NCBI RefSeq assembly: GCF_017599345.1 | Contig: NZ_JAGFVL010000032.1 | Location: forward strand, 124,001 to 188,000 | Reading direction: 5' to 3' | DNA: 64,000 nt | Source: Gracilibacillus suaedae | GTDB lineage: Bacteria > Bacillota > Bacilli > Bacillales > Amphibacillaceae | In this document: in pieces, positions 1 to 64,000 of the stretch | How positions within the stretch are numbered: position 1 is the first letter of the stretch | Layout of the letters: every line of letters starts with the position of its first letter | The notes under the pieces: generated by a model | Told to the model about the DNA's origin: nothing | Database searches by the model: none | What the model saw: only the letters and a program-made list of their open reading frames with translations | Position numbers and translations under genes: made by a program

Positions 1-2
1 TA

Positions 3-31
3 TTGACTTTTATAAAATGTAAGCGTATTCT
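3..31 (+). promoter_or_regulatory. SigA-type promoter with overlapping cre-like site
   Basis: TTGACT at 3-8 and TATTCT at 26-31 are separated by 17 bases. TGTAAGCGTATTCT (18-31) matches the CcpA consensus TGWAANCGNTNWCA except at two positions and covers the -10 box. Carbon catabolite repression of the sugar importer operon is inferred. A palindrome, TTACAA-5 nt-TTGTAA (42-58), lies just downstream and may be a second operator. Confidence 0.5.
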
Positions 32-95
32 ATATTTAAAGTTACAAAAAAATTGTAATTAAACATTTTATTTGTATCTAAAAGGAGGAGTCAAT

Positions 96-1391
96 ATGAA
101 GAAGGGGTTTAGTGCATTTATTGGTGTTGTTTTTGTTGCTTTGATATTGGCCGCATGTTCCGATGATTCTGGGTCAGCTGGAAATGGCGTAGAAATTCCG
201 AAAGGCGCTACTGAAGTGGTTATGTGGAACTTGTTTGGTGGTGGTGATGCAGAGTACATGGATGAAATCGTTACGGAATTTAATGAAAGTCAGGAAGCAT
301 ATTTTGTTAATAATGTGCAGCAAGAGTATGACGAATACTATACAAAATTACTGACAAGTGTTGGATCGGGAAAAGGACCGGATCTAGGTATCGCTCACAG
401 TCATGTATTACCTGAATTAGTTAGCCAAGGACTTGTAACCAATATTGATGATTATGCTGCAGATGTAGGACTTAACTGGGATGAGTTTAACCAAAATGTA
501 TTAGATGTCACTATCTATGACGGAAATAATTATGCGGTTCCAATTGATACTCATCCAGAAATTATGTTTATTAACAATGATCTTGTTGATGATGCTGGTC
601 TTCTCAATGATGACGGTACACCAAACTTCGAAGAAACACCAGAAGGATTTGTTGAGTTCTTAACTTCTCTTAAAGAAACATTACCAGAAGATAAAATGGC
701 CTTTGCGTTTTCATCAACTGGTGAAGATCCATACCGAATCTGGTGGGCGTTATATAACCAGATGGGAGGAGAACACTTAGTTTCTGGTGATTTGGATAAC
801 CCAACGTATGCGTTAGATCACGAGAAAGCAATTGCAGCAGCGGAGTATCTCTATGACTTATACCATACACATGAAGTGACACCTCTAGATTTAGCTGATT
901 TCTACAGTGATTTCCAATCCGGGAATGCTGCTGTAATGTCTACTGGCGTTTGGGCAACAGGGATTTGGGAAACAACCGATGACCTTAACTTTACACCAAT
1001 GCCTTTCCCGAATATGTTTGGCCAAGAGGCGGCTTGGGCAAGTTCTCATACATTCGTATTACCATATTATGATGATGCAGATGAAGAAGCGCAAAAAGGT
1101 GCCGTTGAATTCATGAAATTTGCTACGGATAATGGCGCTGATTGGGCTAGAGCTGGGCATATTCCGTCTAAAGATACCGTTCTAGAATCAGATGAATTTA
1201 AGGAAATGCCGTATCGCAGCGAGTACGCTGAAGTTGCCGATTATGTAAAATATGTGGACCGTACTGTTCATGCACGTGGAATTCAGGATATTGTTGTACG
1301 TAATTTAGACACGTACTGGGCAGGAGATGCTACTGCAGAAGAAGTATTCGCTATGATAGAGCAGGAAGTAACAGACCTAATAGCAGAATAA
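96..1391 (+). CDS. Sugar ABC transporter substrate-binding lipoprotein
   Basis: This is an extracellular solute-binding protein (family 1 type, about 430 aa) that should capture an oligosaccharide and hand it to the two permeases downstream. The N-terminus is a lipoprotein signal peptide with lipobox LAAC (Cys21), so it is tethered to the outer face of the membrane. The ATG at 96 follows AAAGGAGG with good spacing; an upstream TTG at 72 lies before the ribosome site and is rejected. It is first in an operon with two permeases and a GH2 enzyme, so the ligand is probably a plant cell-wall oligosaccharide released outside the cell; the exact sugar is not visible. Confidence 0.9.
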   Translation: MKKGFSAFIGVVFVALILAACSDDSGSAGNGVEIPKGATEVVMWNLFGGGDAEYMDEIVTEFNESQEAYFVNNVQQEYDEYYTKLLTSVGSGKGPDLGIAHSHVLPELVSQGLVTNIDDYAADVGLNWDEFNQNVLDVTIYDGNNYAVPIDTHPEIMFINNDLVDDAGLLNDDGTPNFEETPEGFVEFLTSLKETLPEDKMAFAFSSTGEDPYRIWWALYNQMGGEHLVSGDLDNPTYALDHEKAIAAAEYLYDLYHTHEVTPLDLADFYSDFQSGNAAVMSTGVWATGIWETTDDLNFTPMPFPNMFGQEAAWASSHTFVLPYYDDADEEAQKGAVEFMKFATDNGADWARAGHIPSKDTVLESDEFKEMPYRSEYAEVADYVKYVDRTVHARGIQDIVVRNLDTYWAGDATAEEVFAMIEQEVTDLIAE

Positions 1392-1498
1392 TTATTAAAG
1401 TTAACAGATAGCTTAGCGGCCTGGTCCTAGAAATTTATAATCGAATGACTAGGATCAGACTCTATTCTTTTTCCATCCTTATCACAGGAGGTCTAATT

Positions 1499-2374
1499 AT
1501 GATAAAGAAACAATGGCTCCAAGATTTAAAAGCGATTCCTTTTTTATTACCATTCTTTGTTGCTTATATGATCTTTACGATATTTCCAATTTTTAAAGGT
1601 TTAGAGATGAGCCTGTATGATTGGACTTTAGTTCGAAAAATAGAGTTTGTCGGGTTAGAAAATTATGTAAACATGTTTACAGATCAACATTTTTGGCGAA
1701 CGTTATGGAACACCACTTTCTTTGTAATATTGACAACACCGACGATGGTTTTATTGGCTTTAGGTCTAGCACTATTATCTAACCTAAACACGAAATTGAA
1801 AATATTTTTCCGTGGTTCCTTTTTTATACCAAGTATTTTATCTGTTTCTGTTATTTCTTTTCTGATGATTTTTATGCTTCAGCCCTATAATGGATTGGTA
1901 AACAATGTCATTCAAATGATTGGCATTGATGCAGAGCCAAAGTGGATGGCAGATCAAGGACTAGCATGGGTGACCATTGTTGTCGTTACCTTATGGTGGA
2001 CGGTTGGTTTCAATATGATTTTATTCCTTGCCGCATTACAGGATATACCTGAGTCATTATATGAAGCTAGTGAAATAGATGGTGCTTCTCGCTGGGATAT
2101 GTTTAGGTATATTACATTACCACAGCTAATTCCAATTGGGCGCGTAGTTCTTCTGTTACAAATACTGGCGTCATATAAGGTGTTTGCGCAGATTCTATTA
2201 ATTACTGGTGGTGGACCTGGCGGGGCAACAAGACCATTAATTCAATATATTTATGAAGTCGGGTTTAATCAAAATAACCTAGGTTATGCTGCAACGATGT
2301 CTTATGCTTTATTCTTTATTTTATTAATTCTCTCTATTATTCAATTAAAGAATCAAAGATCGGGGGAGAACTAA
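1499..2374 (+). CDS. Sugar ABC transporter permease (MalF/UgpA-like)
   Basis: Integral membrane subunit of a carbohydrate importer with about six membrane segments. The cytoplasmic EAA loop is seen as EASEIDGASRWDMF about two thirds along, the site that docks on the ATPase. ATG at 1499 sits behind CAGGAGG; the upstream in-frame ATG at 1445 has no ribosome site. The stop directly abuts the start of the next permease. No ATPase gene is nearby; in B. subtilis such CUT1 importers share MsmX, so a shared ATPase elsewhere is likely (inference). Confidence 0.92.
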   Translation: MIKKQWLQDLKAIPFLLPFFVAYMIFTIFPIFKGLEMSLYDWTLVRKIEFVGLENYVNMFTDQHFWRTLWNTTFFVILTTPTMVLLALGLALLSNLNTKLKIFFRGSFFIPSILSVSVISFLMIFMLQPYNGLVNNVIQMIGIDAEPKWMADQGLAWVTIVVVTLWWTVGFNMILFLAALQDIPESLYEASEIDGASRWDMFRYITLPQLIPIGRVVLLLQILASYKVFAQILLITGGGPGGATRPLIQYIYEVGFNQNNLGYAATMSYALFFILLILSIIQLKNQRSGEN

Positions 2375-3265
2375 ATGAGTGATCCACAATTTAGTAATGA
2401 GGCTGCTGTCCGAGTGAAGAAAAATAAAAGTACGGTATTACAACGAAATCGTGATCCTAAATTAGGACTAAAGGTAACGTTAGGATTTATCGTAGCGTTA
2501 ATCTTTATTTCCCCTATCATTTGGATGTTGTTTGTTTCGATTAAGCCGAATGGTTTTTCAACAACACAACCATTAGAATGGTTTTTGCCACCGTATACAC
2601 TCTATAACTATGTAGATATTATGTTTGGTAGTTTAATCTTTCGTTGGTTATTTAATAGTTTAATTGTAGCAGTAATTACGACCGTTTTAACATTGATTAT
2701 AACATCACTAGCAGCATTTGCTATTTCACAAATGAAGTTTCGCTTCAAAAATTTTATCTTTATTTTCTTTCTATTGGGGTTAATGATTCCTGGAGAGGCA
2801 ACCATTATCCCGCTTTATGAGGTTGCAAAAAGTTTTGGATTAATAGATACGTATGCGGGTTTAATCTTACCGATGATAGCATCACCACTAGGTGTAATTA
2901 TATTGAAAAGTTTTTTTGACAATGTACCAAAAGAAGTAATAGAGAGTGCCATTATCGATGGATGTTCCTATTTTAAACTATTTTACAAGATAGTTTTACC
3001 ATTAGCGAAACCAGCCTTATCGGCGATAGGTATCTTTACTTTTATCGGTTCATGGAATAACTTTTTATGGCCCTATTTATCGATACTGTCTGAGACCTTA
3101 TACACTTTACCAGTAGGTTTACCAGTATTTAATTCTACCTATTCACAAGCATATGTACAACCAATGACAGCAAATGCAATTGCATCTATACCAGTAATAA
3201 TTGCATTCTTACTTTTTGAAAAACAAATTGTAAAAGGAATAAGTTTTACAGGAATTAAAGGATAA
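2375..3265 (+). CDS. Sugar ABC transporter permease (MalG/UgpE-like)
   Basis: Second membrane subunit of the importer, 296 aa. A hydrophilic N-terminal tail of about 30 residues precedes the membrane segments, and the EAA loop reads ESAIIDGCSYFKLF. It starts at the base after the upstream stop codon, with GGGGGAG as ribosome site inside the preceding gene, so translation is probably coupled. The operon order of binding protein, permease, permease and hydrolase is typical of saccharide uptake loci. Confidence 0.92.
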   Translation: MSDPQFSNEAAVRVKKNKSTVLQRNRDPKLGLKVTLGFIVALIFISPIIWMLFVSIKPNGFSTTQPLEWFLPPYTLYNYVDIMFGSLIFRWLFNSLIVAVITTVLTLIITSLAAFAISQMKFRFKNFIFIFFLLGLMIPGEATIIPLYEVAKSFGLIDTYAGLILPMIASPLGVIILKSFFDNVPKEVIESAIIDGCSYFKLFYKIVLPLAKPALSAIGIFTFIGSWNNFLWPYLSILSETLYTLPVGLPVFNSTYSQAYVQPMTANAIASIPVIIAFLLFEKQIVKGISFTGIKG

Positions 3266-3280
3266 CAAAGGAGAATTCAC

Positions 3281-5041
3281 ATGACAGAAAATATAATGAC
3301 TTATCAAAGAACAGAATACCCACGCCCACAATTTCAACGTGATAGTTGGCTCAACCTAAATGGAACATGGAAGTTCACATTTGATGACCAAAATACAGGG
3401 GAAAAGGATCAATGGCATCAGAATTTGATTGAAACAACTGATATACAAGTTCCATTTACGTATGAAACAAAAGCAAGTGGTATAGGAGAAGAAAAATTTC
3501 ACCCTTATGTATGGTACCAAAGGTCATTTGAGGTACCAGTTGATCAAATTGGTAAAAATGTGATGCTACGATTCCAAGCATCAGATTATCTAACAAAAGT
3601 ATGGGTAAATGGGGAATATATTGGCAGTCATACAGGTGGAAATGCTGGATTTTCATTCGATATTACTAATGCTGTAACAGCAAACGCAAAGAATGTACTC
3701 ATTGTGAAAGTGGAGGATAGCAACAGCTGTTATCAACCGAGAGGGAAACAAAGATGGAGAGAGGATAATTTCGGTTGTTGGTATGTACAGACAACAGGGA
3801 TTTGGCAAACGGTTTGGTTGGAATTTCTTGAAAATAGAAATATCGAACATGTAAAGATTACACCGAATATCGATACGAATTCAGTAGCCTTTGATTACTC
3901 GATAGCAGGAAGTGTTGATGAACAGCTTAGTGTGGAAACAACGATTCGTTTTGAAGGGAATAAAGTGAAACAATTTTCGTTCACACCAAACCGTTCTACG
4001 ATGCACTTTGAAGTAGATCTATTAGCTGAAATACATGAATGGAAGATTATGCACTGGGCACCTGAACATCCCCATTTATATGACGTGACCTATTGTTTAT
4101 ATGAAAATGATCGGTTACTAGATGAGGTTAACTCTTATTTTGGTATGCGAAAAGTATCGATAAAAGATGGTAAAGTACTGCTAAACAACCGTCCAATCTA
4201 TCAGAAGCTTTTATTAGACCAAGGGTATTGGCTAGACACGATGCTAACACCACCTTCTGATGAAGCGATGATTGAAGACATCGAGAAAACACTGGAAATG
4301 GGTTTTAACGGTGTGCGGAAACACCAAAAATTAGAAGATGAACGTTTTTTGTATTGGTGTGATCGTAAAGGGTTATTGGTTTGGTCTGAGATGGCTGCAA
4401 CGTATGAGTATTCAGATCAAGCTGTGGAGAACTTTACCCAAGAATGGTTAGACATTATGCAACAACATTATAATCATCCATCGATCATCACATGGGTGCC
4501 GTTTAATGAATCCTGGGGAGTACCAAATATCGCAACTAATAAAAAAGAACAAGCTTTCACAGAGTCGATATACTATTTAACAAAATCAATTGATCCTGAA
4601 CGACCTGTTATTGTCAATGATGGTTGGGAACATACGATATCAGATATTATTACTCTGCATGATTATGAGGAGTTTGGCGAAAGATTTTTAAATCGCTATC
4701 AAGATAAAGAAGCCATAGTAAATAATGAAATACCTCATAATAATCATAAGTATGCTTTTGCTAATGGTTATGAGTACAAAGGGCAACCAATTATCATTTC
4801 CGAATACGGTGGCATTGCTTTTAATGAAGGAAGCGGCTGGGGATATGGTAATCAAGTGGAAACAGAGGAACAATTTCTAAATCGCTACCGGAGTATTACG
4901 GATGCTATCAAAGAAATTCCATATATATCGGGTTACTGTTATACACAAATAACAGATGTTCAACAAGAAATTAATGGTTTATTAAAAGAAGACCGAACAC
5001 CCAAAATTGCACTGGGAAAAATCAAAGAAATTAATGATTAA
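3281..5041 (+). CDS. Glycoside hydrolase family 2 protein
   Basis: GH2 enzyme of 586 aa without a signal peptide, so it acts in the cytoplasm on imported oligosaccharides. The order is sugar-binding jelly roll (about 15-185), Ig-like sandwich (about 185-290) and TIM barrel (about 295-580). The acid/base is probably Glu410 in PFNESWG and the nucleophile Glu508 in IISEYGG, both present. Family members act on beta-galactosides, beta-glucuronides, beta-mannosides or arabinosides; the substrate here is not decided by sequence. It is 15 bases behind the permease and is followed by a terminator, closing the operon. Confidence 0.9.
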   Translation: MTENIMTYQRTEYPRPQFQRDSWLNLNGTWKFTFDDQNTGEKDQWHQNLIETTDIQVPFTYETKASGIGEEKFHPYVWYQRSFEVPVDQIGKNVMLRFQASDYLTKVWVNGEYIGSHTGGNAGFSFDITNAVTANAKNVLIVKVEDSNSCYQPRGKQRWREDNFGCWYVQTTGIWQTVWLEFLENRNIEHVKITPNIDTNSVAFDYSIAGSVDEQLSVETTIRFEGNKVKQFSFTPNRSTMHFEVDLLAEIHEWKIMHWAPEHPHLYDVTYCLYENDRLLDEVNSYFGMRKVSIKDGKVLLNNRPIYQKLLLDQGYWLDTMLTPPSDEAMIEDIEKTLEMGFNGVRKHQKLEDERFLYWCDRKGLLVWSEMAATYEYSDQAVENFTQEWLDIMQQHYNHPSIITWVPFNESWGVPNIATNKKEQAFTESIYYLTKSIDPERPVIVNDGWEHTISDIITLHDYEEFGERFLNRYQDKEAIVNNEIPHNNHKYAFANGYEYKGQPIIISEYGGIAFNEGSGWGYGNQVETEEQFLNRYRSITDAIKEIPYISGYCYTQITDVQQEINGLLKEDRTPKIALGKIKEIND

Positions 5042-5049
5042 GACTTCTG

Positions 5050-5085
5050 AGGGATTGTTCTTAGCAACAGAGCAATCCCTGTTTA
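5050..5085 (+). terminator. Intrinsic terminator after the importer-GH2 operon
   Basis: GGGATTGTTC pairs with GAGCAATCCC (one G-U) around a short loop and runs into TGTTT. It ends the 96-5041 operon. Confidence 0.65.
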
Positions 5086-5129
5086 TCACGGTGTTAAACG
5101 TCTGTAAGCCCCCACTGATTATAGTCTCA
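5081..5129 (+). repeat. Dispersed intergenic repeat, copy R1
   Basis: It carries TTTATCACGGTGTTAAACG then TCTGTAAGCCCCCACTGAT and ATAGTCTCA. The same series appears at 16152-16203 and, in part, at 27734-27771, 28602-28752 and, inverted, 39677-39695. It directly follows a gene terminator. Confidence 0.7.
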
Positions 5130-5301
5130 ATTTATCAATTGGTTTTAAATCTAACATAAGCCTGTCTCAAAAGTAACAAGTGTTTAAATAACAATATAAA
5201 GCCGAGAATTTTTACGCCTCAATAAAAGGTGATGATGAATTTTTTAAATTACAATATGAAAATAACTAAATTACTTAACACAACGAAAAGGAGTGGCTTT
5301 A

Positions 5302-7440
5302 TTGAAAAAAATCGTAGTCTTACTGTTTCTTGCTGTGTTAGTACTATCTTTTCATGTTTTAAGTAAAGATTCTAGTGTTCAAGCTTCATCAGTTCCTATC
5401 CAAATAGCTGGGAATGACAGACTTGGAAATGAGCAATTACCAGAGGAATTAAAGCAATTCAAGTTAGAATTAAATGAGGGCTCATATGAAAGTGAGCTAT
5501 TTCATGATGGAAGCATTAAGATCAACTTTCATGACAGTAAAACATTTGATTGGCAGTCTGATATTGGCATCAAGTATGTATTTGTTAAGGGTGGTAACGC
5601 AGGTAATCTATATAGCTATAATCGGGAGGATACTATGGATAATGAATTAAATGCTCCGAAAAATAAAGGTGGGCAACAACCAGACATAGGTCATATCACC
5701 TTTTATTATGAAGAAGAACCTGCACAGCTATTTGAAAATCCAGTGATAGGTGATGGGGCAGACCCTTGGATTGTTAGACATACAGATGGCTATTATTATT
5801 ATACAAATACAACCGGGAACAACGTAACCATTTGGAAATCTAAGACTATTACAGGCTTACAGGATGCAGAAAGTCAAGTTGTTTGGACACCAGAACAAGA
5901 TGCTCCTAATAGCGCACACATTTGGGCTCCTGAAATTCATTTTATTGATGGAAAATGGTACATCTACTTTGCCGCATCTGGTGGTGACATGGAAAAACAA
6001 CGCATGTATGTATTGGAGTCAGAAACGTCTGATCCATTTAGTGACTATTCATATCCAGACGGGACTACTTACGGTAAGATAACAACACCTTCTGACAAAT
6101 GGGCAATTGATGGAACAATTCTAGAATTAGATGAAAAGTATTACTTTGCTTGGTCTGGTTGGGAAGGTGATATTAATGTACGTCAGAATATTTATATGGC
6201 GCCAATGGAAAATCCATGGACGATAAGCGGAGAGAGAGTAGAGTTATCCAGACCAGAATATGATTGGGAAAAGATAGGCGAACCGCACGTGAATGAAGGC
6301 CCGCAATTTTTACGAAATGATAATGACCAGCTGTTTCTTATTTATTCTGCCAGTGGAAGCTGGACAGACGATTATAAATTAGGAATGTTAACCTTTACTG
6401 GATCCGATCCACTTGATCCTGATGCATGGGAAAAGAGTCCGAAACCAGTATTTGAAAAGAACCCTGACGTTGGAGTGTATGGTCCTGGACATAATGGTTT
6501 CTTTAAGTCACCAGATGGAACAGAGGACTGGATCATTTACCATGCAGCCAAATTCCAGGGATCAGGTTGGAATCGAAATGTTAGAATGCAAAAGTTCACC
6601 TGGAATGAAGACGGTACACCGAACTTTGGTAAGCCTGTAGCAACTGGAACATTATTAGAAGTTCCTTCAGGTGAACAGGCTGGAACGCTAACCCCTAAAC
6701 TTCCAGTAGGTCATCAATTCGAAGCAGAGGATGCCTTGGTGAATCGTGCACAAATAGTATCCAACACATCTGCTTCCCATGGAGCAAAGGTTGGCTACAT
6801 TGATTTTGAAGATAGTTTTGTAGAATTTGATGTGGATCTTCCAGCGGGAGATTATACATTGAAGATCAGGTATGCGAATGGCATGGGCGAACCATCCTCC
6901 CATCATATTTCCGTTAATGCTAATTCAGTTGGTGAAGTTACTTATAATAATTATGGCTGGGACAGCTGGTATTTTGCTGAAAAAGAAATCAGCTTAGGCA
7001 GTCCGGAAAATAAAATTAGACTGACAAAAGGAACCTTATTTGCAGAACTTGATTTCATTGAATTAGTTCCAAGTCAGCCAGAATTTAGATATGAAGCTGA
7101 ACATGCAAATTTAAGTAACGAAACGCTTATCAGCACGTATTCTGCATCCAATAAACAGAAAGTTAATGTTACTAGCGATGAAAGTCTGGAGTATCGGATA
7201 AACGTGAAAGAATCAGAAAGCTATAACTTAAATCTAATCTATAGCAACGAGACAAATGAGATTGGCAGACAGGAATTAATAATAAACAATCATAGAATTG
7301 GTGAACTAGAATTTCCTCCAACAGGTAATAAGCAGGACACTGTTTCTATTCCGGTAGAGTTAGAAGCGGGAGTGCAGACGATTCAATTAGCACATAACTC
7401 GGGAGAATTAGCTTTAGATTATATGCAATTAAATCAATAA
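5302..7440 (+). CDS. Secreted GH43-family hydrolase with carbohydrate-binding modules
   Basis: Predicted extracellular arabinanase, arabinofuranosidase or xylosidase-type enzyme, about 712 aa. A signal peptide (KKIVVLLFLAVLVLSF) is followed by a short domain, then the five-bladed GH43 propeller (about 145-470). The three expected acids are visible: base Asp in GADPWIV, pKa-modulating Asp in AIDGT and acid Glu in HVNEGPQF. Two beta-sandwich repeats of CBM6/CBM35 type follow, each beginning FEAEDA or YEAEHA. TTG at 5302 has AAAAGGAG nine bases upstream; the GTG at 5293 overlaps that site and is rejected. It is probably the secreted partner of the importer operon upstream. Confidence 0.88.
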   Translation: MKKIVVLLFLAVLVLSFHVLSKDSSVQASSVPIQIAGNDRLGNEQLPEELKQFKLELNEGSYESELFHDGSIKINFHDSKTFDWQSDIGIKYVFVKGGNAGNLYSYNREDTMDNELNAPKNKGGQQPDIGHITFYYEEEPAQLFENPVIGDGADPWIVRHTDGYYYYTNTTGNNVTIWKSKTITGLQDAESQVVWTPEQDAPNSAHIWAPEIHFIDGKWYIYFAASGGDMEKQRMYVLESETSDPFSDYSYPDGTTYGKITTPSDKWAIDGTILELDEKYYFAWSGWEGDINVRQNIYMAPMENPWTISGERVELSRPEYDWEKIGEPHVNEGPQFLRNDNDQLFLIYSASGSWTDDYKLGMLTFTGSDPLDPDAWEKSPKPVFEKNPDVGVYGPGHNGFFKSPDGTEDWIIYHAAKFQGSGWNRNVRMQKFTWNEDGTPNFGKPVATGTLLEVPSGEQAGTLTPKLPVGHQFEAEDALVNRAQIVSNTSASHGAKVGYIDFEDSFVEFDVDLPAGDYTLKIRYANGMGEPSSHHISVNANSVGEVTYNNYGWDSWYFAEKEISLGSPENKIRLTKGTLFAELDFIELVPSQPEFRYEAEHANLSNETLISTYSASNKQKVNVTSDESLEYRINVKESESYNLNLIYSNETNEIGRQELIINNHRIGELEFPPTGNKQDTVSIPVELEAGVQTIQLAHNSGELALDYMQLNQ

Positions 7441-7447
7441 ATTATTA

Positions 7448-7492
7448 GCCATCTAAGCTATTACTTTTGTTAAGGTAATGGGTTAGATGGTA
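7448..7492 (+). terminator. Long hairpin after the GH43 gene
   Basis: CCATCTAA and TTAGATGG pair, with a second helix of TATTAC and GTAATG inside. The T-tract is poor, so termination may be weak. Confidence 0.4.
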
Positions 7493-7654
7493 TTTGAATA
7501 AAGAACTTAGAAGGCATAAACTCTCTGAATATATCTCCTTATCTTCATCTCTTCTTACTTTATTGCATCCTTATTTGAAAAGTAAAACAATAAATCAGTA
7601 ATTAGAGCTAAAGAAAAAATAATATTAGGATGATTTAGCATTTAATCCAAAAAA

Positions 7655-7665
7655 ATTGTAATATT
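7655..7665 (+). promoter_or_regulatory. Candidate operator motif ATTGTAATATT before the ArsR-type gene
   Basis: ATTGTAATATT is 50 bases before the regulator start. ATTGTAA recurs at 54-58 within the importer leader palindrome, inverted at 5248-5254 before the GH43 gene, and at 8664-8670 beside the IS element. A shared operator for the local ArsR-type protein is inferred. Confidence 0.3.
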
Positions 7666-7715
7666 ATAAGGTTTTCATTTATAATATAAGAATGAAAGTA
7701 AGGAGGTAGCTGATT

Positions 7716-8639
7716 TTGCTCGAGTTATCACTTGAAGATCAGAAGAAATTAAGGAAGGTTGCGCGTGCGCTATCTTCAGAAGTCAGGTTACAAATCATCA
7801 GTCTTTTAAGTAAACAAAATATGAATATAAATCAATTGGCAGATAGTATTGGTATTCCGATGTCAACTGCAGCCTCCCACATTAAAGTTTTAGAAGAAGC
7901 AGGACTAATATTGACAGAACTTCGACCAGCCAGCAGGGGAGCAATGAAGGTTTGCACGAGAAATTTTGATGATGTACATATAAAATTAAATACTTCTAAA
8001 AATTATGCAGGTGAATATGAAAACTACGAAATAGAAATGCCAATTGGACAATATACGGACTTTAGTGTTTCGCCCACATGCGGTATGGCTAATCACGATG
8101 GGCTGATTATACAAGAGGATGACCCCGTTAATTTTTATAATCCTGTCAGATCAAAAGCACAACTTATTTGGACGAGAAAAGGTTATTTAGAGTATAAATT
8201 TCCACTTGCCATTCCGCCGAGTGCAAAAGTGAAAGAGCTTCAAATATCATTTGAGGTCTGTTCAGAGGCGCCAAACCACGATCATCACTGGCCTTCAGAT
8301 ATCACCGTGTGGCTAAATAATGTAGATGTTGGTACCTGGACAAGTCCAGGGGATTTTGGTGACAGACCAGGTAAGTTAAATCCTAAATATTGGGCAGAAA
8401 GTACAAGTACTCAATATGGAACATTGAAAACCTGGAAGGTTACCGAAGATAAATCGATGATCGATGATATACCATTTAGCAATGTTACGGTCGATGATTT
8501 AAATTTATATGAAAACAACTTTTTGACCTTTCGGGTAGGTATTAAAGAAAATGCCTTGCACAAAGGTGGATTTAACATATTTGGTAAGGAGTTTGGAGAT
8601 TATCCGCAAGATATTAAGTTGAAAGTGGTTTTTCAATAA
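7716..8639 (+). CDS. ArsR-type HTH regulator with large C-terminal domain
   Basis: DNA-binding regulator of 307 aa, about three times the usual ArsR length. Residues 5-85 form the winged helix (EVRLQIISLL, then a recognition helix near MSTAASHIKVLEEAGL). Residues 100-305 form a beta-rich domain with no recognised name, containing HDHHWPSDITVWLNNVD; a sugar-ligand or jelly-roll fold is possible. The ArsR metal-binding cysteine motif is not seen. TTG start at 7716 follows AAGGAGG. Placement right after importer, GH2 and GH43 genes suggests it controls them (inference). Confidence 0.8.
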   Translation: MLELSLEDQKKLRKVARALSSEVRLQIISLLSKQNMNINQLADSIGIPMSTAASHIKVLEEAGLILTELRPASRGAMKVCTRNFDDVHIKLNTSKNYAGEYENYEIEMPIGQYTDFSVSPTCGMANHDGLIIQEDDPVNFYNPVRSKAQLIWTRKGYLEYKFPLAIPPSAKVKELQISFEVCSEAPNHDHHWPSDITVWLNNVDVGTWTSPGDFGDRPGKLNPKYWAESTSTQYGTLKTWKVTEDKSMIDDIPFSNVTVDDLNLYENNFLTFRVGIKENALHKGGFNIFGKEFGDYPQDIKLKVVFQ

Positions 8640-8671
8640 GATTTAAACTTTTTTATGCGACGAATTGTAAT

Positions 8672-9715
8672 ATTAAGTGCAACACCTAAAAAAGTGGCTA
8701 AAATAAGACAGCCCATAACGACTTCGTGTAAAATGTAAGTAACCACACAAACACATACACGGAGGTCTGTTATGAGCTACAATCATCTTACCACATTTGA
8801 AAGAGCACGTATAGAAACACTATATGGACAAGGAAAACCTATTCGTGCCATCGCTGAAAAACTTCAGCGTTCACCGTCTACCATTTCAAGAGAGTTAAAG
8901 CGTAATTCACAAAAAGAATCCTATCAATCTGAATATGCTCAAGAGAAATATAACGAACGTCGGTTGAATTGTGGCCGTGTCGGTAAATGGTCCTCAGAAC
9001 TAGCGGGAATCATTCAGGAAAAGTTGCATTTTACCTGGTCTCCTGAACAAATTGTAGGACGATTATTTCAAGGTTCCATTAGTTTCAAAACGATCTATCG
9101 TTGGATTTATCAAGGGCTTTTAGTAAATCAAGATTTACATGTTCTCCGTCACAAAGGAAAGCGTCAGAAACCTCAAGAAACAAGGGGACGTTTCAATGTG
9201 GGGACACCTATTAGAAAAAGACCCAAAGAAATTAGAAAACGGAACACCTTTGGCCATTGGGAACTAGATAGTGTTGTCTCTAGCCGCGGAAAGAGTAAGG
9301 GATGTTTCGCCACATTTGTAGAACGAAAAACTAGATGGTACTTAGCGATAAAGACGCCAAACCGATCCGCTGCCTCTATGGAACAAGCTATTAAAACGCT
9401 AAATGAACGATTATCCTCTGGTGCCTTTCAAACAGCCACAGTAGACAGGGGCAAAGAGTTCGCTTGTTATCGTACTATTGAACAAGATACCGACATCAAA
9501 GTGTATTTTGCAGATCCTTATTCTTCTTGGCAACGTGGCAGCAACGAGAATGCAAATGGACTTTTAAGAGAGTTCTTCCCTAAGAAAACGGATTTAGCCA
9601 ACGTTTCCAATGACGGGTTAGAAGAAGCTCTATCTTTCATTAACAATAGACCAAGAAAATGCTTGAATTGGAAAACTACACACGAAGCGTTTCAGGAAGA
9701 ATTGTTGCACTTAAT
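8672..9715 (+). mobile_element. IS30-family insertion sequence
   Basis: ATTAAGTGCAACA at 8672-8684 is inverted exactly as TGTTGCACTTAAT at 9703-9715, bracketing one transposase gene; total about 1.04 kb. The right repeat overlaps the last codons of the transposase. No convincing target duplication could be fixed. The element sits between the ArsR-type gene and its likely downstream terminator, so it seems to have landed in the 3' flank of that gene. Confidence 0.85.
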
Positions 9716-9719
9716 TTGA
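8772..9719 (+). CDS. IS30-family transposase
   Basis: DDE transposase of 315 aa. The N-terminal helix-turn-helix carries the family signature (RSPSTISRELKRN, about 32-44). The catalytic triad is visible as GHWELDSV, TVDRGKEF and GSNENANG followed by LLREFFPKKTDL. ATG at 8772 follows GGAGG. The reading frame is intact, so the element may be active. It fills the space between the inverted repeats. Confidence 0.93.
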   Translation: MSYNHLTTFERARIETLYGQGKPIRAIAEKLQRSPSTISRELKRNSQKESYQSEYAQEKYNERRLNCGRVGKWSSELAGIIQEKLHFTWSPEQIVGRLFQGSISFKTIYRWIYQGLLVNQDLHVLRHKGKRQKPQETRGRFNVGTPIRKRPKEIRKRNTFGHWELDSVVSSRGKSKGCFATFVERKTRWYLAIKTPNRSAASMEQAIKTLNERLSSGAFQTATVDRGKEFACYRTIEQDTDIKVYFADPYSSWQRGSNENANGLLREFFPKKTDLANVSNDGLEEALSFINNRPRKCLNWKTTHEAFQEELLHLI

Positions 9720-9778
9720 CAAAAGGTCATGCGAAAAAGATTCAGGATGATAATCCTACAGAAAAGCTTTTTATTTTC

Positions 9779-9832
9779 AAACTGCACCCCAATCGGTAGA
9801 GAATAGTCTTACCATTGTTGTGCAGTTATAAT
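9779..9832 (+). terminator. Hairpin between the IS element and yndM
   Basis: AACTGCAC pairs with GTGCAGTT around an inner helix near AATCGGTA and TACCATT, followed by ATAATTTTT. It may be the original terminator of the ArsR-type gene, now separated from it by the IS, and could also serve the convergent yndM. Confidence 0.5.
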
Positions 9833-9867
9833 TTTTATTGCCTCATGTTATATTAAACGCTTGAAGA

Positions 9868-10311
9868 TTACTTATCGGAATTTTTATCTTCTGGTGGTTG
9901 TTCTCCTAACTCATCCGATATCTCAGTTTGGTATTGTAACGGTCTGCCCATTGCCTCTTTGTCATTATCGGGTAAAATTTGATTAGCTAAATAGCGATGG
10001 AAGAATATTTCAAATACACCAACAGCTAATGCTGCAATCGTAGTAGCTGTAAAAATGTTATCAGTTACTGCCATACCATCGACAAACATAAAGATAATCA
10101 ACCATGCAATGAAAAAGTCTGCTACAGTTGCTAGTGTATTATTTGTTCTAGGCAATATCAATATGTCCCCGATTACATATGCAGCTACTCCTAACACGGC
10201 AGTTAAAAGAAAAACCTCACCGAAAGTCATTCCATACATTAATCCAAGGATAAGATATAGTAGGACTAGAGAAGCTATAAACTTAATCAACAAAGCACTT
10301 ATATGTTTCAT
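9868..10311 (-). CDS. yndM: YndM-like membrane protein (DUF2512)
   Basis: Integral membrane protein of 147 aa with four hydrophobic segments and an acidic hydrophilic tail (residues 115-147, ending PPEDKNSDK). It resembles the YndM/DUF2512 family, whose function is not established. Translation starts after a GGAGGAATT-type site. It is divergent from the YhfP-like reductase, with about 145 bases between them. Confidence 0.75.
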   Translation of the reverse strand: MKHISALLIKFIASLVLLYLILGLMYGMTFGEVFLLTAVLGVAAYVIGDILILPRTNNTLATVADFFIAWLIIFMFVDGMAVTDNIFTATTIAALAVGVFEIFFHRYLANQILPDNDKEAMGRPLQYQTEISDELGEQPPEDKNSDK

Positions 10312-10455
10312 GGTAATTCCTCCTTTCGTTTATATTGTTTATTTCTTCAAAAAAAATATTCATTACATTATCACGGTCCTCCATAATTGATGTCATGAAC
10401 AACAAATGATATGCTTTGGATAAATTTTGCATATGTTTGTCAAGGAGGACTAATA

Positions 10456-11451
10456 ATGCCAGAAAAGTTTCAAGCATTAGTTGTAAATAAACAAGACGAA
10501 GAATTTTCGGTTAATATGAAAGAGCTAACCTTTCAGGATTTGCCGGAAGGAGAAGTGCTAATCCGTGTTCATTATTCCGGAATAAACTATAAAGACAGCC
10601 TCGCTACGATTTCTAACGGCAATGTTGTCAGCGATTATCCGATGGTACCTGGTATTGATTTAGCAGGAGTTGTTGTTTCATCAGATGATCCACAGTTTAA
10701 CGAGGGAGACGAGGTAATCGCGACTAGCTATGAGATCGGTGTTTCCCATTATGGAGGATACAGTGAGTATGCACGTATCCCATCCAAGTGGATTGTGCCA
10801 CTTCCAGAAGGTCTTTCTTTGAAAGATGCCATGGTTATCGGGACAGCAGGTTTTACTGCGGCATTATCTGTTGAACGTTTGGAAGAAAATAAGCTATCAC
10901 CAGAAAAAGGAAAGGTGCTTGTTACAGGTGCAACTGGTGGTGTTGGCAGTTTTGCGATAGCCATTCTTTCTTTACTCGGTTATCAAGTAGAAGCTAGCAC
11001 CGGAAAGGAATCTGAGCGTGATTATTTGCGTCAACTTGGAGCGGATATAATCGTTTCTCGTAAAGAAGTATATGACGGTAAAATAAGAGCTTTAGGAAAA
11101 CAAAAATGGGCTGCAGCAGTTGATCCGGTAGGTGGTGAGCCATTAGCATCTCTTTTAAGTCAGGTTCAATATGGTGGTTCGGTTGCTGTTAGTGGGTTAA
11201 CCGCTGGGACAAAGCTGCCAGCTACTGTTTTTCCATTTATCTTAAGAGGTGTCAATTTGCTTGGGATTGATTCTGTTTATTGTCCGATGGAAACACGGGT
11301 AAAAATATGGGAACGTTTAGCGAGTGATGTAAAACCAGCTAATCTGGATGAGTTTGTGTCGCAAGAAGTTAGCTTAAAAGAACTTCCAGACGCTCTGCCG
11401 ACTTTATTGAAGGGACAGGTGAGAGGGAGAATGCTTGTGAAATTAATATAA
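10456..11451 (+). CDS. yhfP: YhdH/YhfP-family quinone oxidoreductase
   Basis: Medium-chain dehydrogenase/reductase of 331 aa, related to acrylyl-CoA reductase AcuI and YhfP; it would reduce an alpha,beta-unsaturated carbonyl or quinone with NADPH. The GroES-like half contains GINYKDSLA and the Rossmann half contains VTGATGGVGSFA. No structural-zinc cysteine lobe is seen, as expected in this branch. ATG at 10456 follows AAGGAGGAC; the in-frame start at 10411 has no site. It is a single gene with a terminator close behind. Confidence 0.88.
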   Translation: MPEKFQALVVNKQDEEFSVNMKELTFQDLPEGEVLIRVHYSGINYKDSLATISNGNVVSDYPMVPGIDLAGVVVSSDDPQFNEGDEVIATSYEIGVSHYGGYSEYARIPSKWIVPLPEGLSLKDAMVIGTAGFTAALSVERLEENKLSPEKGKVLVTGATGGVGSFAIAILSLLGYQVEASTGKESERDYLRQLGADIIVSRKEVYDGKIRALGKQKWAAAVDPVGGEPLASLLSQVQYGGSVAVSGLTAGTKLPATVFPFILRGVNLLGIDSVYCPMETRVKIWERLASDVKPANLDEFVSQEVSLKELPDALPTLLKGQVRGRMLVKLI

Positions 11452-11458
11452 TGTCGAT

Positions 11459-11498
11459 AGAAGGTTACCAGATAAGTGGACCGGTACCCTTCTTTTTA
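11459..11498 (+). terminator. Intrinsic terminator after the YhfP-like gene
   Basis: GAAGGTTACC pairs with GGTACCCTTC and is followed by TTTTT. Confidence 0.65.
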
Positions 11499-11742
11499 CA
11501 AGTAATCGAGCCGCCTAAAAGTAAGAAAATATAGGATGTGATAAAGTCTATATAATTGAAATGGCGGTTAACTAAAGAAATATTGTGAGCAAACACCATT
11601 TCCAAATTGTGCTTGATAAAAGCATTTTCCTATATCGGTACCGTCTAATATCCTTCTATTAGTATAATTATCATTGAGAATTGAAAATAATCATTAAGTA
11701 ACAAAAAGCCGAACTAGTGATCATTAGTTCATCAAATTAGTT

Positions 11743-11862
11743 TTCAAACGTTGTCATACAATATTTTAAAGTTGTGGAATAATGATTATATACAATGATC
11801 GCAATTATTCTTAATATAAAGTTATATAAAGCAATAGCTAGCGATTATTTTGGAGGGTGCCG
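11743..11862 (+). promoter_or_regulatory. Promoter module, copy 1 (duplicated before both LplA-type genes)
   Basis: A cre-like TTCAAACGTTGTCA (two mismatches) is followed by TTTTAAAGTTGTGG, AATGATTATATACAATGAT, CTTAATATAAAGTT and TGGAGGGTG. Segment by segment this matches 16309-16430 before the second binding-protein gene. Here its GGAGGG (11852-11857) has no start codon behind it; the real gene starts about 150 bases on. Confidence 0.6.
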
Positions 11863-11933
11863 ATATCTGATATCAGTTTGGTATTGCAAGAAGGAAAAGC
11901 ATTTTTATTTAGCTAGTTAGAAATCTCCTAAAA

Positions 11934-11947
11934 TGAAAGCGTTATCT
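11934..11947 (+). promoter_or_regulatory. cre site (CcpA)
   Basis: TGAAAGCGTTATCT fits the catabolite-responsive consensus at all but the last position. It lies 61 bases before the lipoprotein start, in the segment that separates the promoter copy from the gene, where CcpA could block elongation or initiation. Confidence 0.55.
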
Positions 11948-12007
11948 TGAGGGGTTGTTACATTATTAGAATTTATCAAGAGATTAGTAAAGCAGGAGGG
12001 ATTACTT

Positions 12008-13594
12008 TTGATGAAATCAAGTAAATTTTTATTTGTTTTAGTTGCTCTTTTCATGTTTGTATTATTAGTAGGATGTACTGAAAATGACTCAACAAGTGGT
12101 GAAGGAAACAATGACGTAAATAATAACGACAGTAATACAGGAAACGAAAATATCAAACAAAATGATGAAGTGGAAGAAGAGAAGCGTTATACAATTGAAG
12201 CAATGTTTAATCTTCACACTCCTGAAACTCCTAGTGAATATTTATTAGAACTAATTCAAGATGCAACCAACACAAACTTAAATATCCAGTGGGTTCCAGA
12301 CTCAAGCTACGAAGAAAGATTAAATGCGGCTTTTGCGACTAACACATTACCTCAAGTTTTGCCGATGGGTTTTAATATGTTTAATCAATATAAGGAGGCC
12401 ATTCGAGAAGGGCAATTCTGGGAAATTGGACCTTATCTCGAGGAATATGAGAACTTGAGCAAATTAAATCCAGATATACTTAATAATACAAAAGTCGATG
12501 GAAAGATATATTCACTATATCAGGGTAGACCATTATCTCGACAGGGACTTATTTATCGTAAAGATTGGGCAGACAACTTAGGCCTTGAAGCACCAACAAC
12601 TACCGATGAGTTTTTTGAAATGGCAAGAGCGTTTACAGAGGATGATCCAAACGGAAGTGGAGAAAATGATACATTTGGGTTAACGGACCGTAATGACTTA
12701 ATTTATGGAGCATTTAAAACAATATCCTCATGGTTTGGAACTCCTAACAATTGGGGAGAAAAAGATGGCCAATTGCTACCAGAATTCATGTTTGATGAAT
12801 ATATTAAAACTATGGATTTTATTAAAGAACTGCACTCAAATGGTTATATGAACCAAGATTTTGCCGTAACAAGTAAGACGGATCAATCAGCCTTATTTAA
12901 AAATGGCACTGCAGGTATGTACGTAGGTTCTATGGGAGATGTAATGGGAACGTATAATGATGCAAAAGATATTATTCCGGATATAGAGTACGATGTCCAT
13001 AATCATATTGAAGGGCCACATGGTGAATTTGGTGTATGGGCAATTCCAGGGTACGGAAGTGTTATATTATTTCCTAAAGCTGCAGTTGAAACGGAAGAGG
13101 ATTTAAGAAACATTCTATCATTCTATGATAAGTTAATGACACCAGAAGTGGCTAACCTTCTTATATGGGGAGTAGAAGGAGAGCATTATGAAGTGGTTGA
13201 TGGTGGCGCTCTTCCTATAGAAGAAAACCGTCACAAAATCGATTCAGAAGTACATCCTTACCTTTCTTTAGAAATCGGGGAACCTGAAACAAATGGACGT
13301 CACGAATTGGTTGCAAATTATGAACCGAAAGTCAAGGCAGATCGTTTAATTCGTGAGAATAATGATTATTTAATCCATGATCCAACAATTGTTCTAGATT
13401 CTGAGACTTTTGTTAAAGATGGGGATAGATTGCAACAAATAATTGATGATGCAACCTACCAATATATGCAAGGTCAAATTGATTTAAACGGTTTTAATGA
13501 TGCAGTGGAACGATGGAAGAACGAAGGTGGGAATGATATTATTGCAGAATTCAATGAATCAAGGGATGTAATTAACGGAAGAACGCCAAAGTGA
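12008..13594 (+). CDS. LplA-type sugar-binding lipoprotein (paralogue 1)
   Basis: Extracellular solute-binding protein of about 528 aa, the long LplA/YtcQ type. Lipobox LLVGC is near residue 23, followed by an Asn/Asp/Glu-rich linker. It shares long identical stretches with the product of 16435-17919, e.g. LSRQGLIYRKDWADNLGL. Start is TTG at 12008 or the adjacent ATG at 12011, both behind AGGAGGG. No permease or ATPase gene lies beside it, unusual for an import system; the next gene is a membrane AraC regulator. It may feed permeases elsewhere or act as sensor partner (inference). Confidence 0.88.
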   Translation: MMKSSKFLFVLVALFMFVLLVGCTENDSTSGEGNNDVNNNDSNTGNENIKQNDEVEEEKRYTIEAMFNLHTPETPSEYLLELIQDATNTNLNIQWVPDSSYEERLNAAFATNTLPQVLPMGFNMFNQYKEAIREGQFWEIGPYLEEYENLSKLNPDILNNTKVDGKIYSLYQGRPLSRQGLIYRKDWADNLGLEAPTTTDEFFEMARAFTEDDPNGSGENDTFGLTDRNDLIYGAFKTISSWFGTPNNWGEKDGQLLPEFMFDEYIKTMDFIKELHSNGYMNQDFAVTSKTDQSALFKNGTAGMYVGSMGDVMGTYNDAKDIIPDIEYDVHNHIEGPHGEFGVWAIPGYGSVILFPKAAVETEEDLRNILSFYDKLMTPEVANLLIWGVEGEHYEVVDGGALPIEENRHKIDSEVHPYLSLEIGEPETNGRHELVANYEPKVKADRLIRENNDYLIHDPTIVLDSETFVKDGDRLQQIIDDATYQYMQGQIDLNGFNDAVERWKNEGGNDIIAEFNESRDVINGRTPK

Positions 13595-13798
13595 AGCTTG
13601 GAAACTGGTGAATAATCTTTATAACTAAGCAAATGGGACCTATAGATATTAGTAATTGAAAAAACTCTTAGCCTGTTAATGGGCTAGTAGAAGTTTAGAA
13701 TCGATAGTGACATGAATGGTATCCAAAATGTGTTAATACCTTCACTAGTCCGCTTAGGTCAATGTATAAAGGTATTTTGAAAAAGGGGATATATGCCT

Positions 13799-16129
13799 AT
13801 GAGTAAAATTTTCAATAATCATTATTATAAACTGATTGCTCTTCTCATTATTTTAAGCACAGTACCAGTTATTATTACTGGTACTCTTTCTTATTGGCAA
13901 TCATCTAAAGCTATTATCAATTATTCTAATGATGAAAAAAAGCAAAATATTTATCAGGTGAAAACAAATATTGAACAAGCCCTACAGTATATTGATTTAT
14001 CTACCAGTTATTTTGTGCGTCCATCCCAAACATCAAGTATTCTAAGGACTAATATGGATGCAACATCTTATAATGATTTACGTAATTTAAAGCGTGACTT
14101 AAGCCATATCCAAACATTAGAAAAAAGTATTGAAGATGTTGTGTTTATTAATTTTAACAAAAAATGGTTAATCAATAATAGCGGGTTAACCCATTTAAAT
14201 GACAGTACCTATGGAAATATAAGAACAAGTTACATGCAAATTCCTGGAAAAACAAATTGGATACTAGAGGAAGCAGATGAAATAAAGATTCCAAATGCCT
14301 CCCAAAAAAGTTGCTCTCATTATATTAACCTTGTAAAGAAATTACCTATATTAACAAGTAAACCTTCTGGAATTATAGGAGTACTTATTCCTACTTGTGA
14401 GTTAACAAAAATAATTGATCAGCGAAGTGAAACTGATTCATACTTAATACTAGATGAAAATAATCAAATTATCGCTCAGAATACTTCGAATACGCAAATT
14501 AACGAGAGTGAACGTATTCCAAATTCTTTACTGGATGAGATCAATCATAATGATTCTGATGGACAATTTGAGTACCAATTAAATGGAGTTACTTACCAAA
14601 TAAATTATGAAAAATCTAATTATAATGGTTGGACATATTTATCTTTTGTCAAATTAAGTGAAATACACAAAAAATCTAGTTCTATTGCTATTATTACGAT
14701 ACTTGTTTTGTCGATATTACTTAGTATTTCGATCTTCTTTGCTATTTTAGGAAGTAAACATCTATACAAACCGGTGAAAAAGTTGAAAAGAATAGTTCAC
14801 TCTAATCAAGGAGAACAATCACTAGAAGAAATAGACGACGAATTTGATCTTATTGAAACGCATTTGGAGCAATTATTAAATAAAAATAATCAATTGGAAC
14901 AACGCGTACAAAATTTTGTGCCCCAATTAAAGCAATTGTTTATGATAAGGTTAATACAAGGAAAGGTAAAAGAGGATGAAATCCCTGCAAAACTACGATC
15001 ATTGCAATATAAAAAAGAGTGGACATGGTTAATGATATTTTCATTGAAAATTGATTTTGCAGAAATGGGAGATAAAAAATTTAATAAAATGGACCAAGAG
15101 TTAATTTTATTTGCTATAAATAATTTGATGGAAGATATTATTTCGCCGCATGAAAGATTTACTCCTATTGTCATGAATGATACGCAATCAACCATCCTTT
15201 TAACAGATCATTTAAATGATGCAGAATATACAAGGTTTATCAATCAAAAAGCAGAGTTAATACAAAAAAAGGTGAACGAGCTCTTTCAATTAACTATTAG
15301 CATAGGTATTAGCAGGCGCTACAAGTATCTTCATGAAACGAAAAAAGCCTATAGAGAAAGTGATGAAGCACTAAAATATCGATTAAAAATGGGGCCAGGT
15401 TCCATTATATTCTATGATAATTTGAATCGAGAACCTATTAATCTAGTGCCATTCCCTGCTGCTATCAATCATCAAATTCTTGATGCTATAAAAATGACTG
15501 ATAAAGAAAAGACCATCAAATTGGTTATAGATTTCTTTGGATATATAGATCAAAATGATGTTTACGATTTCCAATTTGATGTGATTCTTTCTAGATTTTT
15601 GTATGATTTGTTTGAATTAAAAGAACTCCTTGGAGTTCAGATAGAACACTTTGATTCCACAAGGGAAATTACACATTATCAACATTTAAGCTCCTTAAGG
15701 GAAATAAGGGATTGGGTGCTATATGATATCACGCTTCCTTTAATTGAAGAGTTGAAACATAAAAATGATAGTAAAGATAGAAAAATTTCAGATACAATTA
15801 TGAGAATGATACGTGAAAATTACAATAAAGAGATCTATCTTGATGCTGTTGCTGCAGAATTACATTATAATGCAAAATATTTAAGTAGCATTTTTCAAAA
15901 AGAATCCGGATATACCTTTAGTGAATACCTATTACATTATCGTTTGGAAAAAGCAAAAGAGTGGCTGATAACAACATGTAAGCCTGTCAAGCATATTGCG
16001 GAAGAACTAAAGTATAATAATCCCCAGAACTTTATCCGTTCTTTCAAAAAGATGGAAGGTGTAACACCTGGGAGGTATAGAGCCATATATAGAAAAGAAA
16101 CGAAGAAAAATAATACGGCCAATACTTAG
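13799..16129 (+). CDS. Membrane-bound AraC-type sensor-regulator, RhgR/YesS-like
   Basis: One-component regulator of about 776 aa. Membrane helix 1 (about 10-32) and helix 2 (about 296-318) enclose an extracellular sensor of roughly 260 residues. A HAMP-like/coiled segment, a degenerate cytoplasmic domain and a C-terminal double helix-turn-helix of AraC type (about 660-765, including HYNAKYLSSIFQKESGYTF and NFIRSFKKMEGVTPGRYR) follow. B. subtilis RhgR (YesS), which controls rhamnogalacturonan use, has this layout. ATG at 13799 is better spaced from AAGGGG than ATG at 13793. It lies between two paralogous binding lipoproteins and before GH95 and pectin-esterase genes. Confidence 0.88.
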   Translation: MSKIFNNHYYKLIALLIILSTVPVIITGTLSYWQSSKAIINYSNDEKKQNIYQVKTNIEQALQYIDLSTSYFVRPSQTSSILRTNMDATSYNDLRNLKRDLSHIQTLEKSIEDVVFINFNKKWLINNSGLTHLNDSTYGNIRTSYMQIPGKTNWILEEADEIKIPNASQKSCSHYINLVKKLPILTSKPSGIIGVLIPTCELTKIIDQRSETDSYLILDENNQIIAQNTSNTQINESERIPNSLLDEINHNDSDGQFEYQLNGVTYQINYEKSNYNGWTYLSFVKLSEIHKKSSSIAIITILVLSILLSISIFFAILGSKHLYKPVKKLKRIVHSNQGEQSLEEIDDEFDLIETHLEQLLNKNNQLEQRVQNFVPQLKQLFMIRLIQGKVKEDEIPAKLRSLQYKKEWTWLMIFSLKIDFAEMGDKKFNKMDQELILFAINNLMEDIISPHERFTPIVMNDTQSTILLTDHLNDAEYTRFINQKAELIQKKVNELFQLTISIGISRRYKYLHETKKAYRESDEALKYRLKMGPGSIIFYDNLNREPINLVPFPAAINHQILDAIKMTDKEKTIKLVIDFFGYIDQNDVYDFQFDVILSRFLYDLFELKELLGVQIEHFDSTREITHYQHLSSLREIRDWVLYDITLPLIEELKHKNDSKDRKISDTIMRMIRENYNKEIYLDAVAAELHYNAKYLSSIFQKESGYTFSEYLLHYRLEKAKEWLITTCKPVKHIAEELKYNNPQNFIRSFKKMEGVTPGRYRAIYRKETKKNNTANT

Positions 16130-16151
16130 CTAGTAAAACTAATTCTGTGTT

Positions 16152-16203
16152 TTTTTATCACGGTGCTAAACGTCTGTAAGAGCCCCACTGATCATAGTCT
16201 CAC
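16152..16203 (+). repeat. Dispersed intergenic repeat, copy R2
   Basis: TTATCACGGTGCTAAACG, TCTGTAAGAGCCCCACTGAT and CATAGTCTCAC in order, the fullest copy in the window. It lies between the AraC-type gene and the promoter of the next binding-protein gene. Confidence 0.7.
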
Positions 16204-16308
16204 TTGATAATAAAGTCAATACTTCTATTTGTAACTATCATCAGATATAAAATATAATCATTTTGTTATATAGTGCTGACTCATGATCATTCCCCTCCAT
16301 AACTATTG

Positions 16309-16430
16309 TGTAAACGCTTTATTAAACGTGTTTTAAAGTCGTAGACAAATGATTATATACATTGATATCAATCATTCTTAACATGAAAGTTGTACAAAGC
16401 AATATTATAAAATAATTTTTGGAGGGTGAT
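16309..16430 (+). promoter_or_regulatory. Promoter module, copy 2
   Basis: It starts with cre-like TGTAAACGCTTTAT (two mismatches), then TTTTAAAGTCGTAG, AATGATTATATACATTGAT and a perfect palindrome ATTGATATCAAT (16361-16372), ending in GGAGGGTG, the ribosome site of the following gene. The match to 11743-11862 implies one regulator for both lipoprotein genes, possibly the AraC-type protein between them. Confidence 0.6.
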
Positions 16431-16434
16431 AGAC

Positions 16435-17919
16435 TTGAAAGGATGGAAGAGATATTTAGGAGGAGTATTTTTGATACCTCTCCTGTTAATTATTTCAGCA
16501 TGTAGTGATAACACTTCTGACAGCAGCGGAGATGACGAAGCATTTTCATTTTCTATAATTGCGGGGCTTCACACCCCGGAAGTACCAAAGGAAAAGGTGT
16601 TAAAGGAGATTGAAGCAAAAACGAATGTGGAAATAGATGTTCAATGGATTCCAGCTTCTAACTATTATGATCGTTTGAATTCATCTTTTGCAACTAATTC
16701 ATTGCCAGATGTCATTAACGTTGGTTCTCAAGAACTTACCCAATATCGTGATGCCATTGAAGATGGTCAGTTTTGGGAAATTGGTCCATACCTTGATGAA
16801 TATGAAAACTTACAGAAATTAAAAGATGATATTATAGAAAACACAAAAATTAATGGGAAAGTGTATGGTCTGTACAATGGAATTTCTTTATCTAGACAAG
16901 GATTAATTTATCGTAAAGATTGGGCAGATAACCTTGGGTTAGATAAACCAACAACTACCGATGAAATAATGGAAATGGCTCGAGCCTTTACAGAGGAGGA
17001 CCCAGATGGAAATGGAAAAGATGACACGTTTGGTTTAGCTGACAGAGGAGACTTAATATATGGTGCATTTAAAACGGTCTCTTCTTGGTTTGGTACACCA
17101 AACTACTGGGGAGAAAAAGACGGGGAGTTATTACCAGAATTTATGTTTGATGAATATATGCAAACAATGGACTTTTTTAAAGAACTTCGTGTAAACGGAT
17201 ATATCAATCAAGACTTTCCGGTAACTAGTAAAACTGATCAGAGAGAATTCATAACAAATGGATCAGCAGGTATGTATATAGGTGCAATGGGTGATGTAGG
17301 AAATCTATACAATGATGCGGTCGCTAATGATCCTAATGTGGAATTTGATGTGCATAACTATGTAGAAGGGCCGGATGGAGAGTATGGTGTGTGGTCTTTA
17401 CCTGGATATGGAAGCTTAATGCTTTTTCCTAAGAGCTCAGTAGAAACAGAAGATGAGTTGAAAAAAATTCTTTCCTTTTTTGATAAGGTGATGACACCTG
17501 AAGTATCCAATTTGGCTAATTGGGGAATAGAGGGGGAACATTATGAAGTTGTAGACGGTTTAGCAAAAACGATAGTAGATTCGGGTGTGTTTGATCGAGA
17601 AGTCAAACCATATGCAGCATTGTTAATCGGTGAGCCAGAAACCAGAGGTAGTCATGAAGCCTTAATCGACTATGATGTGAAAGCAAAGTCAGAAGAATTG
17701 ATAAAGGAAAATGAAGATTATTTAATTAATAATCCTACCGAGCCATTGTATTCTGAAACATTTGTACAGGATAATTCTATGCTACAGGAGATTATAACAG
17801 ATGCAACCTATCAATATATGTTAGACCAAATAGATAAAGATGACTTTGATAGTGTCGTAGAGGATTGGAGATCTCAAGGTGGTGATGACATTATTGAAGA
17901 ATTTAATGGATCAGAGTAA
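16435..17919 (+). CDS. LplA-type sugar-binding lipoprotein (paralogue 2)
   Basis: Extracellular binding lipoprotein, 494 aa, with lipobox ISAC near Cys23. It is clearly paralogous to 12008-13594 along its length, apart from the N-terminal linker, which is shorter here. TTG at 16435 is nine bases behind GGAGG; the GTG at 16426 overlaps that site. A perfect-stem terminator follows, so it is probably monocistronic and strongly expressed. No permease gene is adjacent. The ligand is probably a pectin-derived oligosaccharide, judged only by the GH95 and pectin-esterase neighbours. Confidence 0.88.
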   Translation: MKGWKRYLGGVFLIPLLLIISACSDNTSDSSGDDEAFSFSIIAGLHTPEVPKEKVLKEIEAKTNVEIDVQWIPASNYYDRLNSSFATNSLPDVINVGSQELTQYRDAIEDGQFWEIGPYLDEYENLQKLKDDIIENTKINGKVYGLYNGISLSRQGLIYRKDWADNLGLDKPTTTDEIMEMARAFTEEDPDGNGKDDTFGLADRGDLIYGAFKTVSSWFGTPNYWGEKDGELLPEFMFDEYMQTMDFFKELRVNGYINQDFPVTSKTDQREFITNGSAGMYIGAMGDVGNLYNDAVANDPNVEFDVHNYVEGPDGEYGVWSLPGYGSLMLFPKSSVETEDELKKILSFFDKVMTPEVSNLANWGIEGEHYEVVDGLAKTIVDSGVFDREVKPYAALLIGEPETRGSHEALIDYDVKAKSEELIKENEDYLINNPTEPLYSETFVQDNSMLQEIITDATYQYMLDQIDKDDFDSVVEDWRSQGGDDIIEEFNGSE

Positions 17920-17959
17920 GTAACTAAGCTCTCCACTTAGCTTTAACCATTCAAGAATC

Positions 17960-18003
17960 ATTAGGGTTCTTAAGACAATGATTTTAAGAACCCTAATTCT
18001 ATT
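17960..18003 (+). terminator. Intrinsic terminator after lipoprotein paralogue 2
   Basis: ATTAGGGTTCTTAA and TTAAGAACCCTAAT form a perfect 14-bp stem with a 10-base loop, then TCTATTT. Confidence 0.7.
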
Positions 18004-18041
18004 TAAAAATATTTCAATAGAAATTAAACGAGGTGTTAAGT

Positions 18042-20330
18042 ATGACTGATCAGAATAAATTATTGTGGTATAAAGAACCGGCAAAGAACTGGAATGAGGC
18101 GTTACCTATTGGTAATGGCAGGCTTGGTGGCATGGTTTTCGGGCAAGTTACAAAAGAGAAGGTACAGTTAAACGAAGATACGGTTTGGTATGGAGGACCG
18201 CGTGATCGAATTAATCCAGATGCGCTTCCTAATCTATCTAAAGTAAGAGAATTGCTTTCTCAAGGGAAATTAACGGAAGCAGAAGAATTAGCAAAGCTTT
18301 GTTTTTCCGGAATTCCAAAATCTCAACGTCATTATGAACCATTAGGTGAGCTAATCATCCAATTTAATAATGCAGATACCACTGATTATTATAGAGAATT
18401 AGATTTGAATAATGGAATAGTAAAAACAAAGTACCGATCAGAAGGCATAGAGTTTCAAAGGGAAGTGTTTACGAGTTATCCAGATCAAGTAATGATCATG
18501 AGGATTACTGCTTCGGAGGAAAATGCCATTTCATTACAAGCAAATATAGATAGGGGAAATACAAGGAACTTAGATTCTACCAAACCTCTTTTCTCTAATA
18601 GTATAGTAATGAATGGAGAAACAGGTGGAAGGGATGGCATTGCTTTTTCAGCCGCTATGAGGGTGAGTGCTGATGATGGAATTGTTCAAACGCTTGGTAA
18701 TCGTATTTGTGTGAATAATGCTAGTGCAGTGACTATTTTGTTATCGGCTGCGACGACTTATCGATTCCCTGATCCAGAAAAGCGGTGCCTAAATATAATT
18801 GCATCAGCTGAGAATAAAAGCTATCAAGACTTAAAGTCAGCTCATATAAGGGATTATCAAAGCCTGTTTCATCGAGTGGAGTTGGAATTAGAGGATCAAC
18901 TGCGGATAACATCATTGCCAATAAATGAGCGATTAGAACGGATGAAACAAGGAGAAACAGATATCGATTTGATCAATATATATTTTCATTTTGGGCGCTA
19001 CTTAATGATTGCATCAAGTCGTCCAAATTCACTGCCTGCGACATTACAAGGAATCTGGAATGATAACATGCTTCCGCCTTGGGATAGTAAGTATACGATA
19101 AATATAAATGCCCAAATGAATTATTGGCCGGCAGAAGTTTGCAATTTGTCAGAATGTCATGAGCCGTTATTTCACCAAATTGAAAAAATGCGGGAGTCCG
19201 GGAGATTAACAGCTCAGAAGATGTATGACTGTCGTGGATTTACCGCTCATCATAATACCGATATTTGGGGAGATACTGCACCGCAAGATATCTACCCGCC
19301 AGCAAGTTATTGGCCAATGGGAGCCGCATGGCTTTGCCTTCATTTATGGGAGCATTATGAATATAACGTTGACAAAGAATTTTTAGCTAAAGCTTATGAA
19401 GCGATGAAAGAAGCAGCTATATTTTTCGTCGATTTCCTAGTTGAAAATCAAGACGGATACATGATCACAACCCCTTCGGTATCACCAGAAAATTCATATA
19501 AGTTACCAAGTGGAGAAATAGGGAAAATGTGTGAAGCACCGGCAATGGACAGTCAAATTCTCCATGCACTTTTTTCTAATTGTATCGCAGCAAGTGAGGT
19601 TTTAGAAACTGACAAAGAATTTCGTGATCAGCTACTGTATCTAAGGTCAAAGCTTCCTGAAATTCAAATCGGAAAGTATGGCCAAATTCAAGAGTGGTTG
19701 GAAGATTATGAGGAAGCGGAACCAGGTCACCGACATATTTCTCACTTATTTGCTGTACATCCCAGTAATCAAATATCGCCAATTACGACACCGAAATTGG
19801 CGAAGGCAGCAGAAGTAACATTAAATCGTAGATTAGAGCATGGCGGTGGGCATACCGGTTGGAGTCGAGCGTGGATTATCAACATGTGGGCACGTTTATT
19901 TAAAGGAGAGGATGCCTACGAAAATATTAAGGAGTTGTTAAAAACATCTACTCTACCGAATTTATTTGACAACCACCCTCCGTTTCAAATTGATGGGAAC
20001 TTTGGCGGTACAGCAGCAATCGTGGAGATGATCGTCCAAAGTCATCAAAACGAAATTCATCTATTACCAGCTTTGCCTAAAGATTGGAGAACTGGTTATG
20101 TGAAAGGGCTAAAAGTCAGAGGTGGATTTACGCTAGAGATCAAATGGCAGGATCATCAATTAATGTATGTCCATATAAAAGCGTCACAATCAAGGATCTG
20201 CCGTCTTAGGATGAGTCATCCATTTAAGGTCAGCATTGATAAAGGAGAAATCTCTCAACTGGAAACAGGTTTGTTAGAGTTTGATGTAAAAAAGGATCAT
20301 TTGTATCAATTAACTTTCAACACTAAATAA
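18042..20330 (+). CDS. Glycoside hydrolase family 95 (alpha-L-fucosidase/galactosidase type)
   Basis: GH95 enzyme of 762 aa with no signal peptide, so probably cytoplasmic. The N-terminal domain opens with the family signature WNEALPIGNGRLGGMVFG. An (alpha/alpha)6 barrel follows, with MNYWPAEVCNLSECHEP, HHNTDIWGDTAP, TPSVSPENSY (probable acid Glu) and HPPFQIDGNFGGTAA. GH95 enzymes remove alpha-L-fucose or alpha-L-galactose from xyloglucan or pectin side chains. ATG at 18042 follows GAGGTG; a GTG at 18033 overlaps that site. It precedes the decayed pectin methylesterase and was probably cotranscribed with it. Confidence 0.9.
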   Translation: MTDQNKLLWYKEPAKNWNEALPIGNGRLGGMVFGQVTKEKVQLNEDTVWYGGPRDRINPDALPNLSKVRELLSQGKLTEAEELAKLCFSGIPKSQRHYEPLGELIIQFNNADTTDYYRELDLNNGIVKTKYRSEGIEFQREVFTSYPDQVMIMRITASEENAISLQANIDRGNTRNLDSTKPLFSNSIVMNGETGGRDGIAFSAAMRVSADDGIVQTLGNRICVNNASAVTILLSAATTYRFPDPEKRCLNIIASAENKSYQDLKSAHIRDYQSLFHRVELELEDQLRITSLPINERLERMKQGETDIDLINIYFHFGRYLMIASSRPNSLPATLQGIWNDNMLPPWDSKYTININAQMNYWPAEVCNLSECHEPLFHQIEKMRESGRLTAQKMYDCRGFTAHHNTDIWGDTAPQDIYPPASYWPMGAAWLCLHLWEHYEYNVDKEFLAKAYEAMKEAAIFFVDFLVENQDGYMITTPSVSPENSYKLPSGEIGKMCEAPAMDSQILHALFSNCIAASEVLETDKEFRDQLLYLRSKLPEIQIGKYGQIQEWLEDYEEAEPGHRHISHLFAVHPSNQISPITTPKLAKAAEVTLNRRLEHGGGHTGWSRAWIINMWARLFKGEDAYENIKELLKTSTLPNLFDNHPPFQIDGNFGGTAAIVEMIVQSHQNEIHLLPALPKDWRTGYVKGLKVRGGFTLEIKWQDHQLMYVHIKASQSRICRLRMSHPFKVSIDKGEISQLETGLLEFDVKKDHLYQLTFNTK

Positions 20331-20346
20331 GATAGGTAGAAAAAGA

Positions 20347-21386
20347 ATGAATAATAAAATAAAAACTATAAAACAGCGTTATTGTCTGCAAATCGACTAT
20401 ATCATAGATCAACATTATTCAGGGAAAGAAGAGGAAAAGTATCAGGAAAAAAAGTATATTCCTCTATACAAAAGGCTTAGACAGTGTTAAAGAAGATTCT
20501 GCAACCATATTTATTTCCGAGGGGGGTTTATGGAAAAATAGAAATAGAAAAGCCTTCGATTACATTAATAGGTGAGGGTAGAGACAAAACCGTTGTAACG
20601 TATGATGTGGCAAGTGGTACAGAAAAAATGATGGTACGACATATGGCACATTTGGCAGTGCTAGTGTCACCGTTAGAGAACCGAATTTTACTGCGATTAA
20701 TATGAACTTTGAGAATAGTTTTGATTACATAAATGAATATCGAAAGAGAGATGATGATCCAACAAAAGTTTTCTCATATCCAAGCGGTTGCCTTTCGTAC
20801 CACAGATGAAAGTGATAATGTGATGTTTGAACATTGCCGCTTTCGAGGTTACCAAGATACGTTGCTTGTAGATGCCGGTACACATTACTTTACTAATTGT
20901 GTAATTGAAGGTGCGGTTGATTTTATTTTTGGTAGTTGCCAGACTGTATTTGAAGCGTGTGATATTGTGTCATTAGATCGAGGTGAAACGGAAAATAATG
21001 GTTTTATTACCGCTGCGAGTACCTCCATTGATGTTCCGTATGGTTACTTATTTGAATCATGTAAGCTATTAAAAGATTCAACGGATATGGCAGATGACAC
21101 AGTATATCTAGGAAGACCATGGCATCCTGGTGGAGATCCAGATGCACAGGCTAGTGTATTGTTTTATCACTGTGACGTGGATGCTCATATCAAAGCTCAG
21201 GGATGGACAGAGATGGGGGGATTTTCTCCAATGGAAGAGCGGCTGTATGAATATAGTAGTCAAGGTGCCGGAGCCATTTTGAATGATAAGAGGAGACTCT
21301 TAACTAAACAAGAAGCAGAGCGGTTTCGTGACTATTTGCGATATTGCTGTGTAGGGAACAGAAAAATTCGTTATTCTCCGCTATGA
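20347..21386 (+). pseudogene. Pectin methylesterase (CE8) pseudogene, multiple frameshifts
   Basis: Reading across frames gives a recognisable CE8 pectinesterase. SIQKAL, DSVKEDSATIFISEG, VYGKIEIEKPSITLIGEG, DGTTYGTFGSASVTV and QAVAFRTTDESDN each lie in a different frame from the next or need a shift near about 20475, 20520, 20627 and 20770. From 20772 the frame is open to 21386 and keeps GYQDTLLVDAG, GAVDFIFGS and LGRPWHPGG, which include catalytic Asp residues and the Arg/Trp pair. Four shifts in under 450 bases argue for true decay rather than one sequencing error. No signal peptide is seen, so the ancestor was probably cytoplasmic. Confidence 0.85.
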
Positions 21387-21436
21387 GAAGGTGCAACAAT
21401 TCTTGTTAGAAGTAATAGGTTGACTTTTAACAATGG

Positions 21437-21460
21437 ACCGGCGGTGTTTGCCGGTTTTTC
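21437..21460 (+). terminator. Intrinsic terminator after the pectinesterase pseudogene
   Basis: ACCGGC and GCCGGT with an 8-base loop, then TTTTTC. Confidence 0.6.
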
Positions 21461-21718
21461 TTATTTTCCTATTCTATAGAGCTTATTTTAACCTTGATGT
21501 AGCCAAATGATACTCATAAATTCTGGTTAAATACAAAACATAATATTAAAGAGTGGATTACAATATGATAATGAGTACATGAATACAATGAAGAATAGTG
21601 AAAAGTAGCGAATAAATGTAAGAAATGCAGGATTCTGATGATAGAAAATACGATTGATGGAAAAATAAAAATGATAAACTAACAAGTCATGCTGGTGAAA
21701 CTATTCCAAGGAAAGGAT
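21461..21718. other. Gene-free AT-rich spacer
   Basis: Apart from the terminator just before it and the ribosome site AAGGA at 21708-21712, I see no gene or repeat here. A forespore promoter for the following spore-protein gene is expected but could not be placed. Confidence 0.4.
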
Positions 21719-21994
21719 ATGAATAAAATGGCGAAAAGGAATAAAATACTTGTTCCAGAAGCTCGAGAAGGATTGGACCAATTAAAAGCAAAAATAGCTA
21801 ATACAAATGATCCACAAAAAGCAAAGTATGAAGTGGCAGCAGAACAACATGTATCACTTGAGCAAGGCTATAATGGGAATATTAAGGCTAAAGATGCTGG
21901 AAAAATAGGTGGACACATAGGTGGTAATATGGTCCAAGAATTAGTCAAGATGGGGCAACAACAGCTTCAACAAAATCAGGAAGATTCCAAGTAA
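21719..21994 (+). CDS. Alpha/beta-type small acid-soluble spore protein
   Basis: Small acid-soluble spore protein of about 91 aa that would coat and protect forespore DNA. The family core is clear: LVPEAREGLDQLKAKIA, YEVAAEQHV (around the usual germination-protease site), GYNGNIKAKDAGKIGG and GGNMVQELVKMGQ. Its glutamine-rich tail makes it longer than the usual 60-75 aa. Start is ATG at 21719 or 21728 (MAKRNK). It marks the organism as an endospore former. It is an isolated gene, as typical of the ssp family. Confidence 0.9.
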   Translation: MNKMAKRNKILVPEAREGLDQLKAKIANTNDPQKAKYEVAAEQHVSLEQGYNGNIKAKDAGKIGGHIGGNMVQELVKMGQQQLQQNQEDSK

Positions 21995-22150
21995 GAGGGT
22001 CAGTTTTGGCATTCATGGAAGATGTTTAATCAAAGGAAGCTAAAGCGGTTGATCCTACATTTAATAGTAGATGGATGAACCGCTTATTGAAAAAAGTTCC
22101 CATAAAGGGAATAATTGAGAATATATTATCTGGTTCACTTTAAAAGTATT

Positions 22151-22522
22151 CTATTTTTCATTTATACTTTGGTATTGTGATTTAATTTTATAAATTTCTT
22201 CGTCATGCTTAAAAACCATCTCTTTAAGATAATTAAAATCATCTTTAGTGGCTTTACTGTTTAACTTTTGCATCGTTTCCATATGATACTCACTTATTTT
22301 GGCTGTTTGTTCTTGAATGGCATTTGTTTTATTTTCTAATCGATCAAAACGTTCATTGAATTGACGGTCCATTTCATCAAGCCGTTGATTCACTTTTGTT
22401 TGTTCGTCTTTGATGCCACCGATTGTACCATTAATACCAGAAATAGTACCGTTAACGCCGTTAATCTCAGCTTTCATCCCTTTTATCTCATCTAAAATCT
22501 CCAATAAAAGTTTTTCTGCCAT
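22151..22522 (-). CDS. Coiled-coil protein of unknown function
   Basis: A 123-aa highly charged protein. Residues 1-20 (MAEKLLLEILDEIKGMKAEI) begin a helix, then a curious Gly/Asn/Ile-rich heptad-like run with GVNGT, GINGT and GIKDE repeats (about 21-40), and then a long Glu/Lys/Gln coiled coil to the end. No signal or membrane segment. Such proteins occur widely in Bacillaceae, annotated only as hypothetical. ATG at 22522 follows AAGGAGTG; the start six codons upstream overlaps that site. Confidence 0.7.
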   Translation of the reverse strand: MAEKLLLEILDEIKGMKAEINGVNGTISGINGTIGGIKDEQTKVNQRLDEMDRQFNERFDRLENKTNAIQEQTAKISEYHMETMQKLNSKATKDDFNYLKEMVFKHDEEIYKIKSQYQSINEK

Positions 22523-22849
22523 ATAACAGCACTCCTTCATATTATATGTTTGATTATAGCGTACTTGACGGATGTTTTGACATAGGATTCAAGGAAAGTA
22601 AATCGTATTTGCAGTTCTGGAATCTAAAGTGTGTCGGGGTTAACTTAGGGTGGACTAATTTATACTTATGGATTTTGGCATCACCTGCTTTAAGGGGAGT
22701 GTGATGACTTTTCACGAATGTATGTTTTATATGCAATCAAGGAATATGGACGCTTCCTTGATCTACAGAAGTTAAACTGTGTAACTGAGGAGATATATGT
22801 TCTCAAATTACACAATTTCTTTTTTGAAGTTATCTGTCCCTCTTAATAA

Positions 22850-22918
22850 AGCGTAATGATTCCTATTTACAAGAAAGATGGAAGAGAGTTATAATAACTG
22901 TAAAACGTAATCATTACG
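22850..22918 (+). promoter_or_regulatory. Zur-type box(es) upstream of the FAD protein
   Basis: CGTAATCATTACG at 22906-22918 is a perfect 6-1-6 palindrome and fits the Zur consensus TCGTAATNATTACGA except for one flank base. A weaker copy, CGTAATGATTCC, starts near 22851. Fur and PerR boxes lack the outer CG pairs, so Zur is favoured. TATAAT at 22890-22895 lies between the two copies. Confidence 0.55.
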
Positions 22919-22978
22919 AACTAACTATACAACAGTAGGATGTACAGGTAGTAAAAGCAAGAAGGGGATGGAAAACGG

Positions 22979-24142
22979 ATGTATAAATGGATTATTATTG
23001 GTGGGGGGATTCATGGATGCACAATTGCGATTCATTTATTAAAGAGTGGGAAGGTAGAACCCAACGAACTATTAATTGTTGATCGTTATGAAAAACCTCT
23101 ACACAAGTGGTCAATGATCACAAGTAAAATAGGTATGGATTTTCTTCGCTCGCCATCTGTGCACCACATTGACCAAGATCCATTCAGTTTGCAGAATTAT
23201 GCAAAAGATATGAGTGAGGTTAACGCTTTTCTTGGACGATATAAAAGACCAAGATTAGATTTATTTAATGAGCATTGTTTTGAATTATTAGATTCATTAG
23301 CAATTGATAAAATGTGGTATCAAGCGGAAGTAGAAGATATTCGTTCCTTAAAGGGGAAATGGCGTATATATACACGTCAAGCAGATTTCTTGGAAACGCA
23401 TAATGTTGTATTGGCATTAGGTGTAAATGAGCAGCCTGCATTTCCTGAGTGGGCACTTCCACTACGAGAAAAAGTTCCAGACAAGGTAAAACATATTTTC
23501 GAGGAAGAAGCAGACGTCAAGGAAGAAGTAGGCAATGTCTGTCTTATCGGTGGCGGAATATCAGCAGCACACTTGGCAGTAAAGTTATGTGAATGGACAA
23601 AGGGAAAAGTGACAATCGTAAAGCGACACCCATTTAGAGTACATGATTTTGACAGTGATCCAGGTTGGTTAGGTCCCAAACGTTTAACTAAGTACAACAA
23701 AGTAACAGATTTTAGTAAACGTCGTTTAATAATTAATAAAGCACGAAACAGAGGTTCTGTTCCACGAAATATGTTTTTAAAATTAAAAAAATGCCAAACG
23801 GATCATCGCTTAGAAGTTATCGATGATGAAGTGAAAACAGCTTCATATGTTGACGGTAGAATTCGATTGTCCTTTAACCAAAATAATGCAAGGGAGTTCT
23901 CATCTATTTGGTTAGCCACTGGTTCACAAGCTAGAATACCCGAAAATCAATTAATGGATAAAATCATTTTAAATGAAAATTTACCTTGCGCCTCATGTGG
24001 ATTTCCAATAGTAAATAAGCGATTAGAATGGAAGCAAGGTTTGTACGTTTCTGGGGCATTAGCAGAATTAGAGATTGGTCCAGTTGCCCGTAATATCTCT
24101 GGAGCTAGGAAAGTGGCTGTTAAATTAGCGGATTTAGCTTAG
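22979..24142 (+). CDS. FAD/NAD(P)-binding oxidoreductase
   Basis: Two-dinucleotide-binding flavoprotein of 387 aa. The FAD motif is IIGGGIHGCTIA (about 5-16), and a second Rossmann motif, CLIGGGISAAHLA, lies near 188-200 for NAD(P). CASCGFP sits near 338-344. It resembles lysine/ornithine-monooxygenase-like and thioredoxin-reductase-like folds, but I cannot assign a substrate. ATG at 22979 follows a GGGGATGG-type site. Zur-like boxes upstream suggest induction by zinc starvation (inference). A clear terminator follows. Confidence 0.78.
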   Translation: MYKWIIIGGGIHGCTIAIHLLKSGKVEPNELLIVDRYEKPLHKWSMITSKIGMDFLRSPSVHHIDQDPFSLQNYAKDMSEVNAFLGRYKRPRLDLFNEHCFELLDSLAIDKMWYQAEVEDIRSLKGKWRIYTRQADFLETHNVVLALGVNEQPAFPEWALPLREKVPDKVKHIFEEEADVKEEVGNVCLIGGGISAAHLAVKLCEWTKGKVTIVKRHPFRVHDFDSDPGWLGPKRLTKYNKVTDFSKRRLIINKARNRGSVPRNMFLKLKKCQTDHRLEVIDDEVKTASYVDGRIRLSFNQNNAREFSSIWLATGSQARIPENQLMDKIILNENLPCASCGFPIVNKRLEWKQGLYVSGALAELEIGPVARNISGARKVAVKLADLA

Positions 24143-24150
24143 TGAATATA

Positions 24151-24188
24151 AAAAAACAACCAGTACTATTCCATGCTGGTTGTTTTTT
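24151..24188 (+). terminator. Bidirectional terminator
   Basis: AAAAAACAACCAG pairs perfectly with CTGGTTGTTTTTT; A- and T-runs on both sides let it serve the flavoprotein gene and the convergent gene at 24200-24562. Confidence 0.8.
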
Positions 24189-24199
24189 ACTGTAAAATT

Positions 24200-24562
24200 T
24201 TATAGGTTTGCAAGTAAAAAAATTTTCACTTTTTTATCGATAGGAGATAAGCCATTCAATTGAAATAAATCAGTCAAGTCAATAAATTGAAGTGCATTTA
24301 TATGATATTGCACACGGTTCTCAAGATAGATTTCTATTCGTTTAATCGATTCATAAACTATTTTTGGTGCTATGTTAAATGCATCTGCTGCTTCTAGAAT
24401 GGGGGATTTTTCCTGAAAAAGAGCTAATAAGTGTTGTTCGGTTATAGCTTGTTCTATAAGCGTGTCTTCTCTTGACTCAATATATTGATAGAGTTTTTGA
24501 TCCTCTAATGGTAATTCTTTAAGAGCCTTATCACGTGCATATTTATATAGTTGTCCGTTCAT
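24200..24562 (-). CDS. Small helical protein of unknown function
   Basis: A 120-aa soluble, mostly helical protein (begins MNGQLYKYARDKALKELP). The middle, ILEAADAFNIAPKIVYESI, could be a helix-turn-helix-like element, but this is weak. ATG at 24562 follows GGGGGA; a TTG 15 bases upstream overlaps that site. A Zur-like sequence sits about 30 bases upstream, and the convergent gene has Zur-like boxes too, so the pair may share zinc control. Confidence 0.65.
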   Translation of the reverse strand: MNGQLYKYARDKALKELPLEDQKLYQYIESREDTLIEQAITEQHLLALFQEKSPILEAADAFNIAPKIVYESIKRIEIYLENRVQYHINALQFIDLTDLFQLNGLSPIDKKVKIFLLANL

Positions 24563-24589
24563 ATAATAATCCCCCAACTGTTATCAAAA

Positions 24590-24602
24590 CGAAACCATTA
24601 CG
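24590..24602 (-). promoter_or_regulatory. Zur-like box upstream of 24200-24562
   Basis: CGAAACCATTACG has one perfect half-site (ATTACG) and two mismatches in the other half of the 6-1-6 palindrome. On its own this is weak; its value is the match to 22906-22918. Confidence 0.35.
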
Positions 24603-24889
24603 ATTTGTGAGTATATTAAATCATACTATTGAGTAATATGTAAAGGAGAACAGTTGAAAAATTGAATTAATTTATGTAAAGATTCTTTAAAATAACAGTT
24701 ATTAAAAAAATTATAATAACATCATTTATTGTAACCAAGCTAAAAGCCCTTGGACTATATACTCGTCATCCGTAATAATATTTGACATCTGCAGTACTTA
24801 TTCCGGTATTTGTACTTACTTGATATAATAGCCAATAGAGAATTATAGATAACTCAATGAGGAGAATTAGATGAAGGAAAAAATTTCTT
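24603..24889. other. Gene-free AT-rich spacer
   Basis: I see no gene, repeat or clear hairpin between the Zur-like box and the DUF5050-type remnant. Confidence 0.35.
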
Positions 24890-25373
24890 ATGGAAGAAGC
24901 ACAAGAGAAAAGGAAGCAATTGAAAATGAAAAGAAATGACTCGGTTATACGCACGGCTATCTTATGAATGGTGGGCGTTGGGTTACGGACGGGGAATGGA
25001 TCTATTATTCGATATTTAGTGACAGATTTTTTCGAATGCATCTGCTCAACATGTAATTGCAACGAAAGAGTGGTTATATTTCATTGAATTGGATGAGTAT
25101 TATCATTACCCGGTATGGCGAGAAAAACATGATGATTCTTATGGTTGTAAATGAAGCAGTGATAACTTGATATTCTATGTCAGTGACAATGATGATTTCA
25201 GCCTATACCGATATGACCTTTCATCTCAAGAAGAAAAAAAGCTAGTAGATGAAGAAGTACATTATATTCATATTATAGAGGATGAACTATTTTTTGCCCA
25301 CATGCTGGGACCTAATGCAATAGCTTGGAACCGAATGTTATTTGACGGACAACTACAAGAAAAAATACAATAA
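24890..25373 (+). pseudogene. DUF5050-type repeat protein, decayed
   Basis: Pieces in shifting frames read as a DUF5050-like beta-repeat protein. A charged N-terminus (MEEAQEKRKQLKMKR) is followed in another frame by MNGGRWVTDGEWIYYS, then after a shift near 25033 by VIATKEWLYFIELDEYYHY, an in-frame TGA near 25154, and LIFYVSDNDDFSLYRYDL onward to a stop at 25373. At least two frameshifts and one stop codon show loss of function. The last piece (25167-25373) has no ribosome site of its own. Confidence 0.65.
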
Positions 25374-25409
25374 AAAGATATATGAACTAGAAAAAAAGAG
25401 GTGTTAATC

Positions 25410-26543
25410 ATGCAATATGATTCGATTATAGTTGGAGCAGGCTCGATGGGAATGGCAGCAGGTTATTATCTAGCCAAACAAGGAAAGAACATTTTATTAA
25501 TAGATGCAGGAGATCCACCACATACAGAAGGTTCCCATCACGGAGAAACGAGAATAATCCGGCATGCATACGGTGAAGGGGAAAGTTACGTCGAAATGGC
25601 TTTGCGTGCCCAATCGTTATGGGAGCAATTACAGGAAGAAACCGATCGGAATATTTTTGTGCCAACAGGTGTGCTCAATATAGGTAAGGAAGATTCTGAT
25701 TTTATTCAAAATGTACGAAACAGTGCCTTGAATTATCAATTAGATGTTGAAACACTAACAGCAGCAGATATTAATTCAAAATGGCCAGGATTTGCTATTC
25801 CAGCAGGATTAATGGGCTGTTATGAAGTAAACACTGGTGTGTTAATGAGTGAAAATATCATCAAGACTTACAGAGAGCTAGCAATTAAGCATGGCGCTGT
25901 GCTAAAAGTAAATGAACCAGTAACAGATATTTTGATGGAGGAAAATAAGGTAACCATATCGACAGAAAATCAAAACTACACTGGAGCAACATTAATTTTA
26001 ACACCTGGAGCATATGCAAAGGAGACCCTTGCTAATATTGGTTTAGATTTACCGCTAGAAACAGTGCGTAAGACTTTTTCATGGTTTGCAGCAAATGAAG
26101 AATGGTATGCAGACGACCATTTTCCTGCTTTTAGTTTTGCTTTAGATCATGCGACCTATTATGGTTTTCCGAGTGTAGAAGGAGCCGGTGTTAAAATCGG
26201 CAGGCATGATGGTGGTATGAAACGGGATATCCATCAACCAATTGAGCCGTTTGGAACATATACCGAAGACAAACAGGATGTCTCGATGGTGGCAGATCAT
26301 TATTTCTCCAATATTGGTGATCACCAGGTGGGAAAAGTTTGTACCTATACGAATACACCAGATGGTGATTTTATCATTGATCGTCATCCTGATTATCAGC
26401 ATATCGTATTTGCTTGTGGCTTCTCCGGGCATGGGTACAAATTTAGTAGTGTCATCGGAGAGACTTTAGCCAAACTAATAGCTGAGGAACAACCGTTAGT
26501 GGATATTTCGCCATTTGCAAGTGAACGATTTTTTACTGAGTGA
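25410..26543 (+). CDS. solA: Monomeric sarcosine / N-methyl-L-tryptophan oxidase
   Basis: Flavin oxidase of 377 aa that would oxidise an N-methyl amino acid to the free amino acid, formaldehyde and H2O2. FAD motif IIVGAGSMGMAAGYYLA opens the protein. HHGETRIIRHAYGEG and the flavin-linking Cys of VCTYTNTPDGDFIIDRHP, plus FACGFSGHGYKF, are signatures of the MSOX/MTOX family. ATG at 25410 follows AAGAGGTG. The formaldehyde product links it functionally to hxlAB 2.4 kb downstream (inference). The symbol is given by family resemblance. Confidence 0.85.
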   Translation: MQYDSIIVGAGSMGMAAGYYLAKQGKNILLIDAGDPPHTEGSHHGETRIIRHAYGEGESYVEMALRAQSLWEQLQEETDRNIFVPTGVLNIGKEDSDFIQNVRNSALNYQLDVETLTAADINSKWPGFAIPAGLMGCYEVNTGVLMSENIIKTYRELAIKHGAVLKVNEPVTDILMEENKVTISTENQNYTGATLILTPGAYAKETLANIGLDLPLETVRKTFSWFAANEEWYADDHFPAFSFALDHATYYGFPSVEGAGVKIGRHDGGMKRDIHQPIEPFGTYTEDKQDVSMVADHYFSNIGDHQVGKVCTYTNTPDGDFIIDRHPDYQHIVFACGFSGHGYKFSSVIGETLAKLIAEEQPLVDISPFASERFFTE

Positions 26544-26593
26544 CAGATGCTAATCTATCGTTATATGGAAATAGGAAACAAGAGGTGGATTGG

Positions 26594-26953
26594 ATGGAAT
26601 TCATAATAACTGTAATTGGTTTGCTCATTTTGTTGTTCGTGGTTGAAAAAATAACAAATAAGATACTTTCGGTCGAACAGAGAAAAATTTCGGAAACATC
26701 TGGTAAAAGTATAGATCGTTGGGGTCAAACTATTTTATTTATAGTTTTTTTAATCATGCTATGGTTTGCGATAGATAGTTCAGACTTTCTTCTGCTTTTT
26801 TATGTTATGATCTATTTGGCATTATATTTTGGATTTCAGGCAATTATCGAATTTATCTATATAAAGGAATCGAGGCAGTATATCAGCACCATTGTAGTAT
26901 TAATACTAATTCTTGGTGTTATGTACAATTTAGATCATGATCCTTTTTGGTAA
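26594..26953 (+). CDS. DUF4181-like membrane protein
   Basis: A 119-aa protein with about four membrane helices and a short charged loop (VEQRKISETSGKSIDRWGQ) after the first. It resembles the DUF4181 group of Bacillus membrane proteins of unknown role. ATG at 26594 follows AGAGGTGG; starts further upstream overlap the oxidase end. It lies 50 bases behind the oxidase and could be cotranscribed. Confidence 0.7.
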   Translation: MEFIITVIGLLILLFVVEKITNKILSVEQRKISETSGKSIDRWGQTILFIVFLIMLWFAIDSSDFLLLFYVMIYLALYFGFQAIIEFIYIKESRQYISTIVVLILILGVMYNLDHDPFW

Positions 26954-27034
26954 GTGGTTAGCATACCTATAAAACAGTGATTGTTGGTGAGCTCCTTTGA
27001 TGTAGTGTTAGTCATATATTTTACAAGGTGTTAA

Positions 27035-27072
27035 AAAATACCGATAGCGGGTGAGGGCTATCGGTACTATAT
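27035..27072 (+). terminator. Bidirectional terminator
   Basis: TACCGATAGC pairs perfectly with GCTATCGGTA over an 8-base loop between the DUF4181 and GNAT genes; A-run before, T-rich after. Confidence 0.75.
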
Positions 27073-27099
27073 TTACTTCAATATTACGTTTGGTGGTTA

Positions 27100-27543
27100 T
27101 TAAGTTAAATGTAATGCATAATGATAAAATTGTGAGTCCTGTACATAGCCATTCTTTTCATATAGTCTTTGAGCAGAGTAATTATCTGGTGCGGTACTTA
27201 AGGTAATACTATTAGCACCTGTTTCAATAGCGTAATCTTTCGCTTTATGTAAAAGCATTTCTCCTATCCCTAATTTTCTACTTTCTGTTTCGACGTATAA
27301 ATCATTTAATATCCATTGTTTTTTCATAGATATTGATGAAAATGTAGGATATAGTTGAGTAAACCCTACATACTTTTCTTTGTCTTTAGCAATAAATATT
27401 ATAGAATCTTTGTTTTGTAAACGTTTTTTTATGTATGATTTAGCACTTTCTATATCTGATGTTTGCTGGTAAAACACGCGGTACAAATTAAATAAATACG
27501 ACACACCCTCTAAATCTTTCATCTTAGCTTGATATATTTCCAC
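27100..27543 (-). CDS. GNAT-family N-acetyltransferase
   Basis: Acetyl-CoA-dependent acyltransferase of 147 aa. The V/A motif region reads LNDLYVETESRKLGIGEML (acetyl-CoA pyrophosphate loop near RKLGIG), and motif B is near LYEKNGYVQDSQFYHY. The acceptor cannot be predicted. Translation begins at GTG (27543), eight bases behind AAGGAG. It is a single gene, with repeat copy R3 about 190 bases upstream. Confidence 0.85.
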   Translation of the reverse strand: MEIYQAKMKDLEGVSYLFNLYRVFYQQTSDIESAKSYIKKRLQNKDSIIFIAKDKEKYVGFTQLYPTFSSISMKKQWILNDLYVETESRKLGIGEMLLHKAKDYAIETGANSITLSTAPDNYSAQRLYEKNGYVQDSQFYHYALHLT

Positions 27544-27733
27544 TAATTTTTCTCCTTCCTATATTTTAGTTTGTAAAAGAACATTAGTATAGACTAATAA
27601 TCAATCCATTGGCTACAGTAGTTTTTCAATAATATTTTTTGGCCTTCATTTTATTTTAACATATTTTTGCCAGACACCATCTAGATGAACCTCCAACAAT
27701 ATCCTCCCATTTACTAAGTATATAAGAATGTAT

Positions 27734-27771
27734 CGTTTATCACGGTGCTAGCCGTCTGTAATAATCTCACT
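27734..27771 (+). repeat. Dispersed intergenic repeat, copy R3 (shortened)
   Basis: CGTTTATCACGGTGCTAGC, CGTCTGTAATAATCTCACTT: the left part matches R1 and R2, but the CCCCACTGATCAT middle is missing and it runs straight into TCTCAC. An internal deletion of the element is inferred. The rest of 27544-27979 shows no gene. Confidence 0.6.
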
Positions 27772-27979
27772 TTATGCTACTTCAACGAATAATATATACA
27801 AACCACTTTTTCCAATTGCATATCTTAAGAGCTAGCGAAGCTAATAGCTTGAAAGATTAAGTAAAATTCAATAAAGTGACACCGCTATTAATTTATGTTT
27901 TCATATCATTATAAGATTATAAATTGCACGCAATATAATGAAGTACTTTCCATAATTTCTTGATAAAGGATGATATAAG

Positions 27980-28348
27980 ATGGGACATGTATGCGGAAAA
28001 ACATATAATTGCGAAAAAGAATTAACACTTGCAGTTATCGGTGGTAAATGGAAAATATTGATCTTGTGGCATTTAGGTAAAGAAGGAACCAAACGTTTTA
28101 GCGAACTTAAATCGCTAATGCCGGGTATCACACAAAGAATGTTAGTCAATCAATTAAGGGAGTTAGAAGAAGATCGGATTATTCACAGGGAAGTTTACCC
28201 AGTAGTCCCACCTAAAGTGGAATATTCTTTAACCAACCACGGCCAAACTTTGATGCCTATACTTGATTCATTATACGAGTGGGGTAAAAATTATATGGAG
28301 GTTGCCTTACAGGATCGAGACGATATAAAGATACTAGAAAATTCCTGA
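27980..28348 (+). CDS. hxlR: HxlR-family regulator (formaldehyde sensor)
   Basis: Winged-helix activator of 122 aa. It begins [15 protein letters not shown], placing Cys11 and Lys13 exactly as in B. subtilis HxlR, where formaldehyde crosslinks these residues to switch on hxlAB. The HTH and wing follow ([39 protein letters not shown]). It lies upstream of hxlA in the same direction, whereas B. subtilis has it divergent, and is separated from it by a terminator and a 500-base repeat-bearing spacer. Start by family fit and a weak AAAGGATGA site. Confidence 0.85.
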
Positions 28349-28350
28349 TG

Positions 28351-28389
28351 AAAACATCTGTCATGATTATGGTGACAGGTGTTTTTTTA
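28351..28389 (+). terminator. Intrinsic terminator after hxlR
   Basis: ACATCTGTCA pairs with TGACAGGTGT (one G-U) and runs into TTTTTTT. Confidence 0.75.
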
Positions 28390-28601
28390 TAAGGGCAGAA
28401 TGTATATAACCCTTGGTATTACAACTTGAAAGATAGCTACTGCAAGTCAACCACTAAGGCTGACCGTTTCGTTCTCTGACACTTTTGGGGATGGATATAG
28501 CTTAAATTTAAGTACCAAAAAGAACCTTCCTAAACACTAAATTGGTACTAAATCATAAAACTCTCATCCATGTGTATCTGTAAGAAGTTTCAGTATTTGT
28601 T

Positions 28602-28752
28602 CTAGCGGTGCTAACTGTCTGTAATAACCCCCACCTCAAGCTTCAAGTAACACAAAGATAAGTTTAGATATAACAGAGACGATTACACTCTGATAAGTTT
28701 CGTTAATGATCAGTGGGAGTCAAAACCTCGAGTATCATAGCCTCACTTTATA
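28602..28752 (+). repeat. Dispersed intergenic repeat, copy R4 (extended)
   Basis: The left part, TAGCGGTGCTAACTGTCTG then TAATAACCCCCAC, is in direct orientation; after about 75 bases, GATCAGTGGGAGT (28709-28721) appears inverted relative to the CCCACTGATC of R1/R2, followed by ATCATAGCCTCACTTTA (28734-28750) in direct orientation. CCCCCAC and GTGGGAG can pair across the insert. No gene is seen in 28390-28867; the hxlA promoter should lie here but is not defined. Confidence 0.5.
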
Positions 28753-28867
28753 GATACTAAGTGAATTTTTTGTAACTATATGAGATTAAAGTGCGTACTT
28801 CCGCTTTTTTATATGCCATTTTACAATAGAGGTGTAACAGAAATTATAAATAGTAGGAGTGAAGAAA

Positions 28868-29509
28868 ATGGAACTTCAATTAGCATTAGATCTAGTTAAC
28901 ATTCCAGAAGGTAAAGAAGTTGTAAATGAGGTACAAGACCATATTGATATTGTAGAAATTGGTACACCTGTTGTGATAAACGAAGGATTAAAAGCTGTGA
29001 AGGAAATGAAAGATGCATTCCCTCATTTAAAAGTATTAGCTGATTTAAAAATCATGGATGCTGGTGCCTATGAAGTTATGAAAGCTTCTGAGGCAGGAGC
29101 TGATATTGTAACGGTACTTGGTGCAACAGATGATGCAACCATTAAGGGTGCGGTTGAAGAAGCGAGAAAGCATGGCTCCAAAATTCTTGTCGATATGATT
29201 AATGTAAAAGATTTAGAGCAACGTGCTAAAGAAGTAGATAATCTAGGTGTGGATTATATTTGTGTCCATACAGGATATGACTTACAAGCTGAGGGAGAAA
29301 ATCCCTTTAAACAGCTCGAAGCGATTAAGGCTATAGTGAGAAATGCGAAAACTGCCGTTGCAGGAGGCATTAAATTAGCAACGATTCCAGAAGTTGTTCA
29401 ATCACAGCCTGATCTTGTCATTGTAGGTGGTGGCATCACAGGTCAAGATAATAAAAAAGCTGTAGCATCTGAGATAAAAGAAGTAATGGATAAAGAGAAA
29501 ATCAGTTAA
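28868..29509 (+). CDS. hxlA: 3-hexulose-6-phosphate synthase
   Basis: First enzyme of the ribulose monophosphate path: condenses formaldehyde with ribulose 5-phosphate. TIM-barrel protein of 213 aa of the orotidine-phosphate-decarboxylase superfamily. It begins MELQLALDLVN and contains LADLKIMDAGAYE, VTVLGATDD, VDMINVKD, CVHTGYDLQ and VAGGIKLATI, the phosphate-binding end. ATG at 28868 follows TAGGAGTG; a GTG at 28859 overlaps the site. It is followed after 16 bases by hxlB. Confidence 0.95.
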   Translation: MELQLALDLVNIPEGKEVVNEVQDHIDIVEIGTPVVINEGLKAVKEMKDAFPHLKVLADLKIMDAGAYEVMKASEAGADIVTVLGATDDATIKGAVEEARKHGSKILVDMINVKDLEQRAKEVDNLGVDYICVHTGYDLQAEGENPFKQLEAIKAIVRNAKTAVAGGIKLATIPEVVQSQPDLVIVGGGITGQDNKKAVASEIKEVMDKEKIS

Positions 29510-29525
29510 AAGGACGGAGTCTATG

Positions 29526-30083
29526 ATGCAGACTACTCAATTTATGTTAACAGTTCTTGAGGAATTGAAGCGTACAGCAAATCTTACAAAAGATGAAGAA
29601 GCGGAACGACTATTGGATGCAATAATGCAATCTCAAAAAATATTTGTTGCTGGTACAGGAAGATCGGGGTTTATGGGAAAATCATTTGCCATGAGATTAA
29701 TGCACATGGATCTAGAGGTGTATGTTGTTGGTGAGACGGTAACACCTAGTATTGGCATGAACGATTTATTAATTATTGGCTCGGGATCAGGAGAAACGAA
29801 GAGTTTACTAGCAATGGCTGAAAAAGCGAAAAGCATTGGTGCAACTGTAGCAGTTGTTACAACATCTACTGAATCTAGTATTGGTAACTTGGCGAATATT
29901 TCTGTGAAAATTCCTGCTAAAGCAAAGGCGGATAATGAGAGTGAGCACGATACGATTCAACCAATGGGTTCGTTATTTGAACAATCTTTATTACTATTCT
30001 ATGATTCATTGATATTAAAATTGATGAAGAACAAAGAATTACAGGGTAGTTCGATGTATACGCAACACGCTAACTTAGAGTAA
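29526..30083 (+). CDS. hxlB: 6-phospho-3-hexuloisomerase
   Basis: SIS-domain isomerase of 185 aa that converts hexulose 6-phosphate to fructose 6-phosphate, completing formaldehyde fixation. Visible signatures: VAGTGRSGFMGKSFAMRLMH, IIGSGSGETKSLLAMA, and the conserved end QPMGSLFEQSLLLFYD and QHANLE. ATGATG gives two possible starts (29523, 29526); the second aligns with known HxlB proteins. It forms an operon with hxlA. Confidence 0.95.
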   Translation: MQTTQFMLTVLEELKRTANLTKDEEAERLLDAIMQSQKIFVAGTGRSGFMGKSFAMRLMHMDLEVYVVGETVTPSIGMNDLLIIGSGSGETKSLLAMAEKAKSIGATVAVVTTSTESSIGNLANISVKIPAKAKADNESEHDTIQPMGSLFEQSLLLFYDSLILKLMKNKELQGSSMYTQHANLE

Positions 30084-30092
30084 GCTATTTGA

Positions 30093-30139
30093 TAGGGCGA
30101 GCCAAATGATGAGTCTACCTCACTTTGGCCGTCCTTTTT
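30093..30139 (+). terminator. Intrinsic terminator after hxlB
   Basis: AGGGCGAGCCAAATGATGAG can pair imperfectly with CTCACTTTGGCCGTCCT, followed by TTTTT. Confidence 0.6.
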
Positions 30140-30280
30140 GGATTCAGGATTAAACATTTTGTTCAAGTTGCGAAAATATGATAAGTATTTAAATTTTGAT
30201 AGATTCTTTATATTACCTTCATCTCATCTTTATTTCCTTCTATTAATCTTACAATGAATAAACAATTAGGAGGAGAATAG

Positions 30281-30970
30281 ATGAGGAACATTGTAAAATA
30301 TTCCTTCTGGCTTTTCGTTATTATTGTAATATTTTTATCTTTCAAAGAATTAATAAATAATAAGGAAGATTTGGGAGCGAAAGGTAGTGAGGAGAGTTCT
30401 CCTCAAATGGTGGAGAAGCAAAACGATGAAACTATTAAGGTAGTGGTTGATCCTGGGCATGGTGGAGTTGACCCAGGAGCTATAGGTGCAAGTGGTTCTT
30501 ATGAAAAGGATTTTACACTTGACCTCTCGAAAAAGTTAGTAGCTTTACTAGAGAATGACCCAAATTTAGAAGTCCTTATGACAAGAGAAGGGGATCAATT
30601 TCTTTCGTCAGAGGCTAGAGAAAGGCCGAACTTTGCCAATGATTTAGACGCTGATTTATTTCTCTCCATTCACGCCAACACATACTCAGATCCTAGTGTG
30701 TCAGGAACGGAGACGTTCTATTATGATCAAAATTCCAAGCCGCTGGCAGATACGATTCATAAGCATCTTGTGAACGCGACAGGTTATAATGACAGAGGTG
30801 TAAAACAGGAAAACTTTTTTGTACTAAAAGACACTAATATGCCAGCCGTATTGTTAGAAATAGGTTATTTAACAAATCCACAGGATGAGCAGAAAATGAT
30901 GACGGATGTTTTTCAGCAATCTGTTGCGGAAGCTATTACAGATGGAATAAATGAGTATTTAGATGGGTGA
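30281..30970 (+). CDS. N-acetylmuramoyl-L-alanine amidase, CwlD-like
   Basis: Zinc amidase (Amidase_3) of 229 aa that cleaves the muramic-acid-to-peptide bond. An N-terminal signal anchor (about 8-24) precedes the catalytic domain: VVVDPGHGGVDPGAIG (first zinc His), the Glu in YEKDFTLDLS, SIHANTYSD (second His) and PAVLLEIGYLTN (catalytic Glu). Size and layout suit CwlD, which makes spore-cortex muramic lactam, but a vegetative hydrolase is possible. ATG at 30281 follows AGGAGGAG. Confidence 0.85.
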   Translation: MRNIVKYSFWLFVIIVIFLSFKELINNKEDLGAKGSEESSPQMVEKQNDETIKVVVDPGHGGVDPGAIGASGSYEKDFTLDLSKKLVALLENDPNLEVLMTREGDQFLSSEARERPNFANDLDADLFLSIHANTYSDPSVSGTETFYYDQNSKPLADTIHKHLVNATGYNDRGVKQENFFVLKDTNMPAVLLEIGYLTNPQDEQKMMTDVFQQSVAEAITDGINEYLDG

Positions 30971-31000
30971 AAAGTAATGCCAAGCTCGACCATGCGGAGT

Positions 31001-31048
31001 AAAAGAATCCTAAAGGTTGAAACACTCTTTTGGGATTCTTTAATTTTG
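31001..31048 (+). terminator. Bidirectional terminator
   Basis: AAAAGAATCCTAAA and TTTTGGGATTCTTT form the stem between the amidase and the convergent TetR gene. Confidence 0.7.
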
Positions 31049-31057
31049 GTCTTACTA

Positions 31058-31930
31058 TCATATTGCTTTCAAATAATTCCACACCGCATTTGTAAATAGT
31101 TGTACCTGAGACACCATCGTTGTCCCCTCAAATAATTGAAGAAACGGATTCAACAGTTTCTTGACAACAATCTTACGGATACGATCACGTTCTAATTCGC
31201 TTAAGATCACATCAAAAAGATCCTGCTGTTCTTCATTAAAATAATATTGAGTTTGTAATTGCTCTGCCATTTCCATTACTTCAGCTTTCGTTACCATCTT
31301 TTTATGGACATTTCTATGAAGTAAGTCAATCGCGTCATTATGTAAAAAGCCACGATCGTTCTTTTGCATCTCTGGTATAAGCACTTCTACATAAGACAAA
31401 ATGGTTTCGATTAATTCATGTAAAGTATATTGGCTGTTTGTTAAATTAAGCGTAAACAACATATATTGCAACATGCCAAAATACAATATCGTTGCCTCTG
31501 TCGCATACTCCCGAATATCTTCTCCTATAACATCAATGAGCCGATTCGCTAACCATTCCATTTCAATTACGCGATGCTGTACCACTAGTTTTTTTAACTC
31601 TGCTTGATCAGAAGACAGTATATTTTCAAATAGCGTTCGTAAATTTTTTTCCTCATTCAGCTTCATGATAATCGTAATTTGTTCGATTAAGACCTCTCGA
31701 TCCTGTGGGTCCTTTCCAATTTGGATAGCAACTCGTTGCTGAGTGGCATCATAACGGATGTTTTCTAATATTTCAGCAATACAATCATTTTTGGAAGAAA
31801 AATAATTGTAAAAGGTCCCTTTAGAGATGTTCGCTTTGTCGATAATCTCTTGAATTGATGTTTGCTGAAAACCTTTTTCGATAAATAACTTCAAAGCAAT
31901 ATCTGTTACTTTCCTTTTGCGCTCATTCAT
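31058..31930 (-). CDS. TetR-family repressor of the adjacent efflux gene
   Basis: Repressor of 290 aa. Residues 1-50 hold the TetR helix-turn-helix (IALKLFIEKGFQQTSIQEI, then ISKGTFYNYFSSK). The ligand domain is long for the family (usually 180-220 aa in total). ATG at 31930 lies five bases behind GGAG; an in-frame start at 31990 would overlap the palindromic operator. It is divergent from the MFS exporter, and the 31-bp palindrome between them is its probable operator. Confidence 0.85.
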   Translation of the reverse strand: MNERKRKVTDIALKLFIEKGFQQTSIQEIIDKANISKGTFYNYFSSKNDCIAEILENIRYDATQQRVAIQIGKDPQDREVLIEQITIIMKLNEEKNLRTLFENILSSDQAELKKLVVQHRVIEMEWLANRLIDVIGEDIREYATEATILYFGMLQYMLFTLNLTNSQYTLHELIETILSYVEVLIPEMQKNDRGFLHNDAIDLLHRNVHKKMVTKAEVMEMAEQLQTQYYFNEEQQDLFDVILSELERDRIRKIVVKKLLNPFLQLFEGTTMVSQVQLFTNAVWNYLKAI

Positions 31931-31985
31931 CACTTCTCCATCCCCTTCTATATGAAGTAGTATACGTTTCTTTGGTTGGAAAAAC

Positions 31986-32016
31986 AACATTTTTATACTA
32001 TTAGTATAAAAATGTT
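31986..32016. promoter_or_regulatory. Perfect 31-bp palindromic operator (TetR type)
   Basis: AACATTTTTATACTA (31986-32000), one T, then its exact complement TAGTATAAAAATGTT (32002-32016). It lies between a TetR gene and the MFS gene it probably controls. Confidence 0.8.
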
Positions 32017-32043
32017 GAAAAAATTAAACTATAGGTATAAAAT
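32015..32043 (+). promoter_or_regulatory. Promoter of the MFS exporter gene
   Basis: TTGAAA at 32015-32020 and TAAAAT at 32038-32043, spacer 17. The palindromic operator ends inside the -35 box, consistent with repression by blocking polymerase. Confidence 0.5.
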
Positions 32044-32085
32044 AATCAAGTCAAAACAATTTAGTAAAGATAAGAGGGAAAAATT

Positions 32086-33591
32086 ATGCATACACAATTG
32101 AATAAGACACCATATTTGATGATCAGTATTTTGTTTGTCGGTGCTTTCGTCTCATTTTTGAATAATTCACTGTTAAATGTTGCTCTGCCATCGATTATGG
32201 TGGATTTAGAGCTTAAAGACTATTCTACCGTACAATGGCTTGCGACAGGATACATGCTTGTCAGCGGAATTCTAATTCCTGCATCAGCATTTTTGATTAC
32301 ACGTTTTTCAAACCGTAATTTATTTATTACGGCAATGACAATCTTTGCATTAGGAACAGCACTAGCTGCTTTTGCACCTAACTTTGGAATATTGTTAATT
32401 GGACGTATGGTTCAAGCTGCTGGCTCTTCGGTAATGGGACCTTTATTAATGAACATTATGTTAGTCAGTTTCCCGCGTGAAAAGCGAGGTGCTGCTATGG
32501 GAGTTTTCGGTATGGTGATGATTGCTGCACCAGCAATTGGACCTACATTATCAGGTTATATCGTGGAATACCATAACTGGAGATTACTTTTTGAAATGAT
32601 TTTACCATTAGCTATTATCAGTTTAGGACTGGCGATTTGGAAGTTCCAAAATGTGATGGAGCAAAATAAAGAAGCCACACTTGATTATTTATCTCTTGTT
32701 TTATCCAGTCTTGGTTTTGGTGGGATACTTTATGGAGTAAGTAATGCAAGCTCACAAGGTTGGGATGATACGATCGTGTTAACAACATTGATCGTTGGAG
32801 GTATTGCGTTAATTTTATTTGTGATTCGTCAATTAAACATGAAGGAACCATTGTTAGATTTACGTCCATATAAATATCCAATGTTCGCACTCGCATCAAT
32901 CATTATGATTGTTAATGCAGTTGCGATGTTCTCAGGTATGATTTTAACACCTGCGTATGTACAGGATGTTCGCGGTATCTCACCACTTCACTCCGGTTTA
33001 ATGTTACTTCCAGGTGCGCTTATTATGGGAATTATGTCTCCCATTACAGGAAGACTGTTTGATAAATTTGGCCCGCGTATCTTAGGAATTGTCGGACTAA
33101 CTGTTACAGGGGTGTCAACTTATTTGTTAGCACATGTACAAATTGATTCAACTTATACGTATATTGTTCTAGTTTATTCTTTGCGAATGTTTGGGATGGC
33201 GATGGTAATGATGCCAATCATGACAAATGGTTTGAATCAGCTACCAACATCGTTGAATCCACATGGAACAGCAATCAATAATACAGCACAGCAAGTATCA
33301 GGATCGATCGGTACAGCTGTTATGGTAACCATTATGAACTCTGTAGCAACATCAGAAGGTGAAAAATTAATGAGTGGAGTTGATCCAACCACCTTAACAG
33401 AAGCTTCAACAGCTTCCATGACACAGCAAGCATTACTTAGTGGAATCCAGTATTCATTTTATGTGGCGCTAGGAATTAATATCGTCGCGCTCGTACTTTC
33501 CTTATTTATGAAACGAGTGGATACGAGTGACAAAGCGGTACGAGAAATTGAGAAGCAAGAAACAAACACGTTAGAACCAGCAGTAGAATAA
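32086..33591 (+). CDS. DHA2-family MFS multidrug exporter
   Basis: Proton-driven drug exporter of 501 aa with about 14 membrane helices, the DHA2 (EmrB/LmrB) type. Helix 1 carries NNSLLNVALPSIMVDL, and the motif C region reads GMVMIAAPAIGPTLSGYIV. The C-terminal 30 residues are hydrophilic. It is divergent from the TetR gene, forming a self-contained inducible resistance unit; the drug is unknown. Terminator follows. Confidence 0.92.
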   Translation: MHTQLNKTPYLMISILFVGAFVSFLNNSLLNVALPSIMVDLELKDYSTVQWLATGYMLVSGILIPASAFLITRFSNRNLFITAMTIFALGTALAAFAPNFGILLIGRMVQAAGSSVMGPLLMNIMLVSFPREKRGAAMGVFGMVMIAAPAIGPTLSGYIVEYHNWRLLFEMILPLAIISLGLAIWKFQNVMEQNKEATLDYLSLVLSSLGFGGILYGVSNASSQGWDDTIVLTTLIVGGIALILFVIRQLNMKEPLLDLRPYKYPMFALASIIMIVNAVAMFSGMILTPAYVQDVRGISPLHSGLMLLPGALIMGIMSPITGRLFDKFGPRILGIVGLTVTGVSTYLLAHVQIDSTYTYIVLVYSLRMFGMAMVMMPIMTNGLNQLPTSLNPHGTAINNTAQQVSGSIGTAVMVTIMNSVATSEGEKLMSGVDPTTLTEASTASMTQQALLSGIQYSFYVALGINIVALVLSLFMKRVDTSDKAVREIEKQETNTLEPAVE

Positions 33592-33600
33592 TAATAACGG

Positions 33601-33646
33601 AAAGGCGTAGTACCTACATTTTCCTGTGTAGGCACTGCGCCTTTTT
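33601..33646 (+). terminator. Terminator after the MFS gene
   Basis: AAAGGCGTAGTACCTACA pairs with TGTAGGCACTGCGCCTTT, then TTT. Confidence 0.75.
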
Positions 33647-33665
33647 AGATAATGGGAATTGTTAA

Positions 33666-33832
33666 GTTGCCAGAAAAGTAGCGGAAGTTGCCAGTAAAAT
33701 CAAAAAGTTGCCAGAAAAGTAGGGGAAGTTGTCAGTAAAATCAAAAAAGTTGCCAGAAAAGTAGCGGAAGTTGCCAGTAAAATCAAAAAAGTTGCCAGAA
33801 AAGTAGCGGAAGTTGCCAGTAAAACCTAGTAA
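33666..33832 (+). repeat. Tandem array A: eight 20-21-bp GTTGCCAG units
   Basis: GTTGCCAG (once GTTGTCAG) starts at 33666, 33687, 33707, 33728, 33749, 33770, 33791 and 33812, a period of 21 bases (one unit is 20). Units alternate between an A form (GTTGCCAGAAAAGTAGCGGA) and a T form (GTTGCCAGTAAAATCAAAAA), so the true unit is a 42-bp dimer repeated four times. A frame stays open on the minus strand only because 21 is a multiple of three. The rest of 33592-33985 is otherwise empty. Confidence 0.9.
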
Positions 33833-33985
33833 ATAGCCAAGCAACTTCCCGCATTTTCAAAAGGTACTACTTCATAACAAATATAAAACCGCCAGTCATG
33901 TTGCGCCAATTCTTGGTAGCTCACTATTCCTTTAACTCGAGCGAATGCAATTTTTAGATTTTAACATATACAGGGAGGAAGAATA

Positions 33986-34855
33986 ATGGAAAATGTAATT
34001 GAATTACGGAATGTCAATAAATCTTTTAAAGGTTTTCAATTAAAGGATTTTTCTATGACGGTTAAGAAAGGATTTGTAACCGGTTTTATCGGTGGAAATG
34101 GCGTTGGGAAATCAACAACCATTAATCTGATTATGAATTTGCTACAGCCTGATAGTGGAACGATTTCTATATTTGGATTGAACTATAAGCAACATGAGAA
34201 AGAGATTAAACAGCGAATTGGTTTTGTTTTCGATGATAATATCTTTTATGAGCATTTAACACTGACAGAAATGAGACGAATTATAAAACGTGCCTATTCC
34301 AATTGGGATGACAATCTATTTCGGTATTATGTCGAACAATTTGAACTACCATTAAATAAAAAGATTAAAACATTTTCAAAAGGAATGATGATGAAAGCTT
34401 CGTTAACAATAGCTTTATCCCATCATGCAGAGTTAATTGTTATGGATGAACCTACATCTGGCCTGGACCCAGTTTTTCGCAGAGAGTTTTTAGATGTATT
34501 GCATCGTTTAATGGAAAATGAGGATAAGACGATCTTTTTCTCCACTCATATAACAACAGACTTAGACAGTATTGCAGACTACATTATATTTATTGATAAA
34601 GGTCAACATATATTTACGAAAGAATCGACGCAAATTGAAGAAGAGTATGCGATCGTTAAAGGGGAAACGGAACTGTTAGATGCTGACACGAAAAAGGAAT
34701 TTATCTCCATTCGCAAGTCAAATCACGGTTTTGAGGCGTTAACAGCAAATAAAAGTCGTATAGAAGAAATGTTTGGTCAAATGGTTTTGATTGAAAAACC
34801 ATCCATTGAAGATATTATGTTCTATACGAAAAAAGGAGCGGAATGGCATGTGTAA
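33986..34855 (+). CDS. ABC transporter ATP-binding protein (YtrB/CcmA type)
   Basis: ATPase subunit of an ABC exporter, 289 aa. Walker A is GGNGVGKST (about 37-45), signature FSKGMMMKAS (about 131-140), Walker B LIVMDEPTSGLDP (about 152-164), H-loop in STHITTD. The C-terminal 80 residues are a separate regulatory extension. ATG follows AGGGAGGA. Its stop overlaps the start of the membrane subunit by eight bases. Confidence 0.93.
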   Translation: MENVIELRNVNKSFKGFQLKDFSMTVKKGFVTGFIGGNGVGKSTTINLIMNLLQPDSGTISIFGLNYKQHEKEIKQRIGFVFDDNIFYEHLTLTEMRRIIKRAYSNWDDNLFRYYVEQFELPLNKKIKTFSKGMMMKASLTIALSHHAELIVMDEPTSGLDPVFRREFLDVLHRLMENEDKTIFFSTHITTDLDSIADYIIFIDKGQHIFTKESTQIEEEYAIVKGETELLDADTKKEFISIRKSNHGFEALTANKSRIEEMFGQMVLIEKPSIEDIMFYTKKGAEWHV

Positions 34856-35456
34856 TTTGATCTGGAAGGATATAGTACTACAAAAGAAAGGCTCATTGAT
34901 ATTGTTACCTGCTTTATTTGGGTATATAGTATATAATCCATCATACATTTGGATAGGGTTCGTATTTAGTGTCGTTATTATTCTGGATGTTTTCGCAAAG
35001 GATGAGGATTCGGCCGTCAACAAGTTGCTTAATTCTCTTCCATATACACGGAGAGAAGTTGTCAGTTCTAAATATATAGGAGCTATTATTTTTACCTTGT
35101 TAGTAGTTTTTGCCATGTTTATAGGAGGTTTGCTGTTTCATAGAGAAGTGCCTGCTTGGAAAGAAACTATGTTAATGGTTAGTCTATCTATGATAGCTAT
35201 CTCATTCATCCTTCCATTTTTATATAAATTCAAAACGCAATATATCTTTAGAGCTTTTCTATTTTTATTTGTTGTTTATATGATAGTAATTAATACTTTT
35301 ATTAAAAATTTGAATGATATTTTAAGAGAATTTGTACAAACAATCTTAACTTTGCAAGATCCTTCTGTGTTTTTGATGATGATATTGTCAATTATTGTGC
35401 TATATAGCTTTTCATGGCTGCTTTCGATTCGAATTTATAGAAATAAAGTATTTTAA
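34848..35456 (+). CDS. ABC-2-type permease subunit
   Basis: Membrane subunit of 202 aa with about six hydrophobic helices; contains LNSLPYTRREVVSSKYIG, typical of ABC-2 permeases next to YtrB-like ATPases. ATG at 34848 follows AAAAGGAG and overlaps the ATPase stop, implying coupled translation. Substrate unknown; transporters of this class often handle antibiotics or peptides at the envelope. Confidence 0.85.
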   Translation: MCNLIWKDIVLQKKGSLILLPALFGYIVYNPSYIWIGFVFSVVIILDVFAKDEDSAVNKLLNSLPYTRREVVSSKYIGAIIFTLLVVFAMFIGGLLFHREVPAWKETMLMVSLSMIAISFILPFLYKFKTQYIFRAFLFLFVVYMIVINTFIKNLNDILREFVQTILTLQDPSVFLMMILSIIVLYSFSWLLSIRIYRNKVF

Positions 35457-35473
35457 AATTGGAGGTATGGTAG

Positions 35474-36316
35474 ATGAGGTGGGGCGTTCTATTATTAGCT
35501 GGATGGGCAACGATAACTGGTGGGCTGTTTCTAGGTTCTCTGACAGGAACTGTTGTTGCTGAACAGTTTGGTTTTACTAGAAATTATCGGTTATTGACGC
35601 AAGGTCTTGTCATGACCGGGGTTGTTGTCCCAATTATTTTATGTTTGTATCAATACTTCTACCGAATAACAGGTGTTAAGCCGAAGAAAGTAATTTATAA
35701 TTGGAAGAAAGCTTATCACTTTTTTACTGGGATGTTGCTAGCTATTGGCTTAGCTTTTTTGGGTATTTTCCTTGCGACCTCACTTGGTTGGATCTCGATA
35801 GAAAAATGGCATACCCCCGATCAATGGCTGATTGCATTACTCGTTAATATGGGTATTGCCTTTTTATATGAGGCATTACCAGAAGAACTCGCTTTGCGTG
35901 GATTTGTGTTTGATATTTTACGTTATCGTTTTGCCACTTGGGCTGCCGTTCTATTACAAACACTGTTATTTCTTTCCGTTCCATTAACCACAACACTGTT
36001 ACAAGTGCTGATTGGGCTTTCACCTGGGAATAGTATTAATGTTGGATATATTATGCTGATCCTTTTGTTCGGTATTTGTTTGCAGTTACTGCGTCTCTGG
36101 ACTGGAAGTTTGTGGACAGCAATCGGTTTTCATTTAGCATACTTAGAGATCACAAGATTTGTCGTTAATAATAATTATGGTCCGTCGATTTTAAGTTATC
36201 ATGAATCATTTCCTGGACTAGGTGTTTTATTTATATCGCTCGGAATGATAGTAGTTGGTGGTATTGTAGTCTCTCTTTTTATTTTAGGTATGAAGCGTTT
36301 GTTGCAAAAAAATTAG
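35474..36316 (+). CDS. CPBP-family intramembrane metalloprotease
   Basis: Membrane protein of 280 aa with about eight helices. CPBP (Abi) motif 1 is PEELALRGFVFDILR (Glu-Glu and Arg) and motif 2 includes AIGFHLAYLEI (His). Bacterial members act in bacteriocin self-immunity or regulated proteolysis. ATG is eight bases behind GGAGG. It is 17 bases behind the permease, so an ATPase-permease-protease operon is likely, possibly an immunity module (inference). Confidence 0.88.
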   Translation: MRWGVLLLAGWATITGGLFLGSLTGTVVAEQFGFTRNYRLLTQGLVMTGVVVPIILCLYQYFYRITGVKPKKVIYNWKKAYHFFTGMLLAIGLAFLGIFLATSLGWISIEKWHTPDQWLIALLVNMGIAFLYEALPEELALRGFVFDILRYRFATWAAVLLQTLLFLSVPLTTTLLQVLIGLSPGNSINVGYIMLILLFGICLQLLRLWTGSLWTAIGFHLAYLEITRFVVNNNYGPSILSYHESFPGLGVLFISLGMIVVGGIVVSLFILGMKRLLQKN

Positions 36317-36340
36317 ACCTATGTGTATTATCATTACAAT

Positions 36341-36382
36341 AAAAAGGGGCCGATCATCGTTATTTTATGATCGGCCTCTTAT
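36341..36382 (+). terminator. Terminator after the ABC-CPBP operon
   Basis: AGGGGCCGATCAT and ATGATCGGCCTCTT pair across a short T-rich loop; the A-run before it allows use in both directions. Nothing else is recognisable up to 36594. Confidence 0.75.
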
Positions 36383-36594
36383 TGGTTAGATCATATTTAT
36401 AATTCTATCCGTTTTGAGCTTGTTCAAGTTGATAAGCTCACCTCATCGCTTTAATTGTCTTTCCTTTAAATGTTGCCTGATCAACAATCTCCCGCTTATC
36501 TTTTTTAGTAATTTGCTAATAAAGGTGTAGTTATTTTCGTATCGATGACCATTGTACTTAGAGTTATTGTAAGTTGAGAAAAGAGGAATAAGCG

Positions 36595-37473
36595 GTGAAT
36601 AAAAGATTATTTGCATTATTAATTGTTATAACAACTAGTTTAATGGGATCATCATTTGCAATTGGGAAGATCGGATTGCAATATGTATCTCCTTTACTGT
36701 TAGTAGGACTTCGCTTTACATTGGCAGGTATTCTGATGGGGATAACGGTTAGCATTTTCAAGCGGAGGCACCCGGTTACTTTTCGTGAATGGTTAAGAAT
36801 TATACTTATCGGGTTATTTCAGACTACAGGAGTTATGGGGCTTATTTTTATAAGTATGAGGACGATAACAGCTGGAGAAACATCCATTTTAACGTTCACA
36901 AATCCTTTACTTGTCATTATATTAGGGACATTGTTTTTAGGGACGAAATATCGTTGGAGTCAATGGCTAGGTGTTATCGTGGGTTTTTTAGGTGTTTTTA
37001 TTACGTTAGGTGCTGATTTGGAGATTCAACAAATTGGTACTGTTCTAGGTTTCTTAAGTGCAGTTTGTTGGGCGATTGCGACTTTGCTGATGAATAGATG
37101 GGGAAAAAGTCTTGATGTGTGGGTAGTAACAGCCTATCAAATGTTAGCAGGTGGAGTGTTGCTTTTATTTGCAAGTGCCTTCTTTGAAAAAGTGGAACTT
37201 GTGATTACAGCAAACTCGGTTTTCATCGTACTATGGCTAGCCATTATGGCATCGATAGTGCAATTTGCTGTATGGTTTTTCTTATTGCAGAATGAGAATC
37301 CGGGAAAAGTAAGTTCATTTTTATTCCTTGCTCCATTATTTGGCGTTTTATTTGGTTGGATTTTAGTAGGTGAAAAATTACATATCTCTACATTAATTGG
37401 GGGAGCTGTTATATTAGTTGGTATTTATCTTGTGAACAGACCACAACGTATTAAGCTTTTGTATAGTAATTAA
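36595..37473 (+). CDS. EamA/DMT-family transporter
   Basis: Drug/metabolite transporter of 292 aa with ten predicted helices in two EamA repeats (about 1-135 and 145-285). It begins MNKRLFALLIVITTSLMGSSF and contains GLRFTLAGILMG. Members export amino acids, nucleosides or other metabolites. GTG start at 36595 is seven bases behind AGAGGA. It lies before two nucleoside hydrolases, with 300 empty bases between them. Confidence 0.85.
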   Translation: MNKRLFALLIVITTSLMGSSFAIGKIGLQYVSPLLLVGLRFTLAGILMGITVSIFKRRHPVTFREWLRIILIGLFQTTGVMGLIFISMRTITAGETSILTFTNPLLVIILGTLFLGTKYRWSQWLGVIVGFLGVFITLGADLEIQQIGTVLGFLSAVCWAIATLLMNRWGKSLDVWVVTAYQMLAGGVLLLFASAFFEKVELVITANSVFIVLWLAIMASIVQFAVWFFLLQNENPGKVSSFLFLAPLFGVLFGWILVGEKLHISTLIGGAVILVGIYLVNRPQRIKLLYSN

Positions 37474-37779
37474 ATGATAGATATCCCTGAAAAGTTTCTT
37501 CGCATTTCAAAGAACGTGATTACATTCAGTTAATAATCACTTGTTAGATAGCTATGAACACAGCTATATTAGCATTATGAAATATGTTACAATACTTTGG
37601 TGGTATATGGTAGCATCATCGTATGGACACTAAAGTTTGCAGTTAACTTTCTGGCATCACGGAACAGTATATCAACCTCTGTTTCTCTAACATTAATAAC
37701 AGATACAAAAACATATTAATGGGTACGGTTGAGCTGTTTCATTTTAGCACTTATAAAAAATATAAAGGAGCGAGTACAA
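37474..37779. other. Gene-free spacer before the nucleoside hydrolase pair
   Basis: No gene, strong hairpin or known riboswitch recognised. An in-frame start at 37729 lies upstream of the ribosome site AAAGGAG (37764-37770) and is not used. Confidence 0.4.
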
Positions 37780-38718
37780 ATGGCGAAGAAGGTTTATTTA
37801 AATCATGATGGCGGTGTGGATGATTTAGTCTCTCTTTATCTATTATTACAGATGGAGGATGTCGATTTGCTCGGGGTTAGTGTTATTCCGGCAGATTGCT
37901 TTTTAGAACCAGCTGTTTATGCAAGTCGTAAAATTATAGACCGCTTTAGTAACAAAGAAATTGAAGTAGCAGCTTCAACATCGCGAGGTAAAAATCCATT
38001 CCCGAAAGATTGGCGCATGCATGCGTTTTTTGTTGACGCCTTACCAATTTTAAATGAATTTGGAGCGCCCAAAACAAAAGTAGCAGCCCTTCCTGCCCAC
38101 AGGCATATGATTGAAACTGTACGTAACAGTACAGAGCCAGTTACCCTTCTGTTTATTGGTCCTCTTACTGATTTAGCACGTGCACTTGAAGAAGCACCGG
38201 ATATTGAAGATAAAATTGAAAAGCTCGTATGGATGGGCGGTACGTTTTTAGAAAATGGAAACGTCGAAGAACCAGAACATGATGGTACCGCCGAATGGAA
38301 TGCTTTTTGGGATCCAGAAGCTGCGAAAACAGTGTGGGATAGTGGTATTACCATAGATTTAGTCGCACTGGAAAGTACCAACATGGTGCCATTAACGGTA
38401 GATGTACGAGATAAGTGGGCAGCAGAGCGCAAAGACATTGGTATTGACTTCCTTGGGCAATGTTATGCAATGGTACCACCACTTGTACATTTCCAAACAA
38501 ATTCTACATATTTCTTATGGGATGTATTGTCCACAGCGTCGGTTGGTAAGCCTGATTTGGTGAAAAAGAAAGAAGTAAAAAGTATCGTTCATTCAGATGG
38601 GGCAAGCCAAGGAAAAACAGAATTATCTGATGCAGGACGAAGTGTCCACCTTGTTTATGAAGTGGATCGCGATGCTTTTTTTGATTATATAACAGACTTA
38701 GCTAGACAGGAGAAATGA
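37780..38718 (+). CDS. Nucleoside hydrolase (IunH/Rih family), variant motif
   Basis: Would split ribonucleosides into base and ribose in salvage; 312 aa. The N-terminal metal motif reads NHDGGVDDLVS instead of the usual DTDPGxDD, with Asn at the first Asp position. WMGGTFLENGN and the later AEWNAFWDPEAA match the family. ATG at 37780 follows AAAGGAG. Its stop is ten bases before the next hydrolase gene. Loss of the first Asp may mark a subfamily with different specificity. Confidence 0.85.
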   Translation: MAKKVYLNHDGGVDDLVSLYLLLQMEDVDLLGVSVIPADCFLEPAVYASRKIIDRFSNKEIEVAASTSRGKNPFPKDWRMHAFFVDALPILNEFGAPKTKVAALPAHRHMIETVRNSTEPVTLLFIGPLTDLARALEEAPDIEDKIEKLVWMGGTFLENGNVEEPEHDGTAEWNAFWDPEAAKTVWDSGITIDLVALESTNMVPLTVDVRDKWAAERKDIGIDFLGQCYAMVPPLVHFQTNSTYFLWDVLSTASVGKPDLVKKKEVKSIVHSDGASQGKTELSDAGRSVHLVYEVDRDAFFDYITDLARQEK

Positions 38719-38728
38719 GGTGAATAGG

Positions 38729-39676
38729 ATGAGACGAGTCATTATTGATACAGACACAGCAGGTGATGACACGATTGCTTTGCTAACAGCATTACACCAT
38801 TTTAAAGTAGAAGGTGTTACGATCACAGGAGGTAATGTTGATTTCGATCAAGAGGTAGAAAATGCTCTGTACACGATAGAAGTAGCCAAGCCTGCGTATG
38901 ATGTCCCTGTTTATAAAGGCTATGAAGGACCTATCCTTGCCATAGGTAATGAAAGTCACAGAACGGTTGAGGATGTTCATGGTGAGGATGGAATGGGCGG
39001 CTCATTTTTCCCAAAAGCAAAACAACGACCAGAATATGGACATGCAGTCGATTTTATTATTGACAAAGTAAAGGAATACCCTGGGGAAGTTTCATTTCTG
39101 GCGATTGCCCCGTTAACCAATATTGCCATGGCAATCAAAAAGGATCCGTCAATCGTCCGGGATATTCCTCATATTTACATTATGGGTGGAACCAATAATA
39201 CATTAGGGAACATTACACCAGCAGCTGAGTATAATTTTTATGTCGATCCTGAAGCAGCAAGACTTGTGCTTCATTCAGGTATTCCGATTACGATGGTTGG
39301 TTGGGATATGTGTACACAATATTCGATTATGGATAATGCAGATCATGAAGAGATAAAGTCACTTAACACAGCTGGTTCTCAATTCTTTATTGATATTAAC
39401 CAAGTTGTAATGAAATTTAATAAAAAAGTACATCGACTTAATGGGACTACACACCCTGACACATTACTTGTAGCTGTTGCAGCTGATGAATCTATCATGA
39501 CCAAGTCACATGAGTACTATGTTGATATTGAAACAAAGGGTGAATTAACTAGAGGATATAGCCTTGTTGATGTGAATAACAGACTGGAGCAGAAGCCAAA
39601 TGTCCTTGTTTGTGAAGCAATAGATCGTGACAAATTTAAAGCAGATTTGTTGCAAGTATTAACAGCCATTAAATAA
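38729..39676 (+). CDS. Nucleoside hydrolase (IunH/Rih family)
   Basis: Nucleoside hydrolase of 315 aa with the canonical motif DTDTAGDDTIALL at residues 7-19. YIMGGTNNTLGNITPAAEYNFYVDPEAA is the conserved core around the metal and ribose (Asn/Glu/Asp), and the last helix carries HPDTLLVAVA. ATG at 38729 follows GAGGTG, which overlaps the upstream stop. It is the second of a two-gene operon, probably using substrates different from its neighbour. Confidence 0.9.
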   Translation: MRRVIIDTDTAGDDTIALLTALHHFKVEGVTITGGNVDFDQEVENALYTIEVAKPAYDVPVYKGYEGPILAIGNESHRTVEDVHGEDGMGGSFFPKAKQRPEYGHAVDFIIDKVKEYPGEVSFLAIAPLTNIAMAIKKDPSIVRDIPHIYIMGGTNNTLGNITPAAEYNFYVDPEAARLVLHSGIPITMVGWDMCTQYSIMDNADHEEIKSLNTAGSQFFIDINQVVMKFNKKVHRLNGTTHPDTLLVAVAADESIMTKSHEYYVDIETKGELTRGYSLVDVNNRLEQKPNVLVCEAIDRDKFKADLLQVLTAIK

Positions 39677-39695
39677 AGTGAGTCTATGATCAGTG
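39677..39695 (-). repeat. Dispersed intergenic repeat, copy R5 (inverted, 3' part only)
   Basis: GTGAGTCTATGATCAGTG is the complement of CACTGATCATAGACTCAC, matching the end of R2 with one change. It starts right after a stop codon, like R1 after its gene. A weak hairpin (AAACCG and CGGTTTTT, near 39706-39735) follows. Confidence 0.55.
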
Positions 39696-39774
39696 CGGTA
39701 CTTCCAAACCGTAAAGTTATTTTAACCGGTTTTTGCTTCTTTGTTAACATGTATAAATGATGTTAGAACAATGC

Positions 39775-39997
39775 TTGACTTTTCTGTTTTATTATATATT
39801 ACAATACTAATGGTTAGGCTCAGGAAGCGATGATATGAAAGTTAGGTCATAATAATTAGATGATAGAGAATGTTTGAAGGATCGACTACGCAACAAAACA
39901 GTAACCTAGACGATGAATAAAGGTAAACAAAAAATAGGTAAAGTATTTATGTAAAGCAGAATTTCCTTATTAATCGTAAGGAAATTCTGCTTTTTTC
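39775..39997 (+). ncRNA. Possible stand-alone non-coding RNA
   Basis: TTGACT (39775-39780) and TACAAT (39800-39805, spacer 19) resemble a promoter. About 150 bases later comes a perfect terminator. Between them there is no reading frame beyond 13 codons, and the segment does not continue into the next gene, 460 bases away. It does not match a riboswitch or small RNA I know. The rest of the spacer to 40356 is AT-rich and empty. Confidence 0.3.
39956..39997 (+). terminator. Strong intrinsic terminator
   Basis: GCAGAATTTCCTTA and TAAGGAAATTCTGC form a perfect 14-bp stem, then TTTTTT. No known gene lies just upstream; the nucleoside hydrolase ends 280 bases earlier. Confidence 0.85.
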
Positions 39998-40356
39998 TAT
40001 GTAGGACAGTTTATATTCATTTATTGGTTACCCATAGCGTGCTAAAAGACTTGGCCATATGGTCATAATCATTTCTTCATTTCATAATCAACAGTTCTTA
40101 TATTTAGCGAATACTATATCTTTTTTCTCATTTCTAACATATTGATTATATTTTTTTGGAACTTACATTTCTATAATGGAACTTAACCAATTAATCTAAT
40201 ATAAGGAATGATTAATTGAACCATAAAATGAAAAGGCTTTCAATAAAGAAAGGATATTATTTTGATAAAAATAGTTTCCAAGTAAAGATGATAGTTATTT
40301 AGTTGATTAAGACTTACTTGTTTTTGATAAGTTTAAGTGATTCCTTACTAAAGGAG

Positions 40357-40473
40357 GTGATAAAGGCAAAAAATAAAACTGTATTAAAAGTTCCAATTTA
40401 CATCAAGAAATACATAATAAAAAAATCTTTGGAAGCATGTTACAAGGAGGAAAGACATGAAAAACGTATTTAA
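40357..40473 (+). CDS. Possible 38-aa basic leader peptide before the pectinase
   Basis: GTG at 40357 begins a frame of 38 codons (MIKAKNKTVLKVPIYIKK and on), lysine-rich, ending 17 bases inside the pectinase gene. The GTG is embedded in AAGGAGGTGAT, a perfect complement of the 16S tail, so it could not use that site itself; GTG is the only candidate start nearby. Either a coupled leader or a stand-by ribosome site is possible. Weak as a gene, notable as a signal. Confidence 0.2.
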   Translation: MIKAKNKTVLKVPIYIKKYIIKKSLEACYKEERHEKRI

Positions 40474-43400
40474 GGTATTATTAAGTTTCATTTTATTGCT
40501 CTCATTTATACAGCATGATGTTCTTTCAACAGTAACAGCAACAGAAACTAAAGAAAGCCCACCCTCTCAACCAATCGCATTAACGGCTGAGCCGCATGAC
40601 AGTCAGCAGGTTGAGTTAAATTGGATTCCAGGAGTAGGAAAAGATATATTGTTTGTTGGTACAGGTAATCTAGCAGATGAAATGACAATGGACCATTTTG
40701 AATCACTTGGATTCTCAATCACTTTTATAGAGGATAAAGAAGTAAGTGGAGAAGATGCGGCATCCTATGATTTAGTATTTGTTGGTGAATCATCGAACTC
40801 ATCTAATATAGGTAATAAATTTATCGATTCTTCTGTTCCTATTGTTTATGCAGAGCCATTTGCACTTGATGATGTTTACTTGTCTGAAACCACTTCTGGA
40901 TCATTTGGAAGCTATGAAGATCAAGACTCACTAGAAATCCAAGCTAGTGATCATCCTTTAGCTGCTGGATTAAGTGGCTCCATCAAAGTGTATGATCAAG
41001 CAGGAAAAATTAATTACGGTACCCCTGGTGAAGAAGCGATCACTATTGCTACAGCTTCAGATGATGATAGCAAAGCAACCATCTTTGCCTATGAAGAAGG
41101 TGCAGAAAATGTAAATGGAGATCCTGTCCCTGCTCGCCAAGTAGCCACGTTTTTATTCGCTGGTCAAGAAGAATATATGACGGAAGAAGGCTGGCAATTA
41201 CTTGATCAATCCGTTATGTGGGCGTTAGGTATGGATGATAAGGATTATAATGAAACCTATACGATAAAGCGAAGTACTGAAGACGGAGGACCATATGAAG
41301 TTGTTGCAACAGATGTAACAGAAACCAGTTATATCGACAGCGGTTTAACGAATCATACGACGTATTATTATGTGATTTCTGCTGTAAATGCTGAAGGTGA
41401 AAGTGAAAATTCAGAACAAATCAGTGTTACACCAATTGAAATTCCAGATCCACCACCAGCACCGACAGATTTGACGGCTATTGAAAGGAATAGTCAGGTT
41501 GATTTAAGTTGGAATGCCGGCGACCGCAAACGGATCTTATTTGTTGGGACAGGTATTCCAGCTGATGAGAAAACAATCCATCACTTAGAGTCACTAGGTT
41601 TTGACGTATCATTTATCAAAGATAATGAAGTTACTGGTGAAGATGCACTTTCCTATGACTTAGTGTTTGTTGGTGAATCCTCAGGGTCTGCCTATATCGG
41701 CAAAAAATTCATAGATTCACCAGTTCCTGTTGTATATGCTGAGCCTTATGCATTAGATGATGTTTATTTAAGTGAAGTAGATTCAGGGTTATTTGGAAGC
41801 TATGAGAATCAGGATTCTATTTCTATTGATGATAGTGATCATCCATTATCTGCAGGATTAAGTGATACAATTAAAGTTTATAATGAGGCAGGAAAAATTA
41901 ATTATGGTACTCCTAGTGAAGAGGCAATTACCATTGCTACCACTGCAGATGATGATAGTAAAGCAACCATTTTTGCTTATGAAAAAGGAGCCAAAAACGT
42001 AATTGGAGATCCAGTCCCTGCTCGTCAAGTAGCGACATTTTTATTCGCAGGACAAGAAGATGTGATGACGGAAGAAGGTTGGAAGTTGATTGATGCCTCT
42101 GTAAAATGGGCACTCAGCATCGAGGATGAGTACAGTTACAAAGAAACCTATCATGTAAAACGTAGTACAACAAAAGAAGGTCCTTATGAAACAATCGCTA
42201 AAAACATGGAAAAAACGACATTCCGTGATACAGGCCTAGAAAACGGCACACGCTATTATTATGTTATCTCAGCGGAAAACATTGGTGGAGAAGGTAATCC
42301 TTCAGATGAAGTAAGTGCTTTACCTGTAGCACCATTACAAGTTCCAACTGGTTTGTCCGTTAGTAATGGAAATGAAGAGGTAACAATTAGTTGGGAACCA
42401 GTCAATGAGGCCACCACTTACCAGGTTCTACGTAGTAAAGAAAAGGGAATAGGCTATGAAGTGGTTGAAAGTGATGTGACAGAAACGGAATACACAGATA
42501 CTGGCTTAACAAATGGTGATAGGTATTATTATGTTGTATCTGCTAAGAACGAAGCATCTCAAAGTGCTAACTCCGATCCTATAAGCGCAGTTGCTGTTCC
42601 AGAGAATGGAGCTCCCGCTATTCCAATAGGATTAGAAGCAACTGCTGGTAATGGACAGGTAGTCTTAACTTGGCCATCTGTTAGCGGAGCCGATACCTAT
42701 AACATAAAGCGTGGTTCATTTGATAGTGGTGAATATGAAGTCATTGCTACGGATGTGCCGCTGACAAGTTATCAAGATGCAGAGGTAACGAATGGTGAGA
42801 CCTATGATTATGTTGTTTCCGCTGTCAATGAGAATGGCGAAAGTTTCGATTCTGAACCGTTAGCTGTTACTCCTGCAAAAGTGGCAGTTGTAGCAAAAGA
42901 GGGGGGAGACTATAAAACGGTGCAAGAAGCGATTGATGCCGCACCAGATAATAGTTCTAAACGTCATGTTATCTACATTAAAGATGGCGAGTATCGCGAG
43001 AAACTGACGATACCTGAGAGTAAAACAAACCTTAGTTTTGTAGGGGAAAGTAAAGAAGGCACTGTCCTTGTGTATGATGATAATGCCAACACAATTGGAC
43101 CTGATGGTAATCCATTAGGCACATCAAAGAGTTCAAGCATTTTCATTTATGCTGATGATTTTATTGCAAAAAATTTAACCATCCAAAATGATTCAGGTCA
43201 AGGTACAGGACAAGCGGTAGCTGCTTATGTTGCAGGCGATCGGGCATACTTTGAGAACGTCATGTTTTTAGGTTACCAAGATACTTTGTATACCCATTCT
43301 GGAAACCAGTATTATAAAGATTGTTATATTGAAGGTGATGTGGATTTCATCTTTGGTGGTGCGACAGCGGTTTTTGATAACTGCCAAATTCACAGTAAGC

Positions 43401-45682
43401 GTGATGGGAGTATGTTAACAGCTGCAAGTACACCGCAAGAGAATCCGTTTGGCTATGTCTTTTTAAATTCTAAAATTACCTCAGATGAAGGAATAGAAGA
43501 CGTGCGCTTTGGTAGACCTTGGCGTCCATACGCAGCAGTTTCCTTTATCAATACAGAAATGGATGACTCGATTGCTCCTGATGGTTGGGATAACTGGGGC
43601 GACCAGGCGAACGAGGAAACAGCAAGATATTCCGAATACAATAGTACAGGTCCAGGGGCAAATCCACAAATGCGTGATTCTTGGACAAAGCAATTAACAC
43701 CGGAAGAAGTAAATCAATATACGGTTCAAAATGTGTTGAAAAATTCAGATGGCTGGAATCCAACTAGAGTTGGAATTATCCCATTTTCAGCTTTATCAGC
43801 ACCAGTTATATCACTTGATCAGCAAGAAGCAATTGTAAATAAGTCCAGTTTTACTATTTCGGGTAAAGTAGACAAAGAAGCTACTGTTTATGTAAATGAA
43901 AAGGAAATTGAGATAGAAGAAGACTTAAGTTTCAGTGTAACAGTTGAACTAGAGCCAGGACTCAATACCTTTACTTTGGAGGCGGTTGATTCAGATGGTA
44001 ATCAGGCGGTACCTACTATCTTAAAAATTGAATACGATCACGAGAAGCCTGTTATAACAGTTGATGATATTGAAGGAGAGGAAAAAGGGAATCACTATAA
44101 CGTGATCTATAATCCTTTTCCGATTTCAGTTAAGCTTAATGAAGCAGGAAGTGTAAAGATTAATGGTGAGGAAGTAACACTATCGGATGATTTTACATTT
44201 AGCTCAGAGATAGAACTTGAACCTGGATTAAATAAAGTCAATATTTCGGCTGTCGATCTTGCTGGAAATGAATCCGATCCTGTAACGCTCAAGCTTGTTC
44301 CAAAAGGGAGTTCCGTTCCGAGCGGCCCCATAAAAATCTTGCAAAGTGAAGTTATAAGCTCCAATACGGTGGAAATTACATTTAATAGTAAGCTTAAAGA
44401 ATTTGATGCTAATGATATTGAATTGCAGTCAGCAACAAACGATTGGGCCGATCTTAACCCTGGTCTTCAACCAAACATAACTGTAGAAAATATATCAACA
44501 AGAGTTAATAAACAAAAACAAACAGTAGCAGTGTTTGAAACGAAGGAGTCATTTAATGAAGATGGAACGATAAATAAACCAATAAATGAAGATCCACATA
44601 ACATTCCATATTTAAATGCCTCTTATTACAGCGGTGATAGAGCTAATGATATAGAGCAAGCTGATGCATTATTATCTTGGCAAATGAACCATGGTGGATG
44701 GTATAAAAACATGGAAGATAAATATAATCGTCCGTGGGATGGTAAAGAGCCTAAATCAGATATGTATCATCCTGAACATGGGGAATTAGGTGTTATCGAT
44801 AATAATGCAACGACAAACGAAATTCTTTTTTTAGCTCTTATGTATAACGAAACTGGTGATGCCCGCTACAAAGAGTCTGTTTTAAAAGGAATTAACTATT
44901 TACTTGAAGCTCAATATGATACCGGTGGCTGGCCACAAGTATATCCTGCAAGGGGCAACTATTCTGATTATGCAACGTTTAATGATAATGCGATGATTCG
45001 TGTTATGAATGTGTTAACCATGGTGTCACAAAAGAAGTATCCTTTTAATACAGATATCGTTACGAAAGAACTTGCAGCACAGATAGACGTGTCTCTAAAT
45101 CTTGGCGTAGATTACATTTTAAAATCTCAAATTTCAGTAGACGGTGAATTAACGGCATGGTGTGCACAACATGATCCATTAACGTATGAACCGAAAGGAG
45201 CTCGTTCCTATGAACATCCATCTATTTCAGGTTCTGAGTCAGTAGGAATTGTGCAGTACCTTATGTCTTTACCTAACCCTTCAGAAGAAGTGCAGGCCGC
45301 AATTGATGGAGCTTTATCCTGGTTTGAAGAGGCTAAAATTGAAGGAATGAAATACGTATCAGCTGATCCTGAAGGTCAATATTTCTACTCTGATCCAACA
45401 ACCAATACTTGGTACCGCTTCTATGAAATTGGCACGAATCGCCCAATTTTCTCTGGAAGAGATGGTATTATCAAGCATACAATTCAAGAAATTGAACAGG
45501 AACGAAGAGATGGTTACCGTTGGGCAGGAGATTGGCCACAAAAATTACTGGACATAGCGAATTCAACAGGTTATTACGAAAACCGATCCTATGTAAAAGT
45601 AGTTGGTGAAAATTCACAAAATGCTGCAGGAGAAACATTCAAAAAAGGGAGTTTGCACAGAGTCGAAGCTACTAAGCAATAA
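40457..45682 (+). CDS. Secreted bifunctional pectinase: FnIII - CE8 pectinesterase - PL10 pectate lyase
   Basis: Protein of 1741 aa with a signal peptide (about 1-28). FnIII-like domains at about 38-326 and 334-623 are each split after strand B (VELNW, VDLSW) by an inserted domain of about 200 aa (DILFVGTGNLADE and RILFVGTGIPADE). Two ordinary FnIII domains follow (about 629-806). CE8 pectinesterase lies at about 808-1105, with GYQDTLYTHSG, GDVDFIFGGAT and RFGRPWRPYA. Two Ig-like repeats come next (about 1115-1290), then PL10 pectate lyase (about 1370-1715; HGGWYKNM, GGWPQVYPARGNYS, ARSYEHPSISG with the probable catalytic Arg). It would strip methyl groups from pectin and cut the product. ATG follows AAGGAGG. 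Confidence 0.9.
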   Translation: MKNVFKVLLSFILLLSFIQHDVLSTVTATETKESPPSQPIALTAEPHDSQQVELNWIPGVGKDILFVGTGNLADEMTMDHFESLGFSITFIEDKEVSGEDAASYDLVFVGESSNSSNIGNKFIDSSVPIVYAEPFALDDVYLSETTSGSFGSYEDQDSLEIQASDHPLAAGLSGSIKVYDQAGKINYGTPGEEAITIATASDDDSKATIFAYEEGAENVNGDPVPARQVATFLFAGQEEYMTEEGWQLLDQSVMWALGMDDKDYNETYTIKRSTEDGGPYEVVATDVTETSYIDSGLTNHTTYYYVISAVNAEGESENSEQISVTPIEIPDPPPAPTDLTAIERNSQVDLSWNAGDRKRILFVGTGIPADEKTIHHLESLGFDVSFIKDNEVTGEDALSYDLVFVGESSGSAYIGKKFIDSPVPVVYAEPYALDDVYLSEVDSGLFGSYENQDSISIDDSDHPLSAGLSDTIKVYNEAGKINYGTPSEEAITIATTADDDSKATIFAYEKGAKNVIGDPVPARQVATFLFAGQEDVMTEEGWKLIDASVKWALSIEDEYSYKETYHVKRSTTKEGPYETIAKNMEKTTFRDTGLENGTRYYYVISAENIGGEGNPSDEVSALPVAPLQVPTGLSVSNGNEEVTISWEPVNEATTYQVLRSKEKGIGYEVVESDVTETEYTDTGLTNGDRYYYVVSAKNEASQSANSDPISAVAVPENGAPAIPIGLEATAGNGQVVLTWPSVSGADTYNIKRGSFDSGEYEVIATDVPLTSYQDAEVTNGETYDYVVSAVNENGESFDSEPLAVTPAKVAVVAKEGGDYKTVQEAIDAAPDNSSKRHVIYIKDGEYREKLTIPESKTNLSFVGESKEGTVLVYDDNANTIGPDGNPLGTSKSSSIFIYADDFIAKNLTIQNDSGQGTGQAVAAYVAGDRAYFENVMFLGYQDTLYTHSGNQYYKDCYIEGDVDFIFGGATAVFDNCQIHSKRDGSMLTAASTPQENPFGYVFLNSKITSDEGIEDVRFGRPWRPYAAVSFINTEMDDSIAPDGWDNWGDQANEETARYSEYNSTGPGANPQMRDSWTKQLTPEEVNQYTVQNVLKNSDGWNPTRVGIIPFSALSAPVISLDQQEAIVNKSSFTISGKVDKEATVYVNEKEIEIEEDLSFSVTVELEPGLNTFTLEAVDSDGNQAVPTILKIEYDHEKPVITVDDIEGEEKGNHYNVIYNPFPISVKLNEAGSVKINGEEVTLSDDFTFSSEIELEPGLNKVNISAVDLAGNESDPVTLKLVPKGSSVPSGPIKILQSEVISSNTVEITFNSKLKEFDANDIELQSATNDWADLNPGLQPNITVENISTRVNKQKQTVAVFETKESFNEDGTINKPINEDPHNIPYLNASYYSGDRANDIEQADALLSWQMNHGGWYKNMEDKYNRPWDGKEPKSDMYHPEHGELGVIDNNATTNEILFLALMYNETGDARYKESVLKGINYLLEAQYDTGGWPQVYPARGNYSDYATFNDNAMIRVMNVLTMVSQKKYPFNTDIVTKELAAQIDVSLNLGVDYILKSQISVDGELTAWCAQHDPLTYEPKGARSYEHPSISGSESVGIVQYLMSLPNPSEEVQAAIDGALSWFEEAKIEGMKYVSADPEGQYFYSDPTTNTWYRFYEIGTNRPIFSGRDGIIKHTIQEIEQERRDGYRWAGDWPQKLLDIANSTGYYENRSYVKVVGENSQNAAGETFKKGSLHRVEATKQ

Positions 45683-45716
45683 CCATAATATTACCCAGTT
45701 ATTTATCTAACGCTTT

Positions 45717-45752
45717 ATATAGCCTTAGCCCAAAACGGGCTAAGGCTATATT
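45717..45752 (+). terminator. Hairpin after the pectinase gene
   Basis: TATAGCCTTAGCCC and GGGCTAAGGCTATA, a perfect 14-bp stem with a 5-base loop; only a short T-stretch follows. Confidence 0.65.
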
Positions 45753-45872
45753 AAATTGTGGATGCATTCTAGACTTTAAGTCCCGAGCGATGAATAACAG
45801 TCACTTGATAGTCCAGACCTCTTATTAAAAACGAGGAGCTTTCAACAGTGTTCTTGGTTTTACTAAATATCT

Positions 45873-46145
45873 TTATTGTTCATAAAGAAAAGCGTCGTTA
45901 GTTTCTTCATCAGCTATTGTTTGTACAGGATTTTGTACTGTGTTTGCTGGCTGCGTATTATTTTGGTTTTGATTTGTTAGTATATTTTGTACTGGTTGCG
46001 TAAACTGCTGTACTTGTGGATTGTTTAGTGCGTTGTTAATGGTTTCAGGTAATCGCTGAAAAGTTCCGTTTTGTACACCTCTCGTTATACCATAAATGGC
46101 TGCACCAGCGGCCCCCACTGCTAATACTCTGTTCATTAAACCCAT
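45873..46145 (-). CDS. Small Asn/Gln-rich protein of unknown function
   Basis: A 90-aa protein with a hydrophobic Ala/Gly-rich N-terminus (VLAVGAAGAAIYGITRGVQ) and an Asn/Gln/Pro-rich remainder (NQNQNNTQPANTVQNP). It resembles small Bacillus spore-coat or envelope proteins annotated only as hypothetical. ATG at 46145 is eight bases behind AAAGGA. Single gene. Confidence 0.6.
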   Translation of the reverse strand: MGLMNRVLAVGAAGAAIYGITRGVQNGTFQRLPETINNALNNPQVQQFTQPVQNILTNQNQNNTQPANTVQNPVQTIADEETNDAFLYEQ

Positions 46146-46581
46146 ATCATCATTCCTTTAATAAGATTTGGAACAGTTTTATTTTTATTTAAATTTTAAT
46201 TTTTATGCGGTAATTTAATTTCCAATTGTTAATCTTAAAGTTGCGTTATAAGTACAGATAAATAAGTTTTAGAAGATGTAATAATATTGAAGAAATAGGG
46301 GAATATAATACATAGTATATCTCTATTATTGTAAAAAGTCTTACTATCGGCCATGTTATGTGCTTTCAATTTACTTTAAATCAGTTTCATCGTACATACC
46401 TCGCTAATTATCCCCCACAGCTTTTTAGGGCGCATTTAATATTAATCAATGACCTTTTTGCGAAAATATAGTTATTCGTGAAACCTTCATGTAATAATAT
46501 CCGTACATAAGATTACAAGAAAAGAATATTAAACTGTAACAAAGTGAGAAATTCACATATGAAAAAAAGGAGGAAATACAT
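46146..46581. other. Gene-free spacer before sppA
   Basis: AT-rich; only the ribosome site AGGAGGAAA before sppA is recognisable. Confidence 0.4.
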
Positions 46582-47583
46582 ATGAACCAAAAACGCTGGA
46601 TTGCTTTGGTTGTTGCTGTGGGGCTATTTTTGGCTTCGATAGGCTTTCAGTTCTTCTCAAGCATGGCAACTGCTGATTTTGAAAACATGCTTAATTTTCA
46701 AGATCCGGACGATAACTTTGGTGAAAAGGTAATTGAGAGAGGCTCAGGCAACAATAAAATAGCAGTTCTCCATTTAGATGGGGTAATTCAAGACACGACA
46801 CCAAGCACGTTGATTAATACGAATTCCTATAACCATCAACGCTTTTTAGAGATGCTAGACAAAGCTGGTGAAGATAATCGTGTGAACGGGATTATCTTAC
46901 GAGTGAATACACCTGGTGGTGGTGTCGTGGAAAGTGCAGAAATTCATGATAAGATCTTGGAAATTCAAGAGCAATATGAAAAACCAGTCTATGTATCAAT
47001 GGGCAATACCGCTGCATCAGGTGGCTATTATATTTCAGCGCCAGCTGATAAAATTATTGCACATAATGCGACACTTACTGGTTCGATCGGTGTGATTATG
47101 GAAAGCTTTAATTTTGCTGAATTTGCTGATGAACAAGGTATTGATTTTAATACGATCAAAAGTGGTGAATATAAGGATATCATGTCAATGTCTCGTGAAA
47201 TGACAGATGATGAACGCGAGCTATTACAAACGATGATCGATGATATGTATGCTGAGTTTGTTCAAGTGATCGTGGATGGCAGAGGTATGTCAGAGGACCG
47301 TGTTCGTGAATTAGGAGATGGTCGTGTATACACAGGAGCACAAGCACAAGAAGTTGAGCTAGTTGATGAACTTGGTTCGTTAGATGATACGATCGAAATC
47401 ATGAAAGAAGATCATGATCTGGCAAATGCTCAAGTGATTGAATACGAACCTAGTCTTAATTTTAATCAATGGTTTGGTGGAACTGTTCAAAGCATGTTCG
47501 GATCGGAATCTGATTTAATTGGTATTAAAGATTTACTGCGAGAAAATAATGCGCCACGTGCCATGTATCTCTATTCACAATAA
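46582..47583 (+). CDS. sppA: Signal peptide peptidase SppA
   Basis: Membrane-anchored serine protease of 333 aa that digests left-over signal peptides outside the membrane. N-terminal anchor at about 6-27, then the S49 domain: VNTPGGGVVESAEI, catalytic Ser in NTAASGGYYIS and catalytic Lys in KSGEYKDIMS. It is followed after 12 bases by an RDD protein, the same order as sppA-yteJ of B. subtilis. Confidence 0.93.
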   Translation: MNQKRWIALVVAVGLFLASIGFQFFSSMATADFENMLNFQDPDDNFGEKVIERGSGNNKIAVLHLDGVIQDTTPSTLINTNSYNHQRFLEMLDKAGEDNRVNGIILRVNTPGGGVVESAEIHDKILEIQEQYEKPVYVSMGNTAASGGYYISAPADKIIAHNATLTGSIGVIMESFNFAEFADEQGIDFNTIKSGEYKDIMSMSREMTDDERELLQTMIDDMYAEFVQVIVDGRGMSEDRVRELGDGRVYTGAQAQEVELVDELGSLDDTIEIMKEDHDLANAQVIEYEPSLNFNQWFGGTVQSMFGSESDLIGIKDLLRENNAPRAMYLYSQ

Positions 47584-47595
47584 GGAGGTGTCGGA

Positions 47596-48060
47596 ATGAC
47601 TGAAGAACATATGAATTATCCTTCTACGCAATCAACGAAAATTCGATATGCAGGATTTTGGATGCGATTCTGGGCATACCTAGTTGATTTACTTATTGTT
47701 TTCAGTATTAACGGCATCTTACTTGTGCCATTTAAATTTATCAACGATGGTTTTACGATGGATATCGGATTTTGGACCGTTACAGGGATTATCAGCTCGA
47801 TTGTTTTCTATCTCTATTTTTTGTTGATGACCAAGTTCTACAACCAGACATTAGGTAAAATGATTTTTGGTATAAGAGTCATTCGTGAGGATAGCCAATC
47901 GCTCAGGTGGAGTGATCTAATCTTTCGCGAAATAATCGGAAGATTCATTCACCGTGTGTTTTTTATCTGCGTCTTTTTGTACCTGTTTGTCGCATTCGGT
48001 ACACAGAAGCAAGGAATTCATGACATGATTGGGAATACACGGGTTGTGTTTGAGGAATAA
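47596..48060 (+). CDS. yteJ: RDD-family membrane protein, YteJ-like
   Basis: A 154-aa protein with an RDD domain: YAGFWMRFWAYLVDLLIVF begins the first helix, and FYNQTLGKMIFGIRVI and KQGIHDMIGNTRVV are typical. It has about three or four helices. ATG follows AAGGAGGTG. It pairs with sppA as in B. subtilis, where YteJ is linked to SppA function and lantibiotic resistance. Confidence 0.88.
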   Translation: MTEEHMNYPSTQSTKIRYAGFWMRFWAYLVDLLIVFSINGILLVPFKFINDGFTMDIGFWTVTGIISSIVFYLYFLLMTKFYNQTLGKMIFGIRVIREDSQSLRWSDLIFREIIGRFIHRVFFICVFLYLFVAFGTQKQGIHDMIGNTRVVFEE

Positions 48061-48070
48061 TCCAGATATT

Positions 48071-48124
48071 AAAAGTGCCTGTTTACTTATAGCGATTTAG
48101 TCGTAATAAGTAACAGGCACTTTC
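48071..48124 (+). terminator. Bidirectional terminator between yteJ and brnQ
   Basis: AAAAGTGCCTGTTTACTTAT pairs with ATAAGTAACAGGCACTTT; both genes converge on it. Confidence 0.8.
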
Positions 48125-48137
48125 TGTTAAATGATAT

Positions 48138-49454
48138 TTAAGCTTCTTTTCTTATGAAACTTAAAATCAATCCTAGTATTCCACCGACAATTGCAGGAAC
48201 AATCCATCCTAGTCCTACCGTATATAAAGGAAGTACAGCTGTAAGGAGTTCGTTCACTGTTTGTATCTTTATACCAGCTGCATTCAAGCCATCAAACAAA
48301 GCTACAATAAATGTGAAGAAAATACTAACTTGATATACTTCTCTTTTTCCTTTGAAAAGCGGGTTTAAGAATGTTAAAACCATTAAGCACATCGCCAATG
48401 GATAAAGCATGGATAATACAGGTATAGAAAATTCTATAATAGTAGTTAAACCGAAATTGGAAACAACTGCACTAAACAATGTGAAAATAATTGCCCATAC
48501 TTTATAGGATATATTTGGCACAATTTCATTAAAGTAGGATGCGCAGGACGTAATTAGTCCAATACTTGTCGTTAAACATGCAGCCACAACAATAATTCCA
48601 AGAATGATCTTCCCGTATGATCCGAAATAGAATGCAGATGATCCCGCTAAAATCGCTCCACCATTATCCATATAGCCAATCTCTGTGGTACTAATTGCCC
48701 CAAGATAAGCAAGGGAAGAGTATACAATAGCTAAAAGTGCCGCAGCAATTAGCGCAGCTTTCATCGTAGAAACTAAGAGTTCCTTTTTAGATAGGGCGCC
48801 TTGGTCTTTCATGGCATTAATAATGATAATCCCAAATACGAATGCTGCTAGTACATCCATGGTTAAATAACCTTCTTGAAAGCCTTTGAAGAAACTGTTT
48901 GTCATGTAAGCATCGGTGGGTTCCTGAATCGTACCAATCGGATTAAGTAAGGCAGCTAAGATTAATACTGCGATAACAATCAACAAGAGCGGTGTTAGTA
49001 CTTTACCAATAATATCTACAAGCTTTTTTGCCTGAAATGAAAAGTATAATGATAAACCAAAGAAAATAATGGTAAAGCTAGGCAACGCCCAATTATTTGA
49101 TTGATTCTCTAGAAACGGCATAATCCCGATTTCATAAGCAACAGTATTAGTTCTTGGCAATGCGAACAATGGTCCAATTGTTAAATACAATGCAACGGTA
49201 AAAATAAGACCGTACAAAGGATGAATCTGACTTGCGAGTGATTGTAAATTACTTTTACCCGAAATGCCTAATGCTAATACAGCAAGTACAGGCAACCCAA
49301 CTCCAGTTATGATGAATCCTATGTTGGCAGAAAGTAAATTATCACCAGCAGCTTGACCTAATTGTGCTGGAAAGATTAAATTTCCCGCGCCGAAAAATAG
49401 GGCAAACAACATAAACCCTACTGTAACGACACTTAATGAACTTCGTGATGACAT
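48138..49454 (-). CDS. brnQ: Branched-chain amino acid carrier BrnQ
   Basis: Sodium-coupled importer of Leu, Ile and Val; 438 aa and twelve predicted helices. The family opening GFMLFALFFGAGNLIFPA is clear, as is PLFALPRTNTVAYEIG. ATG follows an ACGGAGGT site. No T-box leader is recognisable in the 250 bases upstream, so control by CodY or another factor is possible but not shown. Confidence 0.92.
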   Translation of the reverse strand: MSSRSSLSVVTVGFMLFALFFGAGNLIFPAQLGQAAGDNLLSANIGFIITGVGLPVLAVLALGISGKSNLQSLASQIHPLYGLIFTVALYLTIGPLFALPRTNTVAYEIGIMPFLENQSNNWALPSFTIIFFGLSLYFSFQAKKLVDIIGKVLTPLLLIVIAVLILAALLNPIGTIQEPTDAYMTNSFFKGFQEGYLTMDVLAAFVFGIIIINAMKDQGALSKKELLVSTMKAALIAAALLAIVYSSLAYLGAISTTEIGYMDNGGAILAGSSAFYFGSYGKIILGIIVVAACLTTSIGLITSCASYFNEIVPNISYKVWAIIFTLFSAVVSNFGLTTIIEFSIPVLSMLYPLAMCLMVLTFLNPLFKGKREVYQVSIFFTFIVALFDGLNAAGIKIQTVNELLTAVLPLYTVGLGWIVPAIVGGILGLILSFIRKEA

Positions 49455-49817
49455 ATTAAACCTCCGTTATTTAAATCAATAGCTGATAAATGCTAAATAT
49501 CAGATTATTTCGGCGACATGGTTCGTCAAAATATTTACAGAATATCATGGAATTATCTGAAAAGCAATTTATTTTTAATAGCTGTTCTTCAGTATAGAAT
49601 AACCGTTCTCGAAATCGGCATTAGATAAGCTATACTAAGAAACAGATTTTATTTTCCAACTTCGATCTCACCCTGTGAACAACATCGATACTAGACTCCC
49701 GATTCGCTAGCTGTTGCTCGTATTTCCTTTAAAGAAATTCTAAGGAAAGTGAAGGTGAATTTTGGAATATTATGTTAAGATGATAGTGTCAATGTAAACT
49801 GTTAATGGAGGCTAAGT
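49455..49817. other. Spacer between divergent brnQ and small membrane proteins
   Basis: No gene or known leader recognised. TTAAGATGATAGTG near 49771 could be part of the promoter for 49818, without a clear -35. Confidence 0.35.
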
Positions 49818-50000
49818 ATGATCACGATGGTGAGTATTGTTTTATATCTGATAATTCTTTTTTGTATATCTACACTATTATTCTTTTCTTTGACTTTTGT
49901 ATTAGGAACGCAAGACCCTATGATTGCATACCTTTTATCAATAATTGCGACTCATTTGGTATTAAATACTTTAGGTGGATTGAGGAAAAGTGAATTTTAG
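49818..50000 (+). CDS. Small membrane protein
   Basis: A 60-aa protein, hydrophobic at residues 4-30 and 36-52, giving two membrane helices and a basic tail (GLRKSEF). ATG is six bases behind GGAGG. No family recognised; the good ribosome site and composition support a real gene. Confidence 0.55.
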   Translation: MITMVSIVLYLIILFCISTLLFFSLTFVLGTQDPMIAYLLSIIATHLVLNTLGGLRKSEF

Positions 50001-50083
50001 ATTTTGATAGTGAGTTGCAAGTAGTTCTTATTGTAGAGGGCTCTTTTATCTATCATTCTACAAACAAGGGAGTGAAGGAAAAA

Positions 50084-50260
50084 ATGAAATATTTAAGAAA
50101 TTTATATATGGTCATGATGGCCATCGTGCTTGTTAATTTAACAAATGTATATTTGTTAAATGGGGATTATTCAGGCATTGCGAGTTGGATTATAGTCATG
50201 CTCTTTCTTTTTGGAACAATCTATTACTGTGTTGCAAGGTTTTATCTAGCTGAGAAATAA
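50084..50260 (+). CDS. Small membrane protein
   Basis: A 58-aa protein (begins MKYLRNLYMVMMAIVLVN) with two membrane helices separated by a short LLNGDYSG turn. ATG at 50084 follows GAAGGAA; upstream frame extension lacks a site. It lies 80 bases behind another two-helix protein, and a terminator-like hairpin follows. Function unknown. Confidence 0.55.
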   Translation: MKYLRNLYMVMMAIVLVNLTNVYLLNGDYSGIASWIIVMLFLFGTIYYCVARFYLAEK

Positions 50261-50282
50261 AGGTTCGATTAGTTGTATAATC

Positions 50283-50319
50283 CTACCCCATTTTCCTACA
50301 TTGGTGATGGTTTTTTTGT
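50283..50319 (+). terminator. Terminator after the small membrane proteins
   Basis: CCCCATTTTCCTACATTGG then TGATGGTTTTTTT. Nearly the same hairpin occurs at 50897-50930 after the TPP riboswitch. Confidence 0.55.
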
Positions 50320-50522
50320 TCTGCCATTGTTATTAGTACACGGACAATTTACTATCAACTCCCACCAACATTAAGTTATGAAAGTAGATATAATGATTCA
50401 GTAAATACCATATTTATGATTCCTTTTTATCAGTGTTGATAAGTGGAATTGTGCCAAAAGTAATGATAGTATAGTCATAAAAATTTAATCGATATTAAGT
50501 TGGTATCTACAGGGGGATAATT

Positions 50523-50653
50523 ATGCAAAAGCGGTGGTTAGAAAGGTTGAGGTTTAAAAATATCAAAATTGAAAGAAAATACGGACTTATTTTAAGTATT
50601 TAGCAAAGTTAGCGGAACAATTAAATAGTCTAGTACGACAATTTAAATTATGA
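50523..50653 (+). pseudogene. Chemoreceptor (MCP) remnant: both ends, no middle
   Basis: ATG at 50523 opens 26 codons (begins MQKRWLERLRFKNIKIERKY) that look like the N-terminal cytoplasmic tail and first helix start of a methyl-accepting chemotaxis protein. From 50606, in another frame, come 15 codons, KLAEQLNSLVRQFKL and a stop, like the last residues of such receptors. An internal deletion of roughly 1.5 kb or more is inferred. Confidence 0.55.
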
Positions 50654-50772
50654 ATTACGTATGGGAAACCCTTGATTTTCATAAAAAGTTTGATGAGTCC
50701 ATGTCTAATCGTGTTTGCATATCCAATTATTTGTTAGTATACTAAAAATGGAAACTAAATAATTTAATCATT

Positions 50773-50858
50773 CGACTAGGGGAGCATGTAGATGCTGAGA
50801 GAGAAATTCGACCCTTTGAACCTGATCTAGTTAACACTAGCGTAGGGAAGTGGAATTG
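50773..50858 (+). promoter_or_regulatory. TPP riboswitch (THI box)
   Basis: Conserved core in order: ACTAGGGGAGC, ATGCTGAGAG, GACCCTTTGAACCTGATCT, AGTTAACACTAGCGTAGGGA. It binds thiamine pyrophosphate. A terminator follows at 50897-50930, so excess TPP should stop transcription before tenA-ylmB. Confidence 0.95.
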
Positions 50859-50896
50859 GTAGTTATATAGATTGTTTGATTAGTCCGTATATTACT

Positions 50897-50930
50897 AACC
50901 CATCTTCCTTCATTGGTGATGGGTTTTTAT
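50897..50930 (+). terminator. TPP-controlled terminator
   Basis: ACCCATC (50898-50904) pairs with GATGGGT (50918-50924), then TTTTT, about 40 bases after the riboswitch aptamer. Confidence 0.75.
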
Positions 50931-50949
50931 TATGCAATCACAAATTTTT

Positions 50950-51066
50950 CTGGCAACTTTCACGAGTTATCTGGCAACTCTGATGGATTTACTGGCAACT
51001 TTCACGAGTTATCTGGCAACTCTGGCTGATTTACTGGCAACTTTCATGACTTCTCTGGCAACTTCT
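50950..51066 (+). repeat. Tandem array B: six exact 21-bp CTGGCAAC units
   Basis: CTGGCAAC starts at 50950, 50971, 50992, 51013, 51034 and 51055, each exactly 21 bases apart. Inner units alternate between TTAT and TTTA before the core, as in a 42-bp dimer. CTGGCAAC is the complement of the GTTGCCAG core of array A at 33666-33832, with the same period. It lies in the transcribed leader between the riboswitch terminator and tenA. Confidence 0.9.
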
Positions 51067-51092
51067 ATTCATTAAAAAAGGAGAGTGTAAAA

Positions 51093-51776
51093 ATGACTAC
51101 ATTGTTTACCGATCGTCTATGGAAAAGAGTGGAACCGATTTGGAATTCATATCTAGAACATCCTTTTGTAAAGGGATTAGGTGAGGGCACACTGGAACAG
51201 GAAAAGTTTAAGCATTGGCTAAAGCAAGATTATGTTTATCTAATCGATTATGCAAGATTGTTTGCGATTGGGAGTTCAAAAGCAGAAGACTTGGAGAAAA
51301 TGGCGACTTTTGCCAAGCTATTACATGGTGTTTTAGATGTGGAAATGGATTTACACCGTAACTATGCAGCTGACTTCGGTATTTCAAAAGAGGAGCTTGA
51401 AGCATCAGAACCGTCTGCGGTTACTACCGCATATACAAGTTATATGTTGAATTTGTCTCAGCGTGGTGGGGTGGAAAATGTTGTTGCATCGGTACTAGCG
51501 TGTGAGTGGAGTTATAATTTTATCGGGAAATCACTGGCAAAATGGCCAGGTGCATTAGACGATAATTTTTACAGCAGCTGGGTAGAAATGTATAGTTCTA
51601 CTGAATTTACCGAATTAGCGGAAGAAACAAAACAGTTGATGAATCAAATTACAGAAGGAAAACCAGAGCAAGAACTAGCGCGACTCGAAGAAATTGTCGT
51701 AAAGACTAGTCAGTTTGAATATATGTTTTGGGATATGGTTGAAAAGAAAGAAGATTGGCCGGTGAAGGCTGAATGA
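51093..51776 (+). CDS. tenA: Aminopyrimidine aminohydrolase / thiaminase II (TenA)
   Basis: Thiamine-salvage hydrolase of 227 aa; hydrolyses aminopyrimidine derived from degraded thiamine. All-helical fold; HWLKQDYVYLIDYARLF, the catalytic Cys in VLACEWSYNFIG and the Glu near SSTEFTEL are visible. ATG follows AAAGGAGAG. It is controlled by the TPP riboswitch upstream and overlaps ylmB by four bases (ATGA). Confidence 0.92.
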   Translation: MTTLFTDRLWKRVEPIWNSYLEHPFVKGLGEGTLEQEKFKHWLKQDYVYLIDYARLFAIGSSKAEDLEKMATFAKLLHGVLDVEMDLHRNYAADFGISKEELEASEPSAVTTAYTSYMLNLSQRGGVENVVASVLACEWSYNFIGKSLAKWPGALDDNFYSSWVEMYSSTEFTELAEETKQLMNQITEGKPEQELARLEEIVVKTSQFEYMFWDMVEKKEDWPVKAE

Positions 51777-53041
51777 ATAGAACATTAATCGATTTAGTAG
51801 ATGATAGAAAAGATGAATTAAAGCATATTTTAGCTGATCTTATACGTTTTCCTACCGTTAGCCCGCCTGCTAGAAATACATCTGATATTCAAAAGTATAT
51901 CGCGGATTATCTAGAAAAATTAGGTTTTCACACTGAACGATGGGATGTCTTTCCGAATGATCCTAATCTTGTAGGTATCAAAAAAGGAACAGAGTCTGAT
52001 ACATATAATAGCCTGATTATTAACGGGCATATTGATGTAGCGGAGGTGGGGGATGAATCTAGTTGGACAGTGCCTCCATTCTCTCTTACTGAAAAAGGTA
52101 AATATCTGTATGGCCGTGGGGTTTCTGATATGAAGGGGGCTATCGCATGTGCCTTGTTTACGACTAAGCTATTACATGACGAAGGAATTGACTTAAAAGG
52201 CGATTTGCAGTTGCAGACGGTAATTGGTGAGGAAGTCGGTGAAGCGGGAACACTTTCTTGTATTGAAAAAGGATATGATGCTGACTTTGCGTTAGTTATT
52301 GATGGAAGTAATCGTGAAATCCATGGTCAAGGTGGGGTGATCACAGGTTGGATTACCGTTAAAAGTAAATGTGTTTATCATGATGCAATGCGTGCGGAAT
52401 TAAATGAAACAGGCGAGGGTGCCAGTACGATTGAGAAAATGACAAAAGTCATCGAAAGCCTTCGTAATTTAGAAAAGAAATGGGCGGAGACAAAGGAGTA
52501 CCCTGGCTTTAAAAAAGGTACAACTACTATTAATCCGGCTGTTATAGAAGGTGGACGTCATGCAGCTTTTGTTGCGGATGAATGTCGCCTTTGGATTACG
52601 GTTCATTTTTATCCTAATGAAGATTATCGCATTGTTTCGCAAGAAGTAGAGGAATATCTCCATCAAACACTTAAAGACGATTTATGGTTTGAGGAAAATC
52701 CTCTTCATTTTGAATGGGGTGGAAAGTCCATGATAGAAGATCGCGGTGAGATTTTTCCTTCTGCAGAGATTGATCCAGAGCATCCAGCAATTAAACTTCT
52801 CGAAGAGTCACATCAGGATATCGAACAGGAAAAGCCTTTTATTGGTATGTCGAAGACTGTGACAGATGCTGGGTGGTTTAGTGATGCAGGTATACCAACC
52901 GCGATTTATGGTCCTGGTACATTACATGAAGCACATTCTGTTGATGAAAAAATAGAACTAGAAGAGCTGATTCAATTCACGAAGACATTGTTAACGTTTA
53001 TTCCGGTTTGGTGTAATACCAAGAAACATTTGGAATACTAA
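51773..53041 (+). CDS. ylmB: Formylaminopyrimidine deformylase, YlmB-like (M20 family)
   Basis: Zinc hydrolase of the ArgE/DapE/M20 family, 422 aa. Metal and catalytic motifs: NGHIDVAEVG, GRGVSDMKGAIA, GEEVGEAGT (catalytic Glu) and YGPGTLHEAHSVDE. In B. halodurans and B. subtilis, YlmB removes the formyl group from formylaminopyrimidine before TenA acts; sharing a TPP-controlled operon with tenA supports that role over acetylornithine deacetylase. Confidence 0.88.
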   Translation: MNRTLIDLVDDRKDELKHILADLIRFPTVSPPARNTSDIQKYIADYLEKLGFHTERWDVFPNDPNLVGIKKGTESDTYNSLIINGHIDVAEVGDESSWTVPPFSLTEKGKYLYGRGVSDMKGAIACALFTTKLLHDEGIDLKGDLQLQTVIGEEVGEAGTLSCIEKGYDADFALVIDGSNREIHGQGGVITGWITVKSKCVYHDAMRAELNETGEGASTIEKMTKVIESLRNLEKKWAETKEYPGFKKGTTTINPAVIEGGRHAAFVADECRLWITVHFYPNEDYRIVSQEVEEYLHQTLKDDLWFEENPLHFEWGGKSMIEDRGEIFPSAEIDPEHPAIKLLEESHQDIEQEKPFIGMSKTVTDAGWFSDAGIPTAIYGPGTLHEAHSVDEKIELEELIQFTKTLLTFIPVWCNTKKHLEY

Positions 53042-53076
53042 AAAAGTAGATGTCAACTTATAATGGAATATATATA

Positions 53077-53125
53077 AAATCCCTGCTTAACATGGAAGTT
53101 TACGAATGATAAGCAGGGATTTCTT
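53077..53125 (+). terminator. Bidirectional terminator after ylmB
   Basis: AAATCCCTGCTTA and TAAGCAGGGATTT, perfect 13-bp stem, shared with the convergent TPR gene. Confidence 0.8.
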
Positions 53126-53133
53126 ATTCCAAT

Positions 53134-54114
53134 TTAGTATTCTGTCAACTGGATAAATGTTTCATCATCATAGATAGGGGCAAATAAAGGATCAGAGTAT
53201 GCGATATCTTTATAATCTTCATCTATTCGTATAGACTGGTCTAATTCCTCTAAACCTTGTTCAATTTCTCCTTGCTGTACAAGAGCTACACTTTTTCCGT
53301 AATATCCAATTCCGTCATTTGGGAATTGCTCGATAATACTGTTATAGAGTTCTTCCGCTTCTGTAAAATTACCCGAATATGTAAGCATCAATCCTTTATA
53401 ATCTAAAGCGGCTAATGATTGCTCAGATTCTACCTGAATAATCTTGTCTAAATAAGGTAGCGTAGCATTATAATCTTCTAGTAAATCGTAAGAGTAAACA
53501 AGATACCATAACCCGTCAGTATCATCTGGATATGTTTCTATGTATTTTTCTAGATAAGGAATGGCTTCTTCATATTCGGTCAGATAGTATAATGAAACAC
53601 CTTTCCCATATAAAGCATAGGGGGCACTATCATCTATTTCTAAAGCTTTATCGTAATATTCTAGAGCTCTTTGATCTCTTTCTAGTAAGGAATGAGCATT
53701 TCCCATATTGATAAACTGCTCAGGTTCTTGATCACTAAGGTCAATCGCTTTTTGTGCAGCAACAATCGCTTGTTCATACTCCCCCAATTCGTTTAGTGCT
53801 ACTGATTTGTTATTGTAAGCACTATCCAATGTATCATCGTTTCCTTGTTCAATCGCTATGTTTAATGTGTTTAATGCGTCTTCAGATCGTTCCATTAAAT
53901 TTAGAACATGCCCTTTTTCATTAAGTAAATATGGATCTTCGGGATATTTCTCTAATCGTTCATTAATATCAGCTAATGCTGCTTCATATTGTTCATTTTC
54001 ATACCAATCATCATATTTTTGCCTAGAAAATTCAGGATCTGTACCACTTAGAAGACTGCAGCCTGAAAGAATAACAAGTAAAAACATAAATAAAGGCAAA
54101 ATTATTTTATTCAT
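53134..54114 (-). CDS. Tetratricopeptide-repeat lipoprotein
   Basis: A 326-aa lipoprotein (lipobox ILSGC, Cys19) made of about eight TPR-like helix pairs, e.g. YNNKSVALNELGEYEQAI, NMGNAHSLLERDQRALEYY and YGKGVSLYYLTEYEEAI. Such proteins are protein-interaction scaffolds at the membrane surface; no enzyme activity is expected. ATG follows AAGGAAGTG. Single gene with its own terminator. Confidence 0.85.
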   Translation of the reverse strand: MNKIILPLFMFLLVILSGCSLLSGTDPEFSRQKYDDWYENEQYEAALADINERLEKYPEDPYLLNEKGHVLNLMERSEDALNTLNIAIEQGNDDTLDSAYNNKSVALNELGEYEQAIVAAQKAIDLSDQEPEQFINMGNAHSLLERDQRALEYYDKALEIDDSAPYALYGKGVSLYYLTEYEEAIPYLEKYIETYPDDTDGLWYLVYSYDLLEDYNATLPYLDKIIQVESEQSLAALDYKGLMLTYSGNFTEAEELYNSIIEQFPNDGIGYYGKSVALVQQGEIEQGLEELDQSIRIDEDYKDIAYSDPLFAPIYDDETFIQLTEY

Positions 54115-54355
54115 TCTATCACTTCCTTGTATATTAATTTTTATTCAATTATCTAGAAATTGAAAATGCATCCTCTATATTGTAAGGGAAATTCTTTCAT
54201 CGAAAAAGTAGCTGATTTTTATCGAGAGTAACCAAATAAGGGATTAAATGTCCGCCTACATCGAAAAACGGGTGTGATTCCCCCGAATAACGCACTATAT
54301 GTCCGACAAATTCCAAATTGCTACATTTCTAAGTGTCCGCTCTGCGCTTTGCTCC

Positions 54356-54778
54356 CTAATCATAAAAATTCATATATGTTTTTTCTTGTTTGTAGTAAGC
54401 CAATCTGTCCTGTAAAGTACCTGTATGAAACTCAAACTTATGTCCGTCAGGGTCAGTGAAGTAAATAGATTTCTTATCCCGTTTATCTCTTGGACGACCT
54501 GGCAATATATTAACACTCAAATCTTGTAGTTTCTTGTACATTTTATCAAAATCTTCTTCTGCAATTGAAAAGGCAATATGTGTGTATGACTCATGTATTT
54601 CCTTGCGTGGTATATCTTTTTCTACATTTAAAGCAAGCCACATACCATTCGAATCAAAATAAGCAGTGTTTCTTCCTCGGACTAATAATTTCGCGTTAAA
54701 TACTTTTTGATAGAAATCAATTGAATTCTCTAAGTCTGAAACAGAAAACAAAAAATGATTTAGTCCTTTTATCGACAC
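54356..54778 (-). CDS. fosB: Metallothiol transferase FosB
   Basis: Vicinal-oxygen-chelate enzyme of 140 aa that inactivates fosfomycin by adding bacillithiol. Metal ligands appear as His in GLNHFLF, His in SYTHIAF and Glu in [17 protein letters not shown] at 54778 lies six bases behind GAGGTG and matches the usual start (MSIKGLNHF); the longer frame upstream would add 16 unsupported residues. Single gene. Confidence 0.9.
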
Positions 54779-54915
54779 GTTTATCACCTCAACTAGATTA
54801 TAATAATTTTTTGTTGATATCTCCACCGTGTTTTAATATGATGTTCCCGACATACGCATAAATCTTCTCCCGTCTCATATAAATGAACTAATCATAAAAG
54901 ACGGGAGGAATGTTG

Positions 54916-55329
54916 ATGTCAAAGGCAACTGAGGTTGAAGAGTATTCTAAACTATCGGAAGAAATGTTAAAGAAATACTATGATTTAAACTTTCAGAAAA
55001 AAGAGTTAGAGAAAGAAATGAATCAGATTAAAAAACAAATCCACCACTGCTTAGATGAACAGTTTGGAAAACAACAAAAAGCTGAAGTACAACTAGGAAA
55101 ATATAAGGCACAGCGCATCATTCGCTCTTCTGTTCATTACGATCAAGAAAAGACAGTACAAAAGTTGGAAGAATTAAATTTAGAAGACTTTATCTTACAA
55201 GTAAAACAACCAGATACAGACAAACTAGAAGCAGCAATGAAGATAGATTTAGTCAATGAAGAAGAATTCCGAGATTGTAAAAGGAATAAGTTGTCTCAAG
55301 CTATTACAGTGAACGAATTGAGCATATAG
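54916..55329 (+). CDS. Coiled-coil protein of unknown function
   Basis: A 137-aa soluble, charged protein. Residues 8-55 form a long helix or coiled coil (KKELEKEMNQIKKQI), then a small alpha/beta part (KYKAQRIIRSSVHYDQEKT). It resembles small phage-type or DUF coiled-coil proteins, but I cannot name a family. ATG at 54916 follows GGGAGGA; the ATG at 54910 overlaps it. Terminator follows at once. Confidence 0.65.
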   Translation: MSKATEVEEYSKLSEEMLKKYYDLNFQKKELEKEMNQIKKQIHHCLDEQFGKQQKAEVQLGKYKAQRIIRSSVHYDQEKTVQKLEELNLEDFILQVKQPDTDKLEAAMKIDLVNEEEFRDCKRNKLSQAITVNELSI

Positions 55330-55336
55330 CTATGAT

Positions 55337-55368
55337 AAAGTTTGGATTTCAATAATCCAAACTTTTTT
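55337..55368 (+). terminator. Intrinsic terminator
   Basis: AAAGTTTGGATT and AATCCAAACTTT with a 5-base loop, then TTT. Confidence 0.8.
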
Positions 55369-55382
55369 ATAGCTAACAATAT

Positions 55383-55931
55383 TCACTTTTTAAGTAAATG
55401 CATGATTTTACATTGCAAGTCAGCTGGTAAAGGTTGCTTTAATCCTTCCTCGAAAACGCTCGGGTGCTTAATACCTGTCGCTTTTAAATAATTCTCTATT
55501 AAAACTGCTTTTTCCTTCTTTCCTGGTATCAACCAGTACAACATGTACCAATCTTCTAGTGCGCATAACGGAATATCGACACCATTTAATTGTTTGTATT
55601 CGACAATGGATTGTTTTGTGAAGGATAATTGATAATTCCCTTCCTGATGTTGAATGGCAAATCCAGCCATTATATCTAAGTCAATGTTATTAACATGAAA
55701 TTTATTAAAATATTTTGTTCGAAATGGTTCAGTCTGAATAACTTCTTTTTCAGTACCAATTAATGATAGTATTCGATTAATTTGTGTTGTATTATCTAGG
55801 TCAACCAAAATATCTATGTCATTAGGTTTATCGATTAATTGATGGAAACGAAGCAGAAGTGATCCACCAACTCCCCAAGTAATATTCTGATTATTAAATC
55901 TGTTACCTATAAAGGATAAAGTTTCTAACAT
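55383..55931 (-). CDS. Nucleotidyltransferase-fold protein
   Basis: A 182-aa protein of the nucleotidyltransferase superfamily. The core GVGGSLLLRFHQL followed by PNDIDILVDL (DxD metal motif) and a third Asp near NIDLDIMAG are seen. Relatives include small aminoglycoside nucleotidyltransferases and antitoxin-like MNT proteins. No partner gene (HEPN) is adjacent. The substrate is unknown. Confidence 0.78.
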   Translation of the reverse strand: MLETLSFIGNRFNNQNITWGVGGSLLLRFHQLIDKPNDIDILVDLDNTTQINRILSLIGTEKEVIQTEPFRTKYFNKFHVNNIDLDIMAGFAIQHQEGNYQLSFTKQSIVEYKQLNGVDIPLCALEDWYMLYWLIPGKKEKAVLIENYLKATGIKHPSVFEEGLKQPLPADLQCKIMHLLKK

Positions 55932-56070
55932 CTTCCTTCTCCTATTTTACATTTTTAATTCAACATTATCATAATATTCCAAAGGATAGTAGACATGTTT
56001 ACTAATAAAGATGATCATTAGCGGGAAATTTTCTATTGTTATCTAAAGAAAAATGTGACATATTATTGAC

Positions 56071-56099
56071 TTGACTTTATATTCCATATAAGTTATTAT
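56071..56099 (+). promoter_or_regulatory. Promoter of the PadR operon
   Basis: TTGACT (56071-56076), 17 bases, TATTAT (56094-56099). The palindrome at 56098-56129 begins inside the -10 box, as expected for autorepression. Confidence 0.65.
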
Positions 56100-56129
56100 T
56101 ACGTTATACGATATATCGCATTACGTAAT
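56098..56129. promoter_or_regulatory. Near-perfect 32-bp palindrome, probable PadR operator
   Basis: ATTACGTTATACGATA joined to TATCGCATTACGTAAT: the arms match except for two base pairs, and the centre CGATATATCG is perfect. It lies just before the ribosome site AAGGAGGG. Confidence 0.65.
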
Positions 56130-56148
56130 AAGGAGGGTGAGTAATGAA

Positions 56149-56451
56149 ATGAAAAAAAATAGGTTTTCAGAACCTTCGTTGCTTATTTTGATAAGCCTTG
56201 CTGAACAAAATCGCCACGGTTATGCCATTATGGAGGATATTGAACAGAATTATGCTATTAAATTAGGACCAGGTACGTTGTATGGTGCAATCTCACGTTT
56301 AGAGAAAGCTGGATATATACGTGTTCTTGAATCAGAAAACCGAAAAAAGCCTTATACAATGACGGAAGCAGGGCGGATATATTTAAGTGAACAAATTAAA
56401 GAAATGCAAAAAATAACTACACTTGGGTTAAAAAGGCTTGGTTTAGTATGA
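56149..56451 (+). CDS. PadR-family regulator
   Basis: Winged-helix repressor of 100 aa. It has the PadR pattern: LLILISLAEQNRHGYAIMED, LGPGTLYGAISRLEKAGYI and RKKPYTMTEAGR. These usually repress their own operon and a membrane or efflux partner. ATG at 56149 is 12 bases from AGGAGG; a GTG inside the site and an ATG at 56144 (which stops after two codons) are rejected. It overlaps the next gene by four bases. Confidence 0.88.
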   Translation: MKKNRFSEPSLLILISLAEQNRHGYAIMEDIEQNYAIKLGPGTLYGAISRLEKAGYIRVLESENRKKPYTMTEAGRIYLSEQIKEMQKITTLGLKRLGLV

Positions 56452-56891
56452 AGTGGTTCATCTATTTGTACCCAAAAAAGTGGAGAAAGCGATATGGAGA
56501 TGAGTTATTTGAACTGTTAAATCAAACCGATTGCTCCATCAAAGTAGTCATTGACTTACTCTTAGGCATAATAGATGCTTGGAAAATAGAATTGCATGAA
56601 AAAGAGATCTTAGGTTTTCGACTGAGTCAGATTTTACTTCTAGTTAGTTCAATCAATGTCTATATCATTTATAGATGGATATCATTAAGGGAGGTTATTT
56701 TCTTGGAACAAGCTGCGTTAATCATTGCTATGTTAGCTTTTCTCTTATCAGTTTCGGTTTTTATCGTGAGTATTTTTCAGGAAGGAATCAAAAAAGCTTT
56801 TTCAGCTAATTCAAAATTAGCTAAAATATCAGTAGGTCTATTTGGAGTTTATGCGCTTAGTTTCACCGCATTTTTAGTGCTAGCCAATTAA
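56448..56891 (+). CDS. Membrane protein partner of PadR regulator
   Basis: A 147-aa protein. The N-terminal cytoplasmic part (MKWFIYLYPKKWRKRYGDEL) is typical of permease-like proteins found next to PadR genes; three hydrophobic helices follow. ATGA overlap with the PadR stop implies translational coupling. Likely target of PadR control; function unknown. Confidence 0.75.
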   Translation: MKWFIYLYPKKWRKRYGDELFELLNQTDCSIKVVIDLLLGIIDAWKIELHEKEILGFRLSQILLLVSSINVYIIYRWISLREVIFLEQAALIIAMLAFLLSVSVFIVSIFQEGIKKAFSANSKLAKISVGLFGVYALSFTAFLVLAN

Positions 56892-57125
56892 CCAAATGGT
56901 ATAGGGGCATCCTTTTTGCTAAAATGGATGTTCCTTATGTTTTTTGTGATATCTTTTGAAAAAGTGAAGCAAAGGACTCCTATTGTATAGGTGTAATACT
57001 GCTTACAGCATTAATTACTATTAACATTAAACTTTTGCATAGCGGCAGCAAGAGATAAATAATTTTATGGACAAGCGTATCAATCAAGTAAGCATTTGTT
57101 ATCCAAATAAGAAAGGAGTGATACG

Positions 57126-57623
57126 ATGAAAGAGATAATTAATTTAATTGAGAAATTTGAACAGTTTAACAGTTCGGTGAATGCATTAGAAAAAGTAGAT
57201 GAGGATCTTTTCTTTACACCAATTAATGAAGGAAAATGGACACCGGCAGAAATTATTAGTCATATTACGTACTGGGATCGTTACATATTAGAGGAATTAA
57301 TGCCTCAAATGAGGAAAGGCGCTAAGCTTGAAAGTGTAGCTTTTGATGTGATTAATCAACCGGCTTCCGAGTATGCTTTATCTGGCGTTACGAAAACACA
57401 ATTGATCCAAGAACAGATCGAAGCTAGAAATCATTTGGTAGAAGCGCTTAAAGAAAAATCAGAGCAAGAATTTTTTGACACATTTGTTTTAAATGGGGAA
57501 GAAATTGACCGATATTCTGGCTATCCACACTCACTTTTTAACTACATTAGTGCCTTTGTCTGGCATGATAACCATCATAAAGAACAAATAGAGACATTTT
57601 TAAATAAGAATCAGAACTCATAA
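57126..57623 (+). CDS. DinB/YfiT-like metal-dependent protein
   Basis: Four-helix DinB-fold protein of 165 aa. The three metal-binding His are visible: one in ISHITYWDR and two in WHDNHHKEQIE. Bacillus relatives include bacillithiol S-transferases (BstA/YfiT), which conjugate electrophiles; this role is possible given FosB in the same genome. ATG follows AAAGGAGTG. Terminator follows. Confidence 0.85.
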   Translation: MKEIINLIEKFEQFNSSVNALEKVDEDLFFTPINEGKWTPAEIISHITYWDRYILEELMPQMRKGAKLESVAFDVINQPASEYALSGVTKTQLIQEQIEARNHLVEALKEKSEQEFFDTFVLNGEEIDRYSGYPHSLFNYISAFVWHDNHHKEQIETFLNKNQNS

Positions 57624-57626
57624 TAA

Positions 57627-57674
57627 GCTGCCTGTCACTTTAGCGACATAAATCGTTTCAAGTGACAGGCATAT
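57627..57674 (+). terminator. Bidirectional terminator
   Basis: TGCCTGTCACTTT and AAGTGACAGGCA pair between the DinB gene and the convergent flavoprotein gene. Confidence 0.75.
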
Positions 57675-57676
57675 TC

Positions 57677-58942
57677 TTATTTGCTAAAAATATAAGTATT
57701 TATAAAGTCGTTACGGAATTTACCTTTTGGATCATAGTGCTCTAGCAATTGCTGAAAGTCCGGCAGTTTTTCATAGAGCGGTTGTACTTGTTCTTTCGTC
57801 ATGGTAAATAATTTACCCCAATGCGGACGAGCATGATATGGTGTAAGCTTTTCTTCAATTTGTGGTAACACCTTTTGTACAGATTCCCAGTCATCTTTCC
57901 ATGTTAAATGAATGCCGATCGAATCTTGTTGATAGCATGGGCTCATCCATAATTCATCTTTGGCAATGCTTCGTATTTCACAAACATGTAATAATGGTGC
58001 GATTTGTTTGCGTATTTTATTTATTTCCGTTAGTGCTTTATATGCATACTGTCTTGGAATGATATACTCTGATTGCAATTCATCTCCACTGCTAGGTGTG
58101 AAATCGATACGGAAATGTGGCAGTCTATCGTACCACGGCCCTGGAATCCCCATTTGTTCGGTACAATTAATAGCCTCGATTCCCGCGATAGGATGGCAAT
58201 GGTCTGTTGCTGGCTTCGCACCATATAAATCAGTATATGATTGTGGTTCATTCACTTCGGTATGTAGCTGTTTTAACCAAACTTGATTGATCGTATCACT
58301 TTGCCAATTAGTAAATAAACTAACACTGTATGCGCTTGAGAAAATGTCATCAAAATGGTGTTCTAATTGTGCTAAAGGTAACTGTTCGAAGACATATTGG
58401 CTGATTTGAAAGGCAGGAATGATATCTAACGTCATCTTTGTTACAATCCCTATTCCCCCAAGACCAACTACAGCCCCTTTTAATTGTTCTTCATTGTCCT
58501 CTCGAGAAAATTGGGCTAATTCACCGTCAGCAGTAACAACTTCCATGGCATGAACGGAGTCAGATAAACAGCTGTTTTGGTCACCTGAACCGTGTGTAGC
58601 TGTTGCACATGCACCGACAACAGAAATGTGCGGTAAAGACGCCATATTCTCTAATGCAAAGCCATTGTCTTGAAGGAAACGGCTTAGGTCACTATAGATA
58701 ATTCCACCTTCAACCGTAACCGTTTGGTTAGCTTGGTCTAAAGCTATTATTTTATTCATTTTTTGTAAGGACACCATATTTTCACTAGAATCTGCAATTC
58801 CATTAAATGAGTGGCGAGAACCAACTACTCGTAATTTATCACATTGTCTGACAAGTTGTTGAAGTTGGTTAACGCTTTCAGGTTCATGCCAATTTGCCGC
58901 GCTATATGTATAATTACCAGCCCAGTTCTTTTGTTCATTCAT
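57677..58942 (-). CDS. FAD-linked alditol/xylitol-oxidase-like protein
   Basis: Flavoprotein of 421 aa of the VAO family. The FAD-binding half includes RVVGSRHSFNGIADS (the His is the usual covalent flavin link in alditol oxidase) and GACATATHGSGDQN. The C-terminal ALO domain ends with HARPHWGKLF and FRNDFINTYIF. Relatives oxidise xylitol, sorbitol, gulonolactone or arabinonolactone with O2, yielding H2O2. Nothing nearby fixes the substrate. Single gene. Confidence 0.85.
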   Translation of the reverse strand: MNEQKNWAGNYTYSAANWHEPESVNQLQQLVRQCDKLRVVGSRHSFNGIADSSENMVSLQKMNKIIALDQANQTVTVEGGIIYSDLSRFLQDNGFALENMASLPHISVVGACATATHGSGDQNSCLSDSVHAMEVVTADGELAQFSREDNEEQLKGAVVGLGGIGIVTKMTLDIIPAFQISQYVFEQLPLAQLEHHFDDIFSSAYSVSLFTNWQSDTINQVWLKQLHTEVNEPQSYTDLYGAKPATDHCHPIAGIEAINCTEQMGIPGPWYDRLPHFRIDFTPSSGDELQSEYIIPRQYAYKALTEINKIRKQIAPLLHVCEIRSIAKDELWMSPCYQQDSIGIHLTWKDDWESVQKVLPQIEEKLTPYHARPHWGKLFTMTKEQVQPLYEKLPDFQQLLEHYDPKGKFRNDFINTYIFSK

Positions 58943-59130
58943 ATGATTAACGCTCCTTTACATGGTCATTTTTTTATTTATTTTATCATACAATTCAACT
59001 TATAAGGACGAATTCGCTCATTTTGTTTGATTTCTTGTCCGTACCCTAAACCAAAAATTTTAAAATGATATTTAAAATATTCAGAAAATATTATATAATT
59101 TCTAAATATGCATCTAAGAGGGGGAGTAAC

Positions 59131-60084
59131 ATGAAAGGTTTAGAGAAAATTAGTAGTTTTGTAGGGAATACATTTGCGATTTGGGTTGTACTATTTGCGG
59201 TCTTATCATTTCTTATACCTTCAGGATTCACGTGGTTGGCAGCCTATATCACACCATTATTAGGTATTATTATGTTTGGAATGGGACTTACACTAACTGC
59301 TAATGATTTTAAAGAAGCGTTCAAACGTCCGAAAGAGGTGGCAATCGGAGTAGCTGGTCAGTTCTTGATCATGCCATTACTTGCTTTTGCGCTCGTCACT
59401 ATTTTACCTGTTTCTAAAGAGGTGGCAGTCGGTGTTATCTTAGTAGGCTGTTGTCCTGGTGGTACCTCTTCAAATGTTATGACGTACTTATCAAAAGGCG
59501 ATACAGCATTATCGGTCTCGATTACTGCAGTTTCTACGATTCTGGCACCATTTCTAACACCAGCACTAATTTATCTATTTGCTAGTCAGTGGTTAGAAGT
59601 ATCTGCAGGGTCTTTATTCGTATCTATTGTGCAAATTGTTTTAGTGCCGATCTTGTTAGGTTTATTAGTTAAGGCGTTGCTGAAAGATAACGTGGAAGCA
59701 GGAGTAAAGGCGATTCCATTAGTATCAGTAATTGGTATTGTAGCAATTGTTACAGCAGTAGTAAGTGTTAACCAGGAACAAATTGCAGCGACTGGGTTAT
59801 TCATTTTCTTAATAGTGGTGCTTCATAACGGACTAGGCTATCTGGTTGGCTACGGGCTAGGAAAAGTAATGAAGATGGAACCTAAGCAACAAAAAGCTGT
59901 TTCCATTGAAGTGGGCATGCAAAATTCAGGATTGGGTGCCACACTTGCAGCTGCACACTTTAATCCATTATCAGCTGTGCCAAGTGCGATATTTAGTGTA
60001 TGGCATAATATTTCTGGACCTATTGTTGCAACTATTTATCGGAAACTACAGGAGAAAGAGGATCAAAAGAATATAGATGCTTAA
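59131..60084 (+). CDS. Bile acid:sodium symporter family (BASS) transporter
   Basis: Sodium-coupled organic anion transporter of 317 aa with nine or ten helices. Motifs: GIIMFGMGLTL, VGCCPGGTSSNVMTYLSKGD and EVGMQNSGLGATLA, which are BASS crossover regions. Bacterial members import pantoate or keto acids, or act on unknown anions. ATG at 59131 follows GAGGGGGAG; the in-frame start 22 codons earlier lacks a site. Confidence 0.9.
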   Translation: MKGLEKISSFVGNTFAIWVVLFAVLSFLIPSGFTWLAAYITPLLGIIMFGMGLTLTANDFKEAFKRPKEVAIGVAGQFLIMPLLAFALVTILPVSKEVAVGVILVGCCPGGTSSNVMTYLSKGDTALSVSITAVSTILAPFLTPALIYLFASQWLEVSAGSLFVSIVQIVLVPILLGLLVKALLKDNVEAGVKAIPLVSVIGIVAIVTAVVSVNQEQIAATGLFIFLIVVLHNGLGYLVGYGLGKVMKMEPKQQKAVSIEVGMQNSGLGATLAAAHFNPLSAVPSAIFSVWHNISGPIVATIYRKLQEKEDQKNIDA

Positions 60085-60228
60085 AGTAGAAGGAAAGGTT
60101 AGATGCTTAGGTGGACGTTAGTTCATAAGGTCTGGCCTTTTTTCATATCATCAGATAGCGTAAATTGTTAGATACAATCTCATTATTCGTACTCAATTAC
60201 ATCATAGATAGAGAAAGGATGAACAGAT

Positions 60229-60597
60229 ATGGCAAAAATAGAAAACATGGCAAGTAATGGTGGTTATATAATAGATGTAAAGACCACTACTAAAACGATT
60301 TATATGAAGATAGTAGGTACTTTTACATCAGACCAAGCGGAACAATTTCATCTAGACTATCGTAAACAAATAAGCATCATTTCAACCATTGATTATATTT
60401 TAGAAGTAGATTGTAGAGATATGAAGGTTATCAATCAGGATATGATACCAAAATTAATCCGATCTTATGAACTATATAAAGAATCAAACTATAAAAAAAT
60501 CGTATTCTTAGTTAATGATAATAAAGCCATCCAAGTGCAGCTAAACCAAGTTGCTCAATCTATCGATCTACCTAACTATCAAATAATTAGAGCATAA
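60229..60597 (+). CDS. 122-aa conserved protein, paralogue 1 (STAS-like?)
   Basis: Soluble alpha/beta protein. It starts MAKIENMASNGGYIIDVKT and is clearly paralogous to the product of 62545-62913 over its whole length. The pattern of strand, DYILEVDCRDMKV, then two helices recalls the STAS/SpoIIAA fold (inference). ATG follows GAAAGGATG. Alone here, whereas its paralogue sits before a KAS III homologue. Confidence 0.7.
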   Translation: MAKIENMASNGGYIIDVKTTTKTIYMKIVGTFTSDQAEQFHLDYRKQISIISTIDYILEVDCRDMKVINQDMIPKLIRSYELYKESNYKKIVFLVNDNKAIQVQLNQVAQSIDLPNYQIIRA

Positions 60598-60607
60598 TTA
60601 GCCAAAT

Positions 60608-60642
60608 GAAAAGAGCCAAAACATAAATTTTGGCCCTTTCGC
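60608..60642 (+). terminator. Bidirectional terminator
   Basis: AAAGAGCCAAAA and TTTTGGCCCTTT with a 6-base loop, between the 122-aa protein gene and alkaline phosphatase. Confidence 0.75.
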
Positions 60643-60687
60643 TATTGAATTTGATTAAAGTTTATCCAAAAAGGGGATTGAAAAATA

Positions 60688-62043
60688 TTAGTTTTTCAAA
60701 TTCACTCTTAGAGCATTCGCCATAATTTTAGGTAAGTCTGTATTATCATAGAACCCGACAAACTTTTCAGATTGTGGACCATATGCATAAACAGGGATAT
60801 CTGCTCCAGTATGATTAGTACTTGTCCAACCAATACCTGCATGATCACTTACTACTCTATTAATAGCAAGTACTGCATCACTAGCATCTTGAATCGATTG
60901 CACTTCATCTTCTGTAATAGTTAAATTTGTATATTCTTCAACTATTTCTTTTGTGTTGGAGCGATCTTCATTTAATTGGGTAGCAATGAAGTCTCCGGTC
61001 GCTGTTACCTGATTCAAAATGTCAGCATTCAATCCTGCGTACGCACCAGATCCTGTTGTCATACCACCAGTATCATGGTCTCCAGCAACAATCACTAGTG
61101 TCTTACCATCTTGTTCAGCAAAATCAATGGCAGCTTCAACCGCGTCTTCAAATGCCGCTACATCAGACATAGCCCAGGCAGCATCGTTGGCATGTCCAGC
61201 CCAGTCAATTTGGCTTCCTTCTACCATAAGGAAAAATCCGTCCTTATCTTGCTCTAAAACTTCGATGGATACTTCTGTCATTTCTGCTAAACTTGGCTCT
61301 ACTGTTTGATCACGGTGTAATTCAGGGGAAAGCGCTTCTTCAGCAAAAAGTCCAAGCAATTTTTCTCCTTCTTCAACATCGATGTCTGTACTATCTAGTA
61401 ATTCATCTCTTGTTTCTGTATACGTAAAACCACTTTCTTGAGCTTCTTCAATTAAATTTAATTCCTCTTGATTGCCACCTTCAGTTTCTGGTAGGAACAT
61501 ATTTTGACCGCCACCTAGAAGAACATCAACTTCACCAGAGATATACTGTCTGGCAATCTCTGTTTGATTATTTCGACTTTCTACATTTGTAGCAAAAGAT
61601 GCAGGTGTGGCATGTGTGATCGTGGATGTAGCTACTAATCCAGATGATTTACCAGCTTCTTCAGATGCATCTAAGATGGTTGTCAGTTCATTTCCCTCTG
61701 GATCAAGACCGATTACACCATTGTTTGTTTTTACGCCACTAGCCATTGCTGTACCAGCTGCCGCTGAATCCGTGACATCAGCGTTTGCCGAATTCGTTGT
61801 AAACATTCCTTTTAGATGTTCGTCCCAAACAGCATCTTCACCTTTGTAGACACGGTAATTGGAAGCATAATCTCCACTAAATCCGTCTGGAATCATGTAA
61901 ATGATATTATCGATTTTCTTTCCACCATATCCATTACCTTTTCCTTTTCCTGGTGATTCAGGCTTGTCCGCAAAAACCGGAACACTCACAGCAGACAAAA
62001 CTAGACCTGTACTAAGAGCTACAGCACCAATCTTTTTAAACAT
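60688..62043 (-). CDS. Secreted alkaline phosphatase
   Basis: PhoA-type phosphatase of 451 aa with a signal peptide (cut after VFA, about residue 25) and a Gly/Lys linker (GKGKGNGYGG). The nucleophile Ser lies in VTDSAAAGTAMASG. Metal-site residues appear in MIPDGFSGD, VEGSQIDWAGH, VAGDHDTGG and STNHTGADIP. It releases phosphate outside the cell. ATG follows AAGGAGTTGG. PhoP-like direct repeats lie about 50 bases upstream. Confidence 0.92.
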   Translation of the reverse strand: MFKKIGAVALSTGLVLSAVSVPVFADKPESPGKGKGNGYGGKKIDNIIYMIPDGFSGDYASNYRVYKGEDAVWDEHLKGMFTTNSANADVTDSAAAGTAMASGVKTNNGVIGLDPEGNELTTILDASEEAGKSSGLVATSTITHATPASFATNVESRNNQTEIARQYISGEVDVLLGGGQNMFLPETEGGNQEELNLIEEAQESGFTYTETRDELLDSTDIDVEEGEKLLGLFAEEALSPELHRDQTVEPSLAEMTEVSIEVLEQDKDGFFLMVEGSQIDWAGHANDAAWAMSDVAAFEDAVEAAIDFAEQDGKTLVIVAGDHDTGGMTTGSGAYAGLNADILNQVTATGDFIATQLNEDRSNTKEIVEEYTNLTITEDEVQSIQDASDAVLAINRVVSDHAGIGWTSTNHTGADIPVYAYGPQSEKFVGFYDNTDLPKIMANALRVNLKN

Positions 62044-62095
62044 TCTCTACCAACTCCTTCATAATTTTGCTTACAGTTACAAGATACTAGATGAA

Positions 62096-62123
62096 TATTG
62101 ATAGACTATTAATGAATGGTAAA
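62096..62123 (-). promoter_or_regulatory. Possible PhoP-box direct repeats
   Basis: Read on the minus strand: TTTACC, 5 bases, TTAATA, 5 bases, TCAATA. The 11-bp spacing fits tandem PhoP boxes (TTNACA), but the matches are partial. Confidence 0.3.
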
Positions 62124-62182
62124 CGTTAGGTGAAAAAAATACAGGCTTAACATCCATGATTATTTACCTTGATCCATAATAA

Positions 62183-62335
62183 TTTGATGACTCTCCTTCT
62201 TCTTTACTAGTCAACTATTATGATTTCCCGTTATTCATCTGGTATGGAGAGAATGAATATCAGAAAATTCCATTATTATATGATATTCATGATGAAAGGG
62301 TTAACTATCAAGGTTATATAGAACATTTATACTAA
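62183..62335 (+). pseudogene. 3' gene remnant without a start
   Basis: Fifty codons are open with protein-like composition (YYDFPLFIWYGENEYQKIP, then LLYDIHDERVNYQGYIEHLY) and a stop, but there is no start codon or ribosome site, and a stop codon lies directly upstream. It looks like the tail of a deleted gene; family not recognised. The rest of 62044-62544 contains no gene. Confidence 0.35.
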
Positions 62336-62544
62336 GTAAAAAGTTGTGCATATGTTTTGCGATTAAACTTTTTATACTGTAAAATGTCTTATTGTGAGTA
62401 GAATGATGATACCTGTCAGAATAAAAAAAGGATAAGTGACGTAGGTAATAATTCCTCTTGCTATTTGAAGTGAACAAAATTTATCAATGTGAGATTCGCT
62501 TAGATTCTCCAGCTAAACATCCAAAAAGAAGGGAAGAGGCATAC

Positions 62545-62913
62545 ATGGCAACAATAGAAAACATGACAGATAATGGTGGTTATGTTATTGATGTTAAGAC
62601 CACAAGTAAAACCGTTTATATGAATGTAGTGGGGACTTTTACACCAGATCAAGCGGACAAATTCCATCAAGATTATGAAAAGCAGATAGGCTCTATATCT
62701 ACTATTGACTATGTGTTACAAGTAGATTGCAAGGATATGAAGGTAATCAATCAAGAAATGACACCAAAATTAACCCAATCTTTTAAATTATATAAGAAAT
62801 CTGGTTTTAAAAAAGTTGAATTCTTAATCACTAATAATGTAGTGATTAAAATGCAGTTGAACCGTATTGCTAAAACGGTTGATTTACCAAACTATGAAAT
62901 AATTGATGCATAA
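62545..62913 (+). CDS. 122-aa conserved protein, paralogue 2 (STAS-like?)
   Basis: It starts MATIENMTDNGGYVIDVKT and shares STIDYVLQVDCKDMKVINQ and PNYEIIDA with paralogue 1. ATG at 62545 follows GGGAAGAGG. A hairpin terminator follows, then a KAS III-like gene 78 bases on. A STAS-like fold is an inference from the alternation of strands and helices; no ligand is known. Confidence 0.7.
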   Translation: MATIENMTDNGGYVIDVKTTSKTVYMNVVGTFTPDQADKFHQDYEKQIGSISTIDYVLQVDCKDMKVINQEMTPKLTQSFKLYKKSGFKKVEFLITNNVVIKMQLNRIAKTVDLPNYEIIDA

Positions 62914-62918
62914 AATAA

Positions 62919-62956
62919 AGCGAAAAGCCTTTTAAATGGGTTTTTCGCGTTATTTT
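62919..62956 (+). terminator. Terminator after paralogue 2
   Basis: GCGAAAAGCC and GGGTTTTTCGC pair, followed by TTATTTTT. Confidence 0.65.
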
Positions 62957-62991
62957 TATCATCATAAAAAAAGACTGAAAGGATAGATCAT

Positions 62992-63978
62992 ATGCATAAT
63001 ATATCAATAAAGGAAGTTGCTATTTATCATCCTGAGAATGTCGTTACTAATCAGCCATACATCGAACATTTCAAACGAAAAGGAAGAGATATTACTTCTT
63101 TTTTGGGGAAAATGGGAAAAGAAAATCGATATATCCTTGATAATAAAGAAGAAAACACATTAACAATGGCTATCGAAGCCGCAAAAAGTGCGCTTGAAAA
63201 ATCCGATCTGAAAGGCGAAGATATCGATTATATTGTTTTTTCTTCTCAAGTTCCTGAATATACTTTTCCGAGCAATGCAATGTTTCTACATAAAGCGATT
63301 GAAGCAAATAGACATACGATTAGTCTGGACACCAATGCAAACTGTGCAGGAATGGTAGTATCTGTTGAACAGACCTGTCGTTATATGATGGCAAACCCAA
63401 ACATTCATCGCGCGTTAGTTGTAGGTTCTGATCATTTATCATTGCTTGCGAATCCTGAAGAGGAAATTACTTATGCTACATATGGAGATGCTGCTAGTGC
63501 GGTGATTTTAGAAAAAACTGAGGAACAAACAGGATTTATCGATGCAATCTATACGATTGATACGCGTAATATAGATAAAATTATTTTTCCTGAAAAAGGA
63601 TTGAAACACTTCCATCAACAAGGTCCAAAACAAAAATATATTCATTTTGAGCCGTTTGATGCAAGTTATGGACCGGAAATTATGATTGAACAAATGGAGC
63701 ATATTTTAAAAAAGAATCAACTGGATATTTCTGATATCTCTTCCGTTTGTATATCGCAATTTGCCTTCAGTGATAAGTTTAAACTGCAAGAACACTTTAA
63801 TATGGATGATGAACAAGTAATATTAGTAGGTAATAACTACGGTTATACCGGAACAAGCAGTCCATTCATTGCATTTTATGAAGGTTTAAAACAGGGGAAT
63901 ATAAAAAGAGGAGATTATCTGCTTTTTTGGACTGTTGGAGCAGGACATCAGTTTATAACGATGTTGTTCCAATATTGA
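62992..63978 (+). CDS. KAS III (FabH)-like protein lacking His and Asn of the triad
   Basis: Thiolase-fold protein of 328 aa, full length. The nucleophile Cys is kept in DTNANCAGMVVSVEQ (about 117). Where FabH has PHQAN, this has ISQFA (His to Ser), and where FabH has GNTS, this reads GYTG (Asn to Tyr). Normal decarboxylating condensation is therefore unlikely; acyl transfer or a regulatory role is possible. ATG follows GAAAGGAT. It ends 22 bases before the window does, so operon partners cannot be seen. Confidence 0.85.
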   Translation: MHNISIKEVAIYHPENVVTNQPYIEHFKRKGRDITSFLGKMGKENRYILDNKEENTLTMAIEAAKSALEKSDLKGEDIDYIVFSSQVPEYTFPSNAMFLHKAIEANRHTISLDTNANCAGMVVSVEQTCRYMMANPNIHRALVVGSDHLSLLANPEEEITYATYGDAASAVILEKTEEQTGFIDAIYTIDTRNIDKIIFPEKGLKHFHQQGPKQKYIHFEPFDASYGPEIMIEQMEHILKKNQLDISDISSVCISQFAFSDKFKLQEHFNMDDEQVILVGNNYGYTGTSSPFIAFYEGLKQGNIKRGDYLLFWTVGAGHQFITMLFQY

Positions 63979-64000
63979 GAAGTACATGGTCGCCTCGTAA

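Follow-up and report, generated by a model that had tools for sequence, protein, structure and literature searches.

Arrays A and B in the window

The window, a stretch of 64,000 nucleotides from Gracilibacillus suaedae, contains two tandem arrays of short units with the common core GTTGCCAG. Array A lies behind an MFS transporter gene, and array B lies in the leader of tenA, between the probable terminator of a TPP riboswitch and the gene (Table 1). Both are intergenic, as an earlier note on this DNA had claimed.

Table 1. Coordinates of the two arrays and of the neighbouring features in the window
Feature	Position	Strand	Evidence	Remark
MFS transporter gene	32086..33591	+	Pfam MFS_1, E 1.4e-54	3' end precedes array A
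Intrinsic terminator, hairpin and T run	33601..33646	+	sequence inspection, terminator search	between MFS gene and array A
Array A	33664..33832	+	eight 20-21 bp units, core AAGTTGCCAG[A/T]AAA	sense to upstream gene
ABC transporter ATPase gene	33986..34855	+	Pfam ABC_tran	downstream of array A
TPP riboswitch aptamer	50768..50865	+	Rfam RF00059, 73.5 bits	
Probable TPP riboswitch terminator	50897..50928	+	hairpin and T run, sequence inspection	
Array B	50946..51064	-	six units, 21-bp period	core antisense to tenA
tenA gene	51093..51776	+	Pfam TENA_THI-4, E 4.5e-60	downstream of array B

The two arrays are real, with the eight and six units first reported: 13 of the 14 copies of GTTGCCAG in the window lie inside them, against an expectation of 0.92 copies for the window and a maximum of 4 among 100 shuffles. 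The core of array A starts at positions 33666, 33687, 33707, 33728, 33749, 33770, 33791 and 33812 (the unit at 33728 reads GTTGTCAG), giving intervals of 21, 20, 21, 21, 21, 21 and 21 bp, and the six minus-strand units of array B (50950-51062) are all 21 bp apart. The 21-base spacing originally described therefore holds throughout array B, is broken by one 20-bp step in array A and becomes 20 or 21 bp elsewhere. The proposed 42-bp dimer of alternating units was borne out, since TRF reported a 42-bp period for both arrays and, over the nine arrays of the genome, filler identity was 0.89 between next-but-one units and 0.43 between adjacent ones. Array A is sense to the gene that precedes it and array B antisense to tenA, an orientation also found in congeners. 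The arrays are thus inverted and 17 kb apart as described, but we found no special meaning in this arrangement because the genome has seven further arrays at other places.

Conservation of core and spacing

The conserved part of the unit proved longer than the 8-base core of the earlier note; it reads RRA-GTTGCCAG-WAAA, about 15 nt, with 5-6 bases free, in units accepted at up to 3 core mismatches. The 140 unit intervals over 29 loci comprised 94 of 21 bp, 45 of 20 bp and one of 19 bp. The filler was said to differ between arrays A and B, and between arrays of the genome it mostly does (identity 0.52), but the filler ATCAAAAA is common to array A and two unlinked arrays of the same genome, L032 and L037. 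Unique spacers between identical repeats, as in CRISPR, are not what we observed, since the filler returns every second unit and only 5-6 bases are free.

Orthologous arrays were compared in 11 pairings. Pooled, the core differed at 31 of 720 positions (4.3%, a value biased downward by the selection of units) and the filler at 143 of 532 (26.9%), so that core divergence was about 6 times below that of the filler. One pair, of a single unit, showed more change in the core than in the filler, and in another neither had changed. In a simple minisatellite all positions of the unit would drift alike, which these figures do not show. Core and approximate phase are thus kept while the filler changes, in orthologous spacers as well. 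Phase is kept less strictly than binding along one face of the DNA would demand: pure 20-bp-period arrays exist, and in 5 of the 25 loci listed the net rotation across the array is -137 to -171 degrees. Strict one-face binding, as first proposed, is only partly supported.

Distribution, placement and orientation

The earlier note had named two outcomes that would speak against it, namely no further arrays in the genome or its relatives and a core degenerating as fast as the filler. The core changed more slowly, and further arrays were found: nine GTTGCCAG arrays in the genome, A and B included, and spaced GTTGCCAG pairs in 6 of 17 Gracilibacillus genomes, the source genome among them. GTTGCCAG is one word of a wider skeleton, AAGT-N6-TAAA-N6/7, which gave at least 6 matches in 28 of 397 genomes of the order and none with the reversed control. 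Part of the 96 skeleton-matching genomes is due to chance, since among 30 of them, with one locus read in each, 18 had two units only and several loci lay inside open frames. In genome G688 a single other repeat, present in copies, accounts for some of the matches. The generic pattern TTGCNA matched 59 of 159 family genomes; single matches were near the control level and some genomes were richer in control matches, so only TTGCNA-rich genomes were used as leads.

A TRF census over 1.264 Mb of the genome (score at least 75; rows can overlap) gave 16 intergenic rows at periods of 20-21 bp, 7 at 40-43, 9 at 51 and 3 at others. Outside the 51-bp class, 23 of 26 strong rows thus had periods of 20-21 or 40-43 bp, whereas five Markov shuffles contained no row at 20-21 and a single one at 41. 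One period is common to very different cores. A spread of the core across phyla was considered and rejected: of at least 111 stretches, at least 7 were from Gracilibacillus and at least 3 from Viridibacillus soli, and the others among the matches listed were heptamer runs or other repeats. The GTTGCCA heptamer runs, found in many phyla, contain GTTGCCAG at multiples of 7 but have a 7-bp period without filler and, among the matches listed, are unrelated. Spread by phages was likewise dropped, as the 3 stretches in viral contigs were two heptamer runs and, by eye, another repeat.

Mapped to gene ends, most arrays are found 35-90 bp past a stop codon; they have up to 14 units. With genes called as longest open frames rather than from annotation, they are intergenic and stand at the 3' ends of transcription units, with three exceptions (array B, L343 and L299). 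Several upstream genes, which we named from their sequences and take to be sdhB, fba, atpC, glyA and clpP, have a housekeeping look. Of 21 co-directional loci in Gracilibacillus, 18 carry the core in sense to the genes (one-sided p 7e-4). This set was picked and sorted by hand, with orthologues counted once; the tally leaves out Viridibacillus loci and 11 convergent loci, where either strand gives the same answer, and scores L299, of ambiguous strand, against the rule. Beyond the genus the bias is weaker, with the upstream gene in sense in 8 of 12 loci of at least 3 units (three of them Gracilibacillus). Units in the tenA leader are antisense, clearly so in genomes G000 (6), G013 (5) and G010 (13); the counts in G007 (2 vs 1) and G006 (3 vs 2) are near chance, random pieces averaging 0.43 and reaching at most 4.

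Terminators were sought at 13 of the 17 census loci, four being left out; the 17 had been selected, not blindly, out of 133 merged TRF stretches for a core that could be recognised. One preceded the array at 11 of the 13 by script and at two more by eye, against 104 of 150 control 3' regions. Many arrays lie after a terminator, but a rule to that effect was abandoned for want of a clear excess over the controls. Two sense arrays (L336 and L294) stand before the terminator, and two more, L362 and L293 of the GTGGCCATAAA family, separate co-directional genes where no terminator was seen.

Possible functions and origins of the arrays

Our best explanation, offered tentatively, is that the arrays are cooperative protein-binding arrays, most likely operon-end insulators. 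A putative sequence-specific DNA-binding protein would recognise a unit of about 15 bp, RRAGTTGCCAGWAAA in the GTTGCCAG family, and the spacing of about two helical turns may let neighbouring protein molecules cooperate. The arrays would grow and shrink by duplication, here mainly of 41/42-bp dimers. They follow genes and are for the most part sense to them, and there a polar protein-coated stretch could halt RNA polymerase running past the gene end. Such a binder would be the simplest cause of the conservation of core and phase, from which the earlier note had argued for protein binding; that part of its argument is supported. In its favour count the constraint on the core, the recurrence of the core at nine loci with mostly different filler, the prevalence of 20-21 and 40-43 bp periods in the census, the sense bias of the co-directional loci and the antisense units in the tenA leader, which is of necessity transcribed for tenA. 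L362 and L293 argue against a polar block, which does not predict them. The two arrays before a terminator, the unclear terminator excess, the weaker orientation outside the genus together with the near-chance tenA counts, and the lack of an array at a given site in most congeners weigh against the explanation, as do the two orthologue pairs in which the core changed more than the filler or neither changed, and a choice of units that favours low core divergence. The arrays resemble operators of the LytTR type (AgrA and ComE boxes), in which a GTT core is likewise repeated directly at a distance of about two turns; those operators are promoter sites, whereas the arrays lie behind genes with up to 14 units, and many of their core words do not fit the LytTR consensus. 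Binding of AgrA to two direct repeats is described in an excerpt of PMC4227749.

The arrays may instead be functionless short satellites, occasionally copied from locus to locus, through conversion or some unknown mobile mechanism, amplified by slippage and tolerated at gene ends, a possibility to which we also give less than even weight. The whole unit GTTGCCAGTAAAATCAAAAA occurs at unlinked loci (array A, L032 and L037 in the source genome, and L172 in G010), as if the filler had been copied too, and copy number changes rapidly, from eight units of array A in G000 to five in G007 with flanks 92% alike. By eye, an array is missing from a given site in most congeners, and some carry other repeats there; an array was present at sdhB in 6 of 17 congeners and at clpP in 2 of 17, with one remnant and one unreadable site. 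The word at atpC also differs by species (TGATAG in G010 and G013, TGCAAA in G000 and G007). Head-to-tail copies in species-dependent number are equally a property of VNTRs and minisatellites, but here the core is common to unlinked loci while the filler mostly is not, and one period serves many cores. Core conservation, the single period of very different cores and the orientation bias would all still need a cause, and at the 29 array loci we noticed neither a common flank nor a target duplication. The earlier note had preferred binding to simple slippage; the core does outlast the filler, but slippage evidently amplifies the units.

An unlikely reading is that the arrays are a Gram-positive counterpart of BIMEs, bent or wrapped DNA to which DNA gyrase or a nucleoid protein is drawn where transcription units end. 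A/T content was phased at the half period in all four TGCCAG arrays tested (p <=0.010 against column-permuted units) and in three others, and the housekeeping look of the upstream genes fits. Phasing was not significant in 9 of the 16 arrays tested, which disposes of a general A-tract phasing law, and DNA wrapping can do without an identical 15-nt core and without any strand preference. E. coli gyrase sites, in an excerpt of PMC6379681, show phased 10-bp G/C variation and enrichment downstream of highly transcribed operons. The arrays resemble strong gyrase sites in position and may do so in phased G/C content, with 7 of the 16 arrays phased at p below 0.05; an exact core common to loci and an orientation bias set the arrays apart.

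The REP/BIME elements of enterobacteria likewise are interspersed and intergenic, alternate unit types, amplify in tandem and stand at gene ends. The REPIN and RAYT features of this comparison come from an excerpt of PMC8049555 and the gyrase features from one of PMC6379681. The arrays differ from these elements in direct rather than inverted units, in strand orientation and in the 20/21-bp period. In A and B the units repeat directly, and their RNA folds no better than shuffles, unlike the palindromic or hairpin-forming unit of REP/BIME elements; two of the four TGCCAG arrays tested do fold better than shuffles.

It is improbable that the arrays act through their sense-strand transcript, by folding or protein binding in 3' ends and read-through RNA. 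The strand bias and the position of some arrays ahead of a terminator would suit such an RNA element, and sense RNA folded with z < -2 in 6 of 16 arrays; these include two of the four GTTGCCAG arrays tested (L033 and L160, z -3.9 and -3.7) and some of other families. Antisense RNA did so likewise in 6 of 16, however, with no common fold direction, and many arrays lie after the terminator. The RNA hairpins suggested in the earlier note may form elsewhere, as at L033 and L160, but are not supported for arrays A and B, which folded no better than shuffles (z +1.1 and -0.5 in sense, +2.4 and +1.3 in antisense). No Rfam family lay over the arrays at the gathering score in the window and 17 loci. 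Coding of short peptides is highly improbable: a 21-bp unit preserves the reading frame, open frames span array A (60 codons, minus strand) and array B (47 codons with ATG, plus strand), and the stop codon of one AraC-family gene comes from an array, but the 20-bp intervals (45 of 140) shift the frame.

Returning to protein-binding arrays, we found no paper on such arrays among the open-access matches listed (titles and abstract starts), which is weak evidence of novelty. A bolder and rather doubtful extension is that operon ends in Bacillaceae and related families are insulated by a class of strand-oriented protein arrays with helical spacing (AAGT-N6-TAAA, 20/21 bp), with an N6 word that varies by lineage, several words per genome, each with a putative reader of its own, and sites and readers that would co-evolve, atpC switching words. 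Protein binding would explain why the period is constant rather than the sequence. If these are protein-binding arrays, a large bacterial order would have an unrecognised marking of gene ends, with natural copy-number variants for testing it.

Unit structure and spacing of the arrays

Array A, 3' of a gene for an MFS transporter, contained eight units, seven with the exact core GTTGCCAG and one with GTTGTCAG, and array B, in the tenA leader, contained six; the window held 14 copies of GTTGCCAG against 0.92 expected. The 42-bp dimer described in the earlier note was reported by TRF for both arrays, and the 21-bp spacing held at every interval but one, a 20-bp step in array A. In 140 units from 29 loci the constant part was RRA-GTTGCCAG-WAAA with 5-6 free bases, a constancy flattered by the admission of units at up to three core mismatches. 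Filler identity in nine arrays of the same genome was 0.89 for every second unit, 0.43 for neighbours and 0.52 between arrays. Orthologous arrays (11 comparisons, some arrays entering twice) differed at 31 of 720 core positions versus 143 of 532 filler positions; one comparison, of a single unit, ran the opposite way and one was without any change. Decay of the core as fast as the filler, which the earlier note had named as evidence against its reading, was thus not found. One whole unit including its filler, GTTGCCAGTAAAATCAAAAA, was common to array A, two other loci of this genome (L032 and L037) and L172 of the congener G010, as if copied. This recurrence looks like copying between loci and counts against the simple picture; that the arrays are satellites copied from locus to locus is possible, if doubtful.

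Intergenic TRF rows from 1.264 Mb of the genome (score at least 75, at least 2.5 copies, period at least 9; n = 35, with overlapping rows possible and a palindromic 21-bp class counted in) had periods of 20 (4), 21 (12), 40-43 (7), 51 (9) and 18, 28 and 36 bp (one each), and after Markov shuffling (five replicates) there was a single row at 41 and no row at 20 or 21. Intervals in the GTTGCCAG arrays were of 21 bp (94), 20 bp (45) and 19 bp (1). The net rotation per array, at 10.5 bp per turn, ran from 0 to -171 degrees across the 29 loci, and therefore binding along a strict single DNA face, as proposed earlier, does not hold for every array. All four TGCCAG arrays tested showed half-period phasing of A/T content (p 0.010 or less), as did three of 12 arrays outside that set. 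The arrays may be DNA wrapped by gyrase or a nucleoid protein, at a rather low probability.

The RNA hairpins offered as the other explanation fared unevenly: RNA of arrays A and B did not fold beyond shuffles, but two other loci, L033 and L160, did so in sense (z -3.9 and -3.7). Values below -2 were obtained for six of 16 arrays in sense and six of 16 in antisense, and no Rfam family matched over the arrays in the window and 17 loci. Action of the arrays as RNA is the least probable of these alternatives.

Two further tandem classes were observed. One, of period 51 bp, was seen at roughly twelve loci in the quarter of the genome that was sampled, with an inverted ACAAATC/GATTTGT within the unit at several. 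The other, of period 21 bp, had palindromic TTCCNNGGAA-like cores, reminiscent of the B. subtilis Noc site, folded strongly (sense RNA z -12 at L275) and lay mostly near gene ends. A Noc-site-like TTTCCCGGGAAA palindrome was also present downstream of atpC in several congeners (L373, L377, L378, L385).

Coordinates of the arrays and of other features (L-numbers are individual loci)
Feature	Location	Remarks
Array A	window 33664-33832 (+)	
Array B	window 50946-51064 (-)	
Protein of 1741 residues	window 40457-45682	pectinesterase and pectic acid lyase domains (Pfam search)
51-bp class (among others)	L266:2104-2255	
51-bp class	L272:16486-16690	
51-bp class	L333:11589-11856	
51-bp class	L338:13653-13926	
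51-bp class	L344:16307-16506	
51-bp class	L349:1203-1346	
51-bp class	L359:18680-18904	
Palindromic 21-bp class	L268:5336-5569	
Palindromic 21-bp class	L275:2561-2730	
Palindromic 21-bp class	L295:4880-5248	
Palindromic 21-bp class	L332:5396-5658	
Palindromic 21-bp class	L363:19418-19552	
Palindromic 21-bp class	L365:5481-5558	
TTTCCCGGGAAA palindrome	L364:15362	
Two tandem SAM riboswitches	L033:3221-3517	downstream of clpP array
Two tandem SAM riboswitches	L174:3239-3535	downstream of clpP array

Distribution of the core and of related words

The genome contained nine GTTGCCAG arrays of at least three units and 41 spaced GTTGCCAG pairs, versus none with the reversed control. Such pairs occurred in six of 17 genomes of the genus, this one counted. 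All hits of two wider scans also fell within the genus: three spaced cores were present in five of 159 genomes from the family, and a more stringent pair pattern in two of 398 genomes sampled from the class. Among the matches listed, Viridibacillus soli had at least three arrays sharing the core. TATACCCC-like motifs lay near these arrays (L063, L104, L148), on one or both sides.

Congeners carried arrays of other cores with the period unchanged. The skeleton AAGT-N6-TAAA, followed after 6-8 bases by another unit, was matched in 96 of 397 genomes from the order, the matches being unit pairs rather than arrays; at least six were found in 28 genomes of 12 families (counted by hand), and no genome reached six with the reversed control (maximum five). 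When 30 loci were read, one per genome, 12 had at least three units and 18 only two, and several fell within open frames. The six central bases vary by lineage, and the G. suaedae genome itself has TGCCAG, TGATAG, TGCAAA, GACTGA and GTCCAA, among others. At the atpC 3' end, TGCAAA arrays were present in this genome and G007, TGATAG units in G013 (two) and G010 (one), and no array was seen by eye in the remaining 12 of 16 genomes; a single site can therefore bear different words across species.

Placement, orientation and possible function

Arrays usually started 35-90 bp past a stop codon, often right after a terminator. A scripted search covering 13 of the 17 census loci placed terminator-like hairpins before 11 of them, and two more are visible by eye; 104 of 150 control 3' regions contained one as well, and there is therefore no clear terminator excess at arrays. 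Gene names outside the window (sdhB, fba, clpP, atpC, glyA and others) come from sequence reading, the Pfam search having covered window genes. Past the terminators 3' of sdhB, clpP or atpC (L210, L232, L240, L244, L380, L381), at sites occupied by arrays in other congeners, lay an interspersed repeat that was longer, rich in GC and, by eye, CCGCTCCGGC-like.

The core was in sense, on the coding strand of the upstream gene, at 18 of 21 co-directional loci (list compiled by hand; one-sided binomial p 7e-4), a bias weaker outside the genus. Exceptions in placement or orientation were array B, L299 and a permease-Gfo/Idh gap (L343, L293) that may be internal to an operon. In the 12 tenA leaders read, from 16 genomes with a match, antisense units numbered six in G. 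suaedae, two in G007, five in G013, one in G009, 13 in G010 and three in G006, with at most one in the other six; sense units numbered 0-2. Random pieces contained 0.43 units on average and 4 at most, and thus the reversal is clear in G. suaedae, G013 and G010 only. This reversal in the sole leader requiring transcription suggests that, for a passing polymerase, units in sense are not neutral. Since two sense GTGGCCATAAA-family arrays sit between co-directional genes without a visible terminator, a polar effect on polymerase is put forward as hypothesis only.

No description of such arrays was found in the open-access literature among the matches listed; comparison drew on papers on gyrase (PMC6379681), AgrA (PMC4227749) and REPIN (PMC8049555). 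The arrays may be tandem protein-binding sites, for which a core constrained at unlinked loci, mostly free filler and near-helical spacing would be expected.
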